Shown here piece after piece: positions 1 through 64,000 of a stretch of DNA of 64,000 nucleotides (positions within the stretch are counted from its first letter, which is position 1; the number at the start of each line of letters is the position of its first letter). This DNA is from Onchidella celtica (lineage: Eukaryota; Mollusca; Gastropoda; Systellommatophora; Onchidiidae), in contig OZ007567.1 of NCBI GenBank assembly GCA_963931925.1, forward strand, positions 89,632,998 to 89,696,997, in the 5' to 3' direction. A model generated the notes under the pieces. It searched no databases. It was given only the letters and a program-made list of their open reading frames with translations, and was not told the origin of the DNA. The position numbers and the translations under genes are program-made.

Positions 1-34
1 GCTGCTTACAGGTTCACCCTCTAGCTCAATTATA
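1..34. repeat. Edge of a dispersed repeat
   Basis: The first 34 bases (beginning GCTGCTTACAGG) recur almost exactly at 57594-57627. In both places a TAATAA-type tract follows. The shared end plus a short AT-rich tail suggests the 3' end of a retroposon; the family was not recognised. Only the end lies in the window here. Confidence 0.6.
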
Positions 35-174
35 GCAAGATAATAATAGTAATAATAATAATATGATGATGATGACAATGATGTTCGGATAATTGCCTAC
101 AGTAACAGTTTCGTGGGCGACTTGGTCCTGGAACTTTTCAGAAATTGGCAATTTTGTTTTTCAGTAGGCCTAAA

Positions 175-389
175 TTATTTTGTTATCTCTGATTTCACCC
201 ACAGCATACTGGCTTGCTTCGCTTTCATCTTGTAACGTCTCCGGCAGCAGAGGACGAGCATGATGACGAAGAAAATGGCCAGAACACCACCCACAGCAGC
301 ACAGACTGCGATGATATGAAAATTACCGTCGTCGTCGTCCTTAGTCTTGTTGTCCACAGTGGTACTTGACATTGTTGTTGTTGTGGTAC
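175..389 (-). CDS. Last exon of a small single-pass membrane protein
   Basis: This exon encodes a Thr-rich stretch (TTTTTMSSTTVDN), an acidic KDDDDGN spacer, a hydrophobic segment of about 24 residues (from HIIAVCAAVGG to MLVLCC), then a basic cytoplasmic tail starting RRRYKMKAK and a stop. This is a type I membrane anchor. A good 3' splice site (pyrimidine-rich stretch ending GTGCAG) places the exon start at 389 in phase 1. The phase matches the donor at 1811 of the exon at 1812-1976, so the two very likely join. Thr/Ser richness suggests O-glycosylation. I do not recognise the family. Confidence 0.6.
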
Positions 390-435
390 CTGCACAGACA
401 CAGGAATAGGAACGTATTTCATCACTGTGTAACAA

Positions 436-1785
436 CCAAAACGAACCTGTTTAATTTGTCTCGTTCGTTTGCATAGTTAAAACTGCAACATTTCCAAAAA
501 CTCGGATTTTTATGAAAATAAATAAATTAATAAATAAAAATGAAAATTTTTAATAAAGTAAAAAATTTAAAATTTCCAGGAGATGGAGTGACTAAATGCA
601 TAATTATATAATGAGGTGTTGCAAATCTGAACTCACTAAGTAGTGATTTGGCCTAAATAAGCGATTTTTTCGGCCCTTCAGAAAGTCGAAATCGAATACA
701 ATGTACTATTAATTTCTGCTTCAAAATGTTGAAAATCGAAGGCTCTTAGGTGTTAAAAAGAACTGCTTTTAGGGCACCCGTGGTTTAATTACAGAGTCAG
801 ATTGAGAAAATTCTGAGTTTTGTCCACTGTTCAGCTGTAGCTTACTAAACGGAATGTAGCGGTCCCCAAGCAACAACCTATTAAAAAAAAAAAAGACAGA
901 TGAAAATCACATGCTTTACTTTAACCACTTACAACAAACCATATGTTTTTTTTTCAGGCCGTACATGTAGAATAGTGAACTTTGCACTCTACACATTTTT
1001 AATTTGATGTCATCATAACAGATTCTAGATGTTAGATAAGGATACATAATAATATGTATCCTTGGTCAGACTGACGCTGGCTGGCTCGCCCGTTTTCTGT
1101 CAAACTTGCTGGCACGTGAAATTGTAGACAACAGAGTACGTTAAATGCACAACCGTGTTGAAAATGCGGACAAACGAAATCACACGGAAGACATGCATAT
1201 AAAATGTTTAATTTAATGACCAGGCCTATCACGACTTTGCGGTGTCCCTACTTGAACAGTTGTCAAAGGCGCCGGGCAAGTGGCTTCTTCAACAGTTTCT
1301 TAATTCTGATATCATTGTAACTTCGAGGCACGCCGTTCGCCTTCTTACTTCAGTATTTCATGTTGATCGAAAAGTAACATTTACAATGTAGCCTAGTTTG
1401 CTAATTACCATATGCCACAATGATTGGTACAAGGGAGTAATCATTATAATTTTACAACCTGCTTTTGTTGTTCACATATTAAAGAAGAACTGTTAAATAC
1501 ATCTTCCACTTGCGATGCCTACTCGGGTGCAGTTGAATTTATAGCTAGAAGTGTCACCAAATATAACACAATCAAACAGTTTTTGTTTCTGTTTTTTTTT
1601 TTTCATAAGTACATGTGTGCGTGTGTGTGTGTGTGTGTGTGTTTTATTTCACCAACATATGAGATAAATTTAATGTTAGCTGACTAGACAGAAAAGATTA
1701 AAAACAAAAAACCTGGAAAAAAAAAACTACAAAAAAAATAAATAAAAATAAATTCTGTATGTTAAGGACATGACATGGTGTACAT
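436..1785. other. Intron of the membrane-protein gene, no further gene seen
   Basis: AT-rich DNA between the two proposed exons. It holds a TG microsatellite at about 1613-1642 and poly-A or poly-T runs. Short open frames here have no recognisable domain. Confidence 0.4.
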
Positions 1786-1811
1786 CTAGCCTCCTTGTCG
1801 CAAAGGCCTAC

Positions 1812-1976
1812 CATAGATTTTGGTTGTAGAAATGAGCTCGTCTCTTGGGCCCATTCCGCTGCCCATACCGCTGGCAAAGTTGAGCAAATCATCGTCATCT
1901 GTTTCATTCAGTTGAACGTTGACATCCGCATTCATGCTGGGAGCTATGAGCGAGAAAAGGAGTAGAACTATGCGTG
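1812..1976 (-). CDS. Upstream exon of the small membrane protein (signal peptide-like)
   Basis: The exon begins at a pyrimidine-tract acceptor (GGTCACCAG) in phase 1 and encodes RIVLLLFSLIAPSMNA, which looks like a signal-peptide core with a cleavage-like end. An acidic stretch (NETDDDDLLNFASG), a Gly/Met-rich piece and STTKIY follow. The donor reads TATG then GTAGGC, again phase 1, so the 165-nt exon is symmetric and joins in frame to the exon at 175-389. The product is predicted to be secreted through the ER and held by the anchor in the next exon. The start-Met exon was not found; it must lie further right. Asn-Glu-Thr is a possible N-glycosylation site. Confidence 0.5.
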
Positions 1977-2022
1977 CTGGTGACCGAAAAAAAAGGGAAC
2001 AATGATAATTATAGTTTGACAA

Positions 2023-4990
2023 TATTCACCTTGAGTGATAGATCATTCTTCACTGTGCTAGCATAATGGTACATCAAATTTTTCATAGTTCTGAGGAAAG
2101 AGTATAAACTATTTATGATTTTATTTATCAAGATGAAATATAATTTTTGTAGAGTCAGTTGTTCTGGTAATTACCGCGACTACGGAATGGGGCAATTGTT
2201 TTATGGCACCACTTCAGACGGAAAGAAACCCGCTAAAAAAGATTTGGTTAGCAAAGGTGCTGAGAGGGCTGTCGAGTTCGGGGAAAGGACAGATAATGAC
2301 AGTTTTGAGTATTATAGCTAGCTAGAGGGCTACGCATCGTGTAATACGTTCGCTAACCCTACCCCCTACTGCTCACTATTCATTGAACAATAGAAGTAAA
2401 ATCGCTCGCTATTCGGATGTTTTACCCAGATAGAGAGACAGTATTCGGAAAAGGCTTCGATTTTGACAGAGCAAACATTTTCACTTATCGTCGTTAGTAT
2501 TCACAATCTATGTGCCACATTTCCATGAATTTGGTGAAATAACTCATGAGATATTAAAAATTTAATTGCGCTGTCATGAGCGGCCCGATTTTCCTGAGGA
2601 TTATTCCAGTTTATTATAATAGTAGATGAGTCAGGTGTATAACGTAACTGTTCTAGTTTTAAAGCAGACTTTATGTATAGATTATACTTCATACACTGCT
2701 TTGACTTTACTTTAAGTAGGCCCTCTCGGTATGAGCAAATTAATTTATACTCCTTGTAGGCCTACATGTAGAAGATTCTCTAGCCGTACCGAAGTAAAAC
2801 TGCTCAACAATAGTCATATTTTTCTGATCTTGCAAGCGAATTTTACAGCATCTGGTTACATTTCCACCGTAGGGCACAATTTTCTTTAACCTTTAAGGAC
2901 GTATACATGTATATCCATGTAACCCTTGTCGGTTTGTTTTTTTTGTGTGCTTTGAGAGAAATCTCAGTGTGTGCGTTGATTTTGTTTTCTTGTGGCAATG
3001 TGACGAATCAAAACGGAGCTAAACTTTGTCACCTTCAGAAAGTCGCTGTTGCATCATACAAATAATATATTTTGGGGGAGAAGCAAATCCTGAACATAGG
3101 CCTGTTTACCAAAAGACACAAAGACAAGAATGCGACATGCACAAGGGACAAACAAACGGACATAGTCTCAATGGATTCCGAATCTGTAACTACAACTATA
3201 ATTTAGTTTTGAAACAAAGAAGGAACGGAAAAGATGAACAGTTTTGACAATGATGTTATTCGGCATGAACTTCTAAAAATGTTGGGCTCTAAAGAATCAA
3301 CTAGGCCAACTCTGTAGAAACTGAAATGTTGGCACAAATCCACAGAGAGATCGACATACATGTAAAATTAACTTTATGGAAAGCAGTGACCGGGCTTTAG
3401 ATTCACGTTCAGAAAGTGTTCCATGTGTATTTCAAAATACAAACAAGAATTACGCATGAAACTATCGTACAGCGTTGTTTTGGCGCCTACGTTCAATCTG
3501 CTTAAGAAAACAACAACATGATTTTACTTTTTCCACACAAATTGCACTGCAGGATTATGTTCCCCCATTCGCTGAAAATCCTAAAATATGCTTGTTGTTT
3601 TTTTCTTTAATTTATTCTTGATGAATAAGATACTTTAAAATGCCTTTCCCTTCAATTCATTCTTTCCTCGCTACTGCTAAGCAGACGCACGACACAGCGA
3701 CAGCCTTCACTCAAGCTAATGGTGCTAAATTAGAATTACCCAGTAGCGTTAGGTGTATAACTTATGAAGAGCATAAAATGTTATTGTTAGACTAGAATTC
3801 TTTATATATACATGTAATTTACTCATAAATACTTTCATAATCACGACTGTTTTCAAAGCTGTGGTAAGTTAATATACTTAAATACTAAACTATTACAAAA
3901 AATGCATAAAATGCATTGTTATGAGATGGTGTTTGAGGAGAAATTAAAATCTTCAAAATACGTGTATAATGTATAATGAAAAGACATTTTTAGTACTTAA
4001 ATGCTTTACTTATTACACATTATATAAATATTACAAGTATTATTAGTGATAATATTATATGTATAAGAAATGCCTATAAAATAACAATTACATGTAATCG
4101 GAAACAGCATGAAACTGGAATGCTTTGAGACATTACAAACTGACCACTAAGGAAAGAACCAGCGCATACTTACACATAACTGAGCCAGTGATCTCTACCT
4201 TCGGGATTAAAGTGTCACAATATTACTTCAGTGAGGCAGTGGTTATCGGTAACTTTGTTTTATCCCAAGACTGTACACTGTCTTGAACTGGTTTTTTGTT
4301 GTAGGAACTGGTCAAGTAAGTGTTAGCATCACTGAAGTGTATTGTCTTCCAAATCCCAAACTATGGAGAAATGGGCACTGATGACTTTATAAAGTTTGTT
4401 CTCTCAGTTTCACAGTGTTAAAATTCTTTCTAACTACACAGTCATGCTGGTAGAGAATGGCTTGAAATTTGTCATATCCGCCTGGACGTAAAATAGTGAA
4501 GACGATGAACGTGTATATATAATAATTATACGGTATACATTGACAACCCTCACCGCAGGCCGAGAGGATTTCCGTACACCAAAGAGTTATTTATAGATCC
4601 ACGCGAATTCACTTTGTGCACAGTTGCTGACTGATGTCCCCGAAATATTTCCTACTCACTGGCTTAACATTTAATTAGATTGAATACTAAAACTTGTTTC
4701 ATTTATTTGAGAAATCTTGAGTTCAGAGATGAGTAAACATTGGCGACATCACCATCAACAGTTTCCTGTGCAAGTGACATTTCCTGCCTTCGCGCACAGC
4801 ACGACCGCCCCCCCCCCCCACAGTGGGCATGATGGGATAGTCCATCAGCCAAAATTACAGCGAAGTCAGAATATGTCAAGACACATATTTCTTGTATTTA
4901 AAATTAGGCCTTTCATAATGAAAGTATTTTGGCTAACAGAAGTAGGCCTACCTGTGTTTTTCATCCCCTCGTAACAATTACAGAACTGAT
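2023..4990. other. Non-coding stretch, no gene supported
   Basis: AT-rich sequence with a few short open frames on both strands. The frame at 2115-2321 (+) has ordinary amino-acid composition but no recognised domain and no clear splice signals, so it is not called. Confidence 0.35.
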
Positions 4991-4995
4991 ACAAT

Positions 4996-5048
4996 ATCAT
5001 CGTCGTCATCATCATCATCAACAACAACAACAACAACAGCAACAACAG
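4996..5048. repeat. Trinucleotide microsatellite (ATC/CAA)
   Basis: A run of ATC/GTC triplets passes into about eight CAA/CAG triplets. Confidence 0.85.
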
Positions 5049-5654
5049 CGAGAACTATAACCACAGCAATGACGAACTACAACAACGACAACAATAGCAA
5101 TCATTAACTCAAAACAAGCAACTACAACCACAGTTTGGCACTACCCCATAAAAATACAGTTTCGTTACATAATTATACTTCCTCTTCTGGGACTGGATCG
5201 CATTCGCATTCGCATTCTTCTTGTATCTGCAGTCTTGGCAATATTGGACAGAAGAAGAACATTTAAGCCATACATTTTTTTTTTTTTTAATGTATACCTT
5301 TTTCATGTTCCTGCCTATATTCTCTTCAGTTTTATTTATCTTGAAACGTCACAGTTTCATTCTAAAACCATTCGCACAAGCACTTGGGGAGACATCTCAA
5401 AGCCTTGATGAAATGTGTGCACTTGAGAGGATGACCCGTGACTCCTAATTGTGAAGGATGCTCACTTGTGAGTCTTGCAAAATGTGTACAGTAGAGACTG
5501 CTCCAAATAAATTACTCATCACGACTTATGAATTAGCGTAGGATGAAGATCTGAAAAAAAAAAAAAAAAAACACGACACAGTCCAACAGGATTAAAATAC
5601 CCATTAAAAAAAACAACATCTCCCTGCCCATATTTTTGTATACACAAAAGTGGA

Positions 5655-6115
5655 ATGTTTATGGGAAAGGTATTTCTAATAGATATTTACGTCGTAAATC
5701 ACAGAGGAGACAGAATGTTCATAAAGAACTACAGACCTATAAGCCTATTATCAAACTCTTACAAACTATTATGCGAGGTTGCTTCAGAAAAGGATGGAGA
5801 GAGCTCTCGACAAATATCAACCAAAGGAACAGGCAAGCTTAAGGAAAAGTTTCTCAACGACAGACCGCCTGCAAGTCCTCAACCAAATCATAGACAAAAG
5901 TAATGAATAATTTACGTGTTGGCTTCATCGACTACGAATAGGCTTTCGATTCTGTAGAACATTTCATTATACATGTATTAATTTGAGGCTCTCGGGAAAA
6001 TTAATATTAACGAACTGTAGGCCTACATCCAGATATGCTGATAGTAATGTACAAAGAAGCCGTCTCAAGCAGAAAAATTCGTCATTGAACGAGGAATAAG
6101 ACAAGGTGACCACCG
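5655..6115 (+). mobile_element. RTE-like non-LTR retrotransposon reverse-transcriptase relic
   Basis: Conceptual translation in shifting frames gives the classic non-LTR RT landmarks in order: KNYRPISLLSNSYKLL, then YQPKEQASLRKSFSTTD, then FIDYE followed by an in-frame stop and AFDSVEH, and finally ERGIRQGD. The spacing matches the RT core of RTE-type elements whose consensus reads YRPISLLS, FIDYEKAFDSV and RGVRQGD. The copy is dead: there are frameshifts and a TAG stop replacing the usual Lys codon in FIDYEKAFD. The catalytic FADD region and the endonuclease were not found. Confidence 0.8.
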
Positions 6116-6129
6116 AGACGAACCAACTC

Positions 6130-6720
6130 ACCAATTTTCACCCCTCTAGTTCCCAGGCACCGCTCATGAGTTGCGCGAGTATGACGGCTGGTTATCAGTG
6201 CAAACAATGCGCAGTCTGAGTCAGACAGTTAACGCGTCACAGCCCTCTATCTTCCCCAGTGACAACCCCATATCTGATCCCCATGCGGTCTACCGCATAA
6301 CTTTGCCAATTACATTTCTGCCCAAGCTCATTCCTTGACAACTTGTGTTCCTGGTTTTTCACTGACAAATAAAGTTCCTGATCCAGAACAAAGAGTTTTT
6401 TGTCTTGTTATTGGTTGACACGCTCAGCTCCCTCACACCTGTGACTTAATTTCAGTTTGCTTTTTTCGTTCATTTTATTCTTGATGTATCTTGTGTCAGA
6501 ATACTATATCATTATGATTCTACAGTACCGGTAGTTTTGTATGTGGTTTTGGATTCAACTGCTCATGTTGCGTCCTTACAGTGTAATGGAGTGTGGTGCC
6601 TACCGCAGACAGGCTTTATATTTTTCATTCTAGTGTGAAGAGGAGGTAGACAATGCCAAGACTGCAGATACAAGACTTACAAAGGAAAGGAAAAAAAAAC
6701 GAACAAAGAAAAAAAAAGGG
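6130..6720. other. Non-coding, no feature recognised
   Basis: No open frame or repeat of note was seen between the RT relic and the minisatellite. Confidence 0.35.
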
Positions 6721-7245
6721 GAGGGAGAAAGAGAAACTGGAATAATATAAAAACTGGGAGTGGGAGAAAGAGAAACTGGAATAATATAAAAACTGGGAGT
6801 GGGAGAAAGAGAAACTGGAATAATATAAAAACTGGGAGTGGGAGAAAGAGAAACTGGAATAATATAAAAACTGGGAGTGGGAGAAAGAGAAACTGGAATA
6901 ATATAAAAACTGGGAGTGGGAGAAAGAGAAACTGGAATAATATAAAAACTGGGAGTGGGAGAAAGAGAAACTGGAATAATATAAAAACTGGGAGTGGGAG
7001 AAAGAGAAACTGGAATAATATAAAAACTGGGAGTGGGAGAAAGAGAAACTGGAATAATATAAAAACTGGGAGTGGGAGAAAGAGAAACTGGAATAATATA
7101 AAAACTGGGGGTGGGAGAAAGAGAAACTGGAATAATATAAAAACTGGGAGTGGGAGAAAGAGAAACTGGAATAATATAAAAACTGGGAGTGGGAGAAAGA
7201 GAAACTGGAATAATATAAAAACTGGGGGTGGGAGAAAGAAAATAG
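6721..7245. repeat. 39-bp minisatellite, about 13 copies
   Basis: About 13 head-to-tail copies of a 39-bp purine-rich unit (GGGAGAAAGAGAAACTGG followed by AATAATATAAAAACT). Copies are almost identical, with occasional GGGAGT/GGGGGT variation. Because 39 is divisible by three and the unit lacks stop codons on the minus strand, all three minus frames stay open as 13-residue peptide repeats. An oligo-G tract (about 7288-7311) lies to the right. Confidence 0.95.
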
Positions 7246-7311
7246 AAGAATGTGACCGAAAGTGGGAAAAAAAGGGAAACTGCGTTTTTCGGGGGGGAGG
7301 GGGGGGGGGGT

Positions 7312-8698
7312 GCAATTAAGACACCAAAATTGGAAGCGCATGGAAGATACCTGAGGGACATAAAATATGAAACCTGAATTTTTCCTCTCCACCCATATCT
7401 ATCTCAAAATACATGTACCAGAAAACGACAGTGAAATAACACAATATATGATATGAAAGATAATACAAGAGAATGATTCATTTTTGGGGTATCATTCTTT
7501 ATTGCAGAACAAGCATAATAAATTCAGTTAGGTGGAGCAGAAGTGTTGGCGACAATGTATCATGAGGCAATGATGAAAGAAAAAAAAAATCCACCAGTAA
7601 TGAGATACTTGCCTAATAACCCGACTGAATACCGGTATTAAAAACAATGCTATTCCATACAACTGATCTTACATGGGTCTTGTCGTGAAAGCGCACAAGT
7701 GCGAAGGCCCTGCGTAGTTACAGGACAGAAAAAAAACAACAAAACACCATTTTACTTGAAATGAATTTCCCTCCTTAAATACATAGACAAACAGTTGAGT
7801 TATTGTACTCCCTCCCAACAGACAAAAAATTAAAAATGAAACCCCTTCAAGGAGTTTATTGACCATTTGTCAAAAAAGAATTGTCATATAACCCGTGGTG
7901 CGACTATACTTATGAGGCTTGTGTACATGTAGTTATTTTTAAGTTTAGATTAATCAGCCCGGAAAGTTAAGCTGGAATGAAACTGACCTAAAACTTCAAC
8001 ATTATTTGATGGTTGTGGCATTTCCTTTATGCATGAAATATTCTGGCACGCGTTTAGTTTATGTTAAAAGCAAGAAACCAAAAAGTTTCTCAGACTTCCC
8101 AAAATCACAACTCTGAAGAATATTCACGAGGAATGCGGGTAAGGGCCGGTGTGTCCTCTATCATTACTGTTCCAGCAAGAAAAATCTTGGAATTCCAGTC
8201 TGCATGTACACTAAGCTCGCTCGAATTTCATAACAGTGGCAGCACAAAATGACAGGGGGTGTAGCCAGTAGTGTTTAATACGTAGCCAATGTCAGAAAAT
8301 GTCATCATGGCATAGTAGCCATCAAAGGAGTCATTATTTTCAGACCTAATGGTAATACATGTACTAGTACATTCTGACACATTCACTGTCTAAATTAGAC
8401 CCAAGCTGTCTAGCTGGCCAAAATAACGTCGTGTATTTTTCATAATTTTTGTTGTATGTGCATTTTGCCTTTTCGAGCAAATGAGTAATTTGGCAAGTCG
8501 GAAAAAGGGGCAAATAAGCATATTAATTATAACATTACGTCAAAAACACATATATCTCGAAAAATATGTAACCGATTGGAATGAAACTTCTTCATAATGA
8601 AATTAGGAGTGAGAGAACCATTTTTATGACAAAAGTTCAAAATCCGCAAAGTGTCGCGTACAACAATATGGCGAATACCCCACAAAAATAACATAAAA
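7312..8698. other. Non-coding 3' side of the zinc-finger array
   Basis: No gene recognised. The stretch contains AT-rich DNA and several ATAAA-like words. On the minus strand it lies downstream of the last zinc-finger exon, so it may hold that exon's 3'UTR. Confidence 0.35.
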
Positions 8699-8952
8699 CT
8701 AGAATCTCCTGTCACAAACTTTCCGATGAAATGTCAGGCTGTTCTTGTGAGCGAAACTTTTGCTACAAGTTGGGCATTTGAACGGTTTGATACCCAGGTG
8801 CCTGGCGTTTTTGTGTCCCAAATAATGGTTGACGTGAGAAAACTGCTGGCAGCAAAACTCACAAACATATAAACCAGTTGTGCTGTCTTTATTATGGATC
8901 ACTTGCTGACTGGCCGGTTGATTTGACGAATGGGGGCCTCTTTGTCTTTGGC
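8699..8952 (-). CDS. Class B zinc-finger terminal exon (leftmost in the array)
   Basis: About 84 residues from a phase 1 acceptor (TTCCTTTTCAG). A linker of about 30 polar residues precedes two fingers. The first is YVCEFC to HKNARH (C-x2-C-x12-H-x4-H) and the second is FKCPTC to FHRKVC, with a terminal Cys ligand (H-x3-C). The stop follows four residues later. This is the most 3' exon and, with the exon at 10596, is a class B outlier separated from the main class B block by the class A block. Confidence 0.85.
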
Positions 8953-10595
8953 CTGAAAAGGAAGAAAAACTGGAATGAATCACTTTGTCAAGAATCAGAG
9001 TCATAGTTTAAGTTCAACAACTCATACATGTATTATGAATTTGTTACAACAGACATGGCAGCACAATAATTCAACAAAACCTGCAAATGTTAATTCTGCA
9101 TGCTAAATACAATGTACCGCCGTTTACTCAAAACCTATGTAACGACAGCAAAGCCTACCCAAAACTGATAGCTTTTGATTGATAACTATGGACATAGGCG
9201 AGATATAAAAGATGTGGACTACGGACCTAAAGTGGTGGTGGCTGGAGCGGGGAGTAGTGTTGTTGTAAGGTAACGATAATGTAGCATTGTATTTTAATGT
9301 GGTATCGTTTAGCTGTCACGCTGCAAAATACCCGAAGGGGATATAAAAGCAGCTGTATGCCCTAGTGTATTGATATTCAAGACAATCGGAAGTTATCTGG
9401 CATCAGCAGGAGCGGCTAAACGCTTTTACATTTCATGTTAACAAAGAGTTGCCCCTTCCCCCAACCCCCCTCCTTCCTTTTTTTTTTTGGTGAATCAGAA
9501 TGACAGTGTACTGTCAACAATTTAGCATGTGACACCTTATCTTTTTCTTCTTCTTCTCTTTTAAAGTAGATCTATAATTTACATGTTTGTATACAGTGTC
9601 GTTTCTGTGGTGCAGTGTCGTTCAATATGGGCAAATCTGACCATTTTGTTTACATCGGAAATTTGAACTCGGCACTAATTGGCGCAAAATTAGATTTTAG
9701 TTGGAAGACAGCCTTGAGCTTGAGGTGGGTATATAGCGGAGGAGAGGGGATCCAAAGTCCAAAGTTCCATTTTGGGGAGTGACAGTTTTACAGGTTCATG
9801 TGCCTTTCATTGTCAGCATAAATTTTGAAATATAAAGCTGCAGTCTCTAGACCACCAGAAGGAAAGAAAGAGTGGTTGGATTATAATTACTGCATGTGGA
9901 ATCTGTCAGACATAACGAGATACAGACAGACAGATGGAAAGACAGATGGATGGATATGTTGAAAGGGCGGGGTGATATTAAGAAGCATACTCAACGTTGT
10001 GACGGTAGAAGACTCCTTGCATACATGTAGGCTGTCTGTGACCATGTCCAATTTCAACTGCAGCTTTACACAGACACACCCTCTTCATGTTATAGTCAGC
10101 ACATGTACACGAGTTTTTTGGACGTCCAAATCCACATTTCAAGTACCGAGCACAAACCCATTGTGAGAAAGCAGATATTGTGAGTATACACTGATCTCCG
10201 GCTTGTGTCATGACTGAGGTCCTCCAATTATTTCAGTCTCATCCAAAGTTCAGCCTTAGCCCTGTCTCCTCAGGTCTCGGCCAAACTGTAGATCAAAACT
10301 CAAGATTTGGGACTTCAACTGCTGGTGTAAGTGTAACATAAGCCCAACTTGATTTCACCACTTCAACCCTTTAATCTATGACATGACAAATACATTTAAT
10401 GTAAACATCGAAAACACAACGCAGTAAACACTAACATTTATATAGCAACTTGTATTTCACTTTAATTCATTATTTTTCTTTCCTCATCCTGCTCATCTAG
10501 GCCAACAGCAATAGACAACGATGACACATCCTGTGGTGGAAGCTTATTAAAATAAGCAGGTTCAAGCTGGTTTACTTTGCATGTTGAAGTTGCGT
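8953..10595. other. Intron between zinc-finger exons
   Basis: Low-complexity tracts (a T run near 9480, GACAGA-type repeats near 9925-9950) and no supported gene. A Cys-rich minus frame at 9978-10211 has no finger spacing and is not called. Confidence 0.4.
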
Positions 10596-11050
10596 TTACT
10601 GGATAGCAGTGGACGACACTGTGGTTGTAGGTCCAGATTTTGATGTTGATACTGCCATTTTGTCTCTTGCTAAGCGCATAGCTGGACATGTCTTCCTATG
10701 CATTGGCAGGCTTGTAATGTATGCAAATTGTCTACCACAGAGTTCGCAGGCGAAAGGCTTTTGCCGTAGGTGTCGCCCATTCATATGACCGATGTACTCT
10801 CGCCGTGAGGGCAAGCGCTGACCACATATCTCACAAGCAAATTTCATTTTTCTCCTGTCTTTCGCACTAGAGTTGTATTGAAACTGATGGTGCTGGGTAT
10901 CCAACACGCTGGTTGGCCGGCAGATGGATGGCACAGGTGTGCGTGATTGAAGAGGGTTAAGTCTGGCCACCGACTCAGTTCGATGAAAAGATGTGGTTTC
11001 AGCCATGAATTGGGGCCATTTCTTCCCTGGATTGTTTCTTACAGGGCGAA
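10596..11050 (-). CDS. Class B zinc-finger terminal exon with long linkers
   Basis: This is the longest exon of the array, about 151 residues. The acceptor CATCCCCAG gives Val-Arg-Pro after a phase 1 join. Roughly 70 Ser/Pro/Arg-rich residues come first. Finger 1 is FACEIC to HMNGRH and finger 2 is FACELC to MHRKTC (C2HC). A 30-residue Ser/Thr-rich tail ends in STAIQ. The Met at 11177 lies upstream of the acceptor, inside the intron, and is not the start. Confidence 0.85.
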
Positions 11051-11213
11051 CTGGGGATGAAAACGTAATAATATGACAACTTGCAGGAAATGAACAGCTT
11101 GTGTACACAGTGGATACTCCAGTAGAGGCTATGATAACGATAAACATAAAATATTGAGGTTGCCATTCATTTGCCATATTTTGATTTTTCCGTGTTGCGG
11201 ACGCAGAACATCT

Positions 11214-11562
11214 ATATAAAAAAACAGCAAGGAAAAAAAATTCACTGCTGCGAGGAAGAAATGCCCAGACCTGAAAAAATTACATGTGAAAGATAGTTCT
11301 TTTTGCTACTATGTCTATTCCTTTGACACGAAAGCGAAGTATCGTAATTTTGTAATAAATGAAAATTGGCCTAAAAACATCGAATAATGCTTTCTCCTCA
11401 ACAATGATGGCCTCCCTCCTGCCTGTTTTGTTTCGAGTTTAGTACCGTGCATGTCATAAAAAATAACCATATTATCAAGCTTGGTGTGCAGTGTCCTGGC
11501 GCGCATGAGTTCTGAAGCAGGACTGCAGATTACTACTTTTATTGTAAAAGAGAGAAAGAGAG

Positions 11563-11640
<78 letters not shown>

Positions 11641-12497
11641 GTCATCGAATAATGCTTTCTCCTCAACAATGGTTGCCTCCCTCCTGCCTTTGTTTTGTTT
11701 CGACTTTAAACTTCCAGTTGCATTTCAAAGTTTGAATGCCTGAGTTTCTGTGCCGTCTGCCTTATGCACGGTACGGGCCATGCGGGTGTTACTGTGCCAG
11801 TTGTGAGTTGTTTTCTTCCTAGATCTACATAATCTGTGTGCTGATTGTGCGTGTTGTTTGCAACCCGTTCTTTGAACGGGCCCTTACACTAGTCTGTATA
11901 AAAAAACAGCAAGGAAAAAAAATTCACTGCTGCAAGGAAGAAATGCCCAGACCTGAAAAAATTGCATGTGAAAGATAGTTCTTTTTGCTACTGTGTCTAT
12001 TCCTTTGACATGAAATCGAAGTATCGTAATTTTGTAATAAATGAAAACAGGCCTAAAAACATCGAATAATGCTTTCTCCTCAACAATGATGGCATCCCTC
12101 CTGCCTTTGTTTTGTTTCGACCTTAGTACCGTGCATGTCATAAAAAGTAACCATATCATTATCAAGCTTGGTGCGCAGTGTCCTGGCGCGCATGAGTTCT
12201 GAAGCAGGACTGCAGATTACTACTTTTATTGTAAAAGAGAGAGTAGAGTACGTCATCGAATAATGCTTTCTCCTCAACAATGGTTGCCTCTCTCCTGCCT
12301 TTGTTTTGTTTCGACTTTAAACTTCCGTTTGCGTTTCAAAGTTTGAAGGCATGAGTTTCTGTGCCGTCTGCTTTATGCACGGTACGGGCCATGCGGGTGT
12401 TACTGTGCCAGTTGTGAATTGTTTTCTTCCTAGATCTACATAATCTGTGTGCTGATTGTGCGTGTTGTTTGCAACCCGTTCTTTGAACGGGGCCTTA
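11214..12497. repeat. Tandem segmental duplication, two copies of about 0.6-0.68 kb
   Basis: Copy 1 covers about 11214-11893 and copy 2 about 11896-12497. Equivalent bases are 682 apart at the left end. Each copy contains a shorter internal repeat (starting CATCGAATAATGCTTTCTCC), and each ends with a perfect 7-bp hairpin CCCGTTC-TTT-GAACGGG (11864-11880; 12475-12491). Copy 1 carries an expanded GA tract that copy 2 lacks. The unit looks like a mobile or satellite-like repeat that duplicated locally; the family was not recognised. Confidence 0.85.
11549..11637. repeat. GA microsatellite
   Basis: An almost pure GA run of nearly 90 bp inside copy 1 of the duplication. Open frames across it are artefacts. 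Confidence 0.95.
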
Positions 12498-12561
12498 CGC
12501 TAGTGTATCAAAATGAAATTAATCATCTCTGGCAATTAAATAAACTGAGAAATTCATTTTC

Positions 12562-12594
<33 letters not shown>

Positions 12595-12737
12595 GCGAGA
12601 GAGAGAGAGAGAGAGGGAGAGAGAGAGCGAGCGAGAGAGAGAGAGAGAGAGAGTGGGGGGGGGGAGAGAGAAGAGATGAGGAGAGAGAGAAAGAAGAGAG
12701 AGAGAGAGAAAGAAGAGAGAGAGAGAGAGAGAGAGAA

Positions 12738-12771
<34 letters not shown>
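12562..12771. repeat. Compound GA/GAGC/GAAGA microsatellite
   Basis: About 210 bp of purine-only repeat with interruptions (GGGAG, GCGAG, AAGAAG) and a short G run. The second strand reads as Ser-Leu repeats with no gene value. Confidence 0.95.
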
Positions 12772-12775
<4 letters not shown>

Positions 12776-12779
12776 TGGA

Positions 12780-14640
12780 ATGAGTACTGCACAGGAAGAG
12801 TGAAAAAAATGGAGAGAAATCGAATAACAGATGCGAGGAATCACATCACAAACAGTTGAAACACATCTTTGGTTCTTATTGTCTAATGCTACCCGTGAAT
12901 ATTATATTATTATGTACGTGTACAATAATATGTCCTCAGTTGAAGTGTGTCAGGAGTTGCTTACATTATCATAAAACTTGAAGTTGAATCTACAATGTCT
13001 ATGAGTTAATAGTTTTTTTTCTGTCTGGGCAAAACAAAAACATGAAAGAGACAATTTGGTTAGTGTGTGAGTGTTCTGTTAGTGTTACAAGATACAAGTA
13101 CAACCTGTGGCAGACAGAATTACGTTCATTTCAAAATCCTGCGTAAAATATTGAAAACATGTCTCAAATTGTTCAGGAAGGGCAGTACCCTCATCCTATA
13201 CAGTAATGCAGTCAGTTTCCAGCATCTTTCTTAGTCTAACCAAGTGTATTTTAGTAGTGTGTACAGCTATGAGAGCTGAAAAGACCAGCCCGTCATTCCA
13301 GGCGCCTGTATAAAATACAGGAATTTCGCAGGTAGGCCTACGTGTGGACCCATCGTGTTAGACTAGCGACCAGAACTGATCTGCTGATGGGCACATCATA
13401 GACAGACGAACAGGCAGACAGACAGACAGACGTGGAAAAGTATTTTGACCTCAGTATCACTTTGAACGTGAAAATTGAATACATGGTCGCTAATGACATT
13501 GTCCGATTTAATTGTTTTTACATTTCATCATGTATAAAAATAGGTCTGATGCACAAGCTCTTAAAATTCAGCCTCGGCCGGATGAGCTGCTCTCAAGAAA
13601 GGTCTGTTTAATAATAGTTACTGCGTAACTGCCTATCCCAATGCCTAGTCAGGTTTGTCAAGTTCGCATTTTCACACAAAGGCTTTTTTGTCTGTCATTC
13701 TTTATTGCGTTCCTTCATTTCTTTTGTTCTTTCTTTTTGAATTGTCTGATATTATATGGTCCCTGGAGATAGCTAGTACTGTCATAGTAGCATGTTTCGC
13801 TTTACTTATAGGCCTACACTGTACACAGTAGTATTATATATCTCTATACTAGTAAGAATTTTATTTTTTGCTTTCCAGAATACAAATATATTATCGACTG
13901 AGAGCACGTGCGCACGCCTGCAAAAGCAACAATGTATGTATTTAAGCCTACTGGCCGATGTGATAGCATCTTGCATGGATTGGAGGGGACATAACGTACT
14001 ACATGTGTATTTTAGATTCTGTTGGGTTGTGATGCAGTCACACGACATGCTTCTCTCCCTTCTCCGACGCATACATTTTTGTGGACTAAAGAAAATGTAA
14101 TACATACTAAAATGGTCATGTCAGTTTCTCATTCAAACAAATGTTCTTTTTTCTTTATTCAATTTGCAAAAACATTAATGGTGGAAGAAACAACATTCCA
14201 GCACTGTTTTCCTTAGGGAATATCGGTACATCAAATGATTATAATATAATGCACTGTGAGTTCTAGAGCTCAGCTCGCACCAGAAATGACATTCCCTGCC
14301 ATGCTGAGCAAATCAAACTTGAGAAAACGATAATCAAAGACTTTATAGAACAAGTACATAATAATATAAACATAACCTAACAATAAAATAAAATACATGT
14401 ATAACAATATATTAAAATAGTAAGAAAAGAAAGATAACGCCCACCAATTAAGAAATGGTATTGTATGCGTATAATTACATTCCAGTGAGATAAACTGTCC
14501 GAATTCTGTAACTAAAAGCTTTCCATTGATAGGCACCATAACATTGCAAGGGATTGGAAAAGTGGGTTGCTTGTGTACATCACACTGAATACAATACCTT
14601 TTTAAGAAATATTTTTCAAACTAACTTCTATAGCATTAGG
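12780..14640. other. Non-coding intron sequence
   Basis: No supported exon. A short CAGA repeat lies near 13411-13432. Overlapping open frames on both strands at 13792-14105 have no recognisable domain. Confidence 0.35.
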
Positions 14641-14679
14641 AATCTGTGCATGTGCTTGAGTGAGATTGTGTGCATATTA

Positions 14680-14777
14680 TGTACAATTAGAATGTGGGAG
14701 TGAATGCGTTTGTAAAGCGCTTTGAGGTCTAGGCATAAAGCGCTATATAAATGTACTTATTATTATTATTATAATAA
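14680..14777 (+). mobile_element. 3' tail of an L2-like LINE or SINE
   Basis: The segment TGTAAAGCGCTTTGAG, then AAAGCGCTATATAAATG, ends in TTATTATTATT repeats. This is the widespread hairpin-like tail of L2-type retroposons. The body to the left is too decayed to follow. Confidence 0.7.
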
Positions 14778-17122
14778 TGATCCCTTCCACATACAGGACC
14801 CCATGGAATAAACTTACTTTGATAATTACTTGTACTTAATGTACTTGTATTCAACATTTAATGTAATGCAATGAGAGTATTTAGATAAGTTCCAGTGAAC
14901 ATTTGCAAGGCCTCAACAAGAATTTTTTCTTCATTTAAAATGTCAGCTAATATCGTTCTGTCAAGACTTGTAAGCAGCGCTTAGCTACCCTGAAGCATGA
15001 TTTGTTATGGGGCCCCTTCACAACCAGCAATAGTAGGGCAAAATCCAAAATTCACTCATTAAAAAAGTTTCTTTATGGCTCCTTCAGGATAAGTTTCGCA
15101 GTAGCTCGGCCACTGTTTGTAAGATTTACAATCAAAACATTTGATTGGAATCTCAATGACTGTTAGATAGTTCAGTACAACCCAAGTAGTTCTTACAGAA
15201 TACAGATCATCATCACAATAGGCCAGTTATTACCAAAGTGGAATTCGCTGCTCACTCCCATTAAATTGTGGTCACCATATTTTTCATCACACAAATGAAT
15301 TACACAGATTAGTTTGACTCATCCTGGACTGCAATCATACAGTATGATCCAAGAATTATATCAACCATAAGCATATTTGACATGAAGAAATGAAAATACT
15401 TGGATGGACATAATTTTCTTCCATATTTATTTTTCCAGTAATTCCACAACAAATGCAGAAACAGTGAAATGAATTTGAGTTACTTAAATATTATTGGGTA
15501 CAAAACAGGTATCATATGAAATGGAAAAAAAATCAAAAACATGTGTACAGAATGAAAAGTTTTTATTGTGCCAAACTAAAAGCTAATTACCTTTCTTGAC
15601 TGGTAAATTAAAAGAAAAAACCTGAAGCTTACTAAGGCAGCTTTCATATCACAAAGATTTTGATCTTTCTCTTCAATTTTGCTTAAATGAGTATCCTGAC
15701 AAATACAACTCATAATGCCAATTCCAATTCTCGCAGTAAAGAAAAATGATGGCAAAATTTCAATAAAAAACTAGCATCTAACAAGTTTCGTGATGTTGAG
15801 CTATATTTGAGCTATTGTTTGAAATACAACTGAACTATAAACTCATGAATGTTGTCATAAGTAGTAAGATCTAGGACACATTTGGCCATGACACTGATAG
15901 TGGCCCTCCATGATGACCTACTTTCCATTAAGTGGCCACAGTGACCAAAGGGATGGGTTAAGTATGCAATTGAAGAGACATGTCCTCCAACATATTCCAT
16001 ACTCCCATGGCCTCTGATCAGATACACTGTACCCTACCACTCTTCTTATTTTCAAGTGACACTGTCCATTGTGAGTGCAAACAAAAACAAGCTACATGTA
16101 GAAAAAAAGAATAATAAAACTTTTGCTGGATACAGTTTCAAGTCTGTTGTATGGAAACAAACAGACCAAAAAGCACTCATGCTAACATCAATCAAAAAGT
16201 AATGGAGCTGAAAGTCAAACAAACCATTTTGCTTACAAAACAAACAGAAAAACCAGCATGTCTGTCATTTTCTCTAAAATGTCATATAAAATATAAAACA
16301 TAATTTTCTTAATATTTTCATTTTACAAATAGTTCTCTGGATAAGCATTGCATACATGAAGTAATGAATAGTCTGTATCAAACAGATGCAGTCACCAAAA
16401 GTCCCTGCTTTAGACACTGGACAGATATGCAGTGGTATATAAATATGCATACATGTTGAAGATGATCTTGAACTGACTTAAGATGACATAAAAATCATAG
16501 CTTCTGAAACAGTTATCTGGACACCGTTACAGTTAACAATATGGTATCATCATAGCTTTTTGTGGTGGAAGAATTCTTTGACACTGCAATCAATTACCTT
16601 TTCTCTTCTTTTTTTTTTTTCACACAGAAAACAAAACAAAAGTCTCCTCTATCCGGTGATGTAACAAGATTGATTAAATTTTCACCTATGTTTTGGGAGA
16701 AAACAAGTTGCAAAAAGTCTGAAGCATGACTGATACAGAAGTCTTACAATTTCACTGCTTCACCACAAATGATTTACAAAATACAGAAAGGAAAAGACCA
16801 TTTGTGGAAAACAACATAAAAAAAAAAGAACAACAACTCAGTGCTGTAGTATATAAGATGACATTCTAAATGGGTTCTGGATCCTCTATATAAATTTTAC
16901 TTAAACCTGTCTGATCTGCACAAAATGTGACTACTGCCTAATGAATCTTGCTCGCTTAAAGCTTACAGCCTAAATCGCAGAACAAGTGGCCTTAAAAACT
17001 GAAACAGTGGCTAACCAGTTCAATTTCGGTTTATCAAGCCATTGATCACCTGAGCAAAACAGATTTCCAACTGAGGGAAAGCAAATAAGATCTGTCCACT
17101 TCAAGTTGGTAATAGGTATAAT
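14778..17122. other. Intron sequence, nothing recognised
   Basis: More than 2 kb of AT-rich DNA without a zinc-finger signature on either strand. The frame at 15812-16027 (-) has no acceptor and no finger motif. Confidence 0.35.
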
Positions 17123-17451
17123 TTAAGTGCCTAAACATAAATTCAACGAAATGGTTTCAGGATGTATAAATTCTTTATTAGTTTCAATAAGCTTAATACT
17201 TTTACCAGCATCGATCTTAATGCCATGATGAAGCAGAGCATGTTTGGTAAAGGTGTGTCTTCTTTTAGCTGTGATAAGGCATATTGGGCATTGATACAAA
17301 AGCACTTTAGGCTCATGCTTTTCATTCCAATGACGCACAAAGAATGTCCTGGCTTTAAAGCAAGAACTTTGGGCTGGACACTGCTGAACAGGACATCCAT
17401 CCCCTGGCTTCCATAGAGGGGCTAGCCCACTGAGGCTGACTAAACATCGGC
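17123..17451 (-). CDS. Class A zinc-finger terminal exon (variant first finger)
   Basis: Read from the acceptor at 17452-17453 (GATTCAG), the frame is open for about 109 residues and includes WKPGDGCPVQQC well upstream of the first Met at 17338. Finger 1 has 15 residues between the Cys and His pairs instead of the usual 13, but keeps HWNEKHE. Finger 2 is YQCPIC, AKRR, to HALLHH. The tail reads NKEFIHPETISLNLCLG, a diverged form of the class A tail. This is the leftmost class A exon. Confidence 0.85.
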
Positions 17452-19371
17452 CTGAATCTATAACAAAAGAAAGTCTTGGGTTAATTCATTTCTTTCAGTG
17501 GATGGGAAACTTTGGGGCTGAATGGAAACAACTGTCATGTTTCAATGACTGGCTATCACAAGATGGAAACATTTCAACGGCCTCGTACATAAATTATCAA
17601 ATCTGGAGAAGTCAGCTTTACAGGAAGAAGGACAGAACTGATCATAAGGAAAGAACAAACTGTCAAAGAAAACATGGTCACAATATACTGGTTATCCATC
17701 TCGCATACTGGAGTGTCAATGAGTTTGGTGGTTTTGAGATTTGACTAACTTACCTAGGGCTACAAAGTGACGTATCGACATCTTTATATTTTGAAGTTAT
17801 GAACAGAAAGGTTTTCGCCATTTTCAAGAATAACGATAGTGATCAAAACTTTGAAATGCTCTCCCGGCCAGTAAAATATATAAGAAAACTGTTGATACAC
17901 TATAAATTATGTGGGATGAATGACGATATGTTTTATTTGTTTATTTGCAATTTTATGGTAAGGTGTCTTCCAGCATGATATAGAATGAGGGAATTTTCCA
18001 TTTCACTAAAAAAGCAAATTCGTGGAATTTCCTGAGACAGTATGTGCCTGACACCGTCACTTTGATTTGTCTAAAGACAAAGACAGGGTCAAATTTTGTG
18101 ATGGGTATCCCAAACGTTAATAATAGGAAGCATGCAAGAGAATAGATGAGGAGTGTCTATCATATGGCAATTTATGATGTTCATGCGCTTGAAAACATCT
18201 ATTACTGGGCTCTCTCGAAATTCAAAGCACAAATCTAATTTTATGAAGATGCTTTTACTGTTATATCGGGAAACTGTGAAGAGAACTGCATCTTCAACAC
18301 AGATAACACTTGGTAGAATGGTAAAATATGAGGTCAATCAAAAAACATAAATATATTATGTCAAACAATAATAATATTCAAGACAAAAACAGGCAAATTC
18401 CTCCAGTCTTAGTAAAGATGATTTTCAAGCTTCAAACAAGAGCAAGCCTTAGAGTTCATGCTGTTTTGTAAACAGGGCCAACAAAACATGCCTCAGAACA
18501 CTGGCTGATTAAAGTGAGAGTGTGCTATTCCAAAAGGCCAGCTCCTAAAGCCATGGATTGTTTTTTCTTTGAGACTTTTCTTGAATTCTCATCTCAGCAT
18601 AAATATTTGAAGTTATAGCTTGTACAACTGCTGACAGAATGTACCGGTACTTTCGAATGGCCATAGTATTTGCTGCTGCAAGCATTTTCAATTTACACCT
18701 TTCACAATTGTGATCATTAAACAAATTTTCTCTCACAGACAACCACACAGTAATGTATAATCCATTATAAACCATTATAATCTGTATCCTGCAGGCTGCA
18801 TTTGTCAAGACAATGTGACTAAGTGGAGTATTGGTGATCTTTCTCAGCTGTCACAAATTTTAATTTTTTTTAAGGAACACAAATAGAGTTCATTTATGTA
18901 ATAAGTTTTCAGCATGTGTCTTGCACATTCTTTCTGTTTGTCATTTGTGAACTGGAAAGGATAATTTCTTTTTGATCTGTTTACATCAATTTGTTTCATT
19001 ATCCACACAATCGACACCCATGCAAATTATGTTCCTATTATCTTTTGTAACCCAGGGTCGAGAAGACGAGCCCAACATCCTGACAATACCTTGTGTTATC
19101 ACATCAGTTTTTACAGTGGCAATTGTCTTTGTCACACATGGAATTGAAATATCCTAAGTAGATCAGTTTTTCTTTATGTTACTTTGAAAAAAAAAAGTTA
19201 AAGGGGAGTGGTAGTGAAGGTGCAAGATAAAAAATAAGTGCACTTAATTAAGCGCAAAACTAACTAAAATCTTTCAATGCCTGTAAATAAATTTTTTTTA
19301 AAGTTGTTTGCGTGAAAAAGTTCTTTCCATCCTTTTGCCCTAATAAAATTCCAGCTAACTGTACAGATCAA
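17452..19371. other. Intron between class A exons
   Basis: No gene or clear repeat was seen; AT-rich throughout. Confidence 0.35.
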
Positions 19372-19682
19372 CTATGGGTGCCCCAGAATCATTTGTAATG
19401 TCAAAGGAGATGGATCAACATATCTGTCATTGTGTATCATCTCTACATCAGACATATTTGACTTTATGTTTCCGTCATGCTTTTCTTTAATATGGCGTAT
19501 CAAAGATGAAGGTCTGGTGTAACACTGGAGACATGAGAGACACCTCCAGCTGGACACTGTAGTTTCATGCTTTTCTCGCCAGTGACGACGATACTTGTGG
19601 GCTATGTATGTACTGCATCCTGGAACTGGGCAACAGCTATCTGGTCTCCATAATGCATTATATGAAGCAAATTCACCAAAAC
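19372..19682 (-). CDS. Class A zinc-finger terminal exon (short first finger)
   Basis: About 103 residues after the acceptor TTGTTTCCAG. ALWRPDSCCPVPGC opens finger 1, which has only 10 residues before HWREKHE, three fewer than the class norm. In finger 2 (WRCLSC to HIKEKH) the usual KRK is replaced by YTRP. The tail RYVDPSPLTLQMILG fits the class exactly. Just to the right the intron carries the retrotransposon. Confidence 0.85.
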
Positions 19683-21568
19683 CTGGAAACAAGAAGAATA
19701 TCAGTTGATTCACCACAATTCTTTAGCACCGAGACACGGCTAAACATAGAATGACAAATGCCAGATCAGAAGGTTTTTTTTTACACGAGTATAGTGCAGA
19801 GCTCATGTGTTATGCAAATTTAAATCCAACACAGTTCAAAAACAGATGGTCTTACATCAAACAGACCACAACCAAAGGAAAACAATCATGCATTATTATG
19901 GAGCACAGTTTTGATACCAGGAAAACCCATACAGCCAAAGAGTGTGACAGGGGCAATTTATTTGACCTGAAATTGCCTGAATGCTACTGGAGTAATTGTA
20001 AAAGTAAATTGTCCCCTTAGAATAACAAAGTTTAAACTCCCATTCTTCAACTTTTGAGAAACTGATGATTGAAGTTTCTGGTGCTCATATACTCATAGCT
20101 TTTAGAGATATGACTATATTTCTTGTTAGTAATACTTACAAATTATACACTGAATCCACTTGATAATTTGACACTATGGAGAAGGCCTGTAGAAGTTGTG
20201 TGTAACTCAGTTCAGGCAAAATGTGGAGATAGAACTTTTGTCATTTTAGGGGGACGAAACGTTGACAGCACTGACAGCAGAGTTATGCTCAAACTTTCAA
20301 AAGACATGTCTTTAACCGGGTGTTACAGGGCCTATCATCTCATAAATGGTACATAATATATCACCTTTCAGTTTTTCCAAGTTTATGTTTATCTGCCAGA
20401 TCTGTTTGCTGCTGTTTGTATGTTACGACTTTGGTAAAAGAATCAGTCATGCTACAAATGTAAATCCATCCTGTTTGGTGGGCAACTGATTGTCTGTGGC
20501 AATTTATTAATGAAAGTGAAATCTGCATGACTGAGGATACTGCCTTGTATCATGCAGACAACTTGGAGTTGCATTTTTTCACTTAACTAAATTTACTACA
20601 TCAAGAGGACGAGGTTCATCAAACATCACTGTGGATACAATTATGAAGTAGTGTGCTCATAAGGGATATATATCACTTGTAGGTAATAGAGTCGGTTTCT
20701 ATCATTTGAATTGCTCATGGCTTTTTTGGGTGTCAAGACAAGAGTGAATAAACAGCTCTGTTTTCTAGCAATGAATAGAAACAAGCAGTAATTTTTGTTT
20801 GACATCTATTTCCTCAAAAAAAAAAACCAACTTCAAAGATTTATGCTTAACTGGCAATTCAATCAATGACACAATGTGGATGTCAACCCTTGTTCTGTCC
20901 ATCCTCTATCAAGCTTATCATTATGATGACATGAGTATGAAAATAAATAATAATGTCAGAAAATAAGTTGTTCAAACATTGTGAATTATGTCTGACAAAT
21001 TACACCAATACAGCAATCCATGTTTTGACAAAAACTTGCTTCATAAAAAACACATTCATCTTATAATGACAATTTGTGCGGAGGTCATACCTGAAACTGA
21101 GATGAAATTACTAAAATGACCACTCCTGTGTTTTTCCCTTAGCAATTTTCAGCACAGACTGCCAAAATATTCAGTTACACGTACAAAAGTTGTCTCAATG
21201 TCATGCTCAATAATGTGAGGATACTATTCTACATAAACAAACAAAAATAGAAACCTATGGCATTCTGATACAGAGGGTCTCCATCACAGCTTTCATGCTA
21301 ATGTTGGATGAACTACGAGTGGGTAATGTGGTTACTGCGTGGGTTCAATAGTAACTCCCTTAAGGATACACAGGACTAACAAACACAGGGTTCTGCTGGC
21401 AATCTTATTTATTCAAAAAAAGCCTAACAAAGGTATCGCGGCCCAAACAAAGCCAACAAAAGAAGAGAAACCCAGAAAAGAAGCCCAAAAAAAAGAAGAA
21501 GCCCAAAAGAGAAGAAGCCCAAAAAAAGAAGCCCAACCAGCCATAAGCCAAAGTTTCTCCGGGTCCTG
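19683..21568. other. Intron sequence left of the retrotransposon
   Basis: AT-rich DNA, then at about 21460-21545 an imperfect repeat of AGAAGCCCAAAA-type units that abuts the LTR. No zinc-finger exon was found. Confidence 0.4.
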
Positions 21569-22531
21569 TGCTACCGCCACATGCCTTATGGGGCGGGGTG
21601 GCGATGGCAAGCGTCGGCTCTGTCTCTGCGTCTATGATGGAGTGTCTTGACCACTCGAACCGCATCTTATTTATTAGCCCGCGCGGACGTCCGAGAGAGC
21701 TATTACGTAGCCCGTGTTGCACAAGTGAAAGGCTCGGACATGGAGTCCAGCCCGACAACATAACCGGTTAGGGTCCTAACACAATCGAATTTACAGTACG
21801 GTTAAAAGGGTGCACACAAAAGTCAATTAGGTATCCCAGTAAACTGCAGAAATTACTCTAACGACCCCTCCAGCAATAATTGAATAAATTTGACCCAGGT
21901 TGGATTTATCGGGGATAACATGCGTCTAACTCGTGGTTTACTTTAAATCCGAGATCCTCTCATTAATCATTTCAATAGGACACGTGCATCAAAGTACAAC
22001 GAAATTGGTACCATTATAAAGTAGAAACTTGCTGCTACAATTCCAACTGACTACTTATACCAGAAACCCGGTAATAGTTTTAATATAAATTTTCAAAGTG
22101 TCAGGACTAACAACATTCGACAATTTTGTGCGGGATACTTTCGTCCATTAATACGACGTATCTCCATTGATAACAAACGTTATCATGAGTACCTATTTTG
22201 TACCGATCGGGTATTGTCTACTCTCAAAAATGAATTCGGGTTCCCGTCTTTCTGTCGGTGGATAACAACGAAGGAGCGAGTTGTAAGAAACTTAAAGCCA
22301 TGATATAAGAGTTGGAAGCCCGGTGGTCAAAATTTCCAATTGACCAATCAAAATGCGCGCTTTTCACCGTGATGTGAATAACGGGTCCCGCGCTAGTATT
22401 ACAAGGGAAATAATCCAATTAATGGTGCTCGGCCAAGTGTCCATAAACTACTATGAGTGGCCGTCCCTCACTCACGCACTAGAGCTACCATGAAAGCACA
22501 TTAAAAATAAAAAGTCGTTCATCCTCTCACA
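21569..22531 (-). repeat. 3' LTR of the Ty3/Gypsy element
   Basis: In element orientation it starts TGTGAGAGG and ends GGTAGCA, the expected TG...CA ends. Every position lines up with the right LTR at an offset of 6074 without an indel. An AATAAA signal lies at 21670-21675 on the complementary strand. Confidence 0.93.
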
Positions 22532-23139
22532 TTCTCCCCTGCTAAGTCACGTAGTCCCTTACGTGACACATACATCAATTCAAAGGTTTACAAAAGACCA
22601 CTGAAGGTACAATCAAACTCTAAGGGGCTATGATACCATCACTTAGAGTAGAACAATTGCAAATTACACACAGTGAACCGAAGTACAACAATGGTCCATC
22701 CTCTTTATAACCACTAACAGGTGGCGTGAACCGGCTAAGTTACTACTGGCATCCTGAAGATGTACACAACAGTCTCAGCTCTGGCTGTAGTAAGTTACAT
22801 CATATGGACAAAACAACAGGTCCCAGACCTGCAACGGTGGTCCCAGACCACTATCAGGGTTAACGTAGGATCGAACAGTACAAAAAAATACAATATGCTA
22901 TAAGGGCACCAGGGCAATGAAAAAGGTAAGGTCAACATAGGCATAAAAGTAATTGTAATTAAGCTGTGGAGAAAGCCAACATGGGCATACTCTCTAACTT
23001 AAAATCTTGAGGCGGAGCTCCCTTGGATTCGGTGGTCTATCATCTGGCCTGATGGAAACTCGGGGGGGGTCTTGATGGGTGCGCTCCCCTGCTCTTTCTG
23101 CACTCACAGTCAATGTCTAATGTTAATCACTAATAAGAG
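22532..23139 (-). other. 3' untranslated part of the retrotransposon with polypurine tract
   Basis: About 0.6 kb between the pol stop and the 3' LTR. It has no open frame of note. The polypurine tract at 22532-22545 is the expected plus-strand primer site. Confidence 0.7.
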
Positions 23140-26100
23140 TCAGAGGTCCAATCTCTGGGGTTGTCTGTGTGGGCGGCTGGACCGTCGCACAGGAGGTAGG
23201 CGCTGGGAAGTTGTCATCCCAGGTTGAGGGTCCGGTCGGGCTGCAGGTGGCTGGCAAGGGTGGTGAGCCGGGAAGTACCAGACATCGGTCGACGCAGGCA
23301 GTGGAGGCGGGTGCTGTGGACGTGTGTTGACCACTGGGGGGTGAAATAACCGCAAGAGGTCTCCGTTGACCGCAGAGGCATCTCCATCTGGGTTTCTGAT
23401 GGTAAAGTAACCACCATGAGGCGGGGGAACAGACAGGACGGTGTGTACAGGACCGGGGTACGGGTCCTGGATCTTGTGTCGACCAGGATAGTGGTGCTTG
23501 ACAAGGACATGGTCGCCCGGCTGAAGATGGGCGGCGTTGTGGGGGGTCGTCCTTCGTGCGTCCTGCAGAAGGTGCGTGGACTCCACCTTCCTCGCTACCT
23601 TCGCCCTCAGTTCGTTGAGCCGTTGTATATGCCGCTGGACGTAGTCGCCTACCGAAGTGGAGGCTGGTGTCTCGTCACCCAGATAGACATCCAATGGCAG
23701 ACGTGGTTTCCTGCCAAACAAGAGCTCGTAAGGGGACACTCCAGTGGAAGAATGGGGGGTGGCATTGTAACAGAAAGTTAATTCCGGCAGGTATTCTCGC
23801 CATCTTAACTTCTGTTCTGGGAGTAAGGTGGACAGCAGACTGAACATAGTGCGGTTGAACCGTTCGCACTGGCCGTTGCCTTGTGGATGATAAGCGGTGG
23901 TGCGGGACTTGGTGATGCCATAGTGGCTGCAGAGCTGGCGTACCACTTCAGCCTCGAACTGCCGTCCCTGGTCGGAATGTAGCCTCTCTGGAACCCCATA
24001 GTGGACAATCCACGAGTGAATGAGGTGGCGAACAACTGTCGCTGCTGTCTGGTCCTTGGTTGGCACTGCTACTGTCCACTTGGTGAAAACATCTGTCATG
24101 ACCAGTATGTTCTCGTAGCCATCAGTAGTGGGCTCAATTTTTGCGAAGTCCATGGCCACAATTTGCAAGGGGTGAGTGGCCACAAGATGACCAGTGGGTT
24201 TGGCGACACGGACAGGGGGATGCTTAGACCGCTGGCACCGCTCGCACTGTTGGCAATACTGTTGAACCATACTGGTTTGGTCTGGCCAATAGGTCCGTTG
24301 TCGTATATGGGCGAGTGTTCGCTCGGGGCCTTGATGTCCGGTGCCGTCGTGTGCAAACCTAATAGCAGTTTCACGATATTTGGATGGTAAGACTACCTGT
24401 TTTACTTCTCCATGGACTGGGTCGAGAATCTTCCGCACTAGTATGCTGTCGTGGATGGAAAGCTTGTGCCACTGTTTCAGTATGGCGAGGGTGTCACTAG
24501 TTAGGTCTTTGCGCTCTATGGCTGTGGGTTTTTGTTGCGCCCTTACTGCTCGGTAGACAACTTGGATGGCTGGATCATCTTCTTGGGCAGCTGCTAGGTC
24601 TTCGTTATTGAGGGAGGGAATAAGGGCTTTGGCAGGAGACAGGTGCAGATGGTTCACAAACACTTCTCCAACCGTGGTGGCAACTTCCAATGGGAGGTGT
24701 GTGGTAGACTGCAGGCAGGCGGAAGCAATAGTTACCAATTCATCAGCGTCCTCGTCGGGTGGTGCCGGAAGGGGGTGTCGGGACAGAGCATCAGCATTCG
24801 CATTTTCCTTCCCCGAGCGGTACTTGATATCAAAGTTGAACATTGCGAGCTCAGCTATCCAGCGTTGTTCCACTGCACTGCGTTTGGAAGACAGAATGTG
24901 ACTTAGGGGGTTGTTATCGGTGTATACGGTGAAGCAGTTGCCCAGCAAATATCCCCGGTATTTCTCGGTTATGGCCCACTTCATTGCTAGTAGTTCCAGC
25001 TTGTATGAACTGTATCCACGCATCTTCCTCTCGTTGGGCCTCAATCCTCTGCTTGCGTAAGAGATTACACGTCGTCGTCCGTCCTTCTCCTGGCTGAGGA
25101 CAGCACCTAGACCTTCATGGCTAGCATCTACTTCCAAGACGAAAGGCTTGTCGAAATCAGGGTAGGCCAACACTACTGCGTCGCTGTAGAGGGCATCTCG
25201 CAGTTCCAGGAAGGCTTGTCGGCATTCAGTCGTCCATAGCTCACCCAGTTTTTGGTGCTTCTTGTAGCTGCCTTGGTTCTGCTGGTTTGCCTTGCTGATG
25301 ACTTCATGGAGGGGGCGGGCCATTCTGGCGAAATGCTTTATGAAACGACGGTAATAGCCCACCATCCCCAGAAAAGTCCTTAGGTCTCTCATGGTCTTCG
25401 GCATAGGATATTCCGTTATGGCGCGGACCTTGTCTTCATCAGTAGAGATCCCCTCATTCGAGATAGTGTGTCCTAGGAAGGGTACTGAAGAGCGGGCAAA
25501 TGAGCACTTGTTGGGATTTAACCTGACGCCAATGGTGCGAAGTCGAGTGAAGACAGACTCCAGTCTCTCCAGATGTTCGGTAAGGGTTGGCGAAAAGACT
25601 AACAGGTCGTCCAGGTAGACCAGCAGTATCTTGAATATGAAGTCACTCATTGTGGACTGCATCAATCGCTGGAAGGTGGCCGGGGCGTTGCACAGACCAA
25701 AGGGCATCCTATTGTATTCGTACAGGCCAAAGGGGCAGATGAAAGCAGTCTTCTCTCGAGATTCTTCCGACATAGCAACTTGATGGTAACCACTGGCGAG
25801 GTCTAGGGTTGAGAAGAATTTTGAGCCACCTAGTATGTCTAAACACTCGTCAATCCTGGGAAGTGGGAATGCGTCCTTCCTGGTTATGTTGTTCAGCTGG
25901 CGGTAGTCGACACAGAGTCTCAGCTCGCCTGACTTCTTGCGGCAAACAACAATGGGTGAGGCATAGGGGCTACTACTTGGTTGGATCACGCCACGACGCA
26001 AGAGGTCCTCAATATGTTCTTGCACTTCCTTCAACTGAGATGGCGGGATCCTTCGGTATGGTTGGGAGACTGGCGTGTCATCCGTCACTACTATATTATG

Positions 26101-27072
26101 TTGCACTCTATCCGTATATCCCAGTTCAGCGTCCGTCCAGGCAAAGACATCTTGGTGTGTGACCAGTAAGTCCCTTAGCGTGGTTTGCTCGTGGTTGTTC
26201 AGGGTTGGGATTGAAACCATCTCGGTAAGCTTTTGTAGAGCCTCAGGTGTGGGGCCTTGTCTTGGTGGGTGATTAACGGGGGACCTCGGCGACTCGCAGT
26301 TGACGTGGTTGACATGTACAGCAGGACTGGCAGGGTATATCTTTCCCAGAGGGGCACGGGCTGGCAAAACAACATCTTCATCCGTCTCATTCATGACTAG
26401 AACCTTCAGCTTCCCATCTATTGGAGTCACATAGGTTGTCAGAACAGCCAAGCCTCGGCGTGGACCATCTACTATCGCTTCTAAAATTACCGTCTCTTGG
26501 TTTCGGGTATTGCCTCCTGTTGCTACTACTGTCTTGACGGTGCGAGCTGGTATCACCGTGGCTTGCTTGGGGGCTCTAGCGTAGGGGTGCTGCTGTTGTG
26601 AGGAGTTTGGTGAGGGCAAGGTTACATCCAGATGGTTTAGGACGTTCATCCCTATCAGGCACGAATTCAGGGCAGGACCGTCCCCGCTCAGGACGAAGAC
26701 TATTCGATCTTGGGCTGTCTGTCCATCCACTGTCACATCAGCAACCATGTACCCCTCATATGGAATGCTGAGTCCATTCGCCGCGGTCAGTTGGTAGTGT
26801 TGAGTGGGCCTCTGCAATTTTCCCTTGAAGTGCCGCTGGTAGATCGCCGAGGTGACAGTCGTGACTTGTGATCCGGTATCGATGGTCCCAGTGACTGGTA
26901 TTCCATTCAACTGTACCGTCCTGACAGGGAGCTCCCCAACCGCTCGTCGTGTGAATGAGTCCTCACTTGACCCATCTGTAGCCGGACTCTGGTCTACAGG
27001 GGTCGCCCTTCCCCCTGTGGCTTGCGTGGATAGCGGCGGCAGTCCTTTGCGAAGTGTCCCTGTCGTCCACAC
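23140..27072 (-). CDS. pol: Retrotransposon pol polyprotein (intact, 1310 residues)
   Basis: A single open frame. The aspartic protease shows IDTGS (D65), the reverse transcriptase VYLDD (486-489 region) with MPFGLCNAP upstream, and RNase H EVDAS (D649) and YTDN (D719). The integrase has an HHCC zinc site (H908, H913, C940, C943 region), D975, D1034 and E1070 as the DDE triad, and a C-terminal GPY/F-like stretch around GPVHTVL. No chromodomain is apparent. It lacks its own obvious initiation context and overlaps gag by 79 nt in the -1 frame, so expression by -1 frameshifting is likely. All catalytic residues named are present, so this copy may still supply enzyme. Confidence 0.95.
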   Translation of the reverse strand: MWTTGTLRKGLPPLSTQATGGRATPVDQSPATDGSSEDSFTRRAVGELPVRTVQLNGIPVTGTIDTGSQVTTVTSAIYQRHFKGKLQRPTQHYQLTAANGLSIPYEGYMVADVTVDGQTAQDRIVFVLSGDGPALNSCLIGMNVLNHLDVTLPSPNSSQQQHPYARAPKQATVIPARTVKTVVATGGNTRNQETVILEAIVDGPRRGLAVLTTYVTPIDGKLKVLVMNETDEDVVLPARAPLGKIYPASPAVHVNHVNCESPRSPVNHPPRQGPTPEALQKLTEMVSIPTLNNHEQTTLRDLLVTHQDVFAWTDAELGYTDRVQHNIVVTDDTPVSQPYRRIPPSQLKEVQEHIEDLLRRGVIQPSSSPYASPIVVCRKKSGELRLCVDYRQLNNITRKDAFPLPRIDECLDILGGSKFFSTLDLASGYHQVAMSEESREKTAFICPFGLYEYNRMPFGLCNAPATFQRLMQSTMSDFIFKILLVYLDDLLVFSPTLTEHLERLESVFTRLRTIGVRLNPNKCSFARSSVPFLGHTISNEGISTDEDKVRAITEYPMPKTMRDLRTFLGMVGYYRRFIKHFARMARPLHEVISKANQQNQGSYKKHQKLGELWTTECRQAFLELRDALYSDAVVLAYPDFDKPFVLEVDASHEGLGAVLSQEKDGRRRVISYASRGLRPNERKMRGYSSYKLELLAMKWAITEKYRGYLLGNCFTVYTDNNPLSHILSSKRSAVEQRWIAELAMFNFDIKYRSGKENANADALSRHPLPAPPDEDADELVTIASACLQSTTHLPLEVATTVGEVFVNHLHLSPAKALIPSLNNEDLAAAQEDDPAIQVVYRAVRAQQKPTAIERKDLTSDTLAILKQWHKLSIHDSILVRKILDPVHGEVKQVVLPSKYRETAIRFAHDGTGHQGPERTLAHIRQRTYWPDQTSMVQQYCQQCERCQRSKHPPVRVAKPTGHLVATHPLQIVAMDFAKIEPTTDGYENILVMTDVFTKWTVAVPTKDQTAATVVRHLIHSWIVHYGVPERLHSDQGRQFEAEVVRQLCSHYGITKSRTTAYHPQGNGQCERFNRTMFSLLSTLLPEQKLRWREYLPELTFCYNATPHSSTGVSPYELLFGRKPRLPLDVYLGDETPASTSVGDYVQRHIQRLNELRAKVARKVESTHLLQDARRTTPHNAAHLQPGDHVLVKHHYPGRHKIQDPYPGPVHTVLSVPPPHGGYFTIRNPDGDASAVNGDLLRLFHPPVVNTRPQHPPPLPASTDVWYFPAHHPCQPPAARPDPQPGMTTSQRLPPVRRSSRPHRQPQRLDL

Positions 27073-27642
27073 TGGAAACAGGCTCCTGGTCCCCTCTCAG
27101 ATCGTTGCCCCCTCGTCCTCCTTCTCCGGTGGCTGAGTGGCTCCTCCTCAGCCAACCGAGACAGGAGAGCTTCCATTTTCTCCAGCCTGCCGTTGAGATC
27201 AGCGATGGCCCGGTCGCTGGTGTTAGCAGTGGCGGCGGCGGAGTGTTGGGGTGGCCTGTTGTCAGCCCTGGTCGCAATGGCTTGGACGTGGCTGTCGGGG
27301 TGTCCCCTGTCGTCATACCAGCGGATGGCAGTGTTCCGGATGTCCAGGAAGGTGGCATCTGGATGCTGGAACCTGTATTCACGGAGCTGGGCCGTGAGCG
27401 ATTCGCTTGAGAGGGCCCCCATGAAGATGTCCCTCAGGATGCTCTCTTCATATATGGGCTCCCTCAGGGCAGACTGGCGCTTGGTAAGGGCGTCGAACAT
27501 ATCCCTCAGCCGATGGGAGAAACCCCTCACCGTCTCCCCTGGTCGTTGGCGGCACTGGCTCAGGGCTATGAACAGGTCGCTGGGTGACCGGTGTTCTCCG
27601 AAAGCCTCCAGTATACACTGGAGAGCTCTCTCAGGATCTCGC
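26994..27642 (-). pseudogene. gag: Retrotransposon gag, 5' end missing
   Basis: The capsid-like part (RPGETVRGFSHRLRDMF) is open right up to the 5' LTR edge at 27642, with no start Met in that stretch. A nucleocapsid knuckle CFQCGRQGHFAKDC (CCHC) lies near the end, before the stop at 26994. The first Met inside the frame, at 27530, would skip part of the capsid. The truncation means this copy cannot make normal Gag, though it could be mobilised in trans only if packaging signals survive, which is doubtful. Confidence 0.85.
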
Positions 27643-28605
27643 TGCTACCGCCACATGCCTTATGGGGCGGGGTGGCGATGGCAAGCGTCGGCTCTGTCTC
27701 TGCGTCTATGATGGAGTGTCTTGACCACTCGAACCGCATCTTATTTATTAGCCCGCGCGGACGTCCGAGAGAGCTATTACGTAGCCCGTGTTGCACAAGT
27801 GAAAGGCTCGGACATGGAGTCCAGCCCGACAACATAACCGGTTAGGGTCCTAACACAATCGAATTTACAGTACGGTTAAAAGGGTGCACACAAAAGTCAA
27901 TTAGGTATCCCAGTAAACTGCAGAAATTACTCTAACGACCCCTCCAGCAATAATTGAATAAATTTGACCCAGGTTGGATTTATCGGGGATAACATGCGTC
28001 TAACTCGTGGTTTACTTTAAATCCGAGATCCTCTCATTAATCATTTCAATAGGACACGTGCATCAAAGTACAACGAAATTGGTACCATTATAAAGTAGAA
28101 ACTTGCTGCTACAATTCCAACTGACTACTTATACCAGAAACCCGGTAATAGTTTTAATATAAATTTTCAAAGTGTCAGGACTAACAACATTCGACAATTT
28201 TGTGCGGGATACTTTCGTCCATTAATACGACGTATCTCCATTGATAACAAACGTTATCATGAGTACCTATTTTGTACCGATCGGGTATTGTCTACTCTCA
28301 AAAATGAATTCGGGTTCCCGTCTTTCTGTCGGTGGATAACAACGAAGGAGCGAGTTGTAAGAAACTTAAAGCCATGATATAAGAGTTGGAAGCCCGGTGG
28401 TCAAAATTTCCAATTGACCAATCAAAATGCGCGCTTTTCACCGTGATGTGAATAACGGGTCCCGCGCTAGTATTACAAGGGAAATAATCCAATTAATGGT
28501 GCTCGGCCAAGTGTCCATAAACTACTATGAGTGGCCGTCCCTCACTCACGCACTAGAGCTACCATGAAAGCACATTAAAAATAAAAAGTCGTTCATCCTC
28601 TCACA
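27643..28605 (-). repeat. 5' LTR of the Ty3/Gypsy element
   Basis: It matches the left LTR base for base as far as I could compare, including the polyadenylation signal (27744-27749). Its inner edge joins gag directly instead of a primer-binding site. Confidence 0.93.
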
Positions 28606-28994
28606 CTAACAACAACTGTTTCAGTGGCGGCACATACATACATGCATTATACAAATTCCACCTATGATGTTGCACCGCTGTCTATTTTCTCTTGCATGAG
28701 TAAAATTAATAAAGACAAAAAATAAAAAACAAACTCACCGACATGTAGCATTGAATGCTCATGTCAATCAAATGATTGAATATATCTGATGAAATAATAG
28801 GCTGAACATCTACATCAGTTTAGAATTATAAGGTAAAATAAGATGAAATTTTACTTATGAACAAACTGGAAACTTGGTTATGGTAAACCGTTTTACCATA
28901 ACTACACACATAAGTAACACACACACAGACACCTACATACCCCTGTACATATATACTTGACTACACCCACCTCACACATATACATTAAGTGCAG

Positions 28995-29338
28995 TTATTT
29001 CACTTTTCCCAGGACCAAATCTAAACTTAATGGATAGGGATCTTGAAATTCATGATTGTGTTGATATTCCACTTTTTTAATGGAGTTTGAAATATCGCCG
29101 TTGCCATGTTTAAATCGAAAATGCTGGAAAAGGTTTGATCTTCTTTTGGAGAAAAATGTGCACATGGAGCAATGATATTTGGCCACAATTTCCTCATGCT
29201 TTTCCGTCCAATGAATTTTAAGGTGTGTAGCTTGACGAAAGATTTTAGCACTGCACCCAGGAACAGGACAGCCCATCCCAGGCTGCCATAAATCACTTCC
29301 TGGACAGAAAGGATTCCGCAACCTGACTCTCGGAGCAC
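28995..29338 (-). CDS. Class A zinc-finger terminal exon
   Basis: About 114 residues after the acceptor TTTTGTTTTCAG. LWQPGMGCPVPGC starts a canonical class A finger 1 (C-x4-C-x13-H-x4-H, core HWTEKHE). Finger 2 is YHCSMC, SKRRSN, to HFRFKH. The tail EFQDPYPLSLDLVLG is typical. Finger 2 and the YQHNHEF stretch closely resemble the next exon to the right, so the pair probably arose by exon duplication. Confidence 0.9.
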
Positions 29339-30725
29339 CTGAAAACAAAAGACAATCAATTCAAGCATTATTTTCAAGAATTAAACCATGAAATTTGGCA
29401 CAGCTTATGCCCTATGTTCAACACGGCCTTTCTTTAGAAAAGCATGAGCAAGCAATTTCATTGAAAAATAACCTGAAGAAAGAAAACACTGAATCACTAC
29501 TTTCAGGATGTTCAGTGTGTCCAGAATGAGTTACCCCCAAAAAGTCCATGTTTCACTTTCAAAATCAAACGAAATATACAAAAGCCATACAGTTCCATAC
29601 ACAGCAAATATTTCAGTAACTAAATAATCAGCATATAAAAACATTGTTTAGACATCCAAAAAGGATGTGTGAAAAGAAACTTCTAAATTCTGAAGGATGA
29701 TGTTCTACAGGACTATTATTACTATTAACAATGTAGATAACACCATGTCTGCTTGATTTCATACTGTTAAAGAGTGAACGAAACAATTTTTACTGCAATG
29801 CTTATTGTAGTGCAAGAAGAAAGTACCTTCACTTGCACATTAAACATCAGTCTCGCATGTCAAAGGTCTTTTGAGCCAGATTCAAGTACACCTGGTTACC
29901 CATGACAAAAACGGTTGGGTCTGACATAACTGGAATTAAACATGGCAGGTGTACATGCATGATAATATGTGCTCTTGGATACCTTAGCAAACAGAAATAC
30001 ATACATTGTCATACAGTTTAAAGTAAGTTGCTTCATCTGGAAAACTGTAAATTTAATGTTGACAAAACTCTCATTACATACACAACAATAAAAAAAAACA
30101 AAACAACACTAAGACCGACAAGAAAGCACCATCACCAAAGCATGATATTTCTTCCCTCAGGACACACATGTCACTGGAGAAGGCACTCTCCTTATTAAGC
30201 AAATAGCACAGAAATGGCTTTTAATTACCATAATACCCTGATCTGATCATCTCACACTTCTGTACAGAGGTAATTGGGTCATAGCAGCACAATGTGAAAC
30301 ATTCACTGGTTTCAAATTTGACATTGCAAGAAAGAAATAAAACAACTAGGATAATGAATGAAATTTTTTAACAAAATTAAAAAAATTAATGAATGACAAT
30401 TAAAGGATGATCACCGAGATAACAAAGGTTTTACCAAAAAAAAAAAAAAAAACATAAAAAAAACTATCACAAACAAAAAAACCAAATACTCATGATAAGC
30501 ATACAATAAAACAGATCTAACCTGGAATGTCTAAAAAAGTAATGGTTTGGAGCATATGTGGAAAAATAATACTGAGTGAAGAACAATTTGAGTACATTCT
30601 ATAAACACCGAACCAGCTTGTACGAGTCATACACAAGAACTGCAATGTGTGCATTCAAGCAATGATTTCTAATTTTTTCTGAATTTAATATGCACAAATA
30701 TCATGAAATACTTCAGCTCGTTGTG
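29339..30725. other. Intron between paired class A exons
   Basis: AT-rich, with poly-A runs (about 30436-30480). No gene was seen. Confidence 0.35.
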
Positions 30726-31102
30726 TCACTGATAATAGTGCACTGATTCTGTCTCTGACATGAATTTCCTTCTCTTTCCCAAAAGATCCTCAAGAGATAG
30801 AGGACTAGGATCATTGAACTCTCTATTGTGCTGAAAGTCAATGTCCCCAATACAGTTTGCTGTATCACCATCCCCATGTCTACATTTGAAATGTATAATT
30901 ACATTGGACCTTCTCTTGCTTATGTAACTGCATGCAGAACAATGATATTTGGGGACTATCTCCTCATGTTTCTCAGTCCAGTGTTCTCGTAATCGGGCAG
31001 GTGAAGGTATTTTCTTGGCGCAGCAACCTGGCACGGGGCACCCTAGTCCTGGAAACCATATGGACGTCCCTGAACTAGATTTCTTCATCGTCTCATATGA
31101 GC
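30726..31102 (-). CDS. Class A zinc-finger terminal exon
   Basis: About 125 residues from the acceptor TTATCTCTGCAG. IWFPGLGCPVPGC leads into a regular finger 1 (HWTEKHE). Finger 2 is YHCSAC, SKRRSN, to HFKCRH. DIDFQHNREF and NDPSPLSLEDLLG form the tail. A 16-residue basic and acidic extension (KRRKFMSETES) follows the class tail, longer than in the sister exons. The sequence upstream of 31102 that stays open is intron. Confidence 0.9.
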
Positions 31103-32419
31103 CTGCAGAGATAAAAGTTACTTTATTTTTCCAATTCCAAATGTCACTGTTTTTACTAAATCCTACATGATAAAGTGATCCTAATTCTTTTATAAATCTG
31201 ACGGTGTTCAATCTCAGTTGTTGACAGCCTCTCCAAAAAGCCCTTTACCTAACAATGTATGGTGCCTCACATGGTTTAATCAACAACATGTGCCCTTAAA
31301 TTTTCTCGTGCCATCACATGAAAGACTTACAATAGTCAAGATTTTCTCCTCTGTCCACATTGTAATGATTGTGAAAGTAGAGAAACAAGGGAACTCTGCA
31401 GCCCAACATAAGCAAGGATAATTATGAATGAAGACACATTATAACATTATAACCCTGACTATGATACAGTACAGCAGTTTTCTTTTTCCTTTTTTTTACA
31501 ATAAAGTGAAGATAGGGAAACATATTCCACAGAAAATCAGAAATTCCATTAATAGACAGGCAAGGTTACTGATCAAACAGCTCATTCCAGCTTAACATAA
31601 TACATGTACTGAATAATGCTTATGGAAATACAAGTACTGTAATTATGAAATGAATACAAATCAACATAAAGACTTAAAAATCCAATGTCCACCAAAGTTG
31701 GCAGGTTGGAGATATGTTATGCTGTATTGAAAAAGTCCCTGCTACACCTGTCCATTCTTTGCTCATTTTTTATTCCATAGTATGTACGTGTAGTTTAGTA
31801 AGTGTTAAAAAAGGAAAATCCATGCATATGGAGCATTCACATTTGTTGTAACAAATTCATACATGACACAATGTGTTACTCTTTGCATGTCCAACAAAAT
31901 GTTTTTCCCGCCTCATCTTTGTTTAGGATGATCAGCAACAAAAACATGTAATCTTAAACATATAAAAGAGTTTAGGTTCTCTAAAAACACAAAAAGCTGA
32001 GAGAAACAAAAACACAAAAAGCTGAGAGACACAAAAACACAACTAAATTCTAAATAACAAACTACTGGTCACTATCGCTCACTTCCTTAGAGCTCTTAAA
32101 CGAGTGACAACAGGAACCTGAGTTACATTCAAAAACTTCATTTCTACTTGCATTGACATAAAGTCACACTTTATTATTCATCAAATGCCTGGGTGACATC
32201 ATAAGCCACACATTATCACCATTTCATAGTAAAATGTTTGTGACATCCTATGTAGTCGGAGTGTGAAACAGCTGAAATGGGAAAAGTACATGAATATGAA
32301 GCAAGCCTATGACCATATTATCCAAGCACTGAATCCCGAATTTTGTTGCAGTGTTCATGATCATGAAAGTTTGAATTAAATAAATTTGCTCTTTCATTAT
32401 TGCCACAGCTGCAATGCTG
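31103..32419. other. Intron with a short tandem repeat
   Basis: At about 31983-32042 a unit of about 26 bp (AACACAAAAAGCTGAGAGA) is repeated twice or slightly more. Nothing else was recognised. Confidence 0.5.
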
Positions 32420-32600
32420 CCATGTTAGTTATGATAGTGTGTACTCAGAGAATCCATTTCCTCTTTTAGTGGCGACAGAACACATGGAACAATAAAGTTT
32501 GCCTACAGTTCCCCATGCCTGCCGCTCAAGGACTTGTAAAGTCAGCGCATTTGTGTAACTTTCTGAGAATAGAGCCATTGAAGGAGTACCGTGAATCTGA
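32420..32600 (-). pseudogene. Decayed class A zinc-finger exon
   Basis: Within an open frame on the minus strand the segment GKLYCSMCSVATKRGN matches the second class A finger, both Cys and the KR core included. The histidines that should follow are lost (GFSEYTLS then stop). The HWxEKHE core is out of frame or destroyed, with a CATGGGGAA remnant visible in another frame. No CPVxxC half-finger and no DPxPL tail remain. This is best read as an exon of the array that died. Confidence 0.6.
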
Positions 32601-32680
32601 TAATTTACATATACATTGAACAACATTTCTAATGTAAGATGACAGACATTTAAAGAGATAATTTCAACTGTGCATGGCAA

Positions 32681-34320
32681 ACTATTACAACTAGGTTTTC
32701 ATAAACTTTTCAGGAGAAACAAAAATGTGAATAGCTTTCTCAAAAAATATTAAGAAAGGTATTTTATTTTTAAAGAAATGTTATTTAACCTTTAGTTTTC
32801 AGAATTTAGCCCACACCATTATAACAAATCCTGCCGGCTGTTAATGCCAAATGTCTCAATTTTTTTCAAAAAGTAGACTAGAGTTACAACAGTTTGCCTT
32901 GCTGCCCTTGATTTCTTACTTCATGTTTCTGTTCAGATCATTTGGGGATAAAAATATTTGTACTTTTGTACTGTTCACAACCTACAAGTGGTATAACCTA
33001 CAATCCCATGACTGATATCCTTATGCATTCTCCTGTGTTCAATCATCACACTGAACAGTGATTTCTCTACAATCTCACAGGTGTTCAATGTATTATGTCA
33101 ACACTGTCCTGATCATGTACACGGTACTATTGTAATCTGAGAATTAGTGATGTGAAATGTTTACTGAATTGCTGCCACGTATCTTAGGATAAAAATTATT
33201 GTGTCAGTCTTGTATTTTCTGATGTCGGTACGGTGTTGATTGACTGGATGATGTATGTAGTGCATGTATGTATACGATCTGAAAGATGCTATTTGGTGTT
33301 TTGGAGTTTAGTTGATTGGTTAAATTTGTTTTTTTTTTTTAGTTTTGTGTGGTATTTACTCCAATTTCTTTTTATTTTTTACTTCTTCTGACTGTAATTA
33401 TCCAAATAATCACATTTGATACAGATTAATATTCATTACACTTGGCGTATAACTGCCCAATGTTTATGTGATTTGATTTTTTCTTCAACTTTATATCATT
33501 TTCTCTGTTCTGCTTTGTCACATTTCTCCAACTTGCAAATCAAAATTCTTCTGTCTCTTACTCTCTCTGGTACACATATACCTTCCATCTTCTCACCCAG
33601 ATACATGCTGTTGAAGTGGCTTTGACCAAGAGCCATGGTAATGTATGTGCACTACAGATCTGTTCAAAAAGCTTTCAATAGGTCATAAAATTTGAAGTTA
33701 TCACATCATAAAAATAGAAGTTTCTTGCATGTGTTGTACAGTCTTGTAATTTTCATGCAGTGTGTAATTAACCTATCTATGCTCTTTAAAATGATCTTGC
33801 TAAAGATAAAAAAATAAATGAAAAGAAAACCTTGGACATATTTGATAAATTTGTTTATTCCAATGAATCATAAATTTCGAAGGAAAATAAAACAAACACA
33901 AGTACAAACTAGAGAACAATTATAAAATTGAATTTACAATAAATGAAGTGAATACATGGCAGCAACAACCTTAACACAAAAAATAAGAATATTCATTAAT
34001 AATGACTATTACACAAGTACACAGTGTCATTTACTGTCTTTGTTCTCAGGCATTTAACACACTATAATTATGTCCAGCAATATCAGTTTATAAGGTATTC
34101 CTAAAGGCAGACCAGTATGAGCACTGAAGCCTTTGACTTTGCCCCCCTAAAATAAAGCAGCAAACCACAATGTCAACTCAAATACTGGATAATATAGTGT
34201 CACCAAAATCAAATAGTTTCATGAAAGCTATGTTGAAAAAATCTATTTACGTGTACATGTATAATATTTTGTATGAGTAATTAAACACGTACTGGTTTGA
34301 AGAATAGGACTCCTAATCCG
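32681..34320. other. Intron, nothing recognised
   Basis: AT-rich, without a finger signature. The plus-strand open frame at 33416-33625 has no recognised domain. Confidence 0.35.
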
Positions 34321-34676
34321 CTAGGTTGGTGGTGGTAATCCCAATACTTGATGTACAGTTAGAGGAGAAGGATCCCTATAATTCTCATTTACTTCGTAAT
34401 GAGTGATCACCTCTGCAGAAGAGTCTTCACCATGTTTAAGGCGAATGTGGAGCCTTGCTTTATCTTTTCTTTTCACATGGCACATGCACAAAGAACAGTA
34501 GTAAACAGTAACAATTTTCTCATGTTTCACCCTCCAGTGGCGTTTGAAGTCTGTTACATCACGCAACTTCACAGCAAAACATCCACTAACAGGACAGCCA
34601 AAACCAGGTTTCCAAAGTGCTCTGAAAGGGTTGTATGCTCTCACTCTTGCAACGGTTTCTACAGAGATGACTGTAC
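34321..34676 (-). CDS. Class A zinc-finger terminal exon
   Basis: About 118 residues from the acceptor TTATCATCAG. ALWKPGFGCPVSGC opens finger 1, with KLRDVTDFKRHWRVKHE, in which the usual Glu of the EKHE core is Val. Finger 2 is YYCSLC, VKRKDK, to HIRLKH. The tail is NYRDPSPLTVHQVLG, then Pro-rich. The KLRDV-D-RHW stretch is shared with the exon at 36596, which points to a common recent parent. Confidence 0.9.
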
Positions 34677-36595
34677 CTGATGATAACAATAAACATGTAA
34701 CTCTTATAAGGTTCCTCATGATTTGCTGTATGAAAAAAAAAAAAAAATTGTTAGTTACCCCTGAATCCACTGCAGAAAGCATCCCAAAAAGTATTCTGTG
34801 ACAAAAAAACAACAACAAAAAACCCCACTATTCTCAGGTTTTGACAACATGTTGAAATCACTTCATCTTTTGCAATCTTCCACTCAAACATGTACCACTG
34901 AAGATCATGACTTGCCTTAACACAGAAATAATACAAAATGAATGAAATACAATCCGAATGGCAATTTTTCATGCAAGAGAGCCAACAATCTCTGATCATG
35001 ATAATTACTAAAGTCCATGCAATCCCATTCAAACTTCCTCACGGAAAATATTGAAAAAAAAAAAAAAAGATTTGTATGCTGAGAGTTTCCTTTTTAGTGA
35101 TCTACTTCCACATGTCATATCACAAGAGTATCTGAACCACAGTTTCCTGTTGTGCTTAATTTACCCTGATCCCTGGTTGAAGGTTAGGAATTGAATATTA
35201 AATTATACTCATTGAGACAGCCTATTTACCAGCACTTCAAATCTTTGATGTACATATATTACTTATAGCTTACCTAAGGCAGAATCATAATGAACATCAC
35301 AGGCATAATTCAAATCAGATTGATGACGAAAAATACGGTAGCAACTTTTATTTTATCTAATAATACATCTAATAATATGCACAGACTTAAACCGTGAAAA
35401 AGTTGTCAATAACAAAAAAAAAATCATGGAAAAATATTCTATGCTGACCCCAGAAATACATGATGCCTGAGAGCTAGATCTTACTTTTAAAACAAGCCTA
35501 GTTGGTAAACTCACATGCATGTGAATAGACTACAGAGTCTTTCCATAAACCTTTCATAGGCAGATACATTGCATTTGGGTATCTTTTCAACATTTTGCGG
35601 CACCTACTCCACAAAGGATGTCAAGTGGCAACAAATCTATTGGTATAATTCTTTTCATGTCTTGAAAGACTAGTGAGTTTAATAAACCTTGGAGGGTTTA
35701 CAAATTATTTTCTAATTTGCTGTCACTCTCAGATGACCATAATACCTGAATTTGCAGTGTTTACAAGCCTGGAAGTATGTTGCTAGGATATGTTGTCCCA
35801 TTCAGCATCAACACACAATAATAAAGGAAGAAAATTACGGGCATATAAGAAAAAATAATAGTCTATGGGAACAGTTTCAATACTCCTGGCTTAATAAAAT
35901 TACTTATCAACATGACATTATATGTAATGAAATGTAAACTGAGTAACTTGACAATCATCAAAAATGAACAAGTTCTGAATTATCCAATTTTATCAACTAC
36001 ACTCTGACAATCGTAATGACTTTTAATTTTAAACCAGACAAGCAACAGTAAAAGAAGGAATCCGACATGCTGATGATAACATTTAGGTTCTACATCATAA
36101 TATTCCAAATACCACAATTATCATAATCTTTTTCTACAAGCGCAATTTAAGAAGTGACCATCCATTTAGTTACTGCGCCTGTGAACTACAGGGATAAAAA
36201 CATTTTATGAAAGCACTGCACTGAATCCTTTGAAGGAGCCACTATAGATTTACTCTGAAAACTGCTCCCTGACAAATAAGAAGTCACACATCACAACCAA
36301 AACTTTGATAATCCAATCTCTTACTGAATTGTGCAGTCTCCTGGTAATTAATATACCAACAATGTCCAAGCATGTGTTCAGGGACTTTCTACTTCTTCAG
36401 AAACATTATGAGATCCATAAGTCAGTACAACTAATACATTCATGTGGAAGCAACACTTGACACTCATAAAACTAGTAAAATGACATAAAACCTCAGACAC
36501 ACATTCTCTCATCATTTTCACTTCCTTCTCACATTTCAGAATGGAGATACTTTGCTGCATATATGCTTTATGGTGTTACCATAAGACAATAATAT
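34677..36595. other. Intron, nothing recognised
   Basis: AT-rich DNA with A runs; no exon signature. Confidence 0.35.
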
Positions 36596-36957
36596 TCATA
36601 CCACAAGGTCTTCCTCTGATATACCCAAGATCTGTTTTAATGTACAAGGATAAGGATCATGAAAATTTCTGTTAGCCTGAAATCTTATTTCAGCCTCTGC
36701 TGAGCTCCTGCCATGTTTCATCACAATATGTTGGTTAAAAGTGTTTTTTCTCTTTAGCCCAACTGAACAAAAAGGACAGAAAAACATGGGGACTATTCTC
36801 TCATGTCGTTCTTTCCAGTGTCTCATCAAGTCACTGACATCTCGCAGCTTTCCACCTTTACATCGGTCAACAGGACACCCATGACATGGTTTCCAGAATG
36901 CTGTGGCAGGATTGTATAATCTTCCTCTTGGAAATCTCTCACTGTATAATTGTATAC
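36596..36957 (-). CDS. Class A zinc-finger terminal exon
   Basis: About 120 residues from the acceptor TTTCAATTATAG. AFWKPCHGCPVDRC is followed by KLRDVSDLMRHWKERHE, a regular class A first finger. Finger 2 is FFCPFC, LKRKNT, to HIVMKH. NFHDPYPCTLKQILG is the tail, with an acidic end (SEEDLVV). The next exon starts only about 220 bp downstream, the tightest spacing in the class A block. Confidence 0.9.
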
Positions 36958-37180
36958 CTATAATTGAAAGTATATTTGTGACAAACACTTGCATCAGACT
37001 AGCTGCAAGTGAACACAGCAAGCCCAGAAAGGACGTTCATCAAATGATACCACATACTACAACACATCAAAGTTCTCATCAGTTTCTTACAACAACTGTT
37101 TCAAATCAAACCATATCAAACAATATAAACCACTCTAATGCAGTGCATGTAATGCCATGAAATGCATATAATAAACAAAC

Positions 37181-37518
37181 CTATCCTGCTCCTAAGATTA
37201 AACTGAGAGTTAAAGGATCCGGATCTAAATATTGACGGTTCAAGTTTCTCCCTTCCTTGTATGTAAAGCCAGCCACATTACCATTATGCTTGGTGCGTAC
37301 ATGAAAAGCCAAGTCTGATTTTCTTTTGAGGACTGAGGAGCAAAGGGAGCAAGCATATGTTGTCACATATCTTTCATGTTTCTCTGCCCAGTGCCATTTC
37401 AGTCTGCCAACTGAACATAATTTTCGAGCACAGCATCCCAAAACTGGACATCCACCACCCATTTCCCATAGTGCTTTGCTTGCGTTGTACTTAATAGCAG
37501 GATAAAGTCGGCGCACAC
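37181..37518 (-). CDS. Class A zinc-finger terminal exon
   Basis: About 112 residues from the acceptor TTGTTCACAG. ALWEMGGGCPVLGC leads to HWAEKHE (13-residue spacing). Finger 2 is YACSLC, LKRKSD, to HVRTKH. The tail QYLDPDPLTLSLILG ends three residues before the stop. Confidence 0.9.
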
Positions 37519-37991
37519 CTGTGAACAAGAATACAGTTTCAGAACCAAGAAAAATTTGAATAATTTCTGCCACATATGAAAGTAATTGTTTATGCACGGA
37601 CAGAGTTTTAGAATGCAACTACACAAAACTGCAACTGAAAAAATTAAAAACACACAAACATGTTTCAAAACACACTATTGGTCAACAATCAGTGAATGCA
37701 TATATCATGAAATTGACAACATGGTGGTTTTCTGAGACGAAAAAACAATGAAAGGTAATAATTCATCAGACTTCAGCTCACTGATGTAATACATGCATAC
37801 TATTGTAGTTTTGTACATGGGTTTTTACAGTTAAAAATTATCAATGCTGTGAAACTGCAAAGAATCACAATCAATTTACATGGACAACAAATCCCCTAAA
37901 ATGTACTGGCCCCAAATGATATGCATAGGGATATAATTTATCAAAGAAATTGCTATTGTCTGTGAAACTTAAAGCCCTAACAAAAACATGT

Positions 37992-38320
37992 TCACTCAAG
38001 TCCAAGCACAGCATTTAGTGTCAATGGAGATGGATCAATGAACTCTGGGTTGTGCTGATACTCAATTCTCCCAACCCCAGCTCTTGTTGTGCCTCCATGT
38101 TTCAACCGCACATGAGCAAACAAATTAGATTTCCTCTTAAATGACACTGTGGGACATAAAGCACAATAAAAATATGCAGTAATCTGTTCATGCTTTTCCA
38201 GCCAGTGACTTCGTAAGTCTGATTTGTTTCTGCAAAATCTGGCGCCACATCCATAGACCGGACAGCCACTGACCCGTTCCCATGCTGCTGCGTGAATGTG
38301 TTTCAGGTCAAGCCTGAGAT
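37992..38320 (-). CDS. Class A zinc-finger terminal exon
   Basis: About 109 residues. The acceptor TTCCTTCTGCAG gives Asp as the split residue. AAWERVSGCPVYGC leads to HWLEKHE. Finger 2 (FYCALC, FKRKSN, to HVRLKH) has 13 residues between Cys and His, one more than usual. IEYQHNPEF and IDPSPLTLNAVLG close the exon. The IEYQHN stretch links it to the exons at 28995 and 30726. Confidence 0.9.
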
Positions 38321-38818
38321 CTGCAGAAGGAAAACAAGTGTCCCAATAATGCTTCTGTAGAGAAACTGAGCAGATGCCATGGTTATGTGTCCACAAGGAA
38401 AGCTGCCTCCTTGATGTGAATTTAAGACAACATGTGGACAAAAAAAACAACAACACAAAAACAAGAAGCACTCTCAAATTTAACACAAGTTGGATGTAAC
38501 ACAAACTCCCAGCACCTAATGTTCAGCCCAGCATGTTTATTGTGTTTCTGTGAACTTCAGGTCTCACCTCTATTTTTGTTTTCATTCTATCATGTGAAGA
38601 AACAACAACACATGCAAAATAATATGCAGAAAGATTGCACTGATCACTGTTCATGTTACTGGAATAATGCTTGACAAGAATAGAGTATTTAAGAAAATCC
38701 ATTCTTGACCTGTAAAAATCGACATCCATGTTCATCTGCCATTGTTAAAAGGTTATATGATAGTACTGTGCCACCCCTTTCATCTGTATTTCCACTGTAG
38801 CAATACTGAGAAAAAAAA

Positions 38819-39162
38819 TCAAGTCCCGATCTTGCCACTGCTGATATCATGTGTTCCAAAAATCATGTCCAAATTAAGAGGGTATGGATCCAAAAACTGT
38901 TTATTGATTTGGTAAACTCCCACCAGATCTCTCATATCAATGGAAATGCCATGTGCCATTCTGGCATGGCGTGAAACATCTCTTTTCCGTTTATGCTGGC
39001 AGCCGCATCTGGGACATGGGTATTTTACAACAACCTCTTCATGTTTTTCTTTCCAGTGGCTCAAAAACTGCAGCCTACTGTGGAACAGCCTGCCTGCACA
39101 ACCGTCCACTGGACATGGATCCCGGGGTTGCCATGAAAGCAAGCTTTTGCTCTTGAGTGTCC
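38819..39162 (-). CDS. Class A zinc-finger terminal exon
   Basis: About 114 residues from the acceptor TTTTGTCACCAG. SWQPRDPCPVDGC begins finger 1 (HWKEKHE). Finger 2 is YPCPRC, HKRKRD, to HARMAH. DLVGVYQINKQF and LDPYPLNLDMIFG form the tail, followed by a 12-residue extension. The tail spacer resembles the exon at 39771 (DLKEVYEHNKGY), so the two are likely sisters. Confidence 0.9.
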
Positions 39163-39479
39163 CTGGTGACAAAACAAAATTGAAACATCGCTGGTAAATC
39201 TGAAGCTGTCAAACTTGAAGTGCTGCACATAAAAGTGCACCAAGATAAAGGATTGAAGCATTGAGTAACAGTCCACAGCAGGTGTTATAGATGACTGATG
39301 CATGTCCAAATAAGGAAAAACCAACAGTGCTTGTCTTACGTTGTATAAACAAAATCAATTGGTGAGTGACCAAAACAGGTACATGTATAAAAAATTTCAC
39401 ACAAGATACAGATGTACATTTGCTTACACAGATCTCATTTAGTTAGGGAAGCATATTGTGTGCACTGTTAATTTTGTTA

Positions 39480-39642
39480 ATTTAGTTAATTTATCAGTGT
39501 GTGTGTATATATGTGTGTGTGCGCGCTATGTATCATACTTTCTGCTTCTGTAACTATATTGTTATGTATTCAATGATCAAAACAAATTTCCTTGTACAAG
39601 GACGAATAAAATTTATCTTATCTTATCTTATCTTATTTCCAA
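39480..39642 (+). mobile_element. Non-LTR retroposon 3' end with TTATC repeats
   Basis: The end CCTTGTACAAGGACGAATAAA followed by five or so TTATC units is the usual terminal structure of a non-LTR element: an end hairpin, a polyadenylation-like word, then pentanucleotide repeats. The body was not recognised. Confidence 0.6.
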
Positions 39643-39770
39643 AAGTTTTAAGACTAAAGAACAACGCAAACAAAAAAAGCAAAAAAAAAGCAAGTGTCAA
39701 GTGTCTTGAAGCTCTTGGAACAAAGCACAAATCATCACTGGTAAAACCACATAACTAAAAGCTTGATTCA

Positions 39771-40081
39771 TTATGTAATCCCTAAAATTGAATCGAGGGT
39801 ATATGGCCAGGGATCAACGTATCCTTTATTGTGCTCATAAACTTCCTTTAGATCCACAACTGGGACTGCAAACCTATGGACTGTCCGAACATGTCTTAAA
39901 ACTTCTGCTCTTCTTTTGCCATGTTTATGACAATATGGACAAATATATTTGATAATGATCTCTTCATGCTTTTCTTTCCAATGACGCTGGAAGTCAAATT
40001 TGCAAACGAATCCATTGCCTTGACAGGAAGATACTGGACATTTTGATCCTGGTGTCCAGTGATGTTTAAAAGAAGCCTGTC
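39771..40081 (-). CDS. Class A zinc-finger terminal exon
   Basis: About 103 residues from the acceptor TTTTGTCAACAG. HHWTPGSKCPVSSC leads to HWKEKHE. Finger 2 is YICPYC, GKRRAE, to HVRTVH. GYVDPWPYTLDSILG is the tail, with DPWPY in place of DPxPL. It sits 0.6 kb from its likely sister at 38819. Confidence 0.9.
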
Positions 40082-40861
40082 CTGTTGACAAAATAAGACA
40101 ACAAACTCAGATATAAGAGCAGGTGCCAATATCATAAAAAGGAAGAAATAAAGGGGTTAAAAAGTCCATCCAAAGAAACAAATTAATTTCACTGGTTCCT
40201 ATCACCTGGTAAAATAAAGGTATCTTGTGTCAAAACCTTTTCAGCTCACAATCTTAAATAGCTAATGTTGAAATCATACTCTATAAGCAAGGTAATATCT
40301 GCCACATTACAGAACATCCTCCACATTCAATAAATATGTGAAGAAGAGAAGCATGTCTGGCCACACTTTGCTCTCTTTCAGATGACTAAGCACAACATGA
40401 CCAGTAATATAAATTCACCACAGGAATATGCCTCTCTTTCCAGTTCAAGTTTAACAACCTTTGTATGAAGCCTTTGGCAAGCTCTCTCTGCAACCACATT
40501 TCTTTCCAGTGACAATGAAAAGCAGTTGCATAAGAAACAGAAGAAGGGCATCCAGGCTATCAGCACAACAATTTCTAAAAAAGTGTTCATTCAACTTGAA
40601 AATGACTGTTCAGTTTAAAAGAGAGGAAGAATCACCCTTTCAATGTCCTTACTCAGCAACGACATCTTAAACTACCACAGCAAATATGAACCCATCATAC
40701 AAAATTTGAATGATTTGAAGACACTGTTTGAAATATGACCTCAAAAAGTATACATTACATGATAAAAATAACTTGAACAATCAGAAAAATGTCATACATG
40801 ATGAATGACGTAACAACCCATCCTATTGACATTCATATCATGCATGTTGAATATAATACTC

Positions 40862-41214
40862 TCAATCAAATCCCAATGCCACGTCAAGTGTAAATGGATA
40901 TGGTGATACAAACTCCTTATTTGCTTGAAAATCAGTTTTTCCTGTGCATGTTTTTGTTTGTAAATTAATATGATGTGTCTTGCTCATATGTCGATTCAAA
41001 TTTCCTTTCCTCTTGGCGACAAAATTACACAGTGTACAATGATGAATTTTGACAAATTCTTCATGTTTCTCCATCCAGTGACGTTTCATTTCACATTCCG
41101 TAAAACCAACACGATGCTGTAGGTTGGTAGTGCAAGCTGTAACAGGGCAGAAAAATCGCTTATAAGATCGAATTGGCACCACCCCTCTCATTCTTGACGG
41201 AAGGGTGTTCCAGC
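40862..41214 (-). CDS. Class A zinc-finger terminal exon (long first finger)
   Basis: About 117 residues from the acceptor TGTCCCCAG; the split codon gives Gly, then WNTLPSRMRG. The Met at 41191 is internal, not a start. Finger 1 (FCPVTAC) has 17 residues before HWMEKHE instead of 13. Finger 2 is HHCTLC, AKRKGN, to HMSKTH. EFVSPYPFTLDVALG is a slightly changed tail (SP for DP). It is the first class A exon met when reading the gene 5' to 3'. Confidence 0.88.
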
Positions 41215-41951
41215 CTGGGGACAGAAATATGTTGGTGAAAAAGAGGACTTGGTCATACCTTCACAATGCAATAAACCAAAAGACAAAAATTAAGGGGGTG
41301 AGCAAGAGATACATTCTCCCCAATTCTATGCAGGCACAAAATATGTACATGTCTTTAAAGAAGGCAAAAGGTTTATCTACATCAGCTCTTCCCTGGGCTG
41401 TGCTAGGATACTATTCAGTGGTCCACAGGAATGTCAAATACAGATGTACAAGTACGAGATTGAGATGGCATTGAAATAAAGCCTTGTGTATTTTTCAAAA
41501 TGACACTTGAAAGAATCCAATTAAACAAAATGAAACAAAAAGCATACAGATGGACAGATGATAATAGAATTGTTTTTCCATTTATTGAAAAACAAAACAA
41601 AAAACAACAAAACATAGGGGAAATTGCTCATACTTATTAAAGAGTACAAAATATATTCCATCATCACTGAATTAAATTAAAAGTGCATTTTTGTTCACCA
41701 CCATGAATAAAATATCCATTGTCAACAATGACATACATATAATACATCTTACAACAAGACCAGACCAATGTTTTATGATCTTCACAAAGTACAAATTGTG
41801 TTGGACAACACTGACTGATATATGGAACCGTGATTTCAGACTCTTTCATAATTCAATACACATCAAAAGTGTAAAGTCTAGGAATGCAAATTACAACAAA
41901 CAAAAATTACAAGTTTTCAAAAAATTTGCAGCCAAATACCTGGCCTCTAAT

Positions 41952-42169
41952 TTAACTCCAAACCATTTTTTCTCTACAAACACGCATATGTCTGATACTG
42001 CTTCGCTTGTAATGAAAACATCTGGTGCAGAATTGACACTTGTATGGAGCTACACCAAGATGAAACTTGTTGTAATGATCTTTGTAATCCCTGCTGCTAA
42101 AGAAAGTTTTCTGACACTGGTCACAACAGCTGGTAATCTTCTTCATTGTGCCTCTTTCTTGACCAGTGG
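41952..42169 (-). CDS. Class B zinc-finger terminal exon
   Basis: About 72 residues from the acceptor CATTTGCAG (split residue Ala). Finger 1 is CCDQC to HYNKFH and finger 2 YKCQFC to RHMRVC, with a C2HC ligand set. It marks the right-hand border between class A and the main class B block. Confidence 0.87.
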
Positions 42170-44379
42170 CTGCAAATGGACAATGTACAATGCACAAGTG
42201 TGAGTTACTTTCAATCACTCAATTTTGTTCTATTCTCACAGTTTTTGTCTGTCTCAGTGTCTGTCTGTTTTTTCACACACAAAATACAAAACACCAGTTC
42301 AGTATTTCACAGGTAATTATGGTCATAAAAACATTGCCCCAAGAAAACAAAAAATAAAAAAAATAAGTTTTCAGATATGAATAAACAAAAAATTGTCATG
42401 TCAACCAATGGTATAACGTACATTGTATGTAGTTTCATATGTGACTTCAACTTGAGCTGATAATCGTAGATTCTTCATACAAGTATATGTATTTCATGAT
42501 GATACAATTAGCTTGCAGTCTAACCTGAAACTATTCGTTAAAAAGAGCAACCTTGGCAGTTCAATTAACTGGCAGTACTGAAGTAGCCTACACACTGAAT
42601 TTGTGTTGTGGTTGTGATTTCATCTACTGTGAAAAACTGAAATTTTTCTTAAAACTTCTGTGAGTGTAAAGTTTACTTACGGTCTGAACAAATGCATTTT
42701 CTCTAAATCTACAAATGTTTGACAACAATTTAGAGTAATTTATACATAATATCAGCATTTAAGGAAACATAACATGTGGGCTGGGAGAATAACAGTAACA
42801 ATCTTTGGTTCACACCATTTTCATTCATGAATTTGATGGGATTTTCCATTCATCTAGTACAAATTCAATACAAACTTAGATTACAGAGTGAGTATAGACA
42901 GATTTTATACTGATTAGATCCAGCAGAATGACTATCTTTTGAACATAAAAGAAAAAAGCTGTTGGGGATGGTTTTCTTTTAAAACTTGAAAACAAAAATG
43001 AAATCATCTCGATAAATACCATGGCTGGTGAAAACAGGAGCTGACTTCAAACACTACTTTGAATTCATGAAATAAAAACACAATAACACAATTTTGTGAA
43101 CTCTTTTGCCCCTAGTCAATGAAGCATTGTCCAGAACCGTAAGTCACTCATTTCTAGTTTTCCATCCCAACATTTGTGTGGTGGTCTGGGAAACTAATCT
43201 TTTTCTGAATACTGTGGTTTTTAAATTTTTTATTTATCTCGTCTAGTTTTTTTTTTTTAATGAATTTTTTAAGATGCCAGGTCACAGAACATAAAAAACT
43301 GAGAAAACGGACTTTAAAGATTGAGCAAACTATTTATTTTGCTAAAACAGCAAAAAATCAACAATACATAACAATTTAGTACATAAACATGAAGTAAAAG
43401 ATACTATTTACAATCTACTTGGCAGCCCTCTTGGTTAATATTCAATAATAATGATTTGTTGACAAAAATTGAACAAAATTTGAACAAAATTTTTCGATTT
43501 TTTTTTAGCGGAAGTCGATCTTCCACCTTCGGTTTTTGAATGCGCAGTGAATCTGTGTGTACTGTATTCATGCGCACGTGTGCCAGTTAGAGTGGTGATG
43601 AAATTTCCGACAGATTGATGTGCAACATGTTGATTTGTGTGGGTTCTTTTCATTGCAAAACTGTGGTGCAAAACGGTGGTTGATTAACCACTTTTTAAGC
43701 AATGTCTGCACGTCAAATCAGAAATCCAGATAATCAATAGGCCTCGGAAATCTTCAAATTAAACACATTTATAGTTAGTGTTGCAAGTTGATATTTTCCA
43801 GATCATTCGATAAATGGCTTAAAAACAGAAAACAACCAATATCTCAAAATCAACCTTGGACCCCAAAATCAACTTATTTTGCCTATAATCTCTGCCAGCC
43901 GAATTGCGACAATTCCGTGCTTTTCCCAGACCACCACACATTTCTCAGTGGAACATATCTCAAGGTGTATTCTGATTTTGACTCAGAGCTATATATATGG
44001 GGAGTTTATCATCACTGTTCAAAACATTTTATTCCTGTAATTATCAAATGACATATATAATATATCTATTATAGAGCAATGAAAAAAAAAAAGACTTTCC
44101 ACCTTCCTGGTAAAACTTTGATGCTAACAATGTACAGAAAGCCACTTCCTACATTCATGTTTTTCTGACATTATGACTCTTCTAATATGATCCACAAAAT
44201 TTTGAATTTCTTGAATGTGTATATTAAGAACTACATACCATAAGCAAACTTACTGTGGTTTACATACACACTGCTTGAGCCATGCTTCAATTTGCACAGA
44301 AACACAGAGGAAAAAAATACAAAGTTTATCTATACCGCTATTCTACTCAGAAGAGTTCAATGTTTAAACTGAGTAATCT
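42170..44379. other. Intron between class B exons
   Basis: 2.2 kb of AT-rich DNA with no finger signature. The open frame at 43435-43671 (-) has no domain or acceptor. Confidence 0.35.
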
Positions 44380-44627
44380 TTATAAATCATTTCTTTTCCG
44401 TACACACAAAAGCATATGTCTGTCTCTGCTCCTCTTATAAGGGAAAGATTTCCAGCACTTTGTGCAAGAATATGGGTTAACTCTGAGGTGGACACTGTTG
44501 TGATGTTCCACTACTCCCCGTCTGTTTGGAAATCTCCTTCCACATTCTGGGCATTCATACTGTCCATGATCACTTCTGTTTATTTCAGTTGGTGGGACTG
44601 TTGATTTGAGATGTAGCAAATTCATAA
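44380..44627 (-). CDS. Class B zinc-finger terminal exon
   Basis: About 82 residues. The acceptor CTTTTTTCTCCAG precedes TTATG, so the apparent start Met is the second residue of the exon after a split Val. Finger 1 is YECPEC to HHNSVH and finger 2 YSCTKC to RHMLLC. A short basic end follows. Confidence 0.87.
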
Positions 44628-47001
44628 CTGGAGAAAAAAGAGCAATAAAAAAAGTGTTTGTCCTGTTCTTGAGATCTGCATGGGAACCTCAGATTCAGAA
44701 GTCAAGTGTCCAACGAGCACTGTTACAAACTGTTTTTCACAAGTCTTGTGCGAAAAGCAGAGCGCATTTTTTTTTCTTTTACATATTAGTGAGCAGGCTA
44801 CTTCAGCACAGGAAAATAACACCATTAATTATTTTTGGAGAGTATATTATATATTCAAAATACTCTTTATAATGCCTGGTCCTATGGCCCAAAATTAAAA
44901 CGTATCTTAAAAATGTAAGGTCCCTGAAACTTTGATGCAGAACAGTGTTCCCTGGTGTGACCAAGGTGATCCCATTTTGATTAAGTGCTGAAACATTCCA
45001 AAAAGGTTCTAGCTAATGGTTTTGGTTCTGTGCTCCCCCCCCCCCCCCCTTTAGAATTTTAATAAAGAAGAGCTCTCACTAAAAACTGCATTTCATAACT
45101 AGCTGTAAGTGTAAGGGCACGCCATGACCATGGTTCCCAACTATTTGAGATTAAATTTTGTGTTTTCACTTTTAAAATTTTTTTTTTTGAAGTAATTCAA
45201 ATAAACCATTAAAACTCCATTTTAGGATGGATTTTCCTTTATGCAATCTGAGGTATACAGCCTCTGGTTATGAATTATGAAATTCTTTTGTCTGGGAATA
45301 AAACATGCTATAGAAATAGCCAGCTGTTCATAGAATTAGCTTTTGTTTCAAAATGGCATGAAATATGTAGTCAGCTCTGCTTTTTTGAAGGTATTAGTGA
45401 CTGTTTGGTATGTTACGGTTGGTTGGGAGTAGCATTTTTCTGAAATGGCGAAATACTTTTACAGTGTTCAAAACAAATGAAATCAATAGACTTATGTACT
45501 CTTGTTGAGGTATATATGTTCATTACAAAATTTACTGATCCAGTCTACTTGCAAAAGAAATAAAAAATTAAGCTCAATTTTTGTGCAGCGTTGAGTGAAC
45601 CTGCATTGCAAACTTTTCACAGATGATGCACTATCTTATAACATATAGATGTGCCTCTGGATATATTTGGTAAAGACGAGAGATGCGACATTACTAAATA
45701 TTGTTGAAGTCTGAGTACTTTGTTCAGTTGGTAATGTTTCAGTGATGGAACAGCCCTGACAGGATACAGACTATGCTATAAAAATCTCTTACTGCACAAT
45801 CCCTGGTCCCTGCATACTGACGAGAAACAAAAACAACAAGAAGAAAATTATAATGACAAACAAAAAAAACAACTTTCTAGAATGATATAATTTTGTTTCA
45901 TCCATACGTTTAAAAAATATGACTTTTTGTGAATAAAAGATTGCTTGTGTACAACTTTTTCTTTAATGTGCACTTGTGGACTTGGTAGAATGTGTACATC
46001 ACCACATGTCAAACCAAATAAAACAAATGACATACAATGAAGAGCCACAATTTGGCAAACACTGAAAAGCAACAAACATGCTTGTTAAAGATAATCCAAT
46101 TTTATTTAAGTATAAATTGTACAGGGTGATTTTTTTCATAAGAATTTGCCGTACAATGAATAGAACTTTTAAAATTTGTTTATGAACACTTGCAGAGCAC
46201 AGAAATATAAAAAGATGCAACCCCTCCGCCACTTAAAAAAAAAAAAAAAACAACCCAGAAAGCAAAACTGACCAACATGAAAATGAACAACAATATGATA
46301 AAACAATTCAATCTTGCCCTGATTTTCCCTGGATGACAATGAAATTTACATGTATGTAACATGTATAACTTGGTTGGTCAAAATGCCTTGAATTGAACAA
46401 TCAATAAAGTTGCAACACATTTCAATCTCTTAAATAAAATATTTATGACAAATACCTCTACTCATTAAAAAAGACTAAGAACTCAGATAGCATCTATGTG
46501 GGACAGAAGATTATTTTATGTTGGATAAAGCATTTGCTCCAGCGCCATGAAGTGTAACCAAATTTTCCCCGTCTCAAATGCAACAAATTCTCATGAGGGA
46601 TTCCATAAAGAAACAGATCTGAAATCAATTCATTTAACGAACACTGTCAAAATCTATGTTAAACCAAGTAGACAGTTTTAGTTAATGCAAGAATGCTATG
46701 CTTGGGTACATAGAGCACATATTCTGATGTTTTATCATGTTCATTCCAGTCTGTTCAAACATCAACAATAAAAAGTGGCACTGATGGCCCTTTGAATACA
46801 AAATTTAAAGAAAAGGAAGTTTCATCTGAACCTGAATAATATACGCATGTCATGTGACACAAAATCTGTTCAATAGAAAAGTAATACATGGAGTTCTTAC
46901 CATGTGATATTCATGTTAAAACTGACATGCTATTTTTCCCCCCAAGATAATGCCATCTAATGATAATGGCATGGTAATGATGGTTTTGTGACAACTGAGA
47001 T
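44628..47001. other. Intron, nothing recognised
   Basis: 2.4 kb, AT-rich, with a C run at about 45037-45050. No exon was found here on either strand. Confidence 0.35.
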
Positions 47002-47261
47002 CTACTCAGCAGAATTCAGTTCCATGTTACATGTATATTCTGCATCTGTTTTTGGCGAAGAGTAACTACGAGCAAGAAATCCACTGCATGAAAGAACATG
47101 CCGGTTCATATTGTGTTTATATGCAAAACGTCTGCCACATTTCAAACAGGTGAAAGGAAAAATCTTGAAATGTACGCTATTTTTGTGTTCCCTCAGACGA
47201 TAAGAATCCTTGAAACCTTTACCACAGATATTACATCCATATCTTGGAAAACAGTAGAAAC
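47002..47261 (-). CDS. Class B zinc-finger terminal exon without any N-terminal Met
   Basis: The exon reads from the acceptor TCTCCTCAG (47262-47263) for about 86 residues. Finger 1 is YGCNIC, GKGFKDSYRL, to HKNSVH; finger 2 is FTCLKC, GRRFAYKHNM, to RHVLSC. A 28-residue Ser/Glu-rich tail ends in NSAE and a TAG stop (47002-47004). The first Met falls inside finger 2, so an ATG-based search misses the exon. Finger 1 resembles the neighbour at 47859 (KxFRDSYxLKEHKNSVHFK), suggesting tandem duplication. Confidence 0.88.
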
Positions 47262-47858
47262 CTGAGGAGAATTGACAAAAGAAAAAGAATAAATGCTTTT
47301 ATTTTTAAGTTACTTTAACATGCTGTTGGTTCAAAATTTCCACTTTCTGCTGTGTAAACATAAACAATACAGACACTTTAGCCATGCCTAAAAAACAAAA
47401 TTGGCTGAAATACTAATCCATCTCTTGAAAATTCTATTTCAAGTTTGAAAAAAGGGTGGGAAAAAACAACCACTCCTGTGGCCACATTTGAAAAATTATC
47501 TTTCACAAAAAGACTGCTGAAAGATTGAACAGTAGAACATTTTTCTAAAGTGATGTACAAAAAGGAATTCTATTAAAAAAGATGCACTTCCTGAGAAGAG
47601 CATCGACTTGTGTCTTACTACCGTCTCGGAGCATTAAAAATTCACATTCCAAAATTAAAATGAAATCATTAATGCTTAAAACAACAACAAATTTAACTGC
47701 TAATTCAAGAACAAATGTGCAACAGTTAATGCAACTGAAAACGCACACTGAGTATTTATTGGACACCATCCTTTTCATGGATGTTGTGACTGAGACTACA
47801 GGCTAAACACTTGACCACATAAAATGGATAAACTGTGGTCAGGACTTGTGACAACCTT

Positions 47859-48052
47859 TTACTTTTCATATCTGATACACAATATTTTATGGCGATTCAT
47901 ATTTTGTTTGTAGGCAAACCCTTTGCCACACTTTGGACATACATGCGGACAAAACTTAAAATGAACACTGTTTTTATGCTCTTTTAGACAGTATGAATCC
48001 CGGAAAATCTTTCCACACATACTACAGCTGTAACGCTGACAAATGACAGCAC
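47859..48052 (-). CDS. Class B zinc-finger terminal exon
   Basis: About 64 residues, a compact exon from the acceptor CTCTTCCCCAG. YSCSMC, GKIFRDSYCL, to HKNSVH, then HVCPKC, GKGFAYKQNM, to RHKILC. It is the closest relative of the exon at 47002 and lies about 0.6 kb from it. Confidence 0.9.
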
Positions 48053-49111
48053 CTGGGGAAGAGGACAAGAAGAAAACAGCTCTATTAACCACTGACTAAT
48101 CAGACCAACCTGTCCATAAAGAGGACACACATATGACAATATAATGACTGACTGTCAAATCGCTGGTTTGAGAGAAGTTATTTTGACCTTTCATTTCAAG
48201 TCCTGTTCTCCAAATATTGCCCAATCAGACTCTCTTGAACTTCAAACTTCTCCAAACACTTCCATTTTACGAACACGGAGAAATGTGAACAGTTCCTAGC
48301 CACCAAGTTACAAAAACAAATAACACAGTCTCCGATACAACAATAAAACAAGGAACAAACTAAAAACTGTAGAATCCCAGTTGGCCTTCAGTGACATGAA
48401 AAACACCAGCCACTCACCCACAATTTATGTGCATGCATATACAATACAAAGACACCACCTTTAACAGACCAAATTCCTCTGAACTTTCAGGAATGGAACT
48501 TCAGTTAAATTTCGTATCAAGTAGATATACATGTCCAAAGAAACTATGCAGAAAAACATTTACAAGTAATTTGGCATGTAAAGCATAACAAGTTAAAAAC
48601 TCACATTTGATGTTGATAACATGAAGTCATACATCACCACTTGATAGACAAATAAGCAAGGAATGAAAAACATGGTAAAAAATGGCCTATGGCCCAAGAT
48701 TTGTGAACTTCACAACACTTTTGCCTGTCTGGTGCATGAACTATGAAGTAAAAGAAAATACTTCTGACCACGGGTTAACAAACAGATAATGTAATAACAA
48801 AATCTAAAGAAATGCTATAAAGGATAAATAGTAACACAGCATGACCAATTCAAGACAAATACAGCTTTTACCGCCTAGTAAAATTCTCAAAGACAAGCTG
48901 CCATAAGTACAAAAAACACACATGTCTGTGGTCGTTTATTTAGATACATTGCAACAAATACAATGTTCTTTTCATCCACTCCCTTCACTAACCAACCCCC
49001 CAATGCTGAGAGTATTCCAAGGAATATTAATTTGACGTGAGATATCTTTTCCTTTGTGACAAAAAATTTAAAGACGAATGGGAAGTAAAGAACAGACAGG
49101 GAAATAGTCTC
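48053..49111. other. Intron, nothing recognised
   Basis: About 1 kb, AT-rich, without a recognisable feature. Confidence 0.35.
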
Positions 49112-49323
49112 TCAAGGTCCTTGCATCCCTTTTGTATATCTGCACATTGTCATATGCCTTTTGAGGTTACTTTTATAGGCCATACGATGACCACAATAAT
49201 CACAAGCGTAAGGAAGGATTTTAAAATGGACACCATTTGTATGCTCTTTCAGATGTGTTACATTTAGAAACAGCTTCCCACAAATGGTGCATTTGTGGCG
49301 GCCTGAAGAGCTTGGCAGGATAC
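49112..49323 (-). CDS. Class B zinc-finger terminal exon with two possible acceptors
   Basis: About 70 residues to a TGA stop at 49112-49114. Finger 1 is HKCTIC, GKLFLNVTHL, to HTNGVH; finger 2 is YACDYC, GHRMAYKSNL, to RHMTMC. Two AG sites fit: CTCTCCAG before 49323 and CTCTTCAG before 49302. They lie exactly 21 nt apart and both give phase 1 with Gly as split residue, so seven residues of linker may be optional. The exon has no usable upstream Met. Finger 2 is like that of the exon at 50220. Confidence 0.85.
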
Positions 49324-50219
49324 CTGGAGAGCAGAAAATGATAGCACTGTTTGGAAACTGACAAGAACAGGAACCCAGATGTTATACACCAAACTAGCAT
49401 TCCAGCTTGCAGATGTTAAGATTATTTTTTACAAATGCAACAGAAACAAAATTCAATAAAATTTTCTCATGAAAACGAAATGAAAAACACAGTACACAAC
49501 CAGAGCAATGAAAAGTGAAATTTAAAGTAACAGGTACCACTTGTCTTTGAAATCTACTTAGCTGCACCCAAAAATAAAATGAATGAACGATAGGACAAAA
49601 GTTCTCATGACACTTTCCGCTATGGCTAGCACAATAGCAGTGGAAGAACAAGTCGATACATTCTCATCCTGCAGATACAGAGAAAATCCAGGGCCAATGA
49701 CATTAAAGCATGTTATGAACTGGGCAAATACTCAAATTTTACAAAACGGTCAAAAAGTCAACTGTGTGACTTGAATACTATGCACAGATCTGATGGTAAT
49801 TCCAATTCTCCCAAGGAGACATATGAAAACACACTGCACATTCACAATGATTCATGCTCTCTTTGGGAAACACCATTTTACTCCATAAAATGTACAGATG
49901 TGAAAAAATATTCCAAGTACAGTAATTTCACTATTGTAATGACAACAGTGAGGCAATCCTAAAAGGCAAACAAAAGATTTAAGAACGTTGACCAGATAGC
50001 CCCGGAAAATCAATTGATAATATTATTATCAATTATCAAGGTAGAAACCATCTAAATAAATCATCATGTGACCCCAAGAACAGGAGAAAAGAAAGTTCAG
50101 ATCAAAACTTCCTGTAACTGCAAAAGTCAGATTTCAATGGCAAATGGAAGACTTTTCAGATTGCTTTCATGCAAACTGTATACCTTTATGTGACTGACTA
50201 CAAAACTGGCTCAAAAGGA
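49324..50219. other. Intron with a small palindrome
   Basis: AT-rich. At 50013-50033 ATTGATAAT and ATTATCAAT form a 9-bp inverted repeat around three bases. Nothing else was recognised. Confidence 0.4.
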
Positions 50220-50434
50220 TTAACAGCTGTGAGATTTGTCCGCATACATGCACTTTATTACATGCTTTTTCAAGTTGCTTTTATAAGCAACACGGTAATC
50301 ACAGTATGGACAGCCATATGGAAAGATTTTTAAATGTATAGCATTCACATGTTCTCTAAGTTGGTATGAACTCGTGCATTGTTTTCCACAAGAAGAGCAC
50401 TGGAATCGTGTGATTGGTGATCTTGCCATGAGAC
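50220..50434 (-). CDS. Class B zinc-finger terminal exon
   Basis: About 71 residues from the acceptor TTGTTCTTCAG. Finger 1 is FQCSSC to HVNAIH; finger 2 is YGCPYC, DYRVAYKSNL, to KHVIKC. The Arg-Val-Ala core of finger 2 replaces the usual aromatic residue, as in the exon at 49112 (Arg-Met-Ala), making these two sisters. The next exon begins about 230 bp away. Confidence 0.9.
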
Positions 50435-50665
50435 CTGAAGAACAAAAAAAAAATTTCAAAAACAGGATTTGCCACCCAGACCCTCCTAAACACTGACTGT
50501 CCAAAACACATAATGCTTAAGATTGTCGGTACTACATTAATTAATAAAAGGAACGACGTGTGACCTAAAAAAAAAAACCAGTGACAAATTATTTGGGCAT
50601 GAATCTCTGTCAAAACCAGAACAGCTGTTTACAGTGCATTCACCTAAGTCAGGATACAAATGGCT

Positions 50666-50859
50666 TCATGAAAGCCCTAAACTATGATTTAGATGGAGAT
50701 GTCGTTTCAAACTTCTTTTATAACCAAATCCCCGACCACAATGAGGGCAGATATATTGATTCAGTTGCAGATGAACAGCCTCAATATGTTCCTTAAGATG
50801 AAAGTTGCTTTGAAAACCTTTCCCACAGCGGCTGCACACCTTTGAAAGGACAGGGCAAC
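50666..50859 (-). CDS. Class B zinc-finger terminal exon with a full C2H2 second finger
   Basis: About 64 residues from the acceptor TTCCATTTCAG. KVCSRC to HIEAVH, then YICPHC, GRGFGYKRSL, to RHLHLNH, ending H-x4-H instead of the usual Cys. A six-residue tail follows. Confidence 0.9.
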
Positions 50860-51626
50860 CTGAAATGGAAATAAGTACTTGTATCTCTAGTAAGCCATTG
50901 CAGCCGACCGTAGGACAACACCATAATGAGACAAAAAGGAACACTACATTGAAAAACCATGGGTGTTTTCTAGTTGAGATAGCTTTTCCCAATAACAGGC
51001 CAGCAAGTATTAGATAAGCCTACTAGAAAGTAATAAAGTATTTGAACTATCATAAATCAAACTGTATGATGACTCAACTTTACCCTCTACACACTGAAAA
51101 AGACTTGACAAAAGTAAGCATTGCTACTTGCAGGTCACTGAAGCACACCTGAACAATATCACAAAACAAAATGATGCATACTGCATAGCTTTCTGTTCAC
51201 CTCCAAGCTCCAGTTTCACTTTTTTTTGCTTAAGGAAAGTGGTGAATCTTATATTATGCCTAGATCACAGAGTGTGAAAATGTTTTAACTGTATTCACAA
51301 CATTACTGACACATTTCAAAATGGAAACCATTCCTGATTTAAAATGCAAGTGCTTCTGATATGATTTTCCGGCGTTCTGATAATCTAAGTGGCATCTTCA
51401 CACAAGTACTCAAAAGCTCAATTTCGTATTTGTGACTAAAGACTAGATTATTAAGACATGAATTGCTTTCCCAGTTTGCTGGATAAAATTAAAAACAAAT
51501 CATGCACAAATCAGCCTTCTGAGTGAAATTACGATGTTACCATGTTTTAAATTGGTTCCATCCTTCTCTCTCTCTAATATTAGTAATAATCTAGTCTTAC
51601 CATGTCATATATGCATGTAGGTCATT
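50860..51626. other. Intron, nothing recognised
   Basis: No gene signal was seen. Confidence 0.35.
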
Positions 51627-51840
51627 GTCAAATACAGCCTCAAATGGGCTAAGCTAATCAAACGGAGTGAGCCCCCCTCAACCCAGTTTTTTTACTGTCA
51701 TAAAAACATTTTTATGAGATTCCCCAAAACTAAAAAAAAAAAAATGATACAGAGGAGGCTGGGTTGATCTGATTAGCTAAACTTAAGAAAAATTAATTTT
51801 TTTTATAATTTTTAAAACTGTATTTGGGCTGCAGGTTGAG
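51627..51840. mobile_element. Imperfect inverted repeat, MITE-like
   Basis: The left arm contains CAAATACAG, GCTAATCA and TCAACCCAG in order. The right arm contains the reverse complements in mirrored order (CTGGGTTGA, TGATTAGC, CTGTATTTG). The arms enclose an A/T-rich centre. Total length is about 210 bp. No open frame and no certain target duplication were seen. Confidence 0.45.
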
Positions 51841-53614
51841 CCAAAAACAACAAAAAAATAGGACCATGCCTGCACTGCAGATTCTCACACATATGCATGA
51901 AAATCTGTTTCAGAATGAAGACATCAAAAAGCCCCCCCCCCCCCCCCCCCCTAACAAAGTTCCTTCATGCCATATTTCTGGGGTCAGCTCAGTTAACTCT
52001 GTGACTACGGAGGAGTGAACATCAGAGTGGTACCACTAGTCTTATTACTAGCGTTAGAGATTCCCCTTGAATTTAGCTTCTGCTATTTGCAGGTATGTTA
52101 TAATTAAATTATGGTTGCTTTATCCATTTTTTTTCTTTTTGTTGAAATGGGATATATGACATTTTTCTTTCCATTGCAGCAGTCAGAGTCCCGTATGAGT
52201 CACAGTGCATAATCTCCAACTGCACGTTGTGATATGAACTTAGATGATGTTACTTTGTCCATCCCAGACTGCAGATGACAAAGTCCTCATATATCATAAA
52301 AATGTCAAGATAATCACTTGCAGTATTAGGTCTTTTCCTGCTTTCTCATAACTGGAGATTCCAGAATGACCACCTTTGCACTGGTAATAAATCATTACCA
52401 TTTCCTGTGAGTGTAGTAACTCAAAAATTTGAGAAACTAATTTCAAATATGTTCTACTACATTCAACACCGCATTGAATGATCTTGGTTCTAGACTCCTA
52501 AGCAGAAAAATAATCGAATAGCAATCTTTCAGAAAGTCATTATCACTAGATCAGTTGTGCTAAAACAAAACATTTTTTGCTTCTCCTGAAAGACAGTCAA
52601 AACTAATTACTACAGTTTTTAAGGGAGCTGTGGTGACGAAATACCACTATTCAAATCAAGTAGGCCTACCATGTGCAAAAAAAAGTTTGCACTCTAGACG
52701 TGTCTATGGAGCACGATATGGTTGTCATGATTTCTTACATTGTTTCAGGGCTTGGAGACAATGTTGGACAGGATTGTATGATGAATTGTAGATGTGATAA
52801 GTGTGGCTCATAAAGTCATATGGTAAGAGGAGACCGACAAGATTTTCACAGTATAATAACTATGACAGATGCAGAATATACTAAAACTGAGTACAGTATA
52901 CTTTCCAAATGAGAGAAAGCATTCCACAGCACACAAGTTATTATATCTCCTTTTGACACAGAATAAGTGTCATTTGCAAACTTGTCTACCATTAAAAAAA
53001 AAAGTGTTAACATCTTGTAATTTTAATATCTAATTACAATCAGAAATGACAGTGAAATCAAAACAGCAACACACAGAGTTCAATTTAAAAGCAAAAAAAA
53101 AAAAAAGAAAAGAAAAAGAGCAACAACACAAAAACCTGCCCCTCTTGCAAGATTAATTAAACTGTGTGCAACAAGTTTGCCCTTAAATGCTTTCAAGTGT
53201 GAATGCTTGTACTTATTTGAGCTCTCACCGGCCTTCCTTCTCTCTAAGAAATACAGCAAGCTTTGACTTTTATATGTGGAGTGATCAGGTAACTGCAATG
53301 GAAAATGTACGTATATCTGCTTGTCTGACTGAATATGAGACAAGGAAAAATAAGGTATGGTTGTGTACTAGAGCAAATTTCTTCTTCTTTTTCTTTTACT
53401 CTGGATGCACTTACTTCAAATACAGGTTGGTTAAAAAAAAGTAAGACACAATCAAACTGACTGCAGTTTCTCCAGGCGAAAATGATACAGACAATGATGG
53501 TGACAGATTTGAAACTTTTATTTTGAAAGATTTGACACAGGTATTACACATCATTTGACATCAGACATACAACACAAGTCAAGGCTGCAGTCACTAAAGG
53601 TCTGAAAGGTTTCA
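51841..53614. other. Intron with a poly-C tract
   Basis: A run of about 20 C lies at 51932-51951 and A runs near 53094. No exon was found in 1.8 kb. Confidence 0.4.
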
Positions 53615-53823
53615 TCACTCAAGAGGGGCATTTGATAACTTGGCATGTGCAGTCATCATATGACGAATCATGTTGCTTTTGTACCCAAACCTTTTTCCAC
53701 AATGATTGCAAGAATAAGGGAACTGTTTAAAATGAACGCTATTCATATGATCCTTATGATGTCGACGGCTCTGAAGTGGCTTTTCACACAAGCTGCACCA
53801 CCACAGTCTCGAAAATGGATTAT
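53615..53823 (-). CDS. Class B zinc-finger terminal exon
   Basis: About 69 residues. The acceptor CTGACTTCCCAG gives Asp as split residue. Finger 1 is WWCSLC, EKPLQSRRHH, to HMNSVH; finger 2 is YSCNHC, GKRFGYKSNM, to RHMMTAH, with a His as last ligand. A ten-residue tail follows. Confidence 0.9.
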
Positions 53824-54086
53824 CTGGGAAGTCAGAGAATTGATACCAAGGTATTATTCTCATTTCAAAAAAAAAAAAAATGACACTGACATAACAACTC
53901 CTAATTAAAACAGCAAGAGCACTAGTTTTCAAAATATTAAGCTGCACTACAGAAAAAATGACTCTCCAACTTCATTCTATCATTATGAGACACAATTAGG
54001 CCCATATTTGCAACAAATTAAAAATGTTTTATCCGGCTCAAGATCACTTTCAAGGGTAACTATGACCATCTGGAAACATCAAGATG

Positions 54087-54280
54087 TCAATTTGGTGGAA
54101 AATGGCATGTTGTAGCACTGTGCCGCTTCAAGCTCCTTTTGTAAGCAAATCTCTTGCCACAAGCTCCACATGAGAATGCCAAGACTTTAAAATGAACACT
54201 GTTTTTGTGATCACGCAACTCCCAAGAGGAACGCATATGTTTCAGACAAATATCACACTGGTACTTGTAACGCCAGATAT
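54087..54280 (-). CDS. Class B zinc-finger terminal exon
   Basis: About 64 residues. The acceptor TTTTCTTCAG gives Asp as split residue. Finger 1 is YQCDIC to HKNSVH; finger 2 is FSCGAC, GKRFAYKRSL, to RHSATTC (H-x4-C). It is adjacent to the exon at 53615, which shares an Asp start. Confidence 0.9.
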
Positions 54281-55046
54281 CTGAAGAAAAGAAATGTTTA
54301 CCCACTTTTCAGATGTCAACCAGTGGCAGGCATGCAATTAGTAGTTGCAGATTAAATTCAATTGTTCATTTTGGTTTGCAGCAGTCCCAAGTCAGCTTAA
54401 TGAGGACAAACACACATACGCTCACAGCTATCTAACAGGAATGACAATGTAGCAGATCCTTTGAGATGCTTTCAGTTGTGACAGAAATAATGACCTTCTA
54501 GCTACTTAATTACGGCACATTTTCCTGTGATGGTCAGGGCACAAAACTTTCCCGGAACAATGCTGGAATGGAATCTAGGTAACTCCTCCATGCAGAAGGA
54601 AGAAGAAAAGACAAATTGCAAGAGAACTGAAAATATTAGTCTTGACAATATTCAACTGATCATCAATACTAATTACATGTTTGTATCTAATCATTTATTA
54701 TAATTGCTTCATAAAAAAAATCATTTGCTGGATGGGACTCAGTGACAGTAAGGGGATAAAAACTAAAAGCTACTGTACCTGAGACAAACTGAACCGTCGA
54801 ATGTGAAAGCAACCATCAGTTCACAAATGAATTCCAAACAAACTTTTAGGCCAATGACATAGATCTACAGAGTTCAATGACAAACTTCTCAGAGCTATTG
54901 ACCCTTTTTGAAACTAGTGGCAAATACATGTAAATCATACCAGGAACGCAAAGCATTTGGATACTTTTATGAAGAAAGTTTATGGAAACAACAAAACTTT
55001 TAACAATAAACCATTTCGCAGAAAAGAGTTGAATACAAGCTGTTTG
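54281..55046. other. Intron, nothing recognised
   Basis: AT-rich; no feature. Confidence 0.35.
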
Positions 55047-55258
55047 TTATTTTGGGGTTCTGGTCAACACAAAAGGTCGCCGTGGACATGTTTTTGCATG
55101 ACGCAGACAGTTTTTCTTATATCCAAAACGTTTTGCACAATGCTGACAGGAATACTCAAACAAGCCAAAGTGTACAGCATTTGTATGTTCTTGAAGATGC
55201 CTGCGGTGATGGCAAAGTTGTCCACATATTTTGCAGCGAAAGCGGCTGAATCCAGCAC
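55047..55258 (-). CDS. Class B zinc-finger terminal exon
   Basis: About 70 residues from the acceptor AACGTTTCACAG-like site (GTTTCACAG). Finger 1 is FRCKIC, GQLCHHRRHL, to HTNAVH; finger 2 is YSCQHC, AKRFGYKKNC, to RHAKTC. A basic, Pro/Thr-rich tail of about 12 residues ends the exon. Confidence 0.9.
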
Positions 55259-56680
55259 CTGTGAAACGAACAGAAATCATCTCTGAAAGCATTGTTTTCT
55301 TCGCCTATGAATATCAGATAAAATGCTAGTCTATTCTCAGAACACAGCCAGGTAAAAACAGGATTGATCCAGGACATCAATGTTTGACTAAAATGGCCTT
55401 TGCCAATGTGTCATGGGGTCCAATAAGGCATCTCTGCAATGGACCTAACAGCCCTGGCTGACTGATCATATTAAAAAAAAAAAAATTGGACAAAACTGAA
55501 ATTCATATTGGCATTACCTTTCAATACTCTGCCCTGATCCCTCTTACCAACACTGTAAAGCAATTGTCCCAAAAACTAACACTTTTGGGGAGTTTTACTG
55601 CCTGACAGCGTTCAGCATGTAGCACCATGTAACCCCCCCCCCCCTCCCCCGCCATACTGTATGACTCAGTTCACACGAACAGGTTTAACTGATAAAATTG
55701 TACCACTCAAGGACACAGATGCAAATATTACTGACTGCGAGAAAAATTGAAGTAAGACAAAGACTCTGAAAATGCATTGAAAGAACTGGCAATCACAGCT
55801 GACAAAGAAATGTGAAGTCACTATAGGTTGGGATATAATGAAAGTAAGCAGTGCCTGGCATGATACACAGTATGTGAACTTCAGCCACTGCACAGTTTCA
55901 ATTCTTTTCTCATTAACTACACTGCATTTCTTCACCCGCCCCATCGAGCATCATGAGAGAGTACAATATGCAAGTAACACCACCACACAGCAACCACATC
56001 TTCCCCTAAGCATTTTCAACACAAGGACAATACTCATTGAAGTAAAAGTAAAACATGGCATGACCATGTACCCAAATTTTTCTTTTCTGAAGGGTAACCA
56101 AGTGACTGAGCTACAGGGAAAAAAAAAAAGCTCCAAAGCTGCAAAACATTACAGAACTCGGTAGACACAAAATGTTGATTGTATGGATATTGTTTTCTTG
56201 GTACAATCTGTCTCCCCGTTGACTAAATCAAGATCGTTCACAAGCATACTGACAATGGAGCAGTTCATTTCCAAAACAGCACCCATATTTAGGACCAGTT
56301 GAACTTAACACCCTGAATGACACAACAGCAGCGATGCCATAGTTAGAAAGCTTTTATTCACTTCTATCTCGCATGTTGCTTCACTTTTTACTCAAATTCA
56401 AAATCACAAGTTGAAACCATACAGTCTATTATTTTTTCCTTCTTGATTTGACATTGTTTTCAAAATTGAAGAAAGTGAAGCATCCTGGAAATGTCCATGT
56501 CATGAGATGATTTACCATGCATGAAACAATTTAGATAATAAACAATAAAATTTACCATCACAATAGGCCAACAGCATGCACTCATGTAATAGACAAAGAT
56601 AAAAATGTCCTGTCACAATCTATGACAGATCATGACTGTGGGATTATAACTCTAAATTGGAAATCAGTAAGACCAAAGTG
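55259..56680. other. Intron; right part belongs to a segmental duplication
   Basis: From about 56200 the sequence parallels 63290-63700 (shared CAATCTGTCTCCCC, GGAGCA-TTCATTTCC and AGCATCCTGGAAAT blocks in order). A poly-C run lies near 55633-55650. Confidence 0.5.
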
Positions 56681-56703
56681 ATGTTTACCTTCATACTGCC
56701 CAT

Positions 56704-56920
56704 CTAAATTGACCGACCAGCAACCCTTTTGTAGCGCAAGTTTTTCACACGATATTCACATGCATATGGCAATAAATTGAAGTGAACACTGTTCTTGTGC
56801 TCTGTTAGATGTTTATTATGATGGCACTGTTTCCAAAACAGCTCACATCGAATTTTATACTGTGCTGACAGTGATTCATTCGCTGAACTTTCATTTCTTG
56901 ATCTACAGATCAAAGGGCAT
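56704..56920 (-). pseudogene. Dead class B zinc-finger exon
   Basis: It is clearly homologous to the exons at 57934 and 63733 (shared RNES-ANESLSAQYK, HKNSVHFNLLPYACEY). Three lesions are visible. The acceptor CTCTACAG of the sisters reads CTCTACATG, so the AG is gone. The second Cys ligand of finger 1 is Phe (CELF instead of CELC). The second Cys of finger 2 and everything after it are scrambled (CEYRVKNLRYKR) before an early stop. It should be neither spliced nor able to bind zinc normally. Confidence 0.85.
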
Positions 56921-57399
56921 GTAGAGAAAATGAGTGTGGAAAAAATCTGGTCAATGATTGAAAAAAAAAATAATATACAACACAAAGACTGGGCTCAATA
57001 CAGACCACTAATAAGTTAAGTCAGTTACATTTCAACAAGATAAAACAAAGATTTGCTGCTCTGATGAGATTAAAGAAATCTTATTGGAACAATTTTCTGT
57101 GACGCTTATAAATAAAATGGCAAGTTCAATCACGAAACTTACTACAATACAATCCACAGTACATGTATTAGGTAATAATAAAATTTAAAACACAATATGC
57201 AAACCACAAGCATTCAAGTAACTAGCCAACCCACTCAAGATAAATCTTGCAGATTCTTTGTAGGAAGCAACATCTAGATCTAGGCTACATTAAAAGCAGC
57301 ATTTGGATTGGATGCAATGACTAATAGAACTTATGTAGGAATACACAGATGTGATTACGTTGATTTTCGGCCACCAATATGTTAAGAGAGGTCAAGAAC

Positions 57400-57650
57400 G
57401 GAATTTCCGATCATTGTTTTTTATTCCACTGGACGAAAATGCATCGCTGTTTTTGCGGCTCAAAAAATATTAATATGAATAATAGTAAAGACTGATTTTT
57501 GTTCAAAATGAATGTGTCCACGTAACTGTTCGTCAGAATTTGATGCAGTACACCAAGTTTCATAATTTTTTATGGCGCAGTCGCAAAGTTTTAGCTGCTT
57601 ACAGGTTCACCCTCTAGCTCAATTATAATAATAATAATAGTTCGTCCATC
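57400..57650 (+). repeat. Second copy of the dispersed repeat seen at the left edge
   Basis: 57594-57627 matches bases 1-34, followed by TAATAATAATAATAG. The sequence before it (from about 57400) may be the body of the same element, cut off by the window edge in the first copy. Confidence 0.45.
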
Positions 57651-57933
57651 AGGTATGATGATGACCTTAACAACACCAGAGGAATAAAGAACAGAAATTG
57701 TTGAGAATTTCAACACATGGACAATAAAGAGAACTAAAGGACACAGAGGACAGAATGGAAAGACTGTTCTTTCATGACTTATGGCTTCTCATGTGACTGA
57801 TAAGTCCTATTTTTGCCCTGCAGACCCTTCCGCATATTATAGTAAGATACAAAGACACAAATGTCTTCTCTTAACCTGTGACAAATTGTGTTCACAAGAT
57901 TTTATCACGACACCACAGATGGGAAAGTGATCT

Positions 57934-58181
57934 TTATTTTGAGACTGTCCGTTGATACTGACACAGTGTAGCATGGCGCACTGCATTTCTTTTGTATGGG
58001 AATCTCTTCCCACAATATTCACATGCATACTGCAATAAATTGAAGTGAACACTGTTTTTGTGCTCTTTAAGGTGTGTTTTGTCACGGCACTGTTTCCAAC
58101 ATAGCTCACATCGAAATTTATACTGTGCTGACAGAGATTCATTCACCAAACTTTCATCTCTTGACCTATAGATCAGTGAGC
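57934..58181 (-). CDS. Class B zinc-finger terminal exon (duplicated family)
   Basis: About 82 residues from the acceptor TTTTCTCTACAG. A 26-residue linker (SRDESLVNESLSAQYKF) precedes finger 1, RCELC, WKQCRDKTHL, to HKNSVH, and finger 2, YACEYC, GKRFPYKRNA, to RHATLC. The stop TAA lies inside an AATAAA word, a possible polyadenylation signal directly at the stop. It is one of three related copies; the copy at 56704 is dead and that at 63733 is intact. Confidence 0.92.
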
Positions 58182-60596
58182 CTGTAGAGAAAATAGGTGG
58201 GGGGAAAAAAATCCTGTCAATGATTTGCAAGTAAAAAACACACAGAGAATGGGCTCTACCTAAATTGCTAATAAGTCACTTGCATCCCAACATGCTGAAA
58301 CAAAGTCTCTCAGTCTCACTCTGCTCTGATCAGATTAAAAACATCCCACAGGAACAAATTTCTGTGATGTTAGAAAACTGACAAGTCTTCAGATTCCTAC
58401 TATTGAATTGTTCTCCGGACTTAATACGACTTAAATTAATCTTCATGTCTTATTTATTACACAACGGTACTCTTCAATTTCTCATGGTGATGCAATGAGT
58501 CAAAACTCTATGTCAAGATGGGACACTGGAAATTTTTTTATTGACAATTTGAAAACAAAGGAAAATACCTGCAGTTTCTTTTGTACTCTTAGGGCTATTC
58601 CTTTATTTCTTGTAAACAAATCTGTTCTATTATTAGTGTTACCGAGTTAGACTCATAGGTCATTTGATGAAACTTATGCCTACGGGTAATAATCCTTTGC
58701 TACTTTTACCTTAAAGATGTATTTGGCAAATAAAAAAAGAAACTTTTTTCATAGCAGTTAAAGTGGCTTCTTCTGAAACAGGAATGAACTTTTCTCAAAT
58801 TTTATTCTGTAATGATGCTATAAATTTATATGATGACGGAATTACTCAGATTATCCTAATGGCTATATGACAGAAATGGGATGAAAATTTGCGAGACTGT
58901 TGAAAAAAGAACTCTTTCCAGCACTTCTAACTGTTCACATGGTTCATTTCACATAAAAACATAAAGACTGTCACTGACGGCCTGCCATATGACTTGGCAG
59001 CCATGGATACTGAGCAACTCTATTATGAAAGTTAAACCCATAGACTTACTCACACAGTTGTGCTAAAATAAATAAAAACCAAAGTCTTACTTCTATATTC
59101 TGTATTGTGTAAGTTTGAAAGAAGTGTGTAATTTATTCCATTCATTTATCCTCTACAGAAGTGCAAGTAACACATCTCACTCATCCCATTTCAAGAATGG
59201 CCAACAGGGCATATAATATGAAAATTTGGAAAACATACTGGCATATCATTCATTTGAAAAGGAGCAGTATTTTCACTGAAGGGTGAAAAAAATATTAAAA
59301 ACTAGCTGCCCCATTTTTTTTTTTTTAGTTTCATTATCTGACCATCTCCCACAGTGAACAACAAATATTCTTAATTAATTACAATTATTTCAAACATCAT
59401 GAACCTGATATCTCATCAACTACAATTCATCACCCAAGAACACTATGAGCACCTATTTGAGCAGGTATCAAGCTTCATGCAAAACTGGGGAGCATGTAAC
59501 TTCTGTGAGCTTTGGGTATAAAGGCTGGTACCACTTTCAATCCTCCAGACAATGATTATCATATGAAAAAGTTTTGCTCCTGACATGCTTTTTTCTCACT
59601 ACAGACTTTGCCAATGAATGGACCATATCTGCCCACATGCCACTGCACAACATAAATCAAACCCATTTCCGGTGCAAAGCTTTTCAATACAATTAATGTT
59701 TCCTTTGTCCATGATTCCAATGCTCATATGAATGAGTCAGTAATCTCATATGATGGATTCAGTAATCTCAAATGCAATACAACTAGACTGGAAAACAGCA
59801 GCAACCAATAAAACCATCAGTAAAAACCCAAACACAATAACAAAATTATCATGTGACTATAACGTCCTTTTAACTAACAAAAGCACAATAAATTGTGCAC
59901 GGGGGCACTATATTTCTGCACAGCTATGTGACATTTGAATTGTAAGAAAATCTATCAAATCCCTGAAAATTTAGATAATAATATATATAATATATCAATG
60001 GTGTTGTACTCTAAAAGTGTAACTGGTTTTGGGATTGTTTTCCAGGAGACGAAAAAACATCTTTTTGCGAGTTTTTTTTATACAGGACTACATCTTTTTG
60101 GTGGTTGTCTTAATCAAACAAAACGTGTCTTTCTGTCGTAATAAATATTTAAAAAAAAAAAAAAAAAACAGGTTTTAAGCCAGTTAATCCTGTTACACGG
60201 TTATCACACAAAGTATTGTCGGGCACTAACGCAGTTAGAGATACGCATGACGAGAGCACAACAAAATTCCGCCACAAAAATCAGTTACACGATTAGAACA
60301 GCCACATACATGGTTAGAATTGTAACTATTGAAGGCTTCGAAGCTCAATTTTGCTATTTATAGTGCGTGTAGACTTCCCATTTGAATAGGGAATCCCCGG
60401 AAAGGCGTGGTGACTATTTCTAATTTAAAAAATGAGTTGGTCAATTTTTTCCAGGTACACGGTTAGAGCACAACACCATCGATATATTTCTTTGACAAAC
60501 CAGTATAAATCCATGTCTACTGATCAAAGAACACTTGTCTGCAAATCCTCACAACCATAAGGCTAGCAACAACACAGGAAAAAACCAGTGCCATTT
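58182..60596. other. Intron; left part belongs to the duplication
   Basis: About 58245-58380 resembles 56990-57110 (CTAATAAGT, ACAAAG and CTGATNAGATTAAA blocks). The rest is AT-rich without recognised features. Confidence 0.4.
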
Positions 60597-60820
60597 TCAA
60601 TTTGTTCCCCCATGAAATCTTTCATTCACAAAAATATTCATACAAAGGGAACAGGTTAATCGGTGACGAACAAAACTACTCTTATAAGCAAATTTCTTCC
60701 CACAGCTGCAGACATATGGAAGAAATTTCAAGTGAACGCTGTTCTTATGATCACGGAGATGATTTTTGTCACGACAAGTCTTTCCACATAAGTCACATTG
60801 ATGTCTTGATATGGGAAAGC
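60597..60820 (-). CDS. Class B zinc-finger terminal exon with a C-x-C second finger
   Basis: About 74 residues from the acceptor CTCTCCCCAG. Finger 1 is HQCDLC, GKTCRDKNHL, to HKNSVH. Finger 2 is YVCSCGKKFAYKSSF to RHRLTC: only one residue separates the two Cys, one fewer than normal. The frame, the rest of the finger and the tail are intact, and the exon at 61554 has the same feature, so this is not a random lesion. A 15-residue tail follows. Confidence 0.9.
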
Positions 60821-61118
60821 CTGGGGAGAGAGAATTTTTTGCCAGGCGTAACAAGAGTACCGATATTTTAGCTCATGACAATCTCAATAAAGCATGAAAA
60901 CTACACTGCTTAACAACAAAAACAGAAAGAAAGAAAAAACAACACCAAATCATGAACAGCACTACTCTTCTTGCTGTCTGCCCAATGCACAGGAAATAAC
61001 TTTAAAACAAGAGCAACAAGACAGGGAATATTCACCATTACTGTGGTTTGCAATTATGAATTTTTGGAAAGAAAATTTTTAAAAATACCTTTGAAGCTTA
61101 ACCATCATAACACGTACG

Positions 61119-61387
61119 TCAGTCAATGACATTATGTTGAGTAGTCACAGTGGAATGAACCTGCATGTGAGAGTGCAGACTTTGAGCATAGGCAAATCCT
61201 TTGCCACATGCAACACAAACATGAGGCTTTATTTTTAAATGCTTGGAGTTCAAATGCCCATCCAGATCACGTGACTTCTTGTAGTGCACATTGCAAATCT
61301 TGCACACAAGTTTCTTATTCAGTGTGGAGTTTGAAAGGAACCATGTTGGCAGACTGATCCCAGGTGGATTTCCTGCATTAATGTTAA
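61119..61387 (-). CDS. Class B zinc-finger terminal exon
   Basis: The frame is open for about 89 residues from the acceptor GTTTTTCTACAG; an in-phase second AG (AATGCAG) lies about 12 nt in. A 33-residue linker includes NPPGISLPTWFLSN. Finger 1 is LVCKIC to HLNSKH; finger 2 is HVCVAC, GKGFAYAQSL, to SHMQVH (H-x3-H). A Thr/Gln-rich tail follows. There is no Met before the first finger. Confidence 0.88.
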
Positions 61388-61553
61388 CTGTAGAAAAACA
61401 ACAGGATGAAACTGATCATGGACATAAAGTGGAAACAAACTGAGCAGTTGTGAAATTCTTATGAACACAACACAATGATCATTCCAGTAGTACCCAAATA
61501 TTCTCTTCCTCTTGGCCATGACAAAAAAGAGAAAAACCTTAAAAATGTGACAA

Positions 61554-61759
61554 TCACATTAATTGCATTCCACAAAGTATTTTATGTCTCCTAAAACTCT
61601 GTTGATAGGCAAATGCTTTGCCACAGTGACATTTGTAGGGTCGCAATCCAAAATGTACCGAGTTCATGTGACCCTCATAATCCTTTTTGGCTGAAAAAGC
61701 TTTCTGACAGACTGTACAATAATTTGTAGTGGGCCGCCAGGTGCTTTTTCCACGATCAA
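61554..61759 (-). CDS. Class B zinc-finger terminal exon with a C-x-C second finger
   Basis: From the acceptor CTGTATTTTGCAG the frame gives about 68 residues. Finger 1 is NYCTVC, QKAFSAKKDY, to HMNSVH; finger 2 is YKCHCGKAFAYQQSF to RHKILC, again C-x-C. The stop TGA is at 61554-61556. An ATG-based search misses the exon because its first Met lies in finger 1. It sits 0.16 kb from the exon at 61119. Confidence 0.88.
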
Positions 61760-62450
61760 CTGCAAAATACAGAGAAAAAAGGGCGGAAAAACACAGGCCA
61801 GATTTGGTTTTGTCTCAAATACCTCCCATTTTTATGCATTTTTGTTTGCGCCTCTAGGAGCACCTTTTCTTCTCAGGAAACACCACATTATTCACTGATG
61901 ATAACTGCCAAGAATTTGTAAACATCACAACAAAAATATTTTTGGAGTTTATTTTGGAGTTTACAATCTACAGCACTGTCACGCTTATCTAACTGAACTT
62001 TTCTCCATGAAATAATGGAAAATGAAATAAAATATTTTCTCAAACTTAAAAAAAAAGTGAGGGACTGTTTGAAATAGAGGACCATGACACAATGCCATAT
62101 TGCTTAACATTTTCTTCTTGTGCAGACATAAGGTAAAATACTTCACCAAAAATATCTGGAATGATGCATCAACTTTGAAAAGGAAAAAAATCTTTCCACA
62201 CAAATTCATTAATTTTGCCATGACAAAATTTCTGTTTCACAGTAGTATTTAATATTATCTCTTTCAGTTAAAACTTTGCTTCTTGCACCACAGAGAAATG
62301 TTTGCCATCAGAAGTTTGACCTTTCATGATAAAACTGGATTGTTCACAAAAGAAAATGTGCAAATGTAGGAAAATATGCACATGAATGGTTGAAGGGGAG
62401 AGATGACACATGCCACAATTGAACAAATTGATCGATGGCATGAATATTTG

Positions 62451-62617
62451 TCACTGACAATGATATTTATTCATATGCTTCCTATAATGACCGTGGTGAA
62501 AAAGTTTACGTCCACAGTGCTGACATTCGAACTTGAACTTGGCCATTTGATCACCCAGACAGCGAGCATCTGGCTGCCTAGAAGTATGAGTGGAAATTGT
62601 TGTTTGTTGACTCCTAG
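62451..62617 (-). CDS. Single-finger class B terminal exon
   Basis: From the acceptor TTTCTCTCTACAG the frame gives about 55 residues: a 29-residue Ser/Thr/Gln-rich linker, then one C2H2 finger FECQHC, GRKLFHHGHY, to HMNKYH, and a stop three residues later (62451-62453). The second finger found in every other intact exon is absent. The shape matches finger 1 of class B. It could be a real single-finger isoform or an exon cut short by a stop. Confidence 0.8.
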
Positions 62618-63732
62618 CTGTAGAGAGAAAGAATTTGGTTTTTGTTTTCTGCTGGTGTTACTTTGGACACTAACAAATCTACCATGTGCAACGACAACAA
62701 AAAGGTGTGCACCTAAAACAATAACAAAAATACATTTTTAAAAAAAAAGGCACCAAAAACAAAAAAAAAAGTTTCAATGCTGTTTTTCCATCCTAAGTTT
62801 TTTTCTTTCCTAATTCAATGTGCAATAACTGCAATCACACAAAACATAAAGCTTGGCATCTTGTGAAAATTCTCCAAGTTGCAGAGCAATATTTGTCACA
62901 AATAAGACATTCAGCAGAATTACATAGACCACACATGATATTTCAAGTAGTCCATCTCCATAAAACAGACCGAAATTCAGGACAATCATTTGCTCTAAAG
63001 TTTTCCACAAATCATGCACAAGATAAAAAGGAAGTACAGTCCGCTTAGCTTTCAAGGGGCAAATTCTGACAGCAGCTCTGTCCAAACAAACACAAATCTC
63101 ATACTTTACAAAATATGTCAATGCACTTCACCAGTCCTTTATTACTACTATTTACTCTATTTTATGCTGCAAGATTCTGTAACGCTTTCTAATCCACAAG
63201 AAGGGAAACAATTTGTTCAACCAAAAACAAAAACAAGCAGAAAATTTAATCTGGTCAAAAAAAATATAACGAACAAAGCTTTCCACTCCACAATCTGTCT
63301 CCCCTTTAACTAAATAAAAAAAAAAGAAAAAGTAATGATGATGGAGCAATTCATTTCCACATTGGCACACCAATCAAACTGATAAATGAATCAATAGCAA
63401 CATTGTATTTTGAACAGTTTTATTTGGTTGTACCTTACATTTTGCACTTTTTAATCATGAAGTGATGAACTTATCTACACAATCACCTGCAAAAGTTGTA
63501 TAGGTTTCGTTTTTTTGATTTGACACTGTTTCCAAAATTCAAATAAGTGCAGCATCCTGGAAATTTCCATGTCATGACCTGACTTTCCACAATACAATCT
63601 ATTAGATTGTAAACACAATAATTCATTTTACAATCTTAATAGGCCAACACTAATGACATTACTGTCCACTCATAATCTATAACAAATTATAATTACGGGA
63701 TTGTATCACTGGACCAGAGAGCAAAGTGATAT
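62618..63732. other. Intron; right part is one arm of a segmental duplication
   Basis: About 63290-63700 parallels 56200-56680. No other feature was recognised. Confidence 0.45.
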
Positions 63733-63980
63733 TTATTTCAATATTGTCGATTTATGTTGACATCTTAAAGCATGGCGCACTGCATTTCTTTTGTAGGGGT
63801 ACCTTTTCCCACAATATTCACATGCATATGGCAATAAATTGAAGTGAACACTGTTCTTGTGCTCTATTAGATGTGTATTGTGATGGCACTGTTTCCAACA
63901 CAGATCACATCGAAACTTATACTGTGCTGACAGAGATTCATTCACCAAACTTTCATTTCTTGGCCTATAGATCAACGGGC
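63733..63980 (-). CDS. Class B zinc-finger terminal exon (duplicated family, rightmost)
   Basis: About 82 residues from the acceptor TTATTTCCTCTACAG. The linker (RNESLVNESLSAQYKF) and both fingers, RCDLC, WKQCHHNTHL, to HKNSVH and YACEYC, GKRYPYKRNA, to RHALRC, are nearly the same as in the exon at 57934. The stop TAA again sits inside AATAAA. Its HHN in finger 1 is shared with the dead copy at 56704, so those two are probably the closest pair. The array runs off the window edge just beyond it. Confidence 0.92.
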
Positions 63981-64000
63981 CTGTAGAGGAAATAAGTGGG

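Follow-up and report, generated by a model that had tools for sequence, protein, structure and literature searches.

A gastropod gene predicted to splice two constant exons to one of thirty alternative zinc-finger terminal exons

Background

In this work, we ask what is encoded by a long row of C2H2 zinc-finger segments lying on one strand of the genome of Onchidella celtica: one gene with exchangeable ends, a cluster of small genes, a serially joined poly-finger protein, or an array in decay. The window, i.e. the whole stretch of DNA analysed, comprises 64,000 nucleotides (contig OZ007567.1, positions 89,632,998 to 89,696,997); features beyond it are given in the same running numbering. An initial annotation had proposed that 29 intact terminal exons, all of phase 1, share one upstream exon to be sought to the right of position 64,000, with a BTB or some other shared domain, in a layout recalling lola, Broad and fruitless of insects. 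In Broad and fruitless, a BTB head is joined to alternative C2H2 ends, which are few. Passages in PMC11426971 report different C2H2 ends for 17 of 20 isoforms of Drosophila lola, and at least 30–31 isoforms with one constant head are indicated for mod(mdg4) in PMC4667647, PMC11426971 and PMC12692577. In our reading, the locus is very probably a single heterobranch transcription-factor gene, in which two constant exons would be spliced to one of 30 terminal exons.

Results

A six-frame search of positions 8699–63999 was run with a loose finger pattern, true and stray matches being separated by eye. It yielded 29 segments that end in a stop and bear C2H2 fingers of genuine appearance, all on the minus strand, along with stray single matches on both strands; no plus-strand segment with two fingers was found in this interval. 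A thirtieth exon, the outermost of the array, starts 1.3 kb beyond the window and carries three fingers in an open frame (E30, 65337–64943). The count of 29 exons, each with an acceptor leaving remainder 2, is thus correct for the window, while the array amounts to 30 and, as had been anticipated, continues past it, with the common exons farther right.

All exons lie on the minus strand, E01 (8699..8952) being the last in the array. Outside the class described below, acceptor and frame agree for E01 as well as for E14 (41952..42169), E15 (44380..44627), E16 (47002..47261), E17 (47859..48052), E18 (49112..49323), E19 (50220..50434), E20 (50666..50859), E21 (53615..53823), E23 (55047..55258), E24 (57934..58181), E25 (60597..60820), E26 (61119..61387), E27 (61554..61759) and the two-finger E29 (63733..63980), a recent duplicate of E24. 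The remaining ones are E02 (10596..11050), E22 (54087..54280), which is 85% identical to a Bradybaena tail over 59 amino acids, and E28 (62451..62617), which has a single finger and is reciprocal-best with the Physella X37 tail. At least two fingers are recognisable in each of the other 29 exons, oddly spaced in two of them: frames are open throughout, as the word "intact" had implied, but zinc may not be bound at 60597 (E25) and 61554 (E27), where the second finger has Cys-X-Cys spacing. At five places, neighbouring exons are separated by gaps of only 167–299 nt, which counts against regarding separate 3' ends as proven.

Eleven exons, E03 to E13, form class A, defined by a CPVxxC..HWxEKH finger pair and an N..F.DP.PLTL...LG tail. 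Acceptor and frame agree for E05 (28995..29338), E06 (30726..31102), E09 (37181..37518), E10 (37992..38320), E11 (38819..39162), E12 (39771..40081) and E13 (40862..41214); when E05 was searched against the genome, 11 of the 12 matches at E 0.01 or better were the class A exons themselves. For E04 (19372..19682), each of the four species with several forms has a reciprocal-best tail. E03 (17123..17457) has an alternative phase 1 acceptor at 17451, and the acceptor of E08 (36596..36957) is uncertain, 37002 scoring higher and being of phase 1 too; E07 occupies 34321..34676. In E13, acceptor 41136 also scores higher and is of phase 1, but it lies inside finger 1 and was not chosen.

Six exons were compared with Pfam: E02, E24 and E26 match a C2H2 model above its cut-off, and E01 and the class A exons E05 and E13 only below it. 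An Arion tail was modelled with pLDDT 92–96 and matches C2H2 structures. The variable ends are accordingly described here as small zinc-binding modules, predicted to bind DNA, a feature held in common with the lola/mod(mdg4) group.

Acceptors were scored blind to phase, taking every AG from the upstream stop to the first finger Cys. This Cys was set by hand in seven segments, where the pattern had caught a stray match; in segment 40862–41260, the second finger had been mistaken for the first. The best-scoring acceptor leaves remainder 2 (phase 1) in 28 of the 30 exons, the exceptions being 10596 (E02) and 34321 (E07), whose phase 1 acceptors, 11050 and 34676, rank third in score. A binomial test with p = 1/3 gives P = 9e-12, computed on exons which are not independent, being related by duplication. 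In a second array of the same genome, 17 of 20 best acceptors are of phase 1. Reading a G followed by the exon, the frame is open from acceptor to stop in 30 of 30 cases, and each exon is closed by a stop of its own; the common phase and strand proposed for the array are therefore borne out.

Two common coding exons, both with phase 1 donors, were found on the minus strand 19–21 kb beyond the window: exon 1 at 85204–84415 and exon 2 at 83105–82929, the latter ending TCA G|GT. The common phase 1 donor predicted to the right of position 64,000 is thus present, in a pair of constant exons rather than in a single one. With G as its last base, the exon 2 donor fits all 30 finger exons in frame. On a generic matrix, the two true donors score 1.9 and 2.5, the exon 2 donor being the weak one at 1.9. 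Direct joining of exon 1, which ends in T, would make two exons open with a stop, and was dropped when ortholog isoforms revealed the second common exon ending in G; a pyrimidine at acceptor position +2, present in 27 of 30 exons, had briefly been read as supporting it.

These isoforms come from Physella, Biomphalaria, Aplysia and Bradybaena. Within each species, they have 315–316 residues in common and then continue into different finger tails; all 51 tails start with a GNN-coded residue (G, A, D, E or V), as required by a donor ending in G. The orthologs are LOC131934882 in Physella acuta (isoform numbers up to X37), LOC106079054 in Biomphalaria glabrata and LOC101845285 in Aplysia californica (both up to X21), with heads 60–70% identical over 95–99% and tails partly orthologous. 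RefSeq isoforms are predictions, and the isoform lists, clustered at 90%, are incomplete. The genes are annotated as uncharacterized or named after generic finger proteins. A search with a class A tail outside the family ended in four proteins, all from Biomphalaria or Physella (10 candidates), and no description of this gene type was found among the best matches listed in open-licence literature. Shared donor, in-frame joins and the isoforms of four related species together support the interpretation as alternative terminal exons.

Zinc-finger gene clusters are common in animals, and the Bradybaena forms do carry separate gene numbers, as would be expected if the array were a tandem cluster of small genes, each with its own start. 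A Met is found between acceptor and first finger Cys in nine of the 30 exons; the other 21 lack one, the exons share a phase, and four species have the tails attached to a shared head, which makes a cluster of separate genes exceedingly improbable. Independent starts between the exons had been named as an observation that would speak against alternative ends, as had the want of a common donor.

Partial serial joining of the exons into longer poly-finger proteins appears just as improbable. It would agree with the automatic Biomphalaria pfeifferi model P0130 (Bpfe_000209), which chains two class A finger units, and with the phase 1 donors, scoring 1.5–2.2, found inside four of the 30 exons, two of which exceed the 1.9 of exon 2; on the other hand, every exon has its own stop, no internal donor scores above 2.2, and no chaining is seen in the shared-head tails viewed whole. 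Chaining, named in the initial annotation as an observation that would speak against alternative ends, is thus unlikely, by a test which is weak because even the true donors reach scores of no more than 1.9 and 2.5.

The layout, in which constant 5' exons precede numerous variable 3' exons, would look alike if the finger exons had promoters of their own and were trans-spliced to the common exons, as in mod(mdg4) and partly in lola. We consider this unlikely, though less so than the two preceding alternatives: the exons all lie on the same strand, none farther than 77 kb from the head, which makes ordinary cis splicing sufficient.

A point against the proposed alternative ends is that poly(A) signals show no enrichment downstream of the stops: they occur within 300 nt in 8 of 30 exons (control 0.36), within 600 nt in 20 (control 0.61) and within 1000 nt in 24 (control 0.78). 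This lack of enrichment and the weakness of the exon 2 donor favour neither a cis nor a trans model.

Two decayed copies are found inside the array. The one at 56713..56916 derives from E24/E29 and has lost the acceptor AG and the zinc ligands and contains a stop; the other, at 40311..40454, is a class A relic with a stop. Conservation of single exon lines was evaluated by a reciprocal-best comparison of the 51 tails, from the four species with several forms, with the 30 exons; eight single proteins, for which the test is empty, were left out of the count. Reciprocal-best partners were found for 32 of the 51 tails, reaching 17 of the 30 exons, and 17 of these 32 tails trace to just five exons. 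The other 19 tails, to which Aplysia contributes 11 of its 18, have no such partner, indicating that exon turnover is real.

In the reciprocal-best pairs, DNA-contact residues are kept at 80% (195/244), as against 59% (503/849) for other finger positions; in the 25 pairs winning by at least 10 bits, the figures are 165/192 and 429/674. In 18 non-reciprocal tails, used as a control, they are 38% (53/141) and 40% (202/507), and between nearest paralogs within the array 101/230 and 350/783. Because contacts are preferentially kept in the reciprocal-best pairs, many exons seem, from these alignments, to be held to a binding specificity of their own. Values of dN/dS between 0.23 and 0.32 were obtained in the three unsaturated pairs of seven tested, rough in two of them, where dS is above 1; the E24/E29 pair gives 0.27 at a dS of 0.40. 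An array largely dying, with few exons in use, might be suspected from the decayed copies, the Cys-X-Cys fingers of two exons and the 13 of 30 exons lacking a reciprocal-best tail among those listed. The recognisable fingers of nearly all exons, the low dN/dS values and the contacts kept along exon lines make this very unlikely.

Encoded in the constant part are a head domain that is conserved, a linker rich in serine and a probable SUMO site. In the heterobranch head family, a head of about 76 residues is followed by a linker with [VI]KxE and then by a phase 1 donor. The motif, picked after being seen, is present in 8 of 8 heads, where 0.47 would be expected; the top-scoring donor is of phase 1 in 8 of 8 too, a weak test since nearly all of the 24 listed donors are of this phase. 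Nine clear heads lie on a single chromosome, and the second of the heads with an array precedes at least 19 finger exons within 20 kb.

A shared domain was thus found in the direction proposed, but it is not a BTB. A Pfam search of the head gave no match, none of the 130 genome BTB matches listed (150 of 172 candidates scored) lies near the locus, and eight heads, set against seven BTB domains of the genome at profile level, gave a probability of 0.2%. No solved structure was matched by the profile of the head (best E 1.8). Two structure predictions resolve a single helix of the head, residues 3–21, with mean pLDDT 53 and 50; the head is poorly predicted, probably because its relatives are near-identical. 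A fold search with the first model returned finger structures as the best 50 of 319 matches.

Every named head homologue among the best 120 of 275 matches belongs to a species which we take to be a heterobranch. Three Arion proteins (A0A0B7B0M5, A0A0B7B453 and A0A0B7B1K8) have 326 residues of a sister head in common and then differ. Fifteen unnamed proteins were examined: in six (P0061, P0077, P0082, P0115, P0116 and P0119), the head is followed by fingers on a contig of 1.4–1.8 kb, probably cDNA, one more has both on a 4.2 kb contig, and eight have no fingers, P0002 and P0004 among these extending beyond the exon 1 donor.

Discussion

As far as sequence comparison goes, the snail gene is one that works like lola and mod(mdg4) without being a member of their group. 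The arrangement by which that group is recognised, constant exons with a series of alternative 3' exons of a single phase behind them, is found here. Like lola, the gene has constant 5' exons and alternative C2H2 3' exons, so that the likeness to lola, Broad and fruitless stands as to layout and fails as to the shared domain: lola has a BTB head and the snail gene has not, and finger ends are more numerous in the snail (30). With mod(mdg4), it shares one constant head and about 30 ends. According to PMC12692577, the more than 30 mod(mdg4) isoforms are made by trans-splicing; its ends are mostly FLYWCH rather than C2H2, its head is a BTB whereas the snail head has no Pfam match, some of its exons lie on the opposite strand, unlike the one-stranded snail exons, and its mRNAs are reported as exclusively trans-spliced. 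A passage in PMC11426971 states that TTK-type BTB domains were not found outside arthropods.

We propose that the two constant coding exons are spliced to one of the 30 alternative terminal exons, each mRNA using a single finger exon, and that every finger pair would bind a short DNA site of its own. Through the head, isoforms of this gene and of its sisters may pair or have partners in common, which would make a combinatorial set of regulators. With a shared front and about thirty swappable ends, one gene could yield some thirty different gene-switch proteins. There is perhaps an even chance that a gastropod system of the lola/mod(mdg4) type evolved independently of insects on an unrelated head, and that the nine heads, at least two of them with arrays of about 20–30 exons, could give some fifty or more pairing factors specifying cell or neuron identity.

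The analysis brings to light a highly conserved head domain without a Pfam entry, and a gene family masked in automatic annotation by dozens of unrelated names. Among single factors with dozens of DNA-binding ends, lola and mod(mdg4) are the ones known best; a snail gene built on a non-BTB head, with exon lines partly kept from Aplysia to land snails, suggests that a design of this kind can arise repeatedly. It opens the question of what such a many-ended design serves, which may be tested in Aplysia and Lymnaea, whose neurons are well mapped.

The finger exon array

A six-frame search of the window (C1:89632998-89696997 in contig coordinates, in a genome of 1.14 Gb and 43 contigs) with a loose finger pattern returned 29 C2H2 segments between 8699 and 63999, all on the minus strand, the initial annotation having proposed 29 on one strand; stray single matches of the pattern occur on both strands, and no plus-strand segment with two fingers was found in the whole window. 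The array was also expected to continue beyond 64000, and a thirtieth exon, E30, carrying three fingers, was indeed found in the 200 kb to the right, at 65337-64943 on the minus strand (window numbering carried on, as for other positions past 64000); over 127 residues, it and the Physella isoform X7 tail share 65% identity. The next 10 kb to the left contain no finger exon, and none was seen between E30 and an open frame at 84407-85249.

Every candidate acceptor upstream of the first finger was scored, phase ignored, in these 29 segments and the one outside the window, the first Cys being set by hand in seven. The best acceptor leaves remainder 2 up to the stop, hence phase 1, in 28 out of 30 segments (P = 9e-12 for a null of one third, duplicated exons not being independent). 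Phase 1 throughout, as originally claimed, is thus matched by all but two segments, where a phase 1 acceptor is present and ranks third.

The ends fall into two classes. Class A (E03-E13, 11 exons) features CPVxxC...HWxEKH and, in most cases, KR preceding the second helix, and its tail, N..F.DP.PLTL...LG, is conserved; an E05 query against the genome (E <=0.01) retrieved the 11 class A exons and one weak match. The remaining 19 are class B or odd; the 17 aligned, E28 and E30 being left out, tend to HKNSVH and CGKxFAYK. When the genome is searched with E17, the top 17 of 89 matches (150 of 2338 candidates scored) fall in this array or in a second one at 76.24 Mb, and ordinary long finger genes rank below them. 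Second fingers with Cys-X-Cys spacing were observed at 60597-60820 and 61554-61759; since the relative P0115 shows the same, this spacing may be tolerated.

No enrichment of poly(A) signals was found for the finger exons, some of which are closely spaced. The gap between E04 and E05 holds a long minus-strand open frame (23140-27096) with an integrase-type zinc-binding motif, by its look a Ty3/gypsy-like retroelement. The intron past the right end of the window holds another such frame (73890-78377), and a tandem array of 13 copies of a 39-base unit (6723-7239, 99% matches) lies just past the last exon.

Common exons and head

Both common exons lie to the right of the window. The minus-strand open frame at 84407-85249, whose product begins MDFDSSTKFISSLAKFLQSLCNGYVEF, contains the coding part of exon 1 (85204-84415, C1:89717412-89718201), ending at a phase 1 donor, ACT|GTGAGT. 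The constant exon 2 (83105-82929, C1:89715926-89716102, minus strand), located with peptides of relatives, begins after TTTTTCAG and runs from phase 1 to phase 1, with donor TCA G|GTTGGT. Together they measure 967 nt, remainder 1, and the frame stays open to the exon's own stop in all 30 finger exons, so that the exon 2 donor is the common phase 1 donor predicted to the right of 64,000. As for the BTB or other shared domain suggested there, these exons carry a conserved domain, the head, and BTB was not found.

No Pfam match and no relative of solved structure were found for the head, and structure prediction gave no usable model; the fingers of an Arion form model well and match Zif268-type structures (best E 1.0e-3). 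Like lola and mod(mdg4), in whose manner it works, this gene has one constant part and many predicted DNA-binding ends; since their BTB head was looked for here and not found, the gene does not belong with them. The lola-like layout first suggested is accordingly retained for its arrangement, not for its head. PMC11426971 reports a search for TTK-type BTB in Mollusca that found none. Among the best matches listed in open-licence PubMed Central, no description of this mollusc gene type was found.

C1 carries every match of the head in the genome, ten in number; nine of them are clear and one is weak (E 0.06). In all eight heads read, that of the array included, the domain is kept and a linker [VI]KxE is present, against 0.47 expected, the motif having been picked after inspection. 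The best-scoring donor is phase 1 in all eight too, which carries little weight, since nearly all 24 donors listed are phase 1. Outside the domain, 34 aligned relatives share only K142-R143, a putative nuclear-import core, and K247 and E249, which fall inside [VI]KxE as a putative SUMO site. To the left of the window, at a distance of about 11 kb, the strand of the array carries a sister head (C1:89621474-89622208); no finger exons were found in a 10 kb piece, 2.5-12.5 kb beyond it. The sister heads at 116.7 and 69.7 Mb, closely alike and with a common acidic end, EVIEIDDEDE, perhaps form their own sub-family. The head at 76.26 Mb is followed, on its own strand, by the second array (C1:76233000-76252999), a 20 kb stretch with at least 19 finger exons: 20 segments, one doubtful, all on that strand, the best acceptor being phase 1 in 17. 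Ten tails of sister forms in Arion, Bradybaena, Physella and Biomphalaria were compared with this array, and all ten match it.

Isoforms in other gastropods

The head search returned 218 proteins; among the 120 listed, an Arion match is 73% identical, and others come from Lymnaea, Physella (LOC131934882), Bradybaena, Biomphalaria (LOC106079054), Aplysia (LOC101845285) and more, the named ones being from heterobranch gastropods throughout. The Arion UniProt entries presumably derive from the PRJEB7891 slug assembly. PMC4795696 describes slug RNA assembled with Trinity under PRJEB7891, and PMC12042801 a Bradybaena annotation by BRAKER3 with RNA-seq.

Four species have several forms, with 49 representatives after 90% clustering (Physella 16, Biomphalaria 11, Aplysia 17, Bradybaena 5). 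Within each, the first 315-316 residues are identical and the tails diverge. With two more forms, all 51 tails start with G, A, D, E or V, as a donor ending in G requires; the 30 Onchidella exons fit such a donor. Reciprocal best matches link 32 of 51 tails to 17 of 30 exons (Physella 11/16, Biomphalaria 9/11, Aplysia 7/18, Bradybaena 5/6), and the partners of E01, E02 and E04 range from Aplysia to Bradybaena. As Bradybaena genes 02006, 02007, 02008 and 02014 correspond to E01, E02, E04 and E20, respectively, exon order may be conserved, if gene numbers follow the chromosome; 02015 prefers E25 by 0.8 bits only, and 02019 prefers E18, non-reciprocally and at odds with this order. Bradybaena has a second close copy of this head, P0038 (BsWGS_04843), on a different contig, perhaps through a land-snail genome duplication.

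Exon turnover and contact residues

Exons both arise and decay in the array, judging from a class A relic (40311-40454, minus strand) and from a decayed third copy of E24/E29 (56713-56916, minus strand), which has lost acceptor, zinc ligands and frame; E24/E29 is the youngest pair (dS 0.40, dN/dS 0.27). Toward Aplysia, where 11 of 18 tails lack a partner, turnover is large.

C2H2 fingers contact DNA through helix positions -1, 2, 3 and 6, and these were compared. In reciprocal-best exons they agree in 195 of 244 cases (80%), against 503 of 849 (59%) for other finger positions; in the 25 pairs winning by >=10 bits, the figures are 165/192 and 429/674. The 18 non-reciprocal tails with a match, taken as control, give 53/141 (38%) and 202/507 (40%), one Aplysia tail matching no exon, and exons compared with their nearest neighbour in the array 101/230 and 350/783. 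By these sequence counts, no part is better conserved within an exon line than the contact residues, and between exons they vary like the rest, in contrast to fast-changing finger arrays, such as that of PRDM9.
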